A DNA stretch of 31,748 nucleotides from a virus: positions 1 through 31,748 of the IMG/VR virus record IMGVR_UViG_3300025141_000459, one strand, 5' to 3'. The first letter of the stretch is position 1. Each line of letters begins with the position of its first letter. A model generated the notes under the pieces. It was not told the origin of the DNA, did no database searches, and saw only the letters and a program-made list of their open reading frames with translations. This document shows positions 1 through 31,748 of this stretch, in pieces. A program made the position numbers and the translations under genes.

Positions 1-106
1 GTTGCTTGAACCATGCGGCAAAGACTATCCGTGCGACCGGCACGCCGGGACTGACCGGCTAGGCGCAATGGAGTTTTGTAAAGCCTGCCGTATCCGGGTG
101 GTTTAG
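1..106 (+). CDS. 3' end of a CDS with cysteine/histidine zinc-ligand pattern (partial)
   Basis: A reading frame open from base 2 ends at TAG 104-106, so only the last 34 codons of a plus-strand gene are visible. The tail holds C-x5-C-x2-H and, 17 residues on, FC-x2-C, a spacing typical of a small zinc-binding module. It converges on the minus-strand operon at 116-929, with 9 bp between the two stop codons. The family cannot be named from this fragment, and a chance open frame is possible because it is short. Confidence 0.45.
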   Translation, partial: LLEPCGKDYPCDRHAGTDRLGAMEFCKACRIRVV

Positions 107-115
107 TCGTCCGGG

Positions 116-187
116 TTAGAAAATTATTTGCGCAATAAAGAAGGCGGCAAATATCGCCACCGCCATGATGGCAAGGAACCACTTCAC
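116..187 (-). CDS. 23-residue single-span membrane micropeptide
   Basis: GTG start at 187 overlaps the TGA of the upstream gene (GTGA), and TAA is at 116-118. After an initial M-K-W-F the product is one continuous hydrophobic helix rich in A, I and F, long enough to cross a membrane once, with no polar tail. No ribosome site of its own is obvious, so translation is probably coupled to the 184-471 gene. It is last in a three-gene operon. Other single-span micropeptides occur at 14652, 17140 and 20546. Function unknown. Confidence 0.6.
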   Translation of the reverse strand: MKWFLAIMAVAIFAAFFIAQIIF

Positions 188-471
188 CGTGGATCTTCTA
201 ACGGTAGCAACTCTTCAGATTTGAACAGGTGTGACACCGCAACACCAATAAAGACAGGATATTCGTCACGGGTCTGGGTTGTCCTGATGATTTCGCTTTT
301 CAGTTCTAAGTCAAGCATTGATCCCCGGCAGCCTTCTTTGTCAAGACCCAGAGCGAAGCACAGTTCAGGCACCGTGCTGCCCTGACCACCGGATTGAACC
401 ACCCGATCTCGAATCAGGTCGCCCTGAGTTTGTATCGGCAGTACCGGCGACAGTTCCCGTGGGTTGTTCAT
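184..471 (-). CDS. Hypothetical protein with winged-helix-like segment
   Basis: 95 residues; ATG at 471 overlaps the upstream stop (ATGA). The middle (about residues 20-65) runs helix, VPELCFALGLDKEG, then a basic helix and an I-I-R-T strand. This resembles a winged helix-turn-helix of small phage DNA-binding proteins. The end is acidic. The fold assignment is inference from pattern only. It sits between a 153-residue acidic protein and a membrane micropeptide in one operon. Confidence 0.7.
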   Translation of the reverse strand: MNNPRELSPVLPIQTQGDLIRDRVVQSGGQGSTVPELCFALGLDKEGCRGSMLDLELKSEIIRTTQTRDEYPVFIGVAVSHLFKSEELLPLEDPR

Positions 472-929
472 TCCTTGTCTTCCGGATGATCAGACGGGAG
501 GAGGAGGCTGACGTGAGCCTCTTTGGCTGACTGTAACCCAACGGTGACTCCCTGTACCAGCACGTTGTGCAGAACCATCATGGCGGCATTGCCGCTTTCT
601 TCGGTAATGGTTTCGGTGTCGATGTCGAGGTGGGCGCAGATGGCCTCAATCGTTTCTGCAAAGAAGATGGTGCCGATGCACGCATCCTTGGGGTAGTTGC
701 CCCATGCGTCTTCGTCGCTACCCAAAGCGACTTCCATGTCGCCGTCGGTGGTTGTGGACCGCAGTCCGAGACATTCGCCGATCTGAACGCTGCCCCATGA
801 GTCGGCGACTGCACAGGCTTCGTTGTACTGGGTGTGGGCTTCGTGTTCGAGGAGGATGCCGTCGGTGTCGAGGTTCTCCAGTTCGTTGTCCCAGTTGATG
901 TCTTCTGGAATCACAAGGTCTCCGTCCAT
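468..929 (-). CDS. Hypothetical acidic phage protein, 153 aa
   Basis: ATG at 929 is preceded by GGAG at a good distance and by a clear promoter at 971-999, so this is the first gene of the operon. The protein is strongly acidic (many D and E), with a helical central part around residues 85-135 that includes A-E-T-I-E-A-I-C-A-H-L-D. I do not recognise the family. The compact overlap with the next gene supports a real gene. Confidence 0.75.
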   Translation of the reverse strand: MDGDLVIPEDINWDNELENLDTDGILLEHEAHTQYNEACAVADSWGSVQIGECLGLRSTTTDGDMEVALGSDEDAWGNYPKDACIGTIFFAETIEAICAHLDIDTETITEESGNAAMMVLHNVLVQGVTVGLQSAKEAHVSLLLPSDHPEDKE

Positions 930-970
930 AGGTAGTTCTCCTTCTCTAGTTTTAGCATGCTTACACAGTC

Positions 971-999
971 AGTATAGATGCAATGGGTGATGTATGCAA
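971..999 (-). promoter_or_regulatory. Canonical promoter TTGCAT-N17-TATACT
   Basis: On the minus strand the -35 TTGCAT is at 994-999 and the -10 TATACT at 971-976, with a 17-bp spacer. It lies about 40 bp upstream of the ATG at 929. It lacks the TGTCACAC element of the main promoter family. Confidence 0.7.
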
Positions 1000-1016
1000 C
1001 TTGGCTTATAAAGAGG

Positions 1017-1053
1017 GCAAGCCCGGCCGCAGGCGGGAAGCGACCGGACTTGC
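1017..1053 (-). terminator. Stem-loop terminator
   Basis: 10-bp inverted repeat, arms 1017-1026 and 1044-1053, with one G-U pair in minus-strand RNA, followed by CCCTCTTT. It lies downstream of the VWA gene and immediately before the next promoter. Confidence 0.55.
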
Positions 1054-1169
1054 CGTTGTTGGAAGAATCCCTTACCCGCAAGGGGTGGGGTGGGGTGGGA
1101 TCACCAAGGATTCCTCCAGAACTCCTTCATTGTACACGGTGCGCATCATCTGGTCAAGGTGGATGCGCG

Positions 1170-1207
1170 GGGGGTGGTGAGGAAGGAGGCAGAAACTCAC
1201 CACCCCC
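1170..1207 (-). terminator. GC-rich stem-loop after the VWA gene
   Basis: Perfect 12-bp arms 1170-1181 and 1196-1207 with a 14-nt loop, ten bases past the stop of the VWA gene. No T-run follows, so this is a weak intrinsic terminator or an mRNA 3'-end structure. Confidence 0.5.
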
Positions 1208-1216
1208 GGCGCGACC

Positions 1217-2743
1217 TCATCGCATGATTTTATCAAGCGACTTGCCAGTGCGGCGCAGGTACGTGGTGCGGAAGTACCGCGGCCACCACTGGCGTGGCTT
1301 CTTGCCGACCTGCAACTCCTTCAACGCCTCCACTGCGCTGTCCACGTCGCCGCGGAGAAGCACCTTGGATTCGATGACGGTCTTGATGCAGTCCATGCCC
1401 AGCCGATCGTTGTAGCCCTGCTGTGGGCCATGAACGCCGCCGTCGGTGACCCACATCACTGGAGCGGTCGCCTTCTGGCGCTGCTGGATCGCCCACTTCA
1501 AAGCCGGACCATCGACACCGTTTCCGGTCTTCCCGTCTGGCAGTTCGTGAGTCATCCGACCCTTGTCGGCAAGGATGAACAGGTTCGGTGTGCCGTCGTC
1601 ACGCCTACAGGAGTAAACCGCAACGGTTGCTCCCGGTGCCGCTTCGAGGATCGACAGGATGTTGGCGTGATCCAGAGACATGGAGCCGGAGCCGTCGATC
1701 AAGACGACGCCTCCGTTGCCCTTGCCGCGGCGATCGAAGATGCGCTTCTGCGGATCGGTGATCAGACGCTGGATGCGTCGCGGGTTGCGGCCGACGTTCG
1801 AGGCGATCCGGCGACGACCCATCCCGCCCGGTACGTGCCGGGTGAGAGGCATGGTCTCCGGAACGAGCCGTGCCCATGAGCCGCCCTCGCGGGCGTCCAG
1901 AGGATCGTGGTTCTCCAAGTCCTGCTTGCCGATGGGCGGCTTGCCTTCCTTGTCCAGTTGCTGCTCACGGTCGCCGGGCGGCTGCTCTTCGCCGTCGCCC
2001 TGCTGACCCTGCTGCTGGCCGTCGGCCTGCTCGCCGTCGCCTTGCTGCTGCTCGTCGTCGTCCTTCTCCTCTTCGGGAGGGTTGGCGAGACGATCCAGCC
2101 ACTCACCCATCGACTCCGACACGAAGAAACCCTCAATGAGGTTCTCGTCGTGACGGTCCAACCGGGTGGAGCCGAAGAAGAGGCGGTCCTTCTTGTACTG
2201 CTTCTTGAGTTCTTTCTCGATCTTCTTCGAGATGTCGCGCAGGATCGGACCCCACTGTGGCTTGTGTCGCCGGATGCCGGTCAGGAACGGGTTCAGGCTG
2301 CCAGTGAACACAGCAGCACCAATGAAGTAGACAGCAGCGGCCCAATCGCCGAGTACTGCGCACCGCTCCCCGGCAGCCTTCTCGCCGCCGTCGGTGAGCA
2401 ACTTGGGATCGAACCCTGCCTCACGAATCAAGAAGTTGACGCGTGCTTCCTCAGCCGCCTGTAGGCCGTGGTCGGAGGAGATACCTCGCTCCACCCACGG
2501 CGTCCGGTCGGTCGGGGAAACCTTGGCGTGCATCATCTCATGGGCACGAATGGTCCGGTCCAGTTCCTCGTCGTGGAGAGGGACGTACATCTGCTTGGGG
2601 AGGACAGCGGTCATGGGTGCGCCACGTTCGGCGGCACACACATGGATGTCCCATTCCCCAAGGTTGTCGATGTCGCCTCGCTGAACCATCTCCGGCATTG
2701 GCCGGAGGTCTTTGCCCGTCTCGCGGGCGCTGGCGATCATCAT
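1217..2743 (-). CDS. Metallopeptidase-like protein with C-terminal VWA domain
   Basis: 508 residues; ATG at 2743 overlaps the stop of the AAA gene. The N-terminal part has HEMMH at residues 68-72, a zincin HExxH motif. EE at 98-99 in an A-A-E-E-A-R-V context could supply the third ligand. A Q/G/D/E-rich linker (about 225-270) separates this from a von Willebrand A domain with a MIDAS DGSGSM at 350-355 and TDGG at 433-436. The layout resembles DUF2201-type VWA proteins that pair with MoxR AAA ATPases; such pairs act as chaperones or metal-insertion machines. The target here is unknown. The arrangement suggests an ATP-driven partner complex with the upstream gene. Confidence 0.88.
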   Translation of the reverse strand: MMIASARETGKDLRPMPEMVQRGDIDNLGEWDIHVCAAERGAPMTAVLPKQMYVPLHDEELDRTIRAHEMMHAKVSPTDRTPWVERGISSDHGLQAAEEARVNFLIREAGFDPKLLTDGGEKAAGERCAVLGDWAAAVYFIGAAVFTGSLNPFLTGIRRHKPQWGPILRDISKKIEKELKKQYKKDRLFFGSTRLDRHDENLIEGFFVSESMGEWLDRLANPPEEEKDDDEQQQGDGEQADGQQQGQQGDGEEQPPGDREQQLDKEGKPPIGKQDLENHDPLDAREGGSWARLVPETMPLTRHVPGGMGRRRIASNVGRNPRRIQRLITDPQKRIFDRRGKGNGGVVLIDGSGSMSLDHANILSILEAAPGATVAVYSCRRDDGTPNLFILADKGRMTHELPDGKTGNGVDGPALKWAIQQRQKATAPVMWVTDGGVHGPQQGYNDRLGMDCIKTVIESKVLLRGDVDSAVEALKELQVGKKPRQWWPRYFRTTYLRRTGKSLDKIMR

Positions 2744-3456
2744 GCCACCGCCTTGTCGATCCGGATGGCGTCCAAGAACGCTTCGGCCCGGTCGGCAAAG
2801 AGCAGTCGTGCTGCCTCTTCGTCGCTGGTCTGCGCCGCGATCTTGGCGAACGCTTGGAACGCCCGGAGGCTGATGCGCCGGTCTCCAGCGTCGGCCATGC
2901 GGCGGGCGTACTCGCGGAGTCCGTAGGGCAGATCACCCAACGCCTCCGGATGCGGTTCGTTGATCCGGATGGCGACCGGGAATCGGTCCTTGAGGGCAGG
3001 CGGGAGTTCGTCCATGTTTTCGACGTTGGTCGTCATCACGACGGTGAACCCCTCTTTCGGGGATTCGATCCGGCCGGTCGCGGGGTTCTCCCACTTGGCC
3101 GATTCGATCGTGTCGGTGACAGCGAGCAGGGTGGCGAACACGTCGCCGCCTGCCTTGTCGATCTCATCGATGACGAGACGGCCACCGGCCACGCCGGAGC
3201 CACGCCACGCCTTGATGGCTGCGCCGTCGTGCCAGACGAAGTCGCCGTCCGCTCCCGGCAGGAACCCGCCGGTTACGTCGAAGTTCGTCATGTCGTCGGT
3301 GCAGATCAGACGCCACGATCCGTTCTCCACGTCACCTGTGTGGAGTCCAGCGTAGGTCTTGCCGGTGCCGGGGGGTCCGTAGAGGATGATCCGGTCGATT
3401 CCGGATTGAAGGACGGTGTCAACGTCCTTCCAGCATTGCGGGGTTTCTTTGTTCAT
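2740..3456 (-). CDS. MoxR-type AAA ATPase
   Basis: 238 residues. Walker A GPPGTGKT at 27-34, Walker B LVIDEID at 94-100, sensor-1 asparagine in V-V-M-T-T-N (N144) and a likely arginine finger in A-L-K-D-R-F (R158) give a complete AAA core. A small helical lid follows (about 170-238). ATG at 3456 follows AAGGAGG in the stem-loop type leader and a promoter at 3493-3521. The four-base overlap with the VWA gene implies a stoichiometric complex, as in known MoxR/VWA pairs. Role in phage biology unknown. Confidence 0.9.
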   Translation of the reverse strand: MNKETPQCWKDVDTVLQSGIDRIILYGPPGTGKTYAGLHTGDVENGSWRLICTDDMTNFDVTGGFLPGADGDFVWHDGAAIKAWRGSGVAGGRLVIDEIDKAGGDVFATLLAVTDTIESAKWENPATGRIESPKEGFTVVMTTNVENMDELPPALKDRFPVAIRINEPHPEALGDLPYGLREYARRMADAGDRRISLRAFQAFAKIAAQTSDEEAARLLFADRAEAFLDAIRIDKAVA

Positions 3457-3492
3457 AGTAAGCCTCCTTGTGGCTTGGGTGTGTATACAGGT

Positions 3493-3521
3493 AGTGTACT
3501 GGTTGTGTGTGACAATTGCAA
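3493..3521 (-). promoter_or_regulatory. Octamer-class promoter with partial -35
   Basis: Minus strand: -35 TTGCAA 3516-3521, octamer TGTCACAC 3507-3514 inside the spacer, -10 TACACT 3493-3498. Drives the AAA/VWA operon. Confidence 0.75.
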
Positions 3522-3529
3522 CTTCGTCA

Positions 3530-3793
3530 TCACATGTTGCTCACGGTGCCGTCGCCGTACACCTTGAGGAATATCTCGTCAAGGGTGTGTCGCTTCGCCC
3601 ATGGGACGACAACGACCTTGCCCTGTCTGTGGCCGACGACCGCTCCGACCTCGAAGCGATGGGCCTTGGTGGCGAGCCACGCCGCCTTGGCGATCTTGCG
3701 CGCCTCCTCAACGTAGGAGTGCTGTGCCTCGGGGTAGGGCTGCGGCCAGCGGCGGCGGTGCTCGTCGTAATACTGCTCCCATCCGCTGCTCAT
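3530..3793 (-). CDS. Hypothetical protein, 87 aa
   Basis: ATG at 3793 overlaps the stop of the previous gene (ATGA); a longer upstream reading would run into that gene. The sequence starts W-E-Q-Y-Y-D-E-H-R-R-R-W-P, then has an A/K-rich helix and a strand pair around GAVVGHRQGKVVVVPW. Not recognised. Second gene of the operon led by the 3790-4089 gene. Confidence 0.7.
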   Translation of the reverse strand: MSSGWEQYYDEHRRRWPQPYPEAQHSYVEEARKIAKAAWLATKAHRFEVGAVVGHRQGKVVVVPWAKRHTLDEIFLKVYGDGTVSNM

Positions 3794-4089
3794 GCCGACG
3801 CGTCGTTCGCGTAGGCTTCCCACTCCGCCTCGGCGTCGCCGGGAGTTGCGTTCAACTCCTCCAGCGCCGCCTCCTCGTCGGGGTCGAACTTGAATGTGAT
3901 TGTGGCATCCTCAGCAACGATGCTGACGATGTTCTTAGTGAGACAGCCGGGGATGTAAAGGCGCGTCAGCGCCGCCGCCGTTCCCTCTGGAGTACGGCAC
4001 TCCCGGTCCCATCCGACCCCGCTGCCGGGTAGGTCGTCGGGGTTGTCGGGGTCGAACTCGAATGTGATTGTGACTCTGTGTGTGCTCAT
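3790..4089 (-). CDS. Hypothetical acidic protein with duplicated F-D-P-D segment
   Basis: 99 residues. ATG at 4089 follows GAACC-AAGGA-GGTTC, the hairpin type ribosome site. Two copies of a T-I-T-F-x-F-D-P-D strand occur near the start and middle, hinting at an internal duplication. A related start, T-H-R-V-V-V-T-F-E, occurs in the protein at 9547-9798, so the two may be distant paralogues. Function unknown. Confidence 0.75.
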   Translation of the reverse strand: MSTHRVTITFEFDPDNPDDLPGSGVGWDRECRTPEGTAAALTRLYIPGCLTKNIVSIVAEDATITFKFDPDEEAALEELNATPGDAEAEWEAYANDASA

Positions 4090-4127
4090 GTGGTGAACCT
4101 CCTTGGTTCGTTGATGTGTGTATGGAG

Positions 4128-4149
4128 AGTGTAGGGGCCGGGTGTGACA
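4128..4149 (-). promoter_or_regulatory. Octamer-class promoter
   Basis: Minus strand TGTCACAC 4142-4149, 8 bp, TACACT 4128-4133; no recognisable -35. Confidence 0.7.
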
Positions 4150-4162
4150 GAGGGGCCGCTGA

Positions 4163-4411
4163 TCATGCGTTGGCCTTCACATAGGACTTGGCGTCGGCCA
4201 GCGTGACGAACTCCTTCGTGACGCCCGGAGGGCAGTGGTCGCCGTCCGGGAAACCCGTCAGTCTCAGTTCCCAAGCCCCGTAGCCGAACCGCCCGTAACT
4301 CTGGCGGGTGACGCATCCGACGCGGACCCCGTTGACGCATACGTCGCGCGTCGTATTTCTAGTGCCGCGAGTGTTGTCTTGCTTGACGGTCACTGTGATC
4401 GCCTCGGTCAT
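4163..4411 (-). CDS. Hypothetical protein, 82 aa
   Basis: ATG at 4411 shares TGATG with the stop of the upstream membrane-protein gene and has GAGGAGG eight bases upstream. A GTG at 4414 is an alternative. Beta-rich with a D-V-C-V-N-G-V-R-V-G-C segment and a Tyr/Gly-rich S-Y-G-R-F-G-Y-G-A-W. The C-terminal helix A-D-A-K-S-Y-V-K resembles small phage proteins that end in a repeated charged helix. No function assigned. Confidence 0.7.
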   Translation of the reverse strand: MTEAITVTVKQDNTRGTRNTTRDVCVNGVRVGCVTRQSYGRFGYGAWELRLTGFPDGDHCPPGVTKEFVTLADAKSYVKANA

Positions 4412-4560
4412 CACTTGGCCTCCTCTGCTGCTACGGTTTCGCGGTAGAGGCGAAGCGAGGGCACTCGGCCGGTGGTGACCAGAGAAACGGTCACCGCGTT
4501 GAGAACGAAGTAGGCGGCGAAGCCACCGACGACGAAGCCGATATGGAAGAGCGTGTCCAT
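4411..4560 (-). CDS. 49-residue single-span membrane protein (copy 1)
   Basis: ATG at 4560 follows the standard GAACC-AAGGA-GGTTC leader. Residues 5-30 form one transmembrane helix; the tail is basic then acidic (R-V-P-S-L-R-L-Y-R-E-T-V-A-A-E-E). A close paralogue with the same length and DNA similarity lies at 17205-17357. Both head short operons. Role unknown; probably inserted in the host membrane. Confidence 0.8.
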   Translation of the reverse strand: MDTLFHIGFVVGGFAAYFVLNAVTVSLVTTGRVPSLRLYRETVAAEEAK

Positions 4561-4597
4561 GTGTGAACCTCCTTGGTTCGTTGATGTGTACATAGGT

Positions 4598-4619
4598 AGT
4601 GTAGGGACCGGGTGTGACA
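4598..4619 (-). promoter_or_regulatory. Octamer-class promoter
   Basis: Minus strand TGTCACAC 4612-4619, 8 bp, TACACT 4598-4603. The octamer directly abuts a terminator hairpin at 4620-4637. Confidence 0.75.
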
Positions 4620-4637
4620 GGGAGGCTTGCGCCCCCC
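4620..4637 (-). terminator. Terminator hairpin with GCAA loop, fused to next promoter
   Basis: Minus-strand RNA forms a 7-bp stem (one G-U) closed by a GCAA tetraloop just after the 4649-4834 gene. Near-identical hairpins lie at 8466-8481 and 10847-10862. Confidence 0.6.
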
Positions 4638-4648
4638 TGCCAGCGGGA

Positions 4649-4834
4649 TCAGACCGCGTCCCGGTACCGCCAGTGAAGGGGCGACCAGCCGCGCGGGTTG
4701 TTGCAGAACGGCTCGTCGAAGCCCTCGCCCTCAAAGGCCTCGGACAGCAAGGTGCCGCCGACGCCGATCGTGAGTGGCTCGCAACACCCGTCGCACTCAA
4801 GAAGGAGTGCATCGGTGATGTGTTGGTTGTTCAT
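4649..4834 (-). CDS. Small cysteine protein beginning with the H-I-T-D-A-L segment
   Basis: 61 residues; ATG at 4834 after TTCACC-AAGGA-GGTGAA, a covariant version of the leader hairpin. It begins with Q-H-I-T-D-A-L-L-L-E, then C-D-G-C-C, and a later F-C. The start matches the protein at 8273-8407, which has the same segment twice, so the two are likely paralogues. Possible zinc binding through C-x2-C. Tandem promoters lie upstream at 4871-4949. Confidence 0.72.
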   Translation of the reverse strand: MNNQHITDALLLECDGCCEPLTIGVGGTLLSEAFEGEGFDEPFCNNPRGWSPLHWRYRDAV

Positions 4835-4870
4835 GTGTTCACCTCCTTGGTGAATCGCTTGTGTACCTAC

Positions 4871-4892
4871 AGTGTAGTGAGGGGGTGTGACA
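4871..4892 (-). promoter_or_regulatory. Octamer-class promoter (downstream of a tandem pair)
   Basis: Minus strand TGTCACAC 4885-4892, 8 bp, TACACT 4871-4876, about 40 bp before the ATG at 4834. Confidence 0.72.
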
Positions 4893-4927
4893 CTGGGTCT
4901 CTTGCCCGCTCAATCTGGGTACACCAC

Positions 4928-4949
4928 AGTGTAGGCAAGGCGTGTGACA
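4928..4949 (-). promoter_or_regulatory. Octamer-class promoter (upstream of a tandem pair)
   Basis: Minus strand TGTCACAC 4942-4949, 8 bp, TACACT 4928-4933. The surrounding 60 bp are closely similar to 8742-8801, so this tandem arrangement is duplicated. Confidence 0.7.
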
Positions 4950-4955
4950 TCTGGT

Positions 4956-4973
4956 GTGTGACATCGGTCACAC
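4956..4973. promoter_or_regulatory. CRP/GlxR-type palindrome
   Basis: GTGTGAC-ATCG-GTCACAC, perfect 7-bp arms, containing TGTGA-N6-TCACA, the consensus for CRP-family regulators. It lies just upstream of the tandem promoters. Confidence 0.6.
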
Positions 4974-4985
4974 GAGGCAAACCCT

Positions 4986-5010
4986 AACCCTCAAGTAGAG
5001 GTTGAGGGTT
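4986..5010 (-). terminator. AACCCTC/GAGGGTT hairpin, terminator-like
   Basis: Arms 4986-4994 and 5002-5010, 9 bp, 7-nt loop; minus-strand RNA continues AGGGTTTG. It separates the transglycosylase operon from the next promoter hub. Similar hairpins occur at 8843-8867 and 11455-11479. The remaining bases to 5115 show no gene. Confidence 0.5.
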
Positions 5011-5115
5011 CCTCGGCCTCGGCCAACCGATCCGCCGCCGCCTCCGCCAAGCCCCGCAGGTGATCCTCATAACCGCAAGAACAAACCTCGGGATAAGCAC
5101 ACCACGGGTAATGGC

Positions 5116-5787
5116 TCACGGGACTCTCCAACAAGACTCGCTCGGATACCAATGAGAAGACCCACCACCCTCATAAAACAACCACGCCGCAACCCGGACA
5201 TTCGCAACCGGGTCCATGATGTCCGCCCCAGCCAGCCCCGCCTTGACCGACCGCTCCTCCCAGAACTTCGGCAAATGCTGGAACCAACCCGAAGCCCCTG
5301 ATCGAACATGTCGAGCATCCGTTGAAGTTTCGCTAGGTCGAGCACTCGACTCGCAAACCGTTACACGCATCGCCCACGCACGGTCCTCGGGCAGAAAGAA
5401 CTCGTCGACAAGTTGCTTCAAAGTTCGAGGTTTTGGCTGAGGAGATGCAAACAACTGAAGAACTGCCTCGACTTCCGCCTGAAGTGCGTACATTTCTGCG
5501 CCAATGTCAACCGTCGCCGAATACGAAGGCCACGTCGTTGTTGTTGGAGGTCCGCTAGCGGCGAACAGCCCCGCTGGACGCACTGTTGATGCATGCGTGA
5601 TCAGGGCCGGGGCTGGCTGGGGAACAAAAGCAAAGAGCGCCTTTGGCTCCCCGTCGGTTGGAAGAGTGTTTACCTCGGCTTCAACCAGTTCTGTATTGAA
5701 GTCGCCGCTGATGGGCATGCCGGAGATGTTGGGCAACGAGCACGCAGTAAGCAATGCGACGAGCACGAGGCGGGCAAGGAACTTCAT
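5116..5787 (-). CDS. Lipoprotein lytic transglycosylase-like protein
   Basis: 223 residues. A short signal peptide ends in the lipobox LTAC with the acylated cysteine at 16. A proline/threonine-rich spacer (about 20-95) leads to a helical domain. Residues 125-220 look like an SLT/resuscitation-type fold: catalytic-type glutamate in V-C-E-S-S (E146), G-A-S-G-W-F-Q at 164-170, then D-P-V-A-N-V-R-V-A-A-W-L. It would be anchored to the outer face of the membrane and cut peptidoglycan. Last gene of a six-gene operon with ATGA coupling. Such an enzyme outside a lysis or tail cassette is unusual; a role in superinfection or wall remodelling is inference. Confidence 0.8.
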   Translation of the reverse strand: MKFLARLVLVALLTACSLPNISGMPISGDFNTELVEAEVNTLPTDGEPKALFAFVPQPAPALITHASTVRPAGLFAASGPPTTTTWPSYSATVDIGAEMYALQAEVEAVLQLFASPQPKPRTLKQLVDEFFLPEDRAWAMRVTVCESSARPSETSTDARHVRSGASGWFQHLPKFWEERSVKAGLAGADIMDPVANVRVAAWLFYEGGGSSHWYPSESCWRVP

Positions 5788-6056
5788 CGAATCAAGATGA
5801 TGGAATCGGCAAAGGCGCTAGACCGGACAGCGTCAACGACTTCGTCCTGCCATCCGCCCACGGCTTTGGATGGGAACGGAACGGTGGCATGGATATGCGA
5901 TAGCGACTGCGGGACGCTGCCGCGTCCGTTGTCGAGACGGTAGGCCACGGTTTGTTCAGGGGTTTGCCATGCGGTCAAGACGAGATGCACGGTGTCCTTC
6001 GTGTATTTGCTGTTGGGTCGCGATAGGCGTACCTCAACCGGCTCGTGAATCTGCAT
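5784..6056 (-). CDS. Hypothetical protein, 90 aa
   Basis: ATG at 6056 has AAAGG eight bases upstream and is preferred over an in-frame GTG at 6065. The sequence is beta-rich at first (V-E-V-R-L-S, V-H-L-V-L-T-A-W), with a W-Q-D-E-V near the end. It overlaps the transglycosylase gene by ATGA and follows the ADP-ribosyltransferase-like gene. Not recognised. Confidence 0.72.
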   Translation of the reverse strand: MQIHEPVEVRLSRPNSKYTKDTVHLVLTAWQTPEQTVAYRLDNGRGSVPQSLSHIHATVPFPSKAVGGWQDEVVDAVRSSAFADSIILIR

Positions 6057-6073
6057 CTCTCTCACCTTTCAGA

Positions 6074-6478
6074 TCAAGAACGGACAGCAGCCAAGTCAAT
6101 CTCAATGGCGAGTTCGATCATCGTTGAGTCGATCTCCCCGTCGTATTGGAAAGACTTGGTGTCTTCATGCCAGAACCCGGCAGCGTGGTCGCCGGATTCG
6201 TGCAGGAGTTCGGGGTCAAGCAGGTCTGTGTAGACCGCAAAGACGTAGAGCGTGTCGTGTTTGATCACGTTTGGCATCTGATGCACCACCCCGTTGATCT
6301 CCATTTCTTTCATCCCGTCGATCTCGTGGCGCAAAGCAATGAACTGTGCGGCATGAGCGGGTAGAGGGCCAGCGAGATAGATGCAGCCATCGAAGCCGGG
6401 CAGAAGCCCGTCGTCAATGATTGAATCGACCTTGCTCGGCCATGTTGCATGATACAGCACCGGAGGAACGGAGTCCAT
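6074..6478 (-). CDS. ADP-ribosyltransferase-like protein
   Basis: 134 residues; ATG at 6478 shares TGATG with the upstream stop. The order of motifs fits small ADP-ribosyltransferase folds (Tpt1/KptA, DarT and relatives). LYHAT at 8-12 is the histidine motif, I-I-D-D-G-L-L-P follows, CIYLAG at 32-37 is the tyrosine-strand motif, A-Q-F-I-A-L is a helix, and Y-D-G-E-I-D at 112-117 carries a late acidic residue. The family would move ADP-ribose from NAD+ to protein, RNA or DNA. The exact subfamily and target cannot be told. A host-takeover or anti-defence role is inference. Confidence 0.62.
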   Translation of the reverse strand: MDSVPPVLYHATWPSKVDSIIDDGLLPGFDGCIYLAGPLPAHAAQFIALRHEIDGMKEMEINGVVHQMPNVIKHDTLYVFAVYTDLLDPELLHESGDHAAGFWHEDTKSFQYDGEIDSTMIELAIEIDLAAVRS

Positions 6479-6720
6479 CAAGCGTCCTTCCGGGCTTCGA
6501 TTACGGACTTTCGAAGAGCACGGGAAGCAAGGCGACCCGATAGTCGGCTTTCGTTGAGCACCGTGACGCGTGGCAGTTCCACGACTTCGACATCGGTGCC
6601 CATGTCGTCGCATGGGATTTCCTCGTCCAAGGCGAGAGCCTGTGCTTTGGCGTCTTCCTCGTTCTCGGCCTCAAAGATGGCGTTCCATTTGTGACTGACG
6701 GTGACCTCGTAGTTGTTCAT
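6478..6720 (-). CDS. Hypothetical protein, 80 aa
   Basis: ATG at 6720 overlaps the upstream stop (ATGA). It starts N-N-Y-E-V-T-V-S-H-K-W, followed by a long A/E helix (A-E-N-E-E-D-A-K-A-Q-A-L-A-L) and a valine-rich strand. This resembles small phage proteins with a beta-alpha-beta fold. The C-terminal third is basic. No function assigned. Confidence 0.72.
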   Translation of the reverse strand: MNNYEVTVSHKWNAIFEAENEEDAKAQALALDEEIPCDDMGTDVEVVELPRVTVLNESRLSGRLASRALRKSVIEARKDA

Positions 6721-6899
6721 ACCGCCGCCAAACCCTGCTGTTCGACCGCCTCCCAAATCGCCAAGATGTCTTTCGGCAAGTTCTGGTCGTCGGGCACCAG
6801 TTGGAGCGCGATGCCGCACAAGGCGGCGTAGACCTCAGCCAAAGAGCGCAGCGCGATGACGGCGTCGTTTAGGATGTGTTGGCGTGATTCGGGGGTCAT
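6717..6899 (-). CDS. Small helical protein, 60 aa
   Basis: ATG at 6899 overlaps the upstream stop (ATGA) with GGAGGACTACCACA ahead of it. It is almost all helix, hydrophobic in the centre (A-V-I-A-L-R-S-L-A-E-V-Y-A-A-L), ending I-W-E-A-V-E-Q-Q-G. Probably a small oligomerising protein. Not recognised. Confidence 0.7.
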   Translation of the reverse strand: MTPESRQHILNDAVIALRSLAEVYAALCGIALQLVPDDQNLPKDILAIWEAVEQQGLAAV

Positions 6900-7120
6900 T
6901 GTGGTAGTCCTCCTTGGGTCTGCACCCAGTGGGTGCCGTTGTTGAGTTCTTTTAGTTCGCTGCGCCACCCCAACTTGCGGTCCATGAGGAACTCGATGGC
7001 GTCTAGACACTCTTCGTCGTCCACTCCGGTGTCGTTCAGATGGATCACGCGCTCGTTCAACACGTTCAAGCAGTAGTTGCACATGGAGATGTTGTGGTGG
7101 AGAAACTGTGCGTACCTCAT
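6896..7120 (-). CDS. Hypothetical protein, 74 aa, operon leader gene
   Basis: ATG at 7120 follows the standard GAACC-AAGGA-GGTTC ribosome site and the promoter at 7157-7178. Contains H-H-N-I-S-M-C-N-Y-C, a possible metal-binding C-x2-C next to two histidines, then an acidic helix D-D-E-E-C-L-D-A-I-E-F-L-M-D. First of six coupled genes ending with the transglycosylase. Function unknown. Confidence 0.72.
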   Translation of the reverse strand: MRYAQFLHHNISMCNYCLNVLNERVIHLNDTGVDDEECLDAIEFLMDRKLGWRSELKELNNGTHWVQTQGGLPQ

Positions 7121-7416
7121 GTGGGTGAACCTCCTTGGTTCGTGGTTGCTGCTATAGGTGTAGAGAGGGGGTGTGACACATCGTCACGCCTGATGGCCTC
7201 CGTTCCTCCGGTGCCCAACGTGTCGTCTCTTCGCATCTTCACCACTCCGGGTGCGATGCCGATCTTGTGGGCGGCGTCCATGATGTCGATGAGACGGACT
7301 TCCCCGGCGTCCAGCATGCCGAACACTTTGGGATAGACATCCCACTTGTCGTAGATGCCGTCGCCCCACTTCTTGAAGATGGGGTCCAGCATGAGAGAAG
7401 CGTTGTAGGCGTTCAT
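7117..7416 (-). CDS. Hypothetical protein whose 3' end contains the next promoter
   Basis: 99 residues; ATG at 7416 shares TGATG with the upstream stop. The first 70 residues look like a normal protein (D-P-I-F-K-K-W-G-D-G-I-Y-D-K-W...). The last 24 codons read straight through the octamer, the -10 and the ribosome site of the next operon and end in its ATGA. Either the promoter cassette was inserted into, or extended, the 3' end of this gene. Function unknown. Confidence 0.65.
   Translation of the reverse strand: MNAYNASLMLDPIFKKWGDGIYDKWDVYPKVFGMLDAGEVRLIDIMDAAHKIGIAPGVVKMRRDDTLGTGGTEAIRRDDVSHPLSTPIAATTNQGGSPT
7157..7178 (-). promoter_or_regulatory. Octamer-class promoter inside an upstream gene
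   Basis: Minus strand TGTCACAC 7171-7178, 8 bp, -10 TACACC 7157-7162. In frame within the 7117-7416 coding region. Confidence 0.68.
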
Positions 7417-7592
7417 CAGACTTCACCGAGGTCATGGGCGGCCAGTTCTTCGGCCAGTTTGTCAAGGACCGGGTAGTCTTCGGCCAAGGTCGGGTGGAAG
7501 TTGAGGAGGCGGGCTAGTGCGTGAGCCTCGTAAAAGTCCAGCACCATCACGGTGCTCGTGGGGTCCCCTGCCAATATTGCTACCGCAGCCAT
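7416..7592 (-). CDS. Small helical protein, 58 aa
   Basis: ATG at 7592 shares TGATG with the upstream stop, which fixes the start inside a much longer open frame. Contains V-M-V-L-D-F-Y-E-A-H-A-L-A-R-L-L-N-F and a charged helix L-D-K-L-A-E-E-L-A-A. Unknown. Middle gene of three from the promoter at 7849. Confidence 0.7.
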   Translation of the reverse strand: MAAVAILAGDPTSTVMVLDFYEAHALARLLNFHPTLAEDYPVLDKLAEELAAHDLGEV

Positions 7593-7810
7593 CAGACTTC
7601 CAGTCCGGGGTAGGTCTTGCGAACGAGGGTACTCAGCGGGGTTCCCGCGATCACGCGGGCGCGCAGTTCGTCGGGGGTGTATTCCCATCGCTGTATTGAG
7701 GTGCCATCGCCCTCCACCCCGTCCTCGTCCTCCAAGTTGACGAGGACAGCCTCGTCGATGTGGATGAGTGTGCCGGTGCCGATGTGGGCGATGTAGATTT
7801 CGCTGCTCAT
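7592..7810 (-). CDS. Hypothetical protein, 72 aa
   Basis: ATG at 7810 follows GGACC-AAGGA-GGTTC (one G-U pair in the leader stem). Strand-rich start (I-Y-I-A-H-I-G-T-G-T-L-I-H-I-D-E), an acidic loop, then a helix from P-D-E-L. Leads a three-gene unit. Not recognised. Confidence 0.72.
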   Translation of the reverse strand: MSSEIYIAHIGTGTLIHIDEAVLVNLEDEDGVEGDGTSIQRWEYTPDELRARVIAGTPLSTLVRKTYPGLEV

Positions 7811-7848
7811 AGGTGAACCTCCTTGGTCCGTTTGTTATGTATGTAGGT

Positions 7849-7877
7849 AGTGTAGCGGTTGTGTGTGACAACCGCAA
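7849..7877 (-). promoter_or_regulatory. Octamer-class promoter with partial -35
   Basis: Minus strand -35 TTGCGG 7872-7877, octamer 7863-7870, TACACT 7849-7854. Overlaps the far end of the 7879-8037 gene closely. Confidence 0.72.
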
Positions 7878-7878
7878 A

Positions 7879-8037
7879 TCAGACTCGGTTTTCCTTGCGG
7901 TCCAGTTCGGCACCGCAGATGTTGCACTTGTCGTCGTAGGCGGCCAGTACGGCCTCGCCCATAAAGTGCCGCGGGCAGTTCCAGCATTTCACAAAGAACT
8001 TTGATAGGCCGCGCTTGGCAGCGCCGCCCCCGTTCAT
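7879..8037 (-). CDS. Zinc-ribbon protein, 52 aa
   Basis: ATG at 8037 overlaps the upstream stop (ATGA). C-W-N-C and C-N-I-C are 18 residues apart, a classic two-knuckle zinc ribbon, with basic residues on both sides (K-R-G-L-S-K-F-F-V-K). Likely binds nucleic acid or a protein partner. Third gene of the unit beginning at 8407. Confidence 0.78.
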   Translation of the reverse strand: MNGGGAAKRGLSKFFVKCWNCPRHFMGEAVLAAYDDKCNICGAELDRKENRV

Positions 8038-8276
8038 GCCGTCACCTCCCGCATCATGGCGGCGAGTGCCAGTGCCAACTCGGACGGGCCGCATAGGTGG
8101 CTGACCGGAAGGTCGCATAGTTCTTCGTGGTCGAAGAAGGCGGCGCACTTAGGCACCTCGTTTTCGGGGGCGTCGCGGTCGAACGGCACGCTGGGGGTGC
8201 CCGCTTCGACGCTGGCGATCCTCGCGCGGGCGAGGGCCATCCGCTCTTCGCTGGTTGCTTCGCAGTAGATGCTCAT
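8034..8276 (-). CDS. Hypothetical cysteine-containing protein, 80 aa
   Basis: ATG at 8276 overlaps the upstream stop (ATGA). An N-terminal helix (E-E-R-M-A-L-A-R-A-R-I-A-S-V-E) is followed by a segment with K-C-A-A-F-F, E-L-C-D-L-P-V-S-H-L-C-G, in which three cysteines and a histidine could bind zinc, then a hydrophobic helix. Not recognised. Confidence 0.72.
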   Translation of the reverse strand: MSIYCEATSEERMALARARIASVEAGTPSVPFDRDAPENEVPKCAAFFDHEELCDLPVSHLCGPSELALALAAMMREVTA

Positions 8277-8407
8277 GTTGTGGGCCTCCCGGCGCACTTC
8301 TCGCCCACGCGCGCCAGCGGCGAGCCGCAGTCCGGGCACTCGACGAGTATGAGTGCATCGGTGATGTGCGGCACGATGAGTGCATCGGTGATGTGTTCGT
8401 TGTCCAT
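8273..8407 (-). CDS. 44-residue zinc-knuckle protein with tandem H-I-T-D-A-L-I duplication
   Basis: ATG at 8407 after GAGCC-GGGA-GGTTC. The N-terminus contains H-I-T-D-A-L-I twice, encoded by a 27-bp direct repeat, then C-P-D-C and a later C. The protein at 4649-4834 has one copy of the same segment, so this gene probably derives from the same ancestor by in-frame duplication. First gene of a three-gene unit. Role unknown. Confidence 0.7.
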   Translation of the reverse strand: MDNEHITDALIVPHITDALILVECPDCGSPLARVGEKCAGRPTT

Positions 8408-8442
8408 GTTGTGAACCTCCCGGCTCGTTGGTGTGTATCAGT

Positions 8443-8464
8443 AGTGTAGGGACCGGGTGTGACA
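8443..8464 (-). promoter_or_regulatory. Octamer-class promoter
   Basis: Minus strand TGTCACAC 8457-8464, 8 bp, TACACT 8443-8448, abutting the terminator at 8466-8481. Confidence 0.72.
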
Positions 8465-8465
8465 A

Positions 8466-8481
8466 GGGGGCTTGCGCCCCC
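8466..8481 (-). terminator. GCAA-loop terminator hairpin fused to next promoter
   Basis: GGGGGC stem with GCAA loop in minus-strand RNA, directly before TTGTCACAC. Ends the 8494-8649 transcript. Confidence 0.6.
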
Positions 8482-8493
8482 CTGCCAGCCGGG

Positions 8494-8649
8494 TCAGACG
8501 ACGCCGGGGTCGAGGTCAGCGTCAGCGTCCGTAGGCGCTGGTAGGCCGACTCCCTCAGCCTCGGCGAGGATGGATCGCACGGCCTGACCGATTCCAACGT
8601 CGGTCATTTCGTGGATGTCCTCCGCCTCGAAGCGGACAAGGATTTCCAT
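8494..8649 (-). CDS. Small acidic protein, 51 aa
   Basis: ATG at 8649 after TCACC-TAGGA-GGTGA, another covariant leader hairpin. Begins M-E-I-L-V-R-F-E-A-E-D and ends in an acidic run T-D-A-D-A-D-L-D. Single-gene transcript between its promoters and its own terminator. No family recognised. Confidence 0.7.
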   Translation of the reverse strand: MEILVRFEAEDIHEMTDVGIGQAVRSILAEAEGVGLPAPTDADADLDPGVV

Positions 8650-8687
8650 GGGTTCACCTCCTAGGTGAGTTGATGTGTTGTACCTAC

Positions 8688-8709
8688 AGTGTAGGGACCG
8701 GGTGTGACA
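8688..8709 (-). promoter_or_regulatory. Octamer-class promoter (downstream of a tandem pair)
   Basis: Minus strand TGTCACAC 8702-8709, 8 bp, TACACT 8688-8693. Confidence 0.72.
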
Positions 8710-8756
8710 ACCGCACTTCTCGGCGTGTCTCGCCCCGTCAATCTGGGTACACCAGA

Positions 8757-8778
8757 GGTGTAGGGCAGGCGTGTGACA
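8757..8778 (-). promoter_or_regulatory. Octamer-class promoter (upstream of a tandem pair)
   Basis: Minus strand TGTCACAC 8771-8778, 8 bp, -10 TACACC 8757-8762. Lies in the segment duplicated from about 4913-4972. Confidence 0.65.
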
Positions 8779-8785
8779 AACGGTG

Positions 8786-8801
8786 TGTGACATTAGTCAC
8801 A
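8786..8801. promoter_or_regulatory. CRP/GlxR-type palindrome
   Basis: TGTGACATTAGTCACA, perfect TGTGAC/GTCACA arms, eight bases upstream of the promoter octamer. Confidence 0.6.
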
Positions 8802-8809
8802 AGGGACAT

Positions 8810-8838
8810 CGAACGCATGTTCGTCGAACACCTGTTCG
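8810..8838. promoter_or_regulatory. Two adjacent LexA (SOS) boxes
   Basis: CGAACGCATGTTCG at 8810-8823 and CGAACACCTGTTCG at 8825-8838 both match the actinobacterial SOS-box consensus exactly (GAAC-N4-GTTC with flanking C and G). They lie upstream of the 8494-8649 promoters. Confidence 0.7.
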
Positions 8839-8842
8839 CCCT

Positions 8843-8867
8843 AACCCTCTACCTGAGGTTGAGGGTT
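8843..8867 (-). terminator. AACCCTC/GAGGGTT hairpin, terminator-like
   Basis: Second locus of this 25-bp inverted-repeat element; outer arms 8843-8849 and 8861-8867. Followed leftward by the SOS/CRP hub. Confidence 0.45.
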
Positions 8868-8870
8868 GCT

Positions 8871-8930
8871 CCGCCGCACGCGCACGCGCACGAGCACGAG
8901 CACGCGCACGAGCACGCGCGCGAGTCCCGC
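8871..8930. repeat. Alternating purine-pyrimidine CGCACG tract
   Basis: About 50 bp of CGCACG/CACGAG units ending in CGCGCGAGTCCCGC. The same tract and end occur at 11524-11573 and a short form at 14126-14145. Alternating composition could adopt Z-DNA; that is inference. Confidence 0.6.
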
Positions 8931-8934
8931 TGCG

Positions 8935-9105
8935 TTAGTAAGCCTCGACCCGTCCCGGCTTCAGGTCCATAAACGGTTGAACATGAACCTTCCACCAGTC
9001 GCCATACGGGACTCCCTGATCCCCGCAACACCAACACTCATATCCCGCCTTCGACATCCATAACACTTGACACTCCGGACAGATAAGTGTTAGGGGAACA
9101 TTCAC
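8935..9105 (-). CDS. Small zinc-ribbon protein, 56 aa
   Basis: Open frame on the minus strand with TAA at 8935-8937. It holds C-P-E-C and C-W-C-C-G 17 residues apart, then aromatic-rich Y-G-D-W-W-K-V-H. The pattern is typical of a zinc ribbon, so I call it despite the unclear start. GTG at 9105 is the best candidate, with AAAGG close upstream. The frame is closed by a stop further upstream and holds no ATG before the C-P-E-C motif. Confidence 0.5.
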   Translation of the reverse strand: MNVPLTLICPECQVLWMSKAGYECWCCGDQGVPYGDWWKVHVQPFMDLKPGRVEAY

Positions 9106-9206
9106 TTCGCCTTTGTAGCAGACCTTGCGAATCCAGCAAGGAAGTGCAGTATCTTTTCAAATATGAAGAGAGACCTATCCATGGCATGCGGGGCTAGCCC
9201 GGACTC

Positions 9207-9353
9207 GTGAAAAAAACAAGTAGGTCCGCAAAGCGGTACATGAAAAAGAAGCGCAAGCAAGCCGAACGGCAGGCGCAAAAAAGCAAACGAGAGAAGAAGG
9301 CCGCCAACTTATGGGCGGCTCGGGAGTTCGCCGGTCAACTGCCGAGGATGTGA
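9207..9353 (+). CDS. Possible small, very basic protein, 48 aa
   Basis: GTG at 9207 overlaps the stop of a 15-codon plus-strand frame (9163-9210, GTGA). The product is lysine/arginine-rich in its first 32 residues (S-A-K-R-Y-M-K-K-K-R-K-Q-A-E-R-Q) and ends L-W-A-A-R-E-F-A-G-Q-L-P. This suggests a nucleic-acid-binding helix. An internal ATG at 9240 is an alternative. The 3' end overlaps the convergent gene at 9335-9550 by 19 bp. No ribosome site or promoter is clear, so this could be chance. Confidence 0.4.
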   Translation: MKKTSRSAKRYMKKKRKQAERQAQKSKREKKAANLWAAREFAGQLPRM

Positions 9354-9550
9354 GTGCCGTTCTCGTTTCGCTCCATGAACTTGTCGGCGCAACAAACGTC
9401 GCCGCCAGTCTCATCGACGTAAACGTATTGGACTTCTCCGCCCACGATGACGACGTTGCTGTCGACCACAACGGTTGACTTGCGAACGGGCAGGGCACAA
9501 TGGGCGCAGGGCGTCCACCGTTGGTGGATGGGGCTACTGAGGGAGATCAT
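9335..9550 (-). CDS. Hypothetical protein with C-x2-C pair, 71 aa
   Basis: ATG at 9550 overlaps the upstream stop (ATGA). C-A-H-C near residue 16 and C-C-A-D-K about 38 residues on could bind one zinc. Between them lies a valine-rich strand region (S-T-V-V-V-D-S-N-V-V-I-V-G-G). Last of a four-gene operon from 10288. Confidence 0.72.
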   Translation of the reverse strand: MISLSSPIHQRWTPCAHCALPVRKSTVVVDSNVVIVGGEVQYVYVDETGGDVCCADKFMERNENGTHILGS

Positions 9551-9798
9551 TTCGGTGCCTCGCCCCAACGTGGAACCGTGAGAAGGGCAAGATGTTGGCG
9601 GTCGATGATCGCGGCAACGTCGCCACCGTGGGCGACAAGGCGGGGGTCATAAGCGACCACCGACGTAACGGTCACCTCATCGGCAACGTATAGGTCTAGC
9701 AACACCTCCGCGGATTCCTCAGGGGTGCCTGTCATCTCCTCCATCTCAAAAGTGACGACGACTCGGTGTGTCCGGGTGGGACGGTCGTAGTTGCTCAT
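9547..9798 (-). CDS. Hypothetical protein, 83 aa
   Basis: ATG at 9798 overlaps the upstream stop (ATGA). The opening T-H-R-V-V-V-T-F-E-M-E resembles the start of the 3790-4089 protein, suggesting paralogy, followed by a helix with E-E-S-A-E-V-L-L-D-L-Y. Not recognised. Confidence 0.72.
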   Translation of the reverse strand: MSNYDRPTRTHRVVVTFEMEEMTGTPEESAEVLLDLYVADEVTVTSVVAYDPRLVAHGGDVAAIIDRQHLALLTVPRWGEAPK

Positions 9799-9995
9799 GC
9801 GATGACTTCCAGTTGGGAGAAGGAGTAGATGAGGGTCCCCTCCTCGCCTGCTGGTTCGATGTCGAACCGCCACATGTCGCGGTCGTCGTCCAAGATCACA
9901 GCCTTGCCCTCATGCGTGCTGTTCTTCGTCACGCGAACGAGGGTGCCCGTGATGTCGGTGTCAATGACGCGGACGCGGGTTCCGATGGGGAGCAT
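9795..9995 (-). CDS. Small SH3/KOW-like beta-barrel protein, 66 aa
   Basis: ATG at 9995 shares TGATG with the upstream stop. L-P-I-G-T-R-V-R-V-I-D-T-D-I-T-G-T-L-V-R-V has the G-x-R-V-x-V start and turn spacing of small SH3-like barrels common in phage genomes (similar in outline to the 15789-15971 protein). The fold is inference. Confidence 0.72.
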   Translation of the reverse strand: MLPIGTRVRVIDTDITGTLVRVTKNSTHEGKAVILDDDRDMWRFDIEPAGEEGTLIYSFSQLEVIA

Positions 9996-10288
9996 CACAG
10001 TACGCCCGGAAAGCCGTTGTAGCCGTGGGCGTCGCGCCATTCGTCGGTGGCCGACTCCAGTCGGGCGTTGTTGAGAACGTCACGGGCGTAGGTGTCGCCT
10101 ATGTCGTATCCGCCGTGCGTCATCGGCGATGACACATAGCAGAACCAGCGTGAGTTGCCGTTCTCGTTGTCGGGGTGTTGGTAGGTCTTGACGACCTTCC
10201 ATGTCCACCCGGCGTCGTTGACGTAGGTGGCGTAGGGGCTGTCCATATCGACAGTCTTGCCGAATGGGTTGCGCTTTCGTTCGCTCAT
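9995..10288 (-). CDS. Hypothetical protein, 97 aa
   Basis: ATG at 10288 after CGAGCC-AAGGA-GGTTCG, a six-pair leader stem. A compact protein with many aromatic residues (A-G-W-T-W-K-V-V-K-T-Y, S-R-W-F-C-Y-V-S-S) then a short helix. Leads four coupled genes. Not recognised. Confidence 0.75.
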   Translation of the reverse strand: MSERKRNPFGKTVDMDSPYATYVNDAGWTWKVVKTYQHPDNENGNSRWFCYVSSPMTHGGYDIGDTYARDVLNNARLESATDEWRDAHGYNGFPGVL

Positions 10289-10326
10289 GTGTCGAACCTC
10301 CTTGGCTCGTTGGTGTGTATGTAGAG

Positions 10327-10348
10327 AGTGTAGGGGCGGGGTGTGACA
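10327..10348 (-). promoter_or_regulatory. Octamer-class promoter, fused to a terminator arm
   Basis: Minus strand TGTCACAC 10341-10348, 8 bp, TACACT 10327-10332. The first bases of the octamer are also the end of the hairpin at 10347-10376. Confidence 0.72.
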
Positions 10349-10376
10349 GCCGGAGAGCCGATACTCTCTCCGGCTG
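10347..10376 (-). terminator. 11-bp stem-loop terminator
   Basis: Perfect arms 10347-10357 and 10366-10376, 8-nt loop, between the 10391-10786 gene and the next promoter. Confidence 0.6.
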
Positions 10377-10390
10377 CACACCCGGCGGGA

Positions 10391-10786
10391 TCAGACCTTG
10401 ATCTGATCTCGCTTGGGGATCGTGACCCTGATCTGGGACACGTTCGCCCGTCGGGCCGCGGCTTCGATCTCGTCGGGGACGATGCGTCCCTGCTCGATCT
10501 CAACCTCGATGGCCTTCGGGTCCGGCACCCGCTTGGTGACCCGCGTGAAGCGGCCCTTTGACAGGAGTTCCTTGAGGAGACTCCCGTCCCAAGAGGTACG
10601 CGTCTGGACGACGTGGCGGACCACGGTCCCGTCCTTCAGGACGACCTCGTCGGAAACCGGGAGAAGCCCCTTCAGGGCAGTCTCGGCCTCCGCCAGCCGC
10701 TCCTTGACCCTCGTGTGCTCTGCCCTCAGATCGAGAACATCCTGCGCCACGGTTTCGGCCAGTTCGGCGTAGTTGGCGTTGCTCAT
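10391..10786 (-). CDS. Coiled-coil protein with basic beta-rich C-terminus, 131 aa
   Basis: ATG near 10786 after GGAGG. Residues 5-40 form a heptad-like helix (A-E-T-V-A-Q-D-V-L-D-L-R-A-E-H-T-R-V). The rest alternates strands and a helix and ends V-T-I-P-K-R-D-Q-I-K-V. This resembles small phage proteins with a coiled-coil then a DNA-contacting domain. Function unknown. Single-gene unit. Confidence 0.75.
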   Translation of the reverse strand: MSNANYAELAETVAQDVLDLRAEHTRVKERLAEAETALKGLLPVSDEVVLKDGTVVRHVVQTRTSWDGSLLKELLSKGRFTRVTKRVPDPKAIEVEIEQGRIVPDEIEAAARRANVSQIRVTIPKRDQIKV

Positions 10787-10824
10787 TTTCTCACCTCCAG
10801 TCGGTGCGTAGTGGATATGTAGGT

Positions 10825-10846
10825 AGTGTAGCGATGGGGTGTGACA
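10825..10846 (-). promoter_or_regulatory. Octamer-class promoter
   Basis: Minus strand TGTCACAC about 10839-10846, 8 bp, TACACT about 10825-10830; abuts the terminator at 10847-10862. Confidence 0.72.
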
Positions 10847-10862
10847 GGGGGCTTGCGCCCCC
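10847..10862 (-). terminator. GCAA-loop terminator hairpin fused to next promoter
   Basis: GGGGGC stem closed by GCAA in minus-strand RNA, after the 10875-11060 gene; third copy of this element. Confidence 0.6.
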
Positions 10863-10874
10863 CGCCTCACCGGG

Positions 10875-11060
10875 TCAGCCGTTGTAGACGACCCGGCCCC
10901 GGCAAGCCTTTCGGCTCGCCTCCCGCTTGCGGTTGGTGAACGTGACCGCCCGGACCTTGCGGCCCTCGCGGAGTGCCTCTACGGCGCTCCTGCGGGCCTG
11001 CTCACGGGCGGCGTGGGTGAGCCGCTCGATGTGGGTCCGGTTCTTGTTGTTGTTCTTCAT
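10875..11060 (-). CDS. Small basic protein, 61 aa
   Basis: ATG at 11060 after GGCC-ACAGGA-GGCC. Arg/Lys-rich helical sequence (H-A-A-R-E-Q-A-R-R-S-A-V-E-A-L-R-E-G-R-K), with T-N-R-K-R-E-A-S-R-K. Likely binds nucleic acid. Family not recognised. Single-gene unit. Confidence 0.72.
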   Translation of the reverse strand: MKNNNKNRTHIERLTHAAREQARRSAVEALREGRKVRAVTFTNRKREASRKACRGRVVYNG

Positions 11061-11096
11061 GTGGGGCCTCCTGTGGCCTCGGGTGTGTGTGTAGGT

Positions 11097-11118
11097 AGTG
11101 TAGCGATTGTGTGTGACA
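11097..11118 (-). promoter_or_regulatory. Octamer-class promoter
   Basis: Minus strand TGTCACAC 11111-11118, 8 bp, TACACT 11097-11102. Confidence 0.72.
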
Positions 11119-11123
11119 ACGCC

Positions 11124-11348
11124 TCAGCGACCTTGCCGGAACCGGGCGTGCTGCTCGGCCGTGAGCCGGTCAGCGGCCCGCACCGCCTCCCATGTCGCCC
11201 ACCGGGCCTGCGCCCGACGGAACCTCGGGGAGAAGCGCCATAGCGTCGCTGCTGCGATGGCGGCCCCTCCAGCGGTCGCCACGCTCGCTGCCCAAAGGAC
11301 GACGAACTGGCTGTTGGTGAGTGCATCGGTCAACTCGGTGTGCTTCAT
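11124..11348 (-). CDS. Single-span membrane protein, probably leaderless
   Basis: 74 residues from ATG at 11348; a second in-frame ATG lies at 11354. The -10 TACACT is 11355-11360, so transcription should begin at the A of the 11348 ATG, which makes a leaderless message the simplest reading. Residues about 10-35 form one hydrophobic helix (F-V-V-L-W-A-A-S-V-A-T-A-G-G), and the rest is a basic helical tail (R-F-R-R-A-Q-A-R-W). Function unknown. Confidence 0.75.
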   Translation of the reverse strand: MKHTELTDALTNSQFVVLWAASVATAGGAAIAAATLWRFSPRFRRAQARWATWEAVRAADRLTAEQHARFRQGR

Positions 11349-11354
11349 GTCCAT

Positions 11355-11376
11355 AGTGTAGGGAGGGGGTGTGACA
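11355..11376 (-). promoter_or_regulatory. Octamer-class promoter of a leaderless gene
   Basis: Minus strand TGTCACAC 11369-11376, 8 bp, TACACT 11355-11360; six bases separate the -10 from ATG 11348. Confidence 0.75.
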
Positions 11377-11395
11377 GCCGACCCGCCAGATCGGC

Positions 11396-11412
11396 CTGTA
11401 ACGGCGTTACAG
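11396..11412. promoter_or_regulatory. Perfect palindrome CTGTAAC-GGC-GTTACAG (operator candidate)
   Basis: Seven-base arms around a 3-base centre, 20 bp upstream of the promoter octamer. Differs from the TGTGAC palindromes by AA for GA, so it may bind a different regulator. Confidence 0.45.
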
Positions 11413-11416
11413 AATA

Positions 11417-11432
11417 TGTGACATGTGTCACA
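11417..11432. promoter_or_regulatory. CRP/GlxR-type palindrome
   Basis: TGTGACATGTGTCACA, perfect TGTGACA/TGTCACA arms. Confidence 0.6.
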
Positions 11433-11454
11433 TCGGCTTGACAGGTCGAACTCT

Positions 11455-11511
11455 AACCCTCTACTAGAGGTTGAGGGTTGTAACCCTAACCCTCAACTAG
11501 ACCTTTAGGGT
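11455..11511 (-). repeat. Two AACCCT hairpin elements in tandem
   Basis: The first element (11455-11479) has AACCCTC/GAGGGTT outer arms with an inner CCTCTA-C-TAGAGG palindrome. The second (about 11482-11511) has AACCCTAA/TTAGGGTT arms. Same family as 4986-5010 and 8843-8867. Position between operons suggests termination, but an operator role is possible. The rest of 11512-11671 holds the alternating tract and no gene. Confidence 0.5.
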
Positions 11512-11523
11512 TGCCGCCTCGGC

Positions 11524-11573
11524 CTCGGGACGCGCACGCACGAGCGCACGCGCGCACGCGCGCGAGTCCCGCA
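11524..11573. repeat. Alternating purine-pyrimidine tract (copy 2)
   Basis: CGCACG units ending CGCGCGAGTCCCGC, as at 8871-8930. Confidence 0.55.
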
Positions 11574-11671
11574 GGCGTTTCGCACTTCGCCTCGGCCGGG
11601 ACTCCTCGACTAATCCCCCCAGACAGCCCCGGCTGGCCCGAACCCCTCCGGGGCTTGCCGGGAACGCGACA

Positions 11672-11700
11672 AAGCCCCCCAGCGGGCTGCTAGGGGGCTT
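11672..11700 (-). terminator. 12-bp stem-loop terminator
   Basis: Arms 11672-11683 and 11689-11700 (one G-U in minus RNA), 5-nt loop, followed by TTTG. Ends the operon 13034-11727. Confidence 0.7.
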
Positions 11701-11726
11701 AGATCGGATTCAGGTATCAGATGCGG

Positions 11727-11993
11727 TCAGCCCCTGAACCTGCGTTCGCCACGCGGGTATCGTTTCAGGTGGGCCTGTAAGCGAGCGTCGTATTTCTTGC
11801 GTTCCTGTACCGCGGCGATTTGAGCGAGACAACGGGCGACTGTTTCGCGCGCGCGTGCGACCACCCGGTCATACGCTTCGCGCTTCTCCTCGCTGCCCAT
11901 TACTGGGCCGCCATGAGCCTTCGCCAGATCGAACACGGCAAGGATTACTGCCGCTTCGTTCATTTCGCAGGTGATCTCGTGGATGTTGTTCAT
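11727..11993 (-). CDS. Helical protein, 88 aa
   Basis: ATG at 11993 overlaps the upstream stop (ATGA). Mostly helical: E-I-T-C-E-M-N-E-A-A-V-I-L-A-V-F-D-L-A, then R-A-R-E-T-V-A-R-C-L-A-Q-I-A-A-V and a basic end K-R-Y-P-R-G-E-R-R-F-R-G. Last of four coupled genes. Not recognised. Confidence 0.72.
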   Translation of the reverse strand: MNNIHEITCEMNEAAVILAVFDLAKAHGGPVMGSEEKREAYDRVVARARETVARCLAQIAAVQERKKYDARLQAHLKRYPRGERRFRG

Positions 11994-12328
11994 GCTCGTG
12001 CCTTGTTCCGACCCTGAGCGAGCAACCTCGTGTAGTTCGGCGCTGCGTAGCCCAAGGCGGAGACTCCGGTCCCCCAGAGTTCCACCCAGATGGCATCGCA
12101 CTCTGGTCGCAGGCACCCTCGTTCGATCAGTACCTCTGGCGTCGAAAAAAGTTCCACATCTGCCGATTTCTTCTCCCAAGGGCGACGCGGTAGCCCTTCG
12201 CCGTGTTCGATCACTTTCTCCCTTGTCAGGATGTCGATGCCGTCACATTCAGGGCACCGCCCGGTGTAATCCCATTTGCTGCCGTAGGTGATGCGGCGAT
12301 GGGTGGTGCGGTCGCCATACGCGCTCAT
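11990..12328 (-). CDS. Zinc-binding protein, 112 aa
   Basis: ATG at 12328 overlaps the upstream stop (ATGA). C-P-E-C-D near residue 25 and C-L-R-P-E-C-D near 72 could form one zinc site across the intervening segment. Tryptophans and an A-x-N-Y-T-R-L-L-A-Q end follow. Not recognised. Confidence 0.73.
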   Translation of the reverse strand: MSAYGDRTTHRRITYGSKWDYTGRCPECDGIDILTREKVIEHGEGLPRRPWEKKSADVELFSTPEVLIERGCLRPECDAIWVELWGTGVSALGYAAPNYTRLLAQGRNKARA

Positions 12329-12546
12329 GCTCCCACATCCTCGGGGTAAGCGATGACCTCGGCCTCCATGACCGAACCGTCAGCAAAGATTTGACGGACA
12401 CCCTCGTAAGCGATGACCTCCACATCCTCGGAACCGTCCAAGTCCAGCAGGTCCGTCCAGTCCCACTTGTCTGGATTCGTCCACCAACCACGCCGCAAAG
12501 TCAGACGTAGCGTGATGTCCACTACGGCCTTGTCATCGACGTTCAT
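12325..12546 (-). CDS. Hypothetical protein with internal repeat, 73 aa
   Basis: ATG at 12546 overlaps the upstream stop. The junction DNA is nearly the same as at 11990-11993. V-I-A-Y-E-G and V-I-A-Y-P-E are encoded by a repeated 15-bp stretch 60 bp apart (12347 and 12407), so the C-terminus contains a small duplication. Tryptophan-rich start of unknown fold (G-W-W-T-N-P-D-K-W-D-W). Confidence 0.7.
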   Translation of the reverse strand: MNVDDKAVVDITLRLTLRRGWWTNPDKWDWTDLLDLDGSEDVEVIAYEGVRQIFADGSVMEAEVIAYPEDVGA

Positions 12547-13034
12547 GCTCGTGCCTCCATGTAGATGCGGCGTGACTCCGCCATGCGGTCGGCGCAATCG
12601 GCCACGGTCCACACAGGAGCGGTTCCGAAGTAGTCGCGGCCGTCGTCGTACCACTTGGTACGGGCCGGGGAGTCGATGTCGGTCAGGTCGCCCATCAGGA
12701 GCAGCCCGTCTTGCATCTCGTGGAGGATGAACCTCTCATCGCACGGGTGCGTTGCGCCCTGATTGTCGGAGGATGCGAACACGACCGGGCCAACGAGGGT
12801 GTGGTCGTGGCCTGTCCAGTCGCGAACGATCTTGGTTCCGACGAGGTTGACAGCGAAGTCCTGCGGGTTGCGGAGCAGCCCCTCCTCGTTGACCCACGCG
12901 TCTACGCCGCCGGGGAGGCCGGTGCATTCGACCCAGCCGTCCACGAGGGTGGAGATGTCGTTGTAGGTGTCGTCGGTGGGGGCCACGCGGAACGCGTCGC
13001 CGTTGTCGTTGATTACGAGGTAGTGCTTGTTCAT
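12543..13034 (-). CDS. DUF3846-like protein, 163 aa
   Basis: ATG at 13034 after a GGAGG in a weaker leader hairpin. The pattern V-D-G-W-V-E-C-T-G-L-P, then W-V-N-E-E-G-L-L-R-N-P and D-F-A-V-N-L-V-G, then L-V-G-P-V-V-F (about residues 32-87) matches the DUF3846 layout seen in many actinophages. The C-terminal half is unassigned. Function of the family is not known. First gene of four. Confidence 0.65.
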   Translation of the reverse strand: MNKHYLVINDNGDAFRVAPTDDTYNDISTLVDGWVECTGLPGGVDAWVNEEGLLRNPQDFAVNLVGTKIVRDWTGHDHTLVGPVVFASSDNQGATHPCDERFILHEMQDGLLLMGDLTDIDSPARTKWYDDGRDYFGTAPVWTVADCADRMAESRRIYMEARA

Positions 13035-13071
13035 GTTGTGGCCTCCTCGGCTCGTTGATATGTATGTAGGT

Positions 13072-13093
13072 AGTGTAGTGATTGTGTGTGACA
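13072..13093 (-). promoter_or_regulatory. Octamer-class promoter
   Basis: Minus strand TGTCACAC 13086-13093, 8 bp, TACACT 13072-13077. Confidence 0.72.
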
Positions 13094-13101
13094 ACCGGGG
13101 A

Positions 13102-13872
13102 TCATGTGATCTGAGCCTCGTCGCCCATCCATTCGATCTGGTCAAAGCCGAAGTCGGCTTCGATCTCGTCAAGGTTGCGGGCAGCCTGCTGGTCGGCCGG
13201 AGCCTTGATCCGCTCCCAAACGCCCTTCGGCGTGTAGGCGGGTTGCGGCTGGTAAGCGGCCACCCGGTCAGCGAGTTCGACCTTCCGAATCTGATGGATG
13301 ACCGTTTCCATGCGCAAGTGGTTGGCGATGCGCCACGCCTTGATGGCTTCCACGCCCTTTGTGAACTTGCGGGAACGCATCCCCTGACGCTTCCATTCGG
13401 CACGCCACGCGTCGTTCGCGTAGGCCATAGCGGCGATGGGGCGAGCCTGCCGAATCGCGGTGAGTGCTTCGGTCAGCGGGTAGCCCTGATCCATGAGGAT
13501 GGCGAGCGCCGCCGACGGGCCACGGTTGATGCCCATGTGGCAATGAACCATGATCCGACCGGGCTTGGCGTTGCGGGCGGCTTTCACGATTCCGTCGAAG
13601 TATGCCGTAGGAACGGCTTGTCCGGCGTCGTCAATGGGCATGTGGTGGTAGTCGATGTGAGGCTGGTGCTCACGCACGAAGTCCTCATCGCTCCACTCTA
13701 GGCGGCAGTCGATGATCGTGGTGATGCCGTGGTTGGCCCACTTCTGGAGAAGCGCAGCCGCCTCGGCGGGATCATGGGGCAGGTCGCCGGACAGGGTGAT
13801 CCGGTCGTTGGCGTCGCATAGTTCGCGCCACCACTTGCCATAGTTGGTTGAGTCTGTCATTGTTGTGTTCAT
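13102..13872 (-). CDS. Protein phosphatase, dual-specificity/PTP-like (Cx5R)
   Basis: 256 residues from ATG 13872. The signature V-H-C-H-M-G-I-N-R-G-P-S gives the nucleophile C111 and arginine R117. D81 or D82 in M-P-I-D-D-A-G is a likely general acid, and I-I-D-C-R-L-E-W is the usual strand before it. The family removes phosphate from Tyr or Ser/Thr. The C-terminal 100 residues are extra and unassigned. The -10 TACACT lies six bases before the ATG, so the message is probably leaderless. Upstream is a second, LexA-overlapping promoter. A role against a host kinase-based signal is inference. Confidence 0.85.
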   Translation of the reverse strand: MNTTMTDSTNYGKWWRELCDANDRITLSGDLPHDPAEAAALLQKWANHGITTIIDCRLEWSDEDFVREHQPHIDYHHMPIDDAGQAVPTAYFDGIVKAARNAKPGRIMVHCHMGINRGPSAALAILMDQGYPLTEALTAIRQARPIAAMAYANDAWRAEWKRQGMRSRKFTKGVEAIKAWRIANHLRMETVIHQIRKVELADRVAAYQPQPAYTPKGVWERIKAPADQQAARNLDEIEADFGFDQIEWMGDEAQIT

Positions 13873-13878
13873 GTAGGT

Positions 13879-13907
13879 AGTGTACCAGCGGGGTGTGACA
13901 ACGTCAA
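13879..13907 (-). promoter_or_regulatory. Octamer-class promoter with TTGACG -35, leaderless start
   Basis: Minus strand -35 TTGACG 13902-13907, octamer 13893-13900, TACACT 13879-13884; spacer 17 bp; predicted start at 13872, the A of the ATG. Confidence 0.85.
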
Positions 13908-13939
13908 GGGTTTTCTTGACAAATGGGAAAGAAAAAGAA

Positions 13940-13955
13940 TGTGACCTCCGTCACC
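13940..13955. promoter_or_regulatory. Imperfect CRP-type palindrome
   Basis: TGTGACCTCCGTCACC; one outer mismatch, overlapping the LexA box by one base. Confidence 0.5.
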
Positions 13956-13968
13956 GAACACCTGTTCG
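13955..13968. promoter_or_regulatory. LexA (SOS) box
   Basis: CGAACACCTGTTCG, exact actinobacterial consensus, directly downstream of the -10 at 13969-13974. Confidence 0.75.
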
Positions 13969-13997
13969 ATAATAACGGCCATTATCTGATGTGACAA
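13969..13997 (-). promoter_or_regulatory. Promoter TTGTCA-N17-TATTAT under a LexA box
   Basis: Minus strand -35 TTGTCA 13992-13997 and -10 TATTAT 13969-13974. The start would fall in the LexA box, and the -35 is inside the palindrome at 13990-14005. Best-formed SOS promoter in the window. Confidence 0.65.
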
Positions 13998-14005
13998 ACG
14001 TCACA
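13990..14005. promoter_or_regulatory. CRP/GlxR-type palindrome
   Basis: TGTGACAAACGTCACA, perfect TGTGAC/GTCACA arms, covering the -35 of the SOS promoter. From 14006 to 14330 I see no gene: a short alternating tract (14126-14145) and a tandem repeat only. Confidence 0.6.
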
Positions 14006-14202
14006 CCAGCAAGATGAGAAAAAACTGCCCTCCGCACGCCTTGGTACTTGGGGGGGGAGAGTGCCGTATCCGCAAGGACGGCAGGGTTCGATGTTTGGCG
14101 ATCCCGGTAACTCTCCCTCCCTCCGGCGCGCGCGAGCGAGTCCCGCACTGGCGGCCACAGGCCGGGGCTGCCTGATCTCAACCCCCGGACAGTCCCGAGG
14201 CT

Positions 14203-14277
14203 GGTCGAGCACGAAGTCGTCGAGGCCGAGGCAGGTCGAGCACGAGGTCGTCGAGGCCGAGGCAGGAGGTCGTCGAG
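14203..14277. repeat. 31-bp tandem repeat, two copies plus partial
   Basis: 14203-14233 and 14234-14264 differ at one base; a partial copy follows to 14277. In non-coding DNA. Confidence 0.7.
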
Positions 14278-14339
14278 AAATGCGTGGAGCACCGCCGACA
14301 AATCTGAGCCAAATCCGTTCCGCCCCCACCCGAATCGAC

Positions 14340-14361
14340 TGTCACACCCCGTGGCTACACT
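14340..14361 (+). promoter_or_regulatory. Octamer-class promoter, plus strand
   Basis: TGTCACAC 14340-14347, 8 bp, TACACT 14356-14361, serving the small gene at 14402. Confidence 0.75.
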
Positions 14362-14401
14362 GTAGGTACAAGCAATAATCACCGACAACGGGGAGACAGA
14401 C

Positions 14402-14503
14402 ATGAAGAACTACCTGATTTACCTTTGGTTGGACTTCCGGATCTGGTTGGACGAACGCCTGCACGACGGCCAACCCAGTTCGTGGAAAAACATCCGCGGC
14501 TGA
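14402..14503 (+). CDS. Small protein, 33 aa
   Basis: ATG at 14402 follows GGGGAG seven bases upstream, with a promoter and a terminator on either side, so it is a complete one-gene unit. The N-terminal Y-L-I-Y-L-W-L-D-F-R-I-W-L-D-E-R is amphipathic and aromatic, then a polar tail. It may lie on the membrane surface. Function unknown. Confidence 0.72.
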   Translation: MKNYLIYLWLDFRIWLDERLHDGQPSSWKNIRG

Positions 14504-14515
14504 TCCGGCCCGCCG

Positions 14516-14543
14516 AAGCCCCTCCCGAAAGGGGGGGGCTTTT
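14516..14543 (+). terminator. Intrinsic terminator
   Basis: AAGCCCC stem with a short purine loop and TTTT, after the 33-residue gene. Near copy at 15012-15037. Confidence 0.75.
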
Positions 14544-14617
14544 GCGCGTCTGGAACTCCCCGGACAAGTCCCGAGGTCGGGGGCCGATGCCGGGACGGGC
14601 CGATGCCGGACGCGCAA

Positions 14618-14645
14618 CGTCCCCGGCTCAAACGAACCGGGGACG
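14618..14645 (-). terminator. 9-bp stem-loop after a micropeptide gene
   Basis: Arms 14618-14626 and 14637-14645, symmetrical GC stem, just past the stop of the 14652-14723 gene. Confidence 0.5.
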
Positions 14646-14651
14646 CCGGGG

Positions 14652-14723
14652 TCACATCTTGGTGACCACAACCGCCCAGCCTGCTAAGACTGTGGCGATC
14701 GACAGAAGCGGCAAGAGCCACAT
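14652..14723 (-). CDS. 23-residue single-span membrane micropeptide
   Basis: ATG at 14723 with a strong AGGAGG site set in CTTAC-AGGAG-GTGAG and its own promoter at 14757. The product is W-L-L-P-L-L-S-I-A-T-V-L-A-G-W then V-V-V-T-K-M: one transmembrane helix with a lysine near the end. A dedicated transcript for 23 codons argues for a real product. Function unknown. Confidence 0.75.
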   Translation of the reverse strand: MWLLPLLSIATVLAGWAVVVTKM

Positions 14724-14756
14724 ATTCCTCACCTCCTGTAAGTTGTCGATACCAAT

Positions 14757-14778
14757 AGTGTAGTCGTCGGGTGTGACA
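14757..14778 (-). promoter_or_regulatory. Octamer-class promoter (divergent pair, left)
   Basis: Minus strand TGTCACAC 14771-14778, 8 bp, TACACT 14757-14762. Forms an 11-bp inverted repeat with the plus-strand octamer at 14797. Confidence 0.78.
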
Positions 14779-14796
14779 GTCGCTCATATGGCACCC

Positions 14797-14818
14797 TGTC
14801 ACACCCCATCGCTACACT
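14797..14818 (+). promoter_or_regulatory. Octamer-class promoter (divergent pair, right)
   Basis: TGTCACAC 14797-14804, 8 bp, TACACT 14813-14818, for the 14857 gene. Confidence 0.78.
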
Positions 14819-14856
14819 ATGGGTACAAGCAGAAAACACCAAAGGGGGTGAAACTG

Positions 14857-15003
14857 ATGATTGTCCACAGCGATGCTGACATCGATATGCTCGATGTCGC
14901 TCCGGTGCAGACCCATTGCGAGGTCTGTGATCGGAAGTCGGATTTGGTGCTGGGACTTTGCTCCCCGTGCCTGCGTATCGAGAACGCAGCACTCAGCATC
15001 TGA
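14857..15003 (+). CDS. Zinc-ribbon protein, 48 aa
   Basis: ATG at 14857 after AAAGGGGGTG; an upstream in-frame ATG would read through the promoter and is rejected. C-E-V-C-D-R and C-S-P-C, 11 residues apart, form a compact zinc knuckle. The N-terminus is acidic (S-D-A-D-I-D-M-L-D-V). Single-gene plus-strand unit with its own terminator. Confidence 0.8.
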   Translation: MIVHSDADIDMLDVAPVQTHCEVCDRKSDLVLGLCSPCLRIENAALSI

Positions 15004-15011
15004 ACTCGCTG

Positions 15012-15037
15012 AAGCCCCTCCCGAGTGGGGGGGCTTT
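15012..15037 (+). terminator. Intrinsic terminator, probably bidirectional
   Basis: AAGCCCC stem, loop, GGGGCTTTT; also faces the end of the minus-strand operon at 15104. Homologous to 14516-14543 including flanks. Confidence 0.72.
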
Positions 15038-15103
15038 TGCGCGTCTTGGCCCGGAGGTCAGGCCGCCCCGGTCGGTGGCGGTGCCCTGCGGGACTCGCGG
15101 GGG

Positions 15104-15238
15104 TTACCCGGAGAGTTCTACGAGGTTCCGCAGATCAAGCAGGAAGTTCTGGATTTCATCGGCGGAGAACAGTTCCCGCTGCGCCGTTTGGGTGAGAAAC
15201 GCTTCGATTTCTTGGATTAGCGTGTCGGTGTTGCTCAT
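15104..15238 (-). CDS. Small helical protein, 44 aa
   Basis: ATG at 15238 overlaps the upstream stop (ATGA). Two helices (T-L-I-Q-E-I-E-A-F-L-T-Q-T and A-D-E-I-Q-N-F-L-L-D-L-R-N-L-V). Last of seven coupled genes from 17077. Function unknown. Confidence 0.7.
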   Translation of the reverse strand: MSNTDTLIQEIEAFLTQTAQRELFSADEIQNFLLDLRNLVELSG

Positions 15239-15792
15239 CGCGACGCCACCTTGGGCTGGTTCGGAACGAAATCGACCCCGTTCTCCATGACCGTCATCGG
15301 TGGAGATTGCCTCGGTTGCCCCGAACAATTTGGCCCGACGAACCGATAGTCAACCGTGCGCCCGTTGGTGTACCCGACCACAGACTTGCGCCCGGTCGCC
15401 TTCCACATCGGGGCATCGCCCGCCGGGTACACCCACAGCCAGAACTCGTTCGCCGTGTCCATCAGCCGCGACTCGGCGGGATGCAACTGGACTGCTTCCC
15501 GCTCCGGGCCGACCACCTCGTTCTTGATTTGCTGGAGGTGCCGCCACGGGACATGAATGGTACGGGCGTTGTTGTGGACCCCGATACTGACCGCTCCGAA
15601 GCGGTCTCTACCGAGGTAGTTGACGCTGACCGTGTAGCGGTCGTTGCTCCATGTCTCGTCGCAGAGCAGTCCGTCAAGATCGACACCGGGGAACTTCGCC
15701 TGCGCCTCCGCCCGGTAGAGCGCCTGCTCAATTTCCGACGAGCGGACGAGGGGCGTCCACGGCTTCTGCTTCGACGGTCCACGCTTGTTCAT
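15235..15792 (-). CDS. Conserved phage protein, 185 aa (W-x2-L-Q-x-I-K-N type)
   Basis: ATG at 15792 overlaps the upstream stop (ATGA). The stretch W-R-H-L-Q-Q-I-K-N-E-V-V-G-P-E-R-E-A-V, then P-A-E-S-R-L-M-D-T-A-N-E-F-W-L-W-V, is a pattern I know from many uncharacterised phage proteins (DUF7694-like, from memory). The N-terminus is basic. The biochemical role of that family is not known. Confidence 0.72.
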   Translation of the reverse strand: MNKRGPSKQKPWTPLVRSSEIEQALYRAEAQAKFPGVDLDGLLCDETWSNDRYTVSVNYLGRDRFGAVSIGVHNNARTIHVPWRHLQQIKNEVVGPEREAVQLHPAESRLMDTANEFWLWVYPAGDAPMWKATGRKSVVGYTNGRTVDYRFVGPNCSGQPRQSPPMTVMENGVDFVPNQPKVASR

Positions 15793-15971
15793 CCGACGTT
15801 CTGCCATGCGTCTGCGCCGGGGATCAGTCCGAGTTTGGACCCGCTGTCCCACTTGACGAATACGGTGCCGATGTGGTCGATGAAGTCCACGGTGCCTTCG
15901 TCCCCTCGCACCAAGTCGGTGTAGGGGTCGTCGGTGTGGACGAGTTGGACGCGGTCGCCAATGTTGCTCAT
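15789..15971 (-). CDS. DUF4314-like small beta-barrel protein, 60 aa
   Basis: ATG at 15971 overlaps the upstream stop (ATGA). G-D-R-V-Q-L-V-H-T-D-D-P-Y-T-D-L, then G-D-E-G-T-V and V-K-W-D-S-G-S-K-L-G-L-I-P-G, is the DUF4314 pattern, an SH3-like barrel found in phages and plasmids. Function unknown. Confidence 0.8.
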   Translation of the reverse strand: MSNIGDRVQLVHTDDPYTDLVRGDEGTVDFIDHIGTVFVKWDSGSKLGLIPGADAWQNVG

Positions 15972-16210
15972 TGGACAAGCCGCAAGTTGGGTTTGGGTAT
16001 GGCGGCAACGATTTCAGCCTGTAGGGCGTCGTGGGTTTCCTGTTGCTTTGCCAGTTCGGCTTCCATGTAGGTCAACAGTTCGTCCTGCAATGGAAGGCTT
16101 CGATGAATCAGTTGGATGACCCTCTTGGTCATGGTCATCTTGTGGGCGAGCCGGTCGGCCATGCGTTGGCAGACGCGTTGGCGTGTGGTGTCGTTGTCGT
16201 TGTCGCTCAT
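15968..16210 (-). CDS. Helical/coiled-coil protein, 80 aa
   Basis: ATG at 16210 overlaps the upstream stop (ATGA). Long helices (R-M-A-D-R-L-A-H-K-M-T-M-T-K and L-L-T-Y-M-E-A-E-L-A-K-Q-Q-E). No enzymatic motif. Unknown. Confidence 0.7.
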   Translation of the reverse strand: MSDNDNDTTRQRVCQRMADRLAHKMTMTKRVIQLIHRSLPLQDELLTYMEAELAKQQETHDALQAEIVAAIPKPNLRLVQ

Positions 16211-16458
16211 GCCAGCGCCTCCGCCCACGGGTCAGCCACAGCGACTGGGCTGACGGTCACCAGCGCGCCGTCAGGAGCGACCCCGAAGATTTCGCCGGGT
16301 CCGTTCCCTTCTGTGTCGCGCGATGCGTAGAGGACGGTTCCGTCCGAAAGGTCAAGAGCGACAGACGCCGCACCCCAACCTTCCTTCGCCGTTTCCTCGT
16401 CCGTCATCAGACGGACCTTCACGATGGTTTGCCCGATGGGCCAGTTATCGACGCTCAT
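16207..16458 (-). CDS. Hypothetical beta-rich protein, 83 aa
   Basis: ATG at 16458 overlaps the upstream stop (ATGA). I-V-K-V-R-L-M-T-D-E-E-T-A-K-E-G-W is an alternation typical of small phage proteins in which a strand pair precedes a D-G turn (L-S-D-G-T-V-L-Y-A-S). Unknown. Confidence 0.7.
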   Translation of the reverse strand: MSVDNWPIGQTIVKVRLMTDEETAKEGWGAASVALDLSDGTVLYASRDTEGNGPGEIFGVAPDGALVTVSPVAVADPWAEALA

Positions 16459-16637
16459 AGCAACTCGCCGTCCACTTGGGTAGCAGCGTGGGAGTAGACC
16501 TCGGTCCAGTTCGCGTCGCAACCGTTGTCAGCGGTGCAGTAGGCGTCAACGTGAACGTCGTCCTCGCTGATGTCGGAAGCGTCGCCGCTCCAGTCAATCT
16601 GCTCGCCGCACTTCGGACACTCAGTCAATGCGCTCAT
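16455..16637 (-). CDS. Zinc-ribbon protein, 60 aa
   Basis: ATG at 16637 overlaps the upstream stop (ATGA). C-P-K-C-G-E-Q and Y-C-T-A-D-N-G-C-D-A-N-W give a four-cysteine zinc ribbon, followed by E-V-Y, a common phage arrangement. Acidic linker between the knuckles. Function unknown. Confidence 0.78.
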   Translation of the reverse strand: MSALTECPKCGEQIDWSGDASDISEDDVHVDAYCTADNGCDANWTEVYSHAATQVDGELL

Positions 16638-17077
16638 GCCGTCACCTCGTTGAGATCGACGTAGTGACCTTTGTCCTCGTCGTAGACGACGGTGCCGTCG
16701 TTGAGGCCGGTGATGAATCGGGCCGACATTGACTGCTCCCCTGAGTGGGGGTCCTCATCGAAGTAGATATGGAGGGCGACCACGCGGCCGTCCTCGTCCA
16801 TGTCGCCGTAGACGGGATAGTGCCCGTCGCCGTAGCCGGAGCCGGAGGCGATGGCCGTGGCAAAGCCCTTGACGGGGAACTCGCCGTAACCTTTGTCGGA
16901 GAGTGTCACCTTGCAGGGGTGGCCGTACCCGGCGGTCTTGTGGTCTTTGGGATCGTGCACGGGGGCATCGTCGTATGGCCCGTCCATGATGTAGCAGGGG
17001 TCAGCGATGATCACCTGCCCGCTATCGACCGAAACGTGGCCGACCTTGACGGTTTGGTTGGTGGTGGTCGTGTTCAT
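16634..17077 (-). CDS. Conserved phage protein, 147 aa (DSG-x-I-x-DPCY type)
   Basis: ATG at 17077 after GAACC-GAGGA-GGTTC. V-D-S-G-Q-V-I-I-A-D-P-C-Y-I-M near the N-terminus and Y-G-D-G-H-Y-P-V-Y in the middle match an uncharacterised family I know from phages, related in pattern to DUF4241. A mostly beta fold is likely. First gene of the seven-gene operon. Confidence 0.75.
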   Translation of the reverse strand: MNTTTTNQTVKVGHVSVDSGQVIIADPCYIMDGPYDDAPVHDPKDHKTAGYGHPCKVTLSDKGYGEFPVKGFATAIASGSGYGDGHYPVYGDMDEDGRVVALHIYFDEDPHSGEQSMSARFITGLNDGTVVYDEDKGHYVDLNEVTA

Positions 17078-17108
17078 GTGGAACCTCCTCGGTTCGTTGG
17101 TTGTTACA

Positions 17109-17130
17109 GGTGTAGGGACGAGGTGTGACA
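17109..17130 (-). promoter_or_regulatory. Octamer-class promoter
   Basis: Minus strand TGTCACAC 17123-17130, 8 bp, -10 TACACC 17109-17114; heads the seven-gene operon. Confidence 0.68.
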
Positions 17131-17139
17131 CGCTCACGC

Positions 17140-17208
17140 TCACACGCCCCACGGGTGCTTGTCCCAGCAGAGGAACAGCACGACGGCGAGCAGGAAGAAG
17201 GCGATCAT
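17140..17208 (-). CDS. 22-residue single-span membrane micropeptide
   Basis: ATG at 17208 overlaps the stop of the 17205-17357 gene (ATGA); TGA at 17140-17142. I-A-F-F-L-L-A-V-V-L-F-L-C-W then D-K-H-P-W-G-V: one membrane helix and a short polar end. Coupled to another membrane protein, so the two may work together. Function unknown. Confidence 0.68.
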   Translation of the reverse strand: MIAFFLLAVVLFLCWDKHPWGV

Positions 17209-17357
17209 GCGTTGGTCCTTTCTGCTGCCACGGTTTCGCGGTAAAGGCGAAGCGAGGGCAGCCGTCCGACGGTGACCAGAGAGACAGCCACCGCGTTGAG
17301 GATGAAGTAGGCGACGAAACCGCCGACTATGAAACCGATGTGAAAGAGAGTGTCCAT
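17205..17357 (-). CDS. 50-residue single-span membrane protein (copy 2)
   Basis: ATG at 17357 after AGAAGGG. Differs from the 4411-4560 product mainly by conservative changes in the helix and a different last four residues. Nearly the whole gene is duplicated at DNA level. Here it is followed by a micropeptide instead of the 82-residue protein. Driven by a strong TTGACA-N17-TACACT promoter. Confidence 0.8.
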   Translation of the reverse strand: MDTLFHIGFIVGGFVAYFILNAVAVSLVTVGRLPSLRLYRETVAAERTNA

Positions 17358-17396
17358 GTAAGCCCTTCTTGTTAGTTAGTTATTGTTGCTATCTAA

Positions 17397-17425
17397 AGTG
17401 TAGTCGACTGGTGTGACGGTGTCAA
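17397..17425 (-). promoter_or_regulatory. Octamer-class promoter with consensus -35
   Basis: Minus strand -35 TTGACA 17420-17425, variant octamer CGTCACAC 17411-17418, TACACT 17397-17402, spacer 17 bp. The block is similar to 13879-13920, including an upstream TTGTCAAGAAAAC. Confidence 0.85.
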
Positions 17426-17471
17426 TAGTTTTCTTGACAAGTGAGGGGTGTCATCCGTCACACCGCTCAAT

Positions 17472-17485
17472 CGAACAGGTGTTCG
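17472..17485. promoter_or_regulatory. LexA (SOS) box
   Basis: CGAACAGGTGTTCG, exact consensus, one base past the stop of the gene at 17487-17621 and about 45 bp upstream of the 17420 -35. Confidence 0.7.
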
Positions 17486-17486
17486 G

Positions 17487-17621
17487 TCAATCCAGCCAAG
17501 TCGTAAACAGCACGATGCCGACAAGAGCCAAGATGCTGCTGATCAAGATGACGCTCATGCGAAGCACCGGCATCCAGAAGTCGAACCAATCCGACTCATA
17601 GATGTAGGTCAGGTTCCGCAC
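17487..17621 (-). CDS. Small membrane protein, up to 44 aa
   Basis: TGA at 17487-17489; the C-terminal 23 residues are one hydrophobic helix (M-S-V-I-L-I-S-S-I-L-A-L-V-G-I-V-L-F). The frame extends to GTG 17621 through Y-E-S-D-W-F-D-F-W, which reads as a plausible N-terminus. ATGs at 17573 and 17558 are alternatives, and none has a clear ribosome site. It overlaps the 3' end of the upstream gene by 26 bp if the GTG is used. Confidence 0.5.
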   Translation of the reverse strand: MRNLTYIYESDWFDFWMPVLRMSVILISSILALVGIVLFTTWLD

Positions 17622-17781
17622 GACGAATCGAAGTCCCGTCTGAAGTTCTGATGATGTACGTCAGTCCCGGCAGCATCTCAACCAGCGCAGGGCCGAAGAA
17701 CGTCCATCGGGACTTACCCGGATCACGCGAATCGAATGCCCGGACGACCGTGTGCTCGTCGATCTGGATCTCGTTGTTCAT
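17596..17781 (-). CDS. Hypothetical protein, 61 aa
   Basis: ATG at 17781 with AGGGA upstream. Beta-rich: I-Q-I-D-E-H-T-V-V-R-A-F, then W-T-F-F-G-P-A-L-V-E-M-L-P-G-L-T-Y-I-I-R-T. The leader contains a terminator-like hairpin at 17805-17836. Not recognised. Confidence 0.68.
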   Translation of the reverse strand: MNNEIQIDEHTVVRAFDSRDPGKSRWTFFGPALVEMLPGLTYIIRTSDGTSIRRAEPDLHL

Positions 17782-17804
17782 ATTACTTCCCTTTAGATGC
17801 TCGA

Positions 17805-17836
17805 AAACCCCTGACCGCCGAGACGATCAGGGGTTT
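17805..17836. terminator. Symmetrical hairpin in a leader (attenuator or terminator)
   Basis: Perfect 10-bp arms 17805-17814 and 17827-17836, 12-nt loop, with AAA/TTT ends on both strands. It sits between the promoter at 17869-17897 and ATG 17781. Confidence 0.6.
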
Positions 17837-17868
17837 CCAATACCCAAATGTTCGTTCGGGGTAAATAA

Positions 17869-17897
17869 ACCATAACGCACATCGAGGCAGAAGTCAA
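17869..17897 (-). promoter_or_regulatory. Canonical promoter TTGACT-N17-TATGGT
   Basis: Minus strand -35 TTGACT 17892-17897, -10 TATGGT 17869-17874. No octamer. Confidence 0.6.
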
Positions 17898-17916
17898 CCC
17901 TCGGCGAGTCCCGAGC

Positions 17917-17930
17917 ACGATCGCGATCGT
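17917..17930. repeat. 14-bp palindrome ACGATCGCGATCGT (copy 1)
   Basis: Perfect palindrome in non-coding DNA, 20 bp upstream of a -35. Confidence 0.75.
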
Positions 17931-18066
17931 AGGAAATCTGAAAGATCGCGCAAGAGGCGGCCGCCGGAGGCCATGACATGTGTGAAGAACCATATTCATC
18001 TTCCTCCGCTCCCCAAGAAATCTGAGAAATCGTGCAGGAATCGGTCGCCGAGGGACATGTAACAGG
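17931..18066. repeat. Imperfect direct repeat, about 50 bp twice
   Basis: 17931-17981 and 18015-18066 share G-AAATCTGA-, ATCG-GCA-, -CGCCG-GG- and GACATGT blocks with an 84-bp period. The stretch 17840-18227 has no convincing gene. Confidence 0.5.
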
Positions 18067-18227
18067 TAGCGGCCTCGACATTTTTCCTGAAAGGAGGCAA
18101 CGAAGAGGCTCCCAACTCCGAAAGGGAAGGTGAAGGGCCGTTACAAATCCGGCGTTTCCGCTGATTGGTACCCACGAAGAAAGAAGGGCGTCCAACCGGG
18201 ACTGCCCGACGAGAGTAAAGGTAAGCA

Positions 18228-18674
18228 ATGTGCCCAACGCACGAAAGCCAACCGCCCACCAACGACGACTTCGGCACCGTTGCCAACGGCGACGAGCCAC
18301 TGTCCGACTCAACGAGATACGGCTGGGGACACGAAATTGGAACGATGTTGTCCCTATCGGAACTGGAGGAAACACTCGCCAAACATCGAAGTAACGTTTG
18401 CGACATACTTGGCAAGTGGTTCTTCGGGAACTGCCAAACGCCGAACGGCGATCCGCTCCACGATGGTTGCACCTGCTTGTTCGGAACTTGGGTTGCCGCA
18501 GCGGAAGACTTCGACGACGACCCGGAGGTGTTCGTCGAGCACATCACCCAGTTGGTGTTCCGGGCACTCGTGGAACTGTCCGGGGCTGTCCGACCGCATG
18601 TCCGCAAGATGGACGAGTTGATGAAGGAGGCATTCGAAACCAGTAGGAATCTGTTCTCGCCATTGGACGAGTAG
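18228..18674 (+). CDS. Hypothetical protein, 148 aa
   Basis: Plus-strand ATG at 18228 with AAAGG upstream; ends one base before the stop of the convergent 462-residue gene. Contains L-G-K-W-F-F-G-N-C and C-T-C-L-F-G-T-W, then a long helical region (V-E-H-I-T-Q-L-V-F-R-A-L-V-E-L-S-G). The composition is protein-like and rules out the minus frames here. Promoter not identified. Function unknown. Confidence 0.72.
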   Translation: MCPTHESQPPTNDDFGTVANGDEPLSDSTRYGWGHEIGTMLSLSELEETLAKHRSNVCDILGKWFFGNCQTPNGDPLHDGCTCLFGTWVAAAEDFDDDPEVFVEHITQLVFRALVELSGAVRPHVRKMDELMKEAFETSRNLFSPLDE

Positions 18675-18675
18675 A

Positions 18676-20064
18676 TCAGGCGGCCTTGGGGCTTTCGGGC
18701 CAATCCGCATGGCAGCGCCCACACGCAACCTTGCTTCCACTCCCGACGCTCCACTCGCAGCCGCAATGCTCACAAACAACAGCATCATCGGCAGCAGCAG
18801 CAGCAGCGTCCGTGAACACGGCCTTCGTGGGCCGCTTGTAGAACCCGAACGTCGGGTCGTCGGACGCTTCGACAGCCGCCGTGAACGAGACTGCCCGACC
18901 CGCCATTGAGTCAAGCGTGCCGTCAAGGTTGGTGGGGACGGTGCCCCAGACCTTCCAGCCGCCGTCACCAAGAACGGTCATCACGTAGCGCGTCCCGTAG
19001 GGCGTCTCTTTGGCGTAGGCCCGCACGATGGTGCCAGTGATGGTCACCCGGCCGACAGGAACGTCGTCGGCGTTGGCCCGACGCTCAGCCTCAATGGCCT
19101 GACGGGCGTCGCGCTCAACGATCTTGCCCTTCTCACGGTTCCACGTTGGAGCGAGGCTGACGACGAGTCCCAGCCGCTTCTCCTCAAAGCGGTAGCGCAG
19201 GGTGCCGTCGGCAAGGGTGGTCTGCTCCGCGGTGCGAAACACGGTCGCGAGGTTCCACAGGTAGTCGTTGCCCGTGTTGGCGTCGGTAAGCAGCCAATGG
19301 ATGGCAGCCCGTGCTTCGGCCTCGAACGCGTCCCAGCCGCCGTTGTCGGCAACGAAGTTCACGAACTGGGCCTTTTCGGCAGGAGACCAGTCTTTGTTCA
19401 TCTTGCCAGCCTGTACTTCACGGGCGCGGCCAGCGGTGCTACGCGGGTTAGCGGCCTTGACGTAGCCAAAGCAGTCTGTGAGCGCCATGGCGAGCGCCAC
19501 AGCCTCCTCAGCGTCCTGCCTGTGGTCATGGTGACCGCGAGGCTCCCAGTCCTCGTCGTTGGCGTTCAGTTCGAGCATGTACGCCCACGGATTCGGCATG
19601 TGGTGCCCAAGGAAGTCGGCAAGACAGTTGCGCCCGACTTGTTGCACGTTGCCGTCCTCGTCAACAACAAGGAAGGTGGACTTGCGGCCGCGGTTGAGTC
19701 CGCAATGGTCGCAGTCCGGGGCAGCGGTGCGGTACTTCGGGTCGGCACCCTCGCCGCCGTGGACGAGGTTGATCCACTCGTCGCCGTCGGCAGCGTGTTC
19801 GATGGCTGCCAGCAGCGTCCAGCCGCCGGGGAGTTGCGGAGCGAGGCCGCTGAGCGTTACGTCAGCGACGGCCTCCGTGCGCCCGGTGTCGCCCAGAATG
19901 TCGTCGTAAATCTTCCGCACGCGGCGGTTGGTGACGGTGACGACGGGTGCGGGCACGCCAAGTTTGGCGGCGGTCTTCGCGAGCCGCTCGCCCTTCGCGA
20001 CGAGGCCAGCGACCGCGTACGCGGGTACGGCAGTCCACTCACGGACATTGGATTCGTTAGTCAT
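18676..20064 (-). CDS. Zinc-binding protein with OB-like segment, 462 aa
   Basis: ATG at 20064 after GGGAGG. Around residues 117-150 a C-D-H-C-G-L-N-R-G-R-K-S-T-F-L-V knuckle precedes V-G-R-N-C-L-A-D-F-L-G, a pattern recurrent in uncharacterised phage and plasmid proteins. Residues about 345-390 (V-G-R-V-T-I-T-G-T-I-V-R-A-Y) look like an OB-fold. The C-terminus is a zinc ribbon C-E-H-C-G-C-E-W then C-G-R-C. Together this suggests single-stranded nucleic-acid binding in replication or recombination, which is inference. Confidence 0.82.
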   Translation of the reverse strand: MTNESNVREWTAVPAYAVAGLVAKGERLAKTAAKLGVPAPVVTVTNRRVRKIYDDILGDTGRTEAVADVTLSGLAPQLPGGWTLLAAIEHAADGDEWINLVHGGEGADPKYRTAAPDCDHCGLNRGRKSTFLVVDEDGNVQQVGRNCLADFLGHHMPNPWAYMLELNANDEDWEPRGHHDHRQDAEEAVALAMALTDCFGYVKAANPRSTAGRAREVQAGKMNKDWSPAEKAQFVNFVADNGGWDAFEAEARAAIHWLLTDANTGNDYLWNLATVFRTAEQTTLADGTLRYRFEEKRLGLVVSLAPTWNREKGKIVERDARQAIEAERRANADDVPVGRVTITGTIVRAYAKETPYGTRYVMTVLGDGGWKVWGTVPTNLDGTLDSMAGRAVSFTAAVEASDDPTFGFYKRPTKAVFTDAAAAAADDAVVCEHCGCEWSVGSGSKVACGRCHADWPESPKAA

Positions 20065-20104
20065 AGGTAAGCCTCCCTTGTGGGTGGTGAATGGTTACAC
20101 CATG

Positions 20105-20126
20105 AGTGTACCGACGGTGTGTGACA
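20105..20126 (-). promoter_or_regulatory. Octamer-class promoter
   Basis: Minus strand TGTCACAC 20119-20126, 8 bp, TACACT 20105-20110, serving the 462-residue protein. Bases 20130-20319 contain no gene I can support. Confidence 0.75.
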
Positions 20127-20319
20127 AATCCACAGCGCCCACAAGCAATACCACTCTCCGTGATGCCGGCCACCGCTCAGCGTGACGAGACAGACCCCTG
20201 CACAAGTAACAAGGAGCCTTCAGCCCCAAAATGTAAAGCAAATCTGAAAAGATTTACCAAATACGGGAAAACCTTCCGCCCGGAAACACGCAAAAGAAAT
20301 CAGGGAGATCCTCACAGCC

Positions 20320-20350
20320 AGTCCCGAGGGCCACCCGGAGGGTCGGGACT
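20320..20350 (-). terminator. Stem-loop terminator
   Basis: 8-bp arms AGTCCCGA/TCGGGACT at 20320-20327 and 20343-20350, overlapping the stop of the 20349 gene. Confidence 0.5.
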
Positions 20351-20549
20351 ATTCGAGATGTCGAACTTCAGCCTCAGTCTCGATCCAAACCCGAGCGCCA
20401 CACCGATCCGGGGTTTCAGAATGAACTATCACGCACGGCCCGTCGATGGCAACTTTCCGCCAATGCGTCGATCCTTTGTAGGTGCGGTCGATTATCGCCG
20501 CTTCGCCTTTCTTGATCTTCTGCTGGTGAACATGGATGACGTGTTTCAC
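20349..20549 (-). CDS. Conserved small phage protein, 66 aa
   Basis: GTG at 20549 overlaps the upstream stop (GTGA). H-V-I-H-V-H-Q-Q-K-I-K-K-G, then V-A-I-D-G-P-C-V-I-V-H-S, then C-G-A-R-V-W-I-E-T-E-A-E-V is a pattern I know from many phage genomes as an uncharacterised small beta protein. Last of a five-gene operon. Confidence 0.78.
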   Translation of the reverse strand: MKHVIHVHQQKIKKGEAAIIDRTYKGSTHWRKVAIDGPCVIVHSETPDRCGARVWIETEAEVRHLE

Positions 20550-20647
20550 GATCCCGCCCAACTAGCGCCCCACAGCAGGAGGCTAAGCAGAACAACGAAG
20601 GCGACGGTGATACCAATGCGATACCACCACTCATATTCCTGTTTCAT
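20546..20647 (-). CDS. 33-residue single-span membrane micropeptide
   Basis: ATG at 20647, two bases after the upstream stop, with AAGGA ahead. Polar start (K-Q-E-Y-E-W-W-Y-R), then a membrane helix (I-G-I-T-V-A-F-V-V-L-L-S-L-L-L-W-G). Function unknown; placed between two soluble proteins. Confidence 0.75.
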   Translation of the reverse strand: MKQEYEWWYRIGITVAFVVLLSLLLWGASWAGS

Positions 20648-20649
20648 GG

Positions 20650-20937
20650 TCATTCCTTTTTGACGCGGGTGAGGATCTGAACGATGTCGGTGAAATGAAC
20701 CGTCTTAGTTAGTTTCTCATCTGTAGCAGAGCCTACGATGACAAACTCCCGATCTACTCCAGTAAATCCCACGATCACGCCCATGAACTTGCGGACACGC
20801 ATGTATCGCTCCTCGATTATCGGGACTGTCCGGGGCTTGAAGAGGAGGTCGAGATCGTTGATGGCGCGCTTGTCTGGTTCCTGATAGGAGAAGATGACGC
20901 GGTCGCCTGCGTCGAATGTGCGGATGTCGTTGCTCAC
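20650..20937 (-). CDS. Hypothetical protein, 95 aa
   Basis: GTG at 20937 overlaps the upstream stop (GTGA), so the longer frame is rejected. D-A-G-D-R-V-I-F-S-Y near the start resembles an SH3-like opening. Later M-G-V-I-V-G-F-T-G-V-D-R-E-F-V-I-V-G is beta-rich. Not recognised. Confidence 0.7.
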   Translation of the reverse strand: MSNDIRTFDAGDRVIFSYQEPDKRAINDLDLLFKPRTVPIIEERYMRVRKFMGVIVGFTGVDREFVIVGSATDEKLTKTVHFTDIVQILTRVKKE

Positions 20938-21431
20938 GCTGCAAATTCCTCGGCGTACATTTCCTTCGCACATTCCAAGCAGGTGCCGGGCGCTGTCAGC
21001 CATTTGCCTTCGCTTCGTGCCGCCATTGCTGAATACATCTGCTTCCGGCGAAGGTACTTGCCTTCACGACCACGGTCGCAGTCCAGACAAATGTAGAACC
21101 ACGCCCTTCGGCGCAGGAACCACATGTAGACGGGGGAGTTCGCCAACCACAGGTTGCGCCATCCCGGCTGTCGAAGCGTCTTCCTGTCACGGGCCTGCTT
21201 CTTCACGACAGCATCAAGCCATCGGTCTACATCATTTGGAGTAACCCCCGCAGCGTTGCGGCCCCAACCGTAGTCGGGGTTGTAAAGGTCGTGATCCTCG
21301 TCGGTGAAGTCCAACATGATCTTGGTGTAGAGATCGTTAGCAAAGGCGAGTTGCCCACGCACGGTGCGCGGGAGTTTCACGGGCTTAGCCCATATGTGTT
21401 TGCCTGTGTGGTAGTTCTTGATAAACCTCAT
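20934..21431 (-). CDS. Zinc-binding protein, 165 aa
   Basis: ATG at 21431 overlaps the upstream stop (ATGA). C-L-D-C-D-R-G-R-E-G-K-Y and C-L-E-C-A-K-E-M near the end form a treble-clef-like pair with basic residues between. The N-terminal part has N-x-D-Y-G-W-G-R-N-A-A-G-V-T. Possibly a small nuclease or DNA-binding protein, but the HNH residues cannot be assigned with confidence. Confidence 0.72.
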   Translation of the reverse strand: MRFIKNYHTGKHIWAKPVKLPRTVRGQLAFANDLYTKIMLDFTDEDHDLYNPDYGWGRNAAGVTPNDVDRWLDAVVKKQARDRKTLRQPGWRNLWLANSPVYMWFLRRRAWFYICLDCDRGREGKYLRRKQMYSAMAARSEGKWLTAPGTCLECAKEMYAEEFAA

Positions 21432-21781
21432 GCGAGGGTGGGCCAGACGTTGCCGTAATGAGCAACCGCTCGCACGAGGTCAAGTTCGGTGATCTCGTCG
21501 AATCCGATTCCGGCGACAGCGTGGAACTTTGCGCCCAAGCGTGGCTCCTCAGGAAGTGGCGAAATCTGTACGACATCGCCGACCGACAACGACCGCTTCT
21601 CGAACTGGCAGTTGTATTCCGATCCGTCCACGGCGTTGTTCTGCCGGAAGATCGTTTCCAGTCCGACTTCGGTTTCGTCGGCGAGGTACGAGTAGGCGAA
21701 CTCCAGCCCATCGTGTTCGGGGTCGAAGTTGTGGAGGAAGTCGCCGTTCTGGCGATGGAAGATGGTGACCTTGTGGTTCAT
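21428..21781 (-). CDS. Hypothetical protein, 117 aa (S-L-S-V-G-D-V-V motif)
   Basis: ATG at 21781 after GGGAGG. E-F-A-Y-S-Y-L-A-D-E, I-F-R-Q-N-N-A-V-D-G-S-E-Y and R-S-L-S-V-G-D-V-V-Q-I recall the YodL-like small proteins of mobile elements, in which a cluster of N and R-S-L-S-V-G-D is conserved. Function unknown. First gene of the five-gene operon. Confidence 0.72.
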   Translation of the reverse strand: MNHKVTIFHRQNGDFLHNFDPEHDGLEFAYSYLADETEVGLETIFRQNNAVDGSEYNCQFEKRSLSVGDVVQISPLPEEPRLGAKFHAVAGIGFDEITELDLVRAVAHYGNVWPTLA

Positions 21782-21818
21782 GGTGCCCTCCCTCGGAGGT
21801 TAGTTGGTTGGTTACCCA

Positions 21819-21840
21819 AGTGTAAGAGGCGGCTGTGACA
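21819..21840 (-). promoter_or_regulatory. Octamer-class promoter, variant, fused to terminator
   Basis: Minus strand TGTCACAG 21833-21840, 8 bp, TACACT 21819-21824. The octamer is part of the hairpin at 21828-21858. Confidence 0.62.
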
Positions 21841-21858
21841 GCGTTAGCCACAGCCGCC
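21828..21858 (-). terminator. 10-bp stem-loop terminator overlapping the next promoter
   Basis: Perfect arms 21828-21837 and 21849-21858, ending the Fic transcript; its right arm in RNA reads CACAGCCGCC then TCTTACACTT. Confidence 0.62.
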
Positions 21859-21866
21859 CCCCACAC

Positions 21867-22334
21867 TCAGGCGTGAGTGAGCCACCCCTCGGGGGTGTTG
21901 GGGAGGCTCACGAAGTTGTCGCGCAGGTGGTCAATCCCGTGGTTGAGCAGGATCGCTGCCGTGCGCCCATTGCCGTCGATGAACGGATGAATCTTGAGGA
22001 ACTCAATGACGAATGCCTCAAGGTCCGTTCCGAACAGTCCGGACTCGCACAGGTTGCGCATCAGGCGAGGAATCTCCATCGCTGGCGCTCCCTTGTTGCC
22101 GTTGGCGAAGATGACCGGCGTGTGCCGATACCAGCCGCCGCCCAACGCGGGTGCAGCGTCCATGTTGATCTGTTGGATCGTCTCCTCCAGATCGAAGCCC
22201 CAACTCCATCCGCAGTTCCGCTTGGCGCGGGTCCATGCGTTGAGGAAGTCAACGACGGCGTGCGCGTCTCCACCTTGGCGGGTGACTTCGTCGGCAGCCC
22301 AGTTCAGTTCTTTGAGGGTGTAAATGATGTCCAT
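21867..22334 (-). CDS. Fic-domain protein (AMPylase/Doc family)
   Basis: 155 residues from ATG 22334. The Fic motif HPFIDGNGR is complete at 116-124, with catalytic H116, D120 for the metal and R124. T-P-V-I-F before it fits the flap. Fic proteins usually transfer AMP (or, in Doc, phosphate) to a target Ser, Thr or Tyr. No inhibitory S/T-x3-E helix is evident, so it may be regulated in trans or by transcription. The promoter at 22341-22369 puts the start of RNA on the ATG. The gene does not share a promoter with its neighbours. Confidence 0.88.
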   Translation of the reverse strand: MDIIYTLKELNWAADEVTRQGGDAHAVVDFLNAWTRAKRNCGWSWGFDLEETIQQINMDAAPALGGGWYRHTPVIFANGNKGAPAMEIPRLMRNLCESGLFGTDLEAFVIEFLKIHPFIDGNGRTAAILLNHGIDHLRDNFVSLPNTPEGWLTHA

Positions 22335-22340
22335 GTAATA

Positions 22341-22369
22341 AGCATACAGGAGAAGTGCGCTGGTGTCAA
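22341..22369 (-). promoter_or_regulatory. Canonical promoter TTGACA-N17-TATGCT, leaderless start
   Basis: Minus strand -35 TTGACA 22364-22369, -10 TATGCT 22341-22346, six bases to ATG 22334. No octamer. Overlaps the end of the 22366 gene. Confidence 0.82.
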
Positions 22370-22641
22370 GGGGATGTTGTTGGATTGGTGCGGAGCCAAG
22401 GCACAATCTCAGCCAAATCCAACACACCATCATTGCGCTCGGAATCACGCACCATCAACATCCATCCCCCGGCATTCGAAATCAGCAGCCCAGTCCACTC
22501 GGCATGGCGAATCGCCCACCCACTCGACAGGCTTTCATCGAGGCGCTCAGCCCGGAGTAGTCCCGAACTGGCCTCGACGAAGTCGAGCACCTCCTCGACC
22601 GCTGGAGGAACAATCCCGTTTGGTGCTCGGGACTCACTCAC
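22366..22641 (-). CDS. Hypothetical protein, 91 aa
   Basis: GTG at 22641, one base after the upstream stop, no ribosome site. E-E-V-L-D-F-V-E-A-S-S-G-L-L-R then G-W-A-I-R-H and W-T-G-L-L-I-S-N-A-G-G-W-M-L-M-V. Reads as a real globular protein. Third gene from the promoter at 23164. Function unknown. Confidence 0.65.
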   Translation of the reverse strand: MSESRAPNGIVPPAVEEVLDFVEASSGLLRAERLDESLSSGWAIRHAEWTGLLISNAGGWMLMVRDSERNDGVLDLAEIVPWLRTNPTTSP

Positions 22642-22642
22642 T

Positions 22643-22933
22643 TCAGTTCAGGATGCTCCGGGCTTTGGCGATTCCGGCACGAGCACTTTCCTGATACTTC
22701 TTCTCGTGGAAGAAGGAGGTGTAATACTCGGCTTTGCCGCTCGGGCCGATCAGTTCGCAAGCGTGTCCGGCTCGCTCCAATACTTCGACGCGTTCCATCG
22801 CTTGCTGGTAAGTGGCGAATGCTGTCCTGAAGGTTGGATTGTTGGGCACCGTGGCAACGATGTACCTGTCGCCCTTCGGCCAATCTTCGTTACGCATCCG
22901 ATCTGCTGAGGAAACCTTGTTCCAATCAGCCAC
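22643..22933 (-). CDS. Hypothetical protein, 96 aa
   Basis: GTG at 22933 has AGAGG seven bases upstream and overlaps the previous gene by 8 bp. Contains R-Y-I-V-A-T-V-P-N-N-P-T-F-R-T and a helix A-M-E-R-V-E-V-L-E-R, followed by basic K-K-Y-Q-E-S-A-R. Not recognised. Confidence 0.7.
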   Translation of the reverse strand: MADWNKVSSADRMRNEDWPKGDRYIVATVPNNPTFRTAFATYQQAMERVEVLERAGHACELIGPSGKAEYYTSFFHEKKYQESARAGIAKARSILN

Positions 22934-23108
22934 GTTGACACCTCTTAGCGAGAAAGGTGAGGTAGTCGGCCATCGCTTCGCTTTCGCCACAAGGCGAACA
23001 GACGTAGGTCAGGTTGTCTTTCCGACTGAGCGCCGGATACTGCACAATCTCCTCGCCGCAAGTCGGACAAGGTTTCCCGATTGAGGGATGTCTGAAAGTT
23101 TGCTGCAT
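22926..23108 (-). CDS. Zinc-ribbon protein, 60 aa
   Basis: ATG at 23108 after CACC-GGGA-GGTG. C-P-T-C-G-E-E and C-S-P-C-G-E-S form a zinc ribbon; a helix A-D-Y-L-T-F-L-A-K-R-C follows. Diverges from the whiB operon across a shared regulatory region. Confidence 0.78.
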   Translation of the reverse strand: MQQTFRHPSIGKPCPTCGEEIVQYPALSRKDNLTYVCSPCGESEAMADYLTFLAKRCQRG

Positions 23109-23163
23109 GTGGTCACCTCCCGGTGTGTTATGTAGTTACATTCGGATTGTCTAGTCACACCTA

Positions 23164-23192
23164 AGTGTAGTCGCTCCGGCTCCGAATGTCAA
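23164..23192 (-). promoter_or_regulatory. Canonical promoter TTGACA-N17-TACACT
   Basis: Minus strand -35 TTGACA 23187-23192, -10 TACACT 23164-23169. Back to back with the plus-strand whiB promoter (gap 3 bp); no octamer in its spacer. Confidence 0.82.
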
Positions 23193-23195
23193 CCC

Positions 23196-23224
23196 TTGAC
23201 GACGCGGCTTCGATCCGGTATGTT
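23196..23224 (+). promoter_or_regulatory. Canonical promoter TTGACG-N17-TATGTT for the WhiB/replication operon
   Basis: -35 TTGACG 23196-23201, -10 TATGTT 23219-23224, start near 23231, about 49 bp before ATG 23280. Confidence 0.78.
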
Positions 23225-23279
23225 GACCGCCAGCATCCTTCGGGCGGGGGACGCCCACACAACCTGAAGGGACGAACCG

Positions 23280-23510
23280 ATGGACTTGCTGAATACGAAC
23301 TGGATGAGCAGGGCTGCTTGTGCTAATGCCGACATTCCCCACTCGTGGTTCTTTACCGAAGGCGCTGGTTACTCGAAACCCACGCTCGCTGCCAAACGAG
23401 TATGCGCAGCATGTCCGGTTGCTGGAGAATGCTTGCTGTACGGAAACGCCACGAGGTCGGTAGGTATTTGGGGCGGCCTCGGCGAGAAGTCCCGCCGGAG
23501 TTTCCGATGA
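23280..23510 (+). CDS. WhiB-family transcription regulator (76 aa)
   Basis: ATG at 23280 with GAAGGG upstream. Cysteines C14, C42, C45 and C51 give the Wbl C-xn-C-x2-C-x5-C iron-sulfur motif, and V-G-I-W-G-G at 61-66 is the conserved turn, followed by basic K-S-R-R-S. Wbl proteins bind the primary sigma factor region 4 and shift promoter choice. First gene of the replication operon, ATGA-coupled. Could act on the octamer promoters that lack a -35, which is a hypothesis. Confidence 0.93.
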   Translation: MDLLNTNWMSRAACANADIPHSWFFTEGAGYSKPTLAAKRVCAACPVAGECLLYGNATRSVGIWGGLGEKSRRSFR

Positions 23511-23869
23511 ATCAACTCTTCGATTTCCCCTCGACTTCAGAACCTGATGCAGATGAGATCCTTCAGGTATTTGCCCATTGGGTGCTCACATGCAGAACAC
23601 CAACTCGTGGGCCGAAACCCAAGTTGACAGATAAACGACGCAAGCGAATCGCCAAGGCGCTGAAGGATTACGACCTAGATACATGCCTTCAGGCCATCGA
23701 AGGAGTGCAGTATTCTTCATGGCACATGGGCGGCAACCCGCAAGGGAAGAAGTATGACGACCTCGAACTGATCCTTCGAGATGAGAAGCACATCGAGATG
23801 TTCGCAACTTATGCTGCCGAAGTGAAGAGCACAGCCGAAGACTTTGAAACGTGGATGCGGGACTCGTGA
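23507..23869 (+). CDS. Replication-organiser-like protein, 120 aa
   Basis: ATG at 23507 overlaps the WhiB stop (ATGA). E-I-L-Q-V-F-A-H-W-V-L, then P-K-L-T-D-K-R-R-K-R-I-A-K-A-L-K-D-Y, then A-I-E-G-V-Q-Y-S-S-W-H-M-G and L-E-L-I-L-R-D follow the order of phage replisome-organiser or primosomal proteins that bind DNA next to a loader. The inference rests on pattern plus position before a loader and a primase-helicase. Confidence 0.7.
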   Translation: MNQLFDFPSTSEPDADEILQVFAHWVLTCRTPTRGPKPKLTDKRRKRIAKALKDYDLDTCLQAIEGVQYSSWHMGGNPQGKKYDDLELILRDEKHIEMFATYAAEVKSTAEDFETWMRDS

Positions 23870-24333
23870 ACCCAGAGGAAACCCGGAAGGCCGTGAAGGT
23901 TTTGGCGACTAACTGGTCGCAGCCGACGCAAGGTCCGAGTTTCGATGAGCGATGTGTTGTTTGGCACAGGTACTTGCAAGACCTCAATCTTTCTGATGTT
24001 ATTGCTGCCATTGATCGAATCATCGTGACTGATCAGCCTTGGATGCCGAGAGTTGGTCAAGTTCGGCGAGGAGTAATCGATAGAAGTGTCGAAGATCCTG
24101 CTCCTCCGCCAGCCGAAGCGTGGCAGCAACTGCGCACGAGCATCGAGGCCGTCGAGTCCGGGTTAGCCCCGCCGAAGGTTCACGAGGTGGTGGCCTCGAC
24201 GATGAAGAAGTTCGGCGGAATGGTCACGGCGCTGCGGACCAACAATGATCGCGAGTTGTTCCTCAAGACCTACGAAGTGGATCGGCAGGAGTGGGAACAC
24301 CAACTGTATGAACTCGGCCATGACAACACCTGA
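23866..24333 (+). CDS. Helicase-loader-like protein, 155 aa
   Basis: GTG at 23866 overlaps the previous stop (GTGA). The stretch A-V-K-V-L-A-T-N-W-S-Q-P, F-D-E-R-C-V-V-W-H-R-Y-L-Q-D-L and W-M-P-R-V-G-Q-V-R-R resembles helicase loader/inhibitor proteins of phages (G39P-like in outline). The C-terminal half is helical. Overlaps the primase-helicase start by 14 bp. Assignment is by pattern and context. Confidence 0.6.
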   Translation: MNPEETRKAVKVLATNWSQPTQGPSFDERCVVWHRYLQDLNLSDVIAAIDRIIVTDQPWMPRVGQVRRGVIDRSVEDPAPPPAEAWQQLRTSIEAVESGLAPPKVHEVVASTMKKFGGMVTALRTNNDRELFLKTYEVDRQEWEHQLYELGHDNT

Positions 24334-26008
24334 AGTCGAAGTCATCCTTGGCAAACTGAGGAAGGTCAGCAAGACTGGCAGCGGATGGCAAGCCTGCTGT
24401 CCTTGCAGAGATGATGACAATAACCCGACTTTGACTGTTGGTTTGGGCAACGAAGACCGTGTTCTGCTCAACTGCCATCGTGGCAACCCATGCAACATCG
24501 ATGAGATATTGGATTCGCTCAACTTGACAATGACGGATCTGTTCCCCACGAAGCAAGAAACACAGAAGTCGAAGCCGAAGCGTAGACATGTCGAAGACTA
24601 TGACTATCAGGATGCAGATGGAAACCTGATCTTCCAAGTCCAACGTTTTGTAGATGAGAACGGAAAGAAGACGTTCACTCAACGTCGCCCAGACGAAGGG
24701 GGTGGCTGGACGTACAGCACCCAAGGAGTCCCGAAGCCGCTGTACCGCTTACCTCAGGTGCTCGCCGCGAAGAGTAACGACGGAATCATCTTTGTGGTTG
24801 AGGGAGAAAAGGATGTTCATGCTCTCGAACGTCTGGGTTGTACGGCAACTTGTAATCCGGGTGGCGCTGGCGGACCCGGTCAACGGAAGTGGACTGACCT
24901 CCACACTCAAACACTTGCTGGAGCGAAAGTTGTTGTTTGCGCAGACAATGATGAGCCGGGCGAGATCCATGCTCGTCATGTTGCTGAAGAACTAACGAAG
25001 GTCGAAGCAAAAGTCAAGGTGGTTCGGCCGCCGAAGCACAGCAAAGATGTTGCTGATCTGCTGGGGAAAGGCGGAGAACTCGCCGACCTCGTGCCACTCG
25101 ACGATGATTCTCCTCAAGACGCGTTCGAGGAGTTCTATCAGGAACTGGCGGGACTCGATGGGGATGTCGAGGCGAAGTTCCGCAAAGCCCAGATGTTGCT
25201 TGAAGCCCGGAACATTCCTGATGATGCAGACAGGGGAAGGCTGGTTTATTGGTCATCGTTCCTGAAGGAAGATGCCGACGACGCTTACGACTGGCTGATT
25301 CCAAACTTGCTGGAACGACAAGAACGTGTGATCGTGGTGGCAGCCGAAGGTGTGGGCAAAACCGTCCTTGCAAGGCAGGTCGCCCTCATGTCGGCTGCTG
25401 GCATTCACCCATTCAAGCGGGATGCGATGCCACCCATTCGCACGTTGATGTTCGATTTCGAAAACCCCGAGCGAATCATCCGCCGAACCTCACGCAAAAT
25501 CCACCATTCGATCAAGATGTTCAAGAAGTCGCAAGAAGTTGACGCACATCTCGTGATCAAACCGGACGGCGTCAATCTGCTCGCTGCCCCGGATCGAGCA
25601 CTCATCGTCGAATACGTTGAGTCGATACGTCCAGACCTCGTGCTCCTTGGCCCGATCTACAAGTCGTTCATTGATCCGGGCGGCCGGACGGCTGAATCTA
25701 TTTCAGTTGAGGTGGCAAAGTTCCTTGACATGATCAGGTCCGAGTACAACTGTGCGCTGTGGCTCGAACATCACGCTCCTCTTGGGTCCGGCAGCCATCG
25801 GGACTTGCGGCCCTTCGGCTCAGCGGTGTGGTCGAGGTGGTCCGAGTTCGGGATTGCTTTGCATCCTGATCTGACTGCGCCGGGGTTGGTGGAAGTGAGG
25901 CATTATCGGGGGATGCGCGATGAACGGGAGTGGCCGACTGGGCTGAAGCGAGGCGAGCAGTGGCCGTTCGAGCCGACTGGATTCACCTCAATGCCAACAA
26001 ACCCTTGA
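24320..26008 (+). CDS. Primase-helicase: zinc finger, TOPRIM and RepA-like P-loop domain
   Basis: 562 residues from ATG 24320; an ATG at 24308 is an alternative and neither has a ribosome site. Cysteines 26, 27, 29, 52 and 58 and H53 form a primase-type zinc module. EGEKD at 161-165 and C-A-D-N-D at 207-211 are the TOPRIM acidic motifs. AEGVGKT at 342-348 is Walker A, with L-V-L-L-G-P near 440-445 as a likely Walker B strand, as in RepA-type hexameric helicases (AAA_25). It would unwind and prime DNA at the phage fork. Last gene of the operon. Confidence 0.9.
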   Translation: MTTPEVEVILGKLRKVSKTGSGWQACCPCRDDDNNPTLTVGLGNEDRVLLNCHRGNPCNIDEILDSLNLTMTDLFPTKQETQKSKPKRRHVEDYDYQDADGNLIFQVQRFVDENGKKTFTQRRPDEGGGWTYSTQGVPKPLYRLPQVLAAKSNDGIIFVVEGEKDVHALERLGCTATCNPGGAGGPGQRKWTDLHTQTLAGAKVVVCADNDEPGEIHARHVAEELTKVEAKVKVVRPPKHSKDVADLLGKGGELADLVPLDDDSPQDAFEEFYQELAGLDGDVEAKFRKAQMLLEARNIPDDADRGRLVYWSSFLKEDADDAYDWLIPNLLERQERVIVVAAEGVGKTVLARQVALMSAAGIHPFKRDAMPPIRTLMFDFENPERIIRRTSRKIHHSIKMFKKSQEVDAHLVIKPDGVNLLAAPDRALIVEYVESIRPDLVLLGPIYKSFIDPGGRTAESISVEVAKFLDMIRSEYNCALWLEHHAPLGSGSHRDLRPFGSAVWSRWSEFGIALHPDLTAPGLVEVRHYRGMRDEREWPTGLKRGEQWPFEPTGFTSMPTNP

Positions 26009-26033
26009 CGTTGTCACACCTCCGTGCTACACT
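26005..26033 (+). promoter_or_regulatory. Octamer-class promoter with TTGACG -35 for a small RNA
   Basis: -35 TTGACG 26005-26010, octamer 26012-26019, TACACT 26028-26033; spacer 17 bp. Predicted start about 26040. Overlaps the stop of the primase-helicase gene. Confidence 0.82.
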
Positions 26034-26039
26034 TGCCTC

Positions 26040-26215
26040 AAGCAAGGGAAGCCCCTACCAACATTCAATATCCGAAACCCAAACTGGCACGCCAGTCGAA
26101 TACGGGGCCATGGACATCACGGCGTGTCGTGTGTGCGGGTTTGATTCCCGTCCCTTGTTGTTACAAAGACCTCGCCCGGCAACCATCTTGGGAACCCGGC
26201 GGGGTTTTTGTTTTT
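26040..26215 (+). ncRNA. Structured RNA with tRNA-like acceptor and T arms
   Basis: Own promoter at the 5' end and a strong intrinsic terminator at the 3' end. Bases 26042-26048 pair with 26152-26158 in a 7-bp acceptor-like stem (one G-U). 26135-26151 forms a 5-bp T-arm-like stem with a 7-base loop TTTGATT. The 86 bases between are too long for a tRNA and hold two alternatives: GCCCC/GGGGC at 26051-26055 and 26104-26108, and an 8-bp helix 26086-26093 with 26121-26128. It could be a tRNA mimic, a decayed tRNA, or a regulatory RNA. I do not recognise a known family. Confidence 0.6.
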
Positions 26216-26349
26216 TGGGAGATCCATCGCTCAACGGTTTCACGCCGAAGATTCAAAGCAAAGCAAATCAGGTCGATCTGGGTTCCGCCCTCGTGCATCT
26301 CACACACATGATCAGAAATCGTCCAAGCCCGGTCAGTCCCGGCGGACAT
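26161..26349 (-). CDS. Small HTH-like protein, 62 aa
   Basis: ATG at 26349, four bases after the stop of the upstream gene, with GAGG ten bases upstream. H-V-C-E-M-H-E-G-G-T-Q-I-D-L-I-C-F-A-L-N-L-R-R-E has helix-turn-helix spacing (about residues 15-45). The C-terminal codons read through the opposite-strand terminator of the small RNA and reach its T arm, so the two are convergent and overlapping. Confidence 0.5.
   Translation of the reverse strand: MSAGTDRAWTISDHVCEMHEGGTQIDLICFALNLRRETVERWISQKTKTPPGSQDGCRARSL
26167..26215 (+). terminator. Strong intrinsic terminator of the small RNA
   Basis: GC-rich stem of at least 8 bp ending in GGGG, followed by T5-G-T6 at 26205-26216. Confidence 0.85.
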
Positions 26350-26353
26350 CAGG

Positions 26354-26788
26354 CTAAGCCTCGATTGACGCAAGGTTGCACCCACACTCCTCGTGGCACG
26401 GATACCCCAACAAATGAATGTGGATCATCGAGAACTGCATAATCGAAGCGATCGACTTAGTCATCGTTCGGTACAGCCATTCGATGTCGTCACCTCGCAT
26501 TAGTTCGAAGGGACCGAGCATCGCAACAAACGGCTCACCATCGCCGTCGTCAACGGAGTCGATAGTGGCATGAATACCCGGATTGGCACATGGGTATCCT
26601 TCTTCATTGGGTTCCGGGTGCTCGCCCTTGCAGATCGGCCAAATCTGCCAAGTATCCAAACGGTAGGCAAAGTTGTAGTAGTTGGAACCTGTCTGTTCAG
26701 ACAGAAGATGGTTGTAGTCGATGAATGTCAAGAACTGATCTTGAGCATCGGGAATGCTCATTGGGCGTCCATGAATGGTTTGTTGCAT
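26354..26788 (-). CDS. Hypothetical protein, 144 aa
   Basis: ATG at 26788 with GGAAAGG upstream. Contains F-I-D-Y-N-H-L-L-S, W-Q-I-W-P-I-C-K-G-E-H-P, A-M-L-G-P-F-E-L-M-R-G-D-D and a C-terminal cluster G-Y-P-C-H-E-E-C-G-C-N that may bind metal. Not recognised. Promoter unclear: TAAACT upstream is a weak -10 without a -35. Confidence 0.68.
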   Translation of the reverse strand: MQQTIHGRPMSIPDAQDQFLTFIDYNHLLSEQTGSNYYNFAYRLDTWQIWPICKGEHPEPNEEGYPCANPGIHATIDSVDDGDGEPFVAMLGPFELMRGDDIEWLYRTMTKSIASIMQFSMIHIHLLGYPCHEECGCNLASIEA

Positions 26789-26846
26789 TGCATCACCTTT
26801 CCACTCATGTTTAGTTTACCTCGGGACTAAGCGAGGAGAACTCATC

Positions 26847-27044
26847 CTAGAATAAAGACTCGTCTTGTTTCTTCCTACGATGCAATCGTTCTATGTCTAG
26901 ACACACCTTGTGTGCCCAGCCCGTAGGAGCGGAAGCCAGCATCATCGTCTTGGTGGTTTTCCCGACCCAGCCAACGACTCGCCTGTAGGCGCTGTCGTCT
27001 ACGTTGCTAACCGGCTCGCCACAGAACTCGCAGTTGAACTTCAC
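26847..27044 (-). CDS. Small zinc-binding protein, 65 aa
   Basis: GTG at 27044 overlaps the DUF932 stop (GTGA). C-E-F-C-G-E-P-V at the start and a later A-H-K-V-C-L could complete a zinc site. The C-terminus is basic (L-H-R-R-K-K-Q-D). Coupled to the DUF932 gene. Function unknown. Confidence 0.7.
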   Translation of the reverse strand: MKFNCEFCGEPVSNVDDSAYRRVVGWVGKTTKTMMLASAPTGWAHKVCLDIERLHRRKKQDESLF

Positions 27045-28039
27045 ACGAGTGACAGTACCGCGTCCTGCGCCTTCAACTTGGAAACGTAGGATTTGTTGCC
27101 AATCGTCATGGAGCGGATGGCGTTCTTGTTTGCATCATCCGACCAATGATGATCGAAGTATTCGACGACGGAGTTGTAGAGCGTCCATCCGTTGTAGCCG
27201 TAACCTCCGGCGTTGCGAGGGTTGCCGTACAGTTGCCGAACCTTCGTGAGTATCTCGTCCCGGTTCTCCCGCTTGCGGTCGGTGTCGATATTCTGGATCG
27301 GCCAAACTGTGTTCAACACGGTGTCGATCTTGTTGCTGCCGGGTGGCACTGGAATCGCCAGCATCTGCTCGGCACACTTCTTGAACTCTCGTGCCCAGTC
27401 GTCCGAAATACCCAAGACCTGATTGGCTTCCGTCAGCGCAGTCTCTACGTTGGCGGTGTGTCGTGCGGTGAACACGGATCGTGCTGTCTGGAGTCCGAAT
27501 CTGACCGTGTTTGCGCAAACGGCACGGATGTCGGTACAGGCGTAGGTGATCGGTTGCGTTCCATCGTGGCTGGTCGATACGACGAGGTAGCGGCTCAACT
27601 TGTCGTGGACACCCATCGGGTCAATGATCAGAGTGCCGAGGTCGATGGTTGCGAAGAACTGCTTGCCATCGTTGAGCACTCCGGCGGTATCCATGATGGC
27701 GTCACCCTTGGATGCGCCAACCACGTTGATTGCTTTGTCGAGAACGGTGCTGTTCTGCACGACGTGATAGCGGTCCTTCACCGTTTCGAACGGTACGACA
27801 GTCCCGTCGTCGTTGATCCGGGCGGTGATGTAGCGTCCTTTCATTTCACGAATGACGCCGTCGCTTTCGAAGAGTACGGGCAGCAAGGCAACCTGATAGT
27901 CGGCTTTCGCTAGCCGGAGCATTTCGTCTGGGGTTTGGTGTCCTTCGACTGCTTTGCCGAGTCGATGCCAAGGGGCACCGCCTTCTTTGCGATAGGCGAA
28001 GGAGGCTTCGCCTTCTTTGATTTCGAGTTCGTGTGCCAT
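27041..28039 (-). CDS. DUF932-family protein (phage/plasmid-like TIGR03299 type), 332 aa
   Basis: ATG at 28039 after AGGAG. The start (A-S-F-A-Y-R-K-E-G-G-A-P-W-H-R-L-G), the K-D-R-Y-H-V-V-Q-N segment, L-S-R-Y-L-V-V-S-T-S-H-D-G-T, and A-C-T-D-I-R-A-V-C-A-N-T fit the DUF932 family. The family is common on actinophages and plasmids and has no agreed function. Leads a two-gene operon from a promoter that overlaps the plus-strand helicase promoter. Confidence 0.9.
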   Translation of the reverse strand: MAHELEIKEGEASFAYRKEGGAPWHRLGKAVEGHQTPDEMLRLAKADYQVALLPVLFESDGVIREMKGRYITARINDDGTVVPFETVKDRYHVVQNSTVLDKAINVVGASKGDAIMDTAGVLNDGKQFFATIDLGTLIIDPMGVHDKLSRYLVVSTSHDGTQPITYACTDIRAVCANTVRFGLQTARSVFTARHTANVETALTEANQVLGISDDWAREFKKCAEQMLAIPVPPGSNKIDTVLNTVWPIQNIDTDRKRENRDEILTKVRQLYGNPRNAGGYGYNGWTLYNSVVEYFDHHWSDDANKNAIRSMTIGNKSYVSKLKAQDAVLSLV

Positions 28040-28060
28040 GGGAGTCTCCTGTCTCTGGTG

Positions 28061-28090
28061 TTGACAATAATCTATCTCAAAGAGTATTGT
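28061..28090 (+). promoter_or_regulatory. Promoter TTGACA-N18-TATTGT for the helicase operon
   Basis: -35 TTGACA 28061-28066, -10 TATTGT 28085-28090. ATG at 28099 lies eight bases past the -10, so the first gene may be leaderless or nearly so. Confidence 0.7.
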
Positions 28091-28097
28091 ATGTCAA
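28069..28097 (-). promoter_or_regulatory. Promoter TTGACA-N17-TAGATT for the DUF932 operon
   Basis: Minus strand -35 TTGACA 28092-28097, -10 TAGATT 28069-28074. It occupies almost the same DNA as the opposing plus-strand promoter. Confidence 0.72.
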
Positions 28098-28098
28098 C

Positions 28099-28278
28099 AT
28101 GGCCCGAGAGAAATATGTCCCCTCCTATGATCACTTGGCCGATGCGTGCTTCTGGGTGCATTGGCTGGACAGCAACCAAGAACTGCATCACACGCTCCGG
28201 TCGTTGTCGGCGATCATCCCTGCTGACGCCCAGTTCGTGCTACTGCACAATCCGACTGAGGCGGAACTGGACGAATAA
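28099..28278 (+). CDS. Small protein, 59 aa, first of the helicase operon
   Basis: ATG at 28099 just after the -10; no ribosome site. Y-V-P-S-Y-D-H-L-A-D-A-C-F-W-V-H-W-L-D and I-P-A-D-A-Q-F-V-L-L-H-N-P. Reads as a compact protein. Not recognised. Confidence 0.68.
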   Translation: MAREKYVPSYDHLADACFWVHWLDSNQELHHTLRSLSAIIPADAQFVLLHNPTEAELDE

Positions 28279-28279
28279 C

Positions 28280-28513
28280 ATGACGAACACGACCTTTGGC
28301 GAATACGGGTATCGGCTCGTATATGTGCAGGCAGCGTTACGGGTTCCGGCTCATTGGTCGAATGAAGAGGTGACGAAGGTTTGTCGGTTGGCGATGATCG
28401 ACGAGATGGGGGAGTTCACAATGGAATATGGTTATGTGGTGCATAGCCGCCTGATCGAACTGGCCCTCGACAGCGAGATGGAGTTTTGGGACGGCAGCGA
28501 GTCCCGTGAGTGA
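28280..28513 (+). CDS. Small protein, 77 aa
   Basis: ATG at 28280, one base after the previous stop. F-G-E-Y-G-Y-R-L-V-Y-V-Q-A-A-L-R-V-P-A-H-W-S, then a helix W-S-N-E-E-V-T-K-V and an acidic end. Overlaps the helicase start by 8 bp. Function unknown. Confidence 0.68.
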   Translation: MTNTTFGEYGYRLVYVQAALRVPAHWSNEEVTKVCRLAMIDEMGEFTMEYGYVVHSRLIELALDSEMEFWDGSESRE

Positions 28514-30428
28514 CAAGCAAGTTCTCCTCGCCGATGATCATCTGGCGGTCATGTCTCCATACGATGCGTCGGAAGTGGCGGCCATCAAGAAGGTGGCGGG
28601 TGCTCGTTGGGATCGGCTGGCAAAGGTTTGGCGTGTGCCAGTCACGAGTTTGCCGGAGGTGTTGGAATATGCGGCGGCTTGGAACTATCACGTTGACCCC
28701 GAGGTCAAGGTACTCGAACTGCCTCAACATCCGGGGGGCAAGGAAGGCGTGGAGGAGGACAGCAATCTGCTGCTGATTCGCTTCGCCTACGATCCGGTAA
28801 AGATTACTTCAGTCAAACAAATCGCTGGCGTGGTGTGGGACACAGATCGAAAGGGGTGGCGGGCACCGATGTCAAGTCTGGGTGAGGTGGTGTTGTGGGC
28901 GGAGGAGTTTGGATTGCCGGTGGAAGGCAACCTGATTGCTTTGCGAGATGAGGTCGTGACTGCACGGAATCAGGCAATCGCACGATCGCGATCGTTAGAT
29001 GCAGACATCGAGGTGCCGGGGCTTGTCGGCGAGTTGCTGGGGTATCAACGAGCCGGAGTTGCGTATGCGACCGAGAAGAAGAAATGCTTCATCGCTGACG
29101 GAATGGGGTTGGGTAAAACGCTTGAGGCGCTGGCGTCAATCGAATGGTCAGCGGCACAGGGGAATCCGGCGTTTCCGGCATTGGTGGTGTGTCCGCCATT
29201 GCTGTTGCTGAACTGGAAGGCGGAGATTGAGAAGTTCTTCCCGCATCGAACAGTCAACATGGTCAAAGACCGAAAGGCGTGGCCCGAGACACAGGCCGAC
29301 TACCTTCTTATTGGCTACTCTAACATACACCACTGGAAAAGTCAACTGATAGATTTCCATTCGTATGTATTCGACGAGTCGCAATATGTGAAGAACCCGG
29401 AGGCACAACGAAGTCGGGCCGCCGTTCAGATTGCAAAGACATGCGTCGAAGGTGGACTCGTGCTCTGCCTCACCGGAACTCCGATCACGAACCGTCCCGC
29501 AGAGTACGCCAATCAACTCAACCTGATCGGGAAACTGAAAGAGTTTGGAGGGAAGTGGGGTTTCTACAAACGATATTGCAATGCGTTTCGAGACAGGTTC
29601 GGTCATTGGCACTTCGAAGGATCTTCCAACTTGGAGGAACTCAACGACCGACTGCGGGCAACTTGCTACATTCGGCGGACTAAACCCGAGGTGATGCCAG
29701 AGTTGCCACCGATTCGTCACGCCGAGTGGCTGATCGACCCGGATGCGAAGGTGATGCGGGACTATCGGAAGGCGGAGGAGAACATCGTTGAGTTTGTGGC
29801 GAACCGGGCGGCCGAGATTGCGGAGGAGTTGGGGCAGTCACCCAGATCGGCGGCAGTTCGGGCAAGGTTTCGGGCTGAGGCGAGTGAACATTTGGTGAGG
29901 TTGGCAGTTCTGAAGCGTTTGGCTGCGATGGCGAAGTTGCCTGCTGTTGTTGAGTGGGTGGAAACGGCAATCGAAGATGGGGAGAAGGTGGTGGTGGCGG
30001 CGCATCATCGAGATGTGGTTGATGCGTTGGCGGCGAAGTTCGGAGGACTGAAGATCCAAGGGGGGATGAGTCCCGAGGCAGTCGAGAGAGTGAAGGCGAA
30101 GTTTCAGACGGGGACGTTGGAAGAAGCGCCAGTCATCGTGTTGTCGATTCAGGCGGCGAAGACAGGTCACACGTTGACGGCGGCACAAAACGTTTTGTTC
30201 GTGGAGTTACCTTGGAGTCCGGCGGATGTCGATCAGGTCGCTTCGCGATGTCATCGCATCGGACAAACGGGGTCGGTTCAGGCGACGTATGCGTTGGCGG
30301 CGGACACAATCGACGAGGCGATCTTTGCGTTGATTGGTCGGAAGCGTGGTGTGGTCGATGCGGCGACTGAGGGTGATGCGTCGGTGAGGTCGGTGTCAGT
30401 TAGCGAGTTGTTCGACAGATTCTTCTGA
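28506..30428 (+). CDS. SNF2-family DNA helicase/translocase (HARP-like N-terminus), 640 aa
   Basis: GTG at 28506. Two short modules of similar pattern open the protein (about 15-65 and 90-140: K-K-V-A-G-A-R-W-D then K-Q-I-A-G-V-V-W-D), as in HARP-type domains. The helicase core follows: GMGLGKT 199-205 (Walker A), DESQ 290-293 (DExx box), LTGTP 322-326 (motif III), and Q-V-A-S-R-C-H-R-I-G-Q (motif VI). This is a double-strand DNA translocase that can anneal or remodel forks. A copy of the 14-bp palindrome at 28982-28995 is read as A-R-S-R-S-L between the N-terminus and the core. Confidence 0.92.
   Translation: MSDKQVLLADDHLAVMSPYDASEVAAIKKVAGARWDRLAKVWRVPVTSLPEVLEYAAAWNYHVDPEVKVLELPQHPGGKEGVEEDSNLLLIRFAYDPVKITSVKQIAGVVWDTDRKGWRAPMSSLGEVVLWAEEFGLPVEGNLIALRDEVVTARNQAIARSRSLDADIEVPGLVGELLGYQRAGVAYATEKKKCFIADGMGLGKTLEALASIEWSAAQGNPAFPALVVCPPLLLLNWKAEIEKFFPHRTVNMVKDRKAWPETQADYLLIGYSNIHHWKSQLIDFHSYVFDESQYVKNPEAQRSRAAVQIAKTCVEGGLVLCLTGTPITNRPAEYANQLNLIGKLKEFGGKWGFYKRYCNAFRDRFGHWHFEGSSNLEELNDRLRATCYIRRTKPEVMPELPPIRHAEWLIDPDAKVMRDYRKAEENIVEFVANRAAEIAEELGQSPRSAAVRARFRAEASEHLVRLAVLKRLAAMAKLPAVVEWVETAIEDGEKVVVAAHHRDVVDALAAKFGGLKIQGGMSPEAVERVKAKFQTGTLEEAPVIVLSIQAAKTGHTLTAAQNVLFVELPWSPADVDQVASRCHRIGQTGSVQATYALAADTIDEAIFALIGRKRGVVDAATEGDASVRSVSVSELFDRFF
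28982..28995. repeat. 14-bp palindrome ACGATCGCGATCGT (copy 2, coding)
   Basis: Inside the helicase gene. Flanks match the terminal-field copies too, from CAGGCAATCG to GTTAG, beyond what coding need explains. Confidence 0.8.
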
Positions 30429-30812
30429 TTCGCACGATCGCGATCGTACCTTTTGGGTGGTGCGTTGCGTCGTCTTTCTGATACGACGGAGGGTGTGGCG
30501 TTCCCGTTGGTTCCTGCCTCCCCAGATGCCGTGGTCGATCATGTTGACCATGGCGAACTCTAGGCAACGGGTCTGAACGGGACAGGTGGCACAGATCGCT
30601 TTGGCTATCTTGGCATCCCGAAAGAAGTTGGGGGTGCTTGACTTTCCGAACCAGAGGCTGGTGTCGTGTCCGCTACAGGCGGCGGCGTCGATCCATTCCC
30701 ACGAGGAGTCGTTGAGTCCGAGGCTGTCGAGTCCGGCTTCGAGAGCGGCGTTGTGGGCGGCGGCGACGTATTCTCCGTCGTGGTTTTGATGAGGCTTGCG
30801 TTTTCTGGTCAT
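30396..30812 (-). CDS. WhiB-family transcription regulator with extended ends, 138 aa
   Basis: ATG at 30812 overlaps the upstream stop (ATGA). Cysteines 46, 74, 77 and 83 and GIWGG at 95-99 define a Wbl core, with R-N-Q-R-E-R following. N-terminal (about 40 residues) and C-terminal (about 30 residues) extensions are longer than in the other copy at 23280. The C-terminal codons overlap the helicase 3' end by 33 bp and include the palindrome at 30435. Confidence 0.9.
   Translation of the reverse strand: MTRKRKPHQNHDGEYVAAAHNAALEAGLDSLGLNDSSWEWIDAAACSGHDTSLWFGKSSTPNFFRDAKIAKAICATCPVQTRCLEFAMVNMIDHGIWGGRNQRERHTLRRIRKTTQRTTQKVRSRSCESEESVEQLAN
30435..30448. repeat. 14-bp palindrome ACGATCGCGATCGT (copy 3)
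   Basis: Within the C-terminal codons of the second WhiB gene, just after the helicase stop. Confidence 0.8.
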
Positions 30813-31162
30813 GTGGACGAGAGATTTTCGATGTAGTTAGTAGCGATGGTGGTTGCCATGGTGATTGAGGCGACGATGAATAGGGCGGCGGCTGGTATGC
30901 CTGTTGCTTCCATGGAGTCTGCGAATCCGTCGAGATCCCGTGAGGCTTCGATCATTTCTTTGAGGTGGTCACCGTCGAGGACGACGACGAGTCGGTTCGC
31001 TTCGGGTATTTCGATGACTTCGGGAACGAGGGGGTCGGTGACCGATCCTGAGGCTCCGGTGACGATGGAGACTTCGTAGCCTTTGTATTGGACGATGGCG
31101 AGGGTGTCGTTGTTGTCGTCACCTAGTTGAGTCCATTTGATTTCGGGGTCGAAGTCAGACAT
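30809..31162 (-). CDS. Hypothetical protein with C-terminal membrane span, 117 aa
   Basis: ATG at 31162 overlaps the upstream gene by 8 bp; an in-frame ATG at 31183 is the alternative. The first part is soluble and beta-rich (I-K-W-T-Q-L-G-D-D-N, Y-E-V-S-I-V-T-G). The last 30 residues hold one hydrophobic helix (A-A-L-F-I-V-A-S-I-T-M-A-T). ATGA-coupled to the second WhiB. Function unknown. Confidence 0.68.
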   Translation of the reverse strand: MSDFDPEIKWTQLGDDNNDTLAIVQYKGYEVSIVTGASGSVTDPLVPEVIEIPEANRLVVVLDGDHLKEMIEASRDLDGFADSMEATGIPAAALFIVASITMATTIATNYIENLSST

Positions 31163-31394
31163 TGTTGTCACGGTCTTGGTCATAGGGTGGGGGGGTATCG
31201 GGTTGGGGTGGGATGATCCGAACGTTTCCACCGACGAGGTGGTTGACACGACGACGGGCGGCGTGTGAGAGGCGTTGGGTTTGGAGGCGTCGGTCTTTGA
31301 TGAACTCCCATGTCATCCCGATGAGGGCGAATGAGAGGGCACCGATGATGAACCCCCAGACGAGGGCGGCGAGTTGGCTTGCGTTGATGATCAT
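31155..31394 (-). CDS. Single-span membrane protein, 79 aa
   Basis: ATG at 31394 with AGGAG nine bases upstream. The much longer open frame continues upstream only because the repeats lack stops, and is rejected. Residues 8-30 form a membrane helix (A-A-L-V-W-G-F-I-I-G-A-L-S-F-A-L-I-G); the rest is basic then proline-rich (P-P-Q-P-D-T-P-P-P-Y). First gene of a three-gene unit ending with WhiB. Confidence 0.75.
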   Translation of the reverse strand: MIINASQLAALVWGFIIGALSFALIGMTWEFIKDRRLQTQRLSHAARRRVNHLVGGNVRIIPPQPDTPPPYDQDRDNNV

Positions 31395-31431
31395 GTGGTG
31401 TGACTCCTGTGTTGGGTGAGTGTTCGGTGTA

Positions 31432-31460
31432 AGTGTATCAACCTTTGACTCATGTGTCAA
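31432..31460 (-). promoter_or_regulatory. Canonical promoter TTGACA-N17-TACACT
   Basis: Minus strand -35 TTGACA 31455-31460, -10 TACACT 31432-31437. No octamer. Drives the second WhiB operon. Confidence 0.85.
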
Positions 31461-31467
31461 GGATTTA

Positions 31468-31748
31468 GTCGATGGATGAGTGAGGGTCGGTGAGTCGATG
31501 ACAGGTAATCGCACGATCGCGATCGTTAGTCGATGAGAGTTGGTGAGTCGGTGAGTCGATGAGAGTCGGTGAGTCGATGAGTCGGTGAGTCGATGACAGG
31601 CAATCGCACGATCGCGATCGTTAGTCGATGAGAGTCGATGAGAGTCGATGGGTTGATGAGTCGATGGGTTGATGAGTCGATGGGTTGATGAGTCGATGGG
31701 TTGATGAGTCGATGGGTCGATGACGGGCAATCGCACGATCGCGATCGT
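31468..31748. repeat. Terminal repeat field of GTCGATGA units and palindromes
   Basis: Short direct units (GTCGATGA, GGTGAGTCGATGA, GGGTTGATGAGTCGAT) in tandem, with five consecutive 16-bp units near 31650-31710. Three copies of a longer block, with the 14-bp palindrome at 31513-31526, 31608-31621 and 31735-31748. The window ends on the last base of the third palindrome. No gene starts here. Iteron-like origin or partition field are possible readings. Confidence 0.75.

Follow-up and report, generated by a model that had tools for sequence, protein, structure and literature searches.

A recurring promoter element in an actinobacterial virus is probably of the PafBC DNA-damage type

How does a virus coordinate dozens of tiny operons whose promoters have no -35 box? 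The window (the whole stretch analysed, 31,748 nucleotides, positions 1 to 31,748 of IMG/VR record IMGVR_UViG_3300025141_000459) carries an octamer that recurs upstream of a -10 hexamer at small accessory genes. The original prediction had described 24 such promoters and had suggested a repressor, an activator that replaces the -35, or an alternative sigma factor as possible readers. From sequence comparisons, we consider it very probable that the 22-bp element is a PafBC (RecA-NDp)-type DNA-damage promoter in the form used by Acidimicrobiia, and that it places a phage regulon under the PafBC of the host.

The element has one sequence and one spacing. There are 22 exact copies of TGTCACAC-N8-TACAC(T/C) in the window (19 on the minus strand and 3 on the plus strand), and two one-mismatch copies, CGTCACAC at 17418 and TGTCACAG at 21840, bring the total to the predicted 24. 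The TGTCR core at -26 thus takes the form TGTCACAC in 22 of the 24 elements. With up to three mismatches allowed, the window had 31 matches versus 3.95 in shuffled sequences (largest value 9), and the reversed pattern had none. The -10 hexamer was TACACT in 21 elements and TACACC in the three expected ones (7178, 8778 and 17130). The gap between octamer and -10 was 8 bp at all 24 elements, as described; in a census of octamers with such a -10 downstream, 23 had a gap of 8 bp and the next most common gap was found twice. It was also correct that most copies have no -35: a near-consensus hexamer (at least five of six positions) was limited to 13900, 17418 and 26012 and was absent from the other 21. 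The elements and one associated RNA are listed below in window coordinates.

3493..3514, minus strand, -26/-10 element, upstream of MoxR/CobS-like AAA ATPase (2740-3456)
4128..4149, minus strand, -26/-10 element, upstream of small ORF 3790-4089
4598..4619, minus strand, -26/-10 element, adjoins terminator-like GC hairpin, upstream of ORF 4411-4560
4871..4892, minus strand, -26/-10 element, upstream of ORF 4649-4834
4928..4949, minus strand, -26/-10 element, second promoter in tandem with 4892
7157..7178, minus strand, -26/-10 element with TACACC, upstream of ORF 6896-7120, within 3' part of ORF 7117-7416
7849..7870, minus strand, -26/-10 element, upstream of ORF 7592-7810
8443..8464, minus strand, -26/-10 element, adjoins terminator-like GC hairpin, upstream of ORF 8273-8407
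8688..8709, minus strand, -26/-10 element, upstream of ORF 8494-8649
8757..8778, minus strand, -26/-10 element with TACACC, second promoter in tandem with 8709
10327..10348, minus strand, -26/-10 element, adjoins hairpin, upstream of ORF 9995-10288
10825..10846, minus strand, -26/-10 element, adjoins terminator-like hairpin, upstream of ORF 10391-10786
11097..11118, minus strand, -26/-10 element, upstream of ORF 10875-11060 (basic, 61 aa, also conserved among related phages)
11355..11376, minus strand, -26/-10 element, leaderless-type start, ORF 11124-11354
13072..13093, minus strand, -26/-10 element, upstream of DUF3846 ORF 12543-13034
13879..13900, minus strand, -26/-10 element with -35 TTGACG, leaderless-type start, phosphatase-like ORF 13102-13872
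14340..14361, plus strand, -26/-10 element, upstream of ORF 14402-14503
14757..14778, minus strand, -26/-10 element, divergent from 14797, 23-aa ORF 14652-14723
14797..14818, plus strand, -26/-10 element, divergent from 14778, upstream of ORF 14857-15003
17109..17130, minus strand, -26/-10 element with TACACC, upstream of DUF4241-like ORF 16634-17077
17397..17418, minus strand, -26/-10 element with CGTCACAC and -35 TTGACA, upstream of ORF 17205-17357
20105..20126, minus strand, -26/-10 element, upstream of 462-aa ORF 18676-20064
21819..21840, minus strand, -26/-10 element with TGTCACAG, upstream of YodL-like ORF 21428-21781
26012..26033, plus strand, -26/-10 element with -35 TTGACG, upstream of tRNA-like RNA
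26041..26217, plus strand, putative tRNA-like RNA with stems resembling an acceptor and a T-arm, then an intrinsic terminator

The elements are tied to gene starts and are not equally frequent elsewhere. For 20 of the 24, a called gene start follows within 60 bp downstream, compared to a mean of 2.2 and a maximum of 8 for random placement (5000 trials), and for most of these 20 the distance from the end of the -10 to the gene start is 31-40 bp. A 21st site, 14778, has a 23-aa ORF with a Shine-Dalgarno sequence 33 bp downstream. At 11376 and 13900 the ATG is 6 bp beyond the -10, which fits leaderless mRNAs. The plus-strand site at 26012 precedes an RNA without an ORF of its own, for which there was no Rfam family and no ARAGORN call.

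The element resembles the promoters of the mycobacterial DNA-damage response. The motif of RecA-independent damage promoters in mycobacteria is tTGTCRgtg-8nt-TAnnnT, with the lower-case gtg denoting weaker positions (PMC5656591). At these promoters the helix-turn-helix (HTH) of PafB binds the -26 motif, that of PafC binds domain 4 of sigmaA, and single-stranded DNA (ssDNA) activates the protein (PMC11804915). Mycobacterial PafBC/RecA-NDp promoters and those of the phage have in common the TGTCR start, the 8-bp gap, the TAnnnT hexamer, and a dispensable -35. They differ in that CAC follows TGTCR in the phage element whereas the mycobacterial motif ends in gtg, and in that the phage has about 24 copies on accessory genes whereas the mycobacterial promoters serve repair genes. 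We take CAC to be a lineage variant, because the recA promoters of Acidimicrobiia also carry it; there, TGTCACAC is in the same place upstream of recA as the mycobacterial element. SiwR of Mycobacterium smegmatis is, like PafBC, a WYL activator that acts at -26 under genotoxic stress; unlike the phage element, its site is a GGA triplet within a palindrome and serves one operon (PMC10693628).

The same element is found at DNA repair genes of Acidimicrobiia. The pattern TGTCACAC-N8-TANNNT occurred nine times in an Ilumatobacter MAG and six times in an Acidimicrobiia MAG (reversed control 0 in each), in front of recA in both and of genes for SbcD, SSB, a DEDDh exonuclease, and DUF222 proteins. 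Seven further Acidimicrobiia genomes had 21 sites (control 0), which include recA seven times, radA, rmuC, and genes for a DEDDh-type exonuclease, a PD-(D/E)XK nuclease, and HNH/DUF222-like proteins. Among the recA upstream regions of 25 Acidimicrobiia genomes, TGTCACAC was exact in 12 and had one mismatch in six, and the gap was 8 bp in 12 of 13 octamer/-10 pairings. Exact TGTCACAC was found upstream of recA in none of 18 genomes drawn across the phylum, several of which have the classical TGTC(A/G)GTG at that place. The spacers of phage and host promoters are alike (CCCGTCCC; CCCCTCCG), and a -35 is mostly absent from both: the mean number of -35 matches was 2.46 for the phage and 2.16 for the hosts (2.27 and 2.22 in shuffled sequences). 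WYL matches were present in 11 of the 12 site-bearing Acidimicrobiia genomes tested, mostly as tandem genes, and the host WYL proteins compared matched only PafB/PafC in the PDB (7p5x, 9fnd and 6sj9). The remaining genome, G091, has the recA site and had no WYL match, and may be incomplete. Judged by these comparisons, TGTCACAC is probably the version of the PafBC -26 element used by the class Acidimicrobiia. PafBC would then be its reader, with the mechanism and the activation by ssDNA carried over by analogy from mycobacteria.

We considered other proteins that might act at these promoters. In the middle promoters of T4, the MotA site (a box at -30, used with AsiA) substitutes for the -35 contact with sigma domain 4. 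A phage-encoded, non-WYL activator could bind the octamer and replace the -35 contact in the same way, with the likeness to recA due to mimicry or descent. Because the record is not complete, the gene for such a regulator could be outside the window, and many of the small ORFs have no assigned function. We nevertheless think this unlikely: there was no HTH or WYL match among the window proteins scanned, 16 phage records (several >70 kb) yielded no match to the WYL family, and a host reader exists, because host repair genes are driven by this octamer at this gap. T4 encodes MotA itself and has the MotA box closer to the -35, whereas here a stress activator of the host is the most likely reader. 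An alternative sigma factor was rejected as improbable because sigma regions 2 and 4 cannot fit an 8-bp gap and the -10 is an ordinary TAnnnT. Of the readers first suggested, it is the activator replacing the -35 that is supported, and the 8-bp gap, the TAnnnT hexamer, and the identity with host recA allow its class to be named as PafBC, acting by sigma adaptation.

It is very unlikely that a phage immunity repressor uses the octamer as an operator within the promoter spacer, comparable to the stoperators of cluster A phages. The stoperator consensus, a 13-bp GGTGGMTGTCAAG-like site found also away from promoters, is a different sequence, as had been pointed out. The phage sites are asymmetric and scattered, and the operators and stoperators of cluster A (L5/TipsytheTRex) are likewise short and asymmetric, number about 25 per genome, and are bound by the repressor as a monomer (PMC9283540); in the relative G002, moreover, the octamer is one base from a good -35. 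However, the cluster A sites are free of any single promoter spacing, whereas the sites here are confined to promoters, with 23 of the 24 outside called coding sequences and nearly all equally far from gene starts. Most have no -35, though a simple repressed promoter would need one, the sequence is identical at host recA and other repair genes, and the octamer is common to the diverged phages G001, G002, and G003, while repressor specificities drift. These three phages and the host repair genes also argue against constitutive sigmaA promoters spread by duplication of a promoter-RBS module, which we regard as highly improbable: sequences 3' of the sites (ACCTACATACACA..AAGGAGGTTCAC) are alike at many copies and there are paralogous promoter-gene pairs (4619/4411-4560 and 17418/17205-17357), but the octamer is better conserved than the rest, and the flanks in the three phages are quite different. 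Binding of host CRP/GlxR to the octamer as half of TGTGA-N6-TCACA, an early suggestion, is almost certainly wrong. Full or near-full dyads are present at three flanking places (near 4963, 8792 and 11432), but elsewhere there is only the half site in one fixed orientation, and the host genes with the element are for DNA repair and do not form a CRP set. The SAS/ESAS elements of cluster K are also dispersed, mostly one-way, and just upstream of phage gene starts, and consist of an unrelated sequence, GGGATAGGAGCCC, with 17-bp inverted repeats (PMC3203893); GGGATAGGAGCCC was not matched by conserved sequence at the phage sites.

Arrays of the element were limited to some phages. Megablast of 3000-17500 against cultured phages gave no match, no exact site with TANNNT occurred in eight cultured actinophages that have related primase or DUF932 genes, and the classical TGTCRGTG had three scattered matches in two of 18 cultured actinophages and formed no arrays. 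A plain 22-bp scan of viral contigs gave mostly single matches, about the chance level for the sequence scanned, and the comparison was restricted to contigs in which the pattern occurs several times. Lone hits in Exiguobacterium, Butyricicoccus, and other genomes were treated as chance. Many relatives with a similar AAA gene had no such array. Three sites in the window and most sites in the relatives G002 and L370 have a good -35 and/or a TGN extended -10, so that some copies could fire without an activator. The window has no tRNA, no prophage or CRISPR link from the phage to a host was found, and Acidimicrobiia genomes with CobT-like homologues had no motif-bearing prophage. We infer that the phage infects an Acidimicrobiia-type host, and also when its promoters would be induced.

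If PafBC is the reader, host RNA polymerase with sigmaA would halt at the -10 of a phage promoter, and ssDNA bound to the WYL domains would activate host PafBC. The protein would insert between the promoter and sigmaA domain 4, with the PafB HTH on the -26 element and the PafC HTH on sigma4 in place of the -35 contact, and transcription would start 6-7 bp beyond the -10. The ssDNA that arises during infection (from phage replication, breakdown of host DNA, or prior damage) would turn on the accessory operons jointly with the host repair regulon.

The promoter copies are like those of repair genes such as recA in the probable hosts, and the virus therefore appears to borrow the damage alarm of its actinobacterial host, the sensing of ssDNA, for about two dozen small gene groups. 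We see roughly even chances that infection itself activates host PafBC through ssDNA and fires about 20 phage takeover operons along with the repair genes, as a self-timed middle-gene switch that needs no phage regulator and was acquired separately in several actinophage lineages. Such phages would read the host ssDNA alarm directly, without the cleavable repressor of lambda-type induction. In mycobacteria, PafBC is known to be the master regulator of the response to DNA damage; the literature searched contained no report of a phage that has its own genes under PafBC promoters. Such control would account for the coordination of dozens of tiny phage operons that lack -35 boxes. The element could serve as a host-prediction signal for uncultured phages, and TGTCACAC at recA offers a candidate -26 element in Acidimicrobiia, a class of environmental bacteria that is distant from the mycobacterial models.

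The window (31,748 bp, 58.7% G+C, a complete single IMG/VR virus record) is a fragment of a larger actinophage in which one promoter element recurs. A scan for TGTCACAC-N8-TACAC(T/C) found 22 exact copies and 2 with one mismatch; in shuffled sequence, 3.95 matches were expected even at three mismatches. Of the gaps between octamer and -10, 23 were of 8 bp, and no other length occurred more than twice. With gene calls from a simple in-house predictor, 20 of the 24 sites were within 60 bp upstream of a gene start (2.2 for random placement), mostly at 31-40 bp. These counts bear out the repeated, singly spaced promoters at gene starts of the original prediction.

The element is very probably a PafBC-type promoter with a -26 sequence particular to its lineage, and a phage regulon would be built on this known host class. 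Mycobacterial LexA/RecA-independent damage promoters have the consensus tTGTCRgtg-8nt-TAnnnT (PMC5656591), and PafBC reads the -26, with PafB on the DNA and PafC on domain 4 of sigmaA, once ssDNA binds the WYL domains (PMC11804915). The window element has the same TGTCR, 8-nt gap and TAnnnT; its sole departure is CAC in place of gtg, which we attribute to host lineage because the same octamer is found on Acidimicrobiia promoters. No account of phage use of PafBC promoters was found in the literature searched, most subscription papers being outside its coverage.

The element precedes repair genes in Acidimicrobiia. A prokaryote genome scan led to an Ilumatobacter MAG of this class with two matches, and 'the class' below refers to the one to which this MAG belongs. 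Whole-genome scans gave 9 sites in that MAG and 6 in another Acidimicrobiia MAG (reversed pattern, 0), upstream of recA in both and also of sbcD, an SSB, a DEDDh exonuclease and several DUF222 genes. In another seven genomes from the class there were 21 sites (reversed pattern, 0); they were chosen for a recA site, so recA in 7 of 7 is expected, and the other genes were radA, rmuC, a DEDDh-type exonuclease, a PD-(D/E)XK nuclease, yifB and DUF222/HNH-like genes. Among 25 usable recA upstream regions of the class, 12 carried an intact octamer and, at gap 8, TANNNT, and a further 6 differed by one mismatch; by our arithmetic, an exact match to 11 fixed letters in a 550-bp region arises by chance in about 1 in 8,000 genomes. 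Two more had TGTGACAC at the same gap. TGTCACAC was upstream of recA in 0 of 18 genomes spread over the phylum, several of which had TGTCAGTG or TGTCGGTG at that position. In one Acidimicrobiia genome (L278), a small LysM protein that recalls YneA-type SOS cell-division inhibitors is encoded behind the element.

WYL domains were present in 11 of 12 element-bearing genomes of the class, mostly as adjacent pairs. For the three proteins compared with the PDB (two PafB-like, one PafC-like), PafB/PafC of M. smegmatis and A. aurescens were the only matches. There was no WYL match in 16 phage records, several >70 kb, or among the window proteins scanned. A host protein is thus the simplest account of the reader, and the promoter type alone points to an Acidimicrobiia-type host. 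Of the readers originally proposed, the activator appears right and can now be named as PafBC-type. A stoperator-type repressor is unsupported, since the sites lie before genes at one gap and the same element is on host repair genes; CRP is likewise unsupported, the host genes behind the element being DNA-repair genes.

Host RNA polymerase-sigmaA with ssDNA-activated PafBC would probably start the phage operons, and degradation of host DNA, or replication, would supply the ssDNA signal during infection; we infer this timing of induction. In the window, G001 and G003 (two related phage records), -35 sequences were near the shuffled level. Firing might be earlier, or independent of activation, at the three window promoters with a -35 (13900, 17418 and 26012).

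The same octamer and gap occur in related phages, with 23 sites in G002 (a 53.9-kb contig; at most one mismatch), 13 in G001 (20 kb) and 7 in G003 (53 kb). The window, G001 and G002 have diverged homologues in common (AAA ATPase, 60-73% identity; VWA/CobT-like protein, 36-56%); G003 and the window have distant homologues only. Across the 80 viral loci that the AAA protein retrieved, a gap of 8 was again the peak (44 cases; next highest, 9), but only 16 loci had any exact site. G002 and locus L370 pair the octamer with a good -35 and a TGN extended -10. Loci L130 and L156 (G002/G019) contain several repeats of divergent TTGACA-N-TGTCNNAC-N5-TGC-TATACT promoter pairs, facing and ~50 bp apart. 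At several G003 sites (L133-L134), an inverted repeat, AAGGGTGTGGCAC..GTGTCACACCCTT, lies immediately 5' of the -10, with the octamer as its right arm. TGTCA(C/G)AC-N8-TANACT sites in low-G+C viral contigs (G012, G014, G017; 35-39%) suggest that this class of promoter also occurs with other hosts; one directly precedes a gene whose product begins MAHELE, as does the DUF932 protein of the window.

Genes downstream of the element are small and mostly without known function. Those named encode a MoxR/CobS-like AAA ATPase, a dual-specificity-phosphatase-like protein, DUF3846, a DUF4241-like protein and a YodL-like protein; the plus-strand primase/helicase and SNF2-helicase genes have no element directly upstream. 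At 11376 and 13900 an ATG is 6 bp past the -10, a leaderless mRNA arrangement, and host DUF222 genes behind the element start at 7 bp, so transcription would start 6-7 bp past TACACT, in line with the 7 bp originally predicted.

Two double promoters, 4949/4892 and 8778/8709 (minus strand), are paralogous to each other. Each outer promoter has a further TGTCACAC 14 bp upstream, which forms one half of a dyad of the GTGTGAC-N4-GTCACAC type (4963, 8792); a comparable one is at ~11411-11432. These dyads could be CRP-like sites or serve a second reader. Terminator-like GC hairpins (e.g. GGGGGGCGCAAGCCCCC) directly adjoin the octamer at 4598-4660, 8443-8500, 10327-10380 and 10825-10880 (minus strand), making terminator and promoter one module with the -35 position inside the stem.

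One promoter precedes a putative RNA that looks like a tRNA mimic:
26041-26217, plus strand, putative tRNA-mimic-like RNA behind the 26012 promoter, with a homologue in locus L022
It has an acceptor-like stem (GCAAGGGA/TCCCTTG), a T-arm (GCGGGTTTGATTCCCG; canonical GGTTCGATTCC in the homologue), an enlarged D-arm-like GCCCC..GGGGC, a further hairpin and then a terminator. ARAGORN and Rfam made no call, and the MFE z-score was only -1.3.

On the minus strand, 1217-2743 and 2740-3456 are a CobT/VWA-like and CobS/MoxR-like AAA gene pair. Uncultured phage contigs of up to 160 kb that contain this AAA gene form a large family, of which 80 loci were retained; among cultured phages, the only relatives are distant ones (CobS of cyanophages). 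Also on this strand, 21867-22433 encodes a Fic/DOC-family protein, and 4411-4560 and 17205-17357 encode paralogous membrane-like proteins of 49-50 aa (MDTLFHIGF.VGGF), each preceded by the element.
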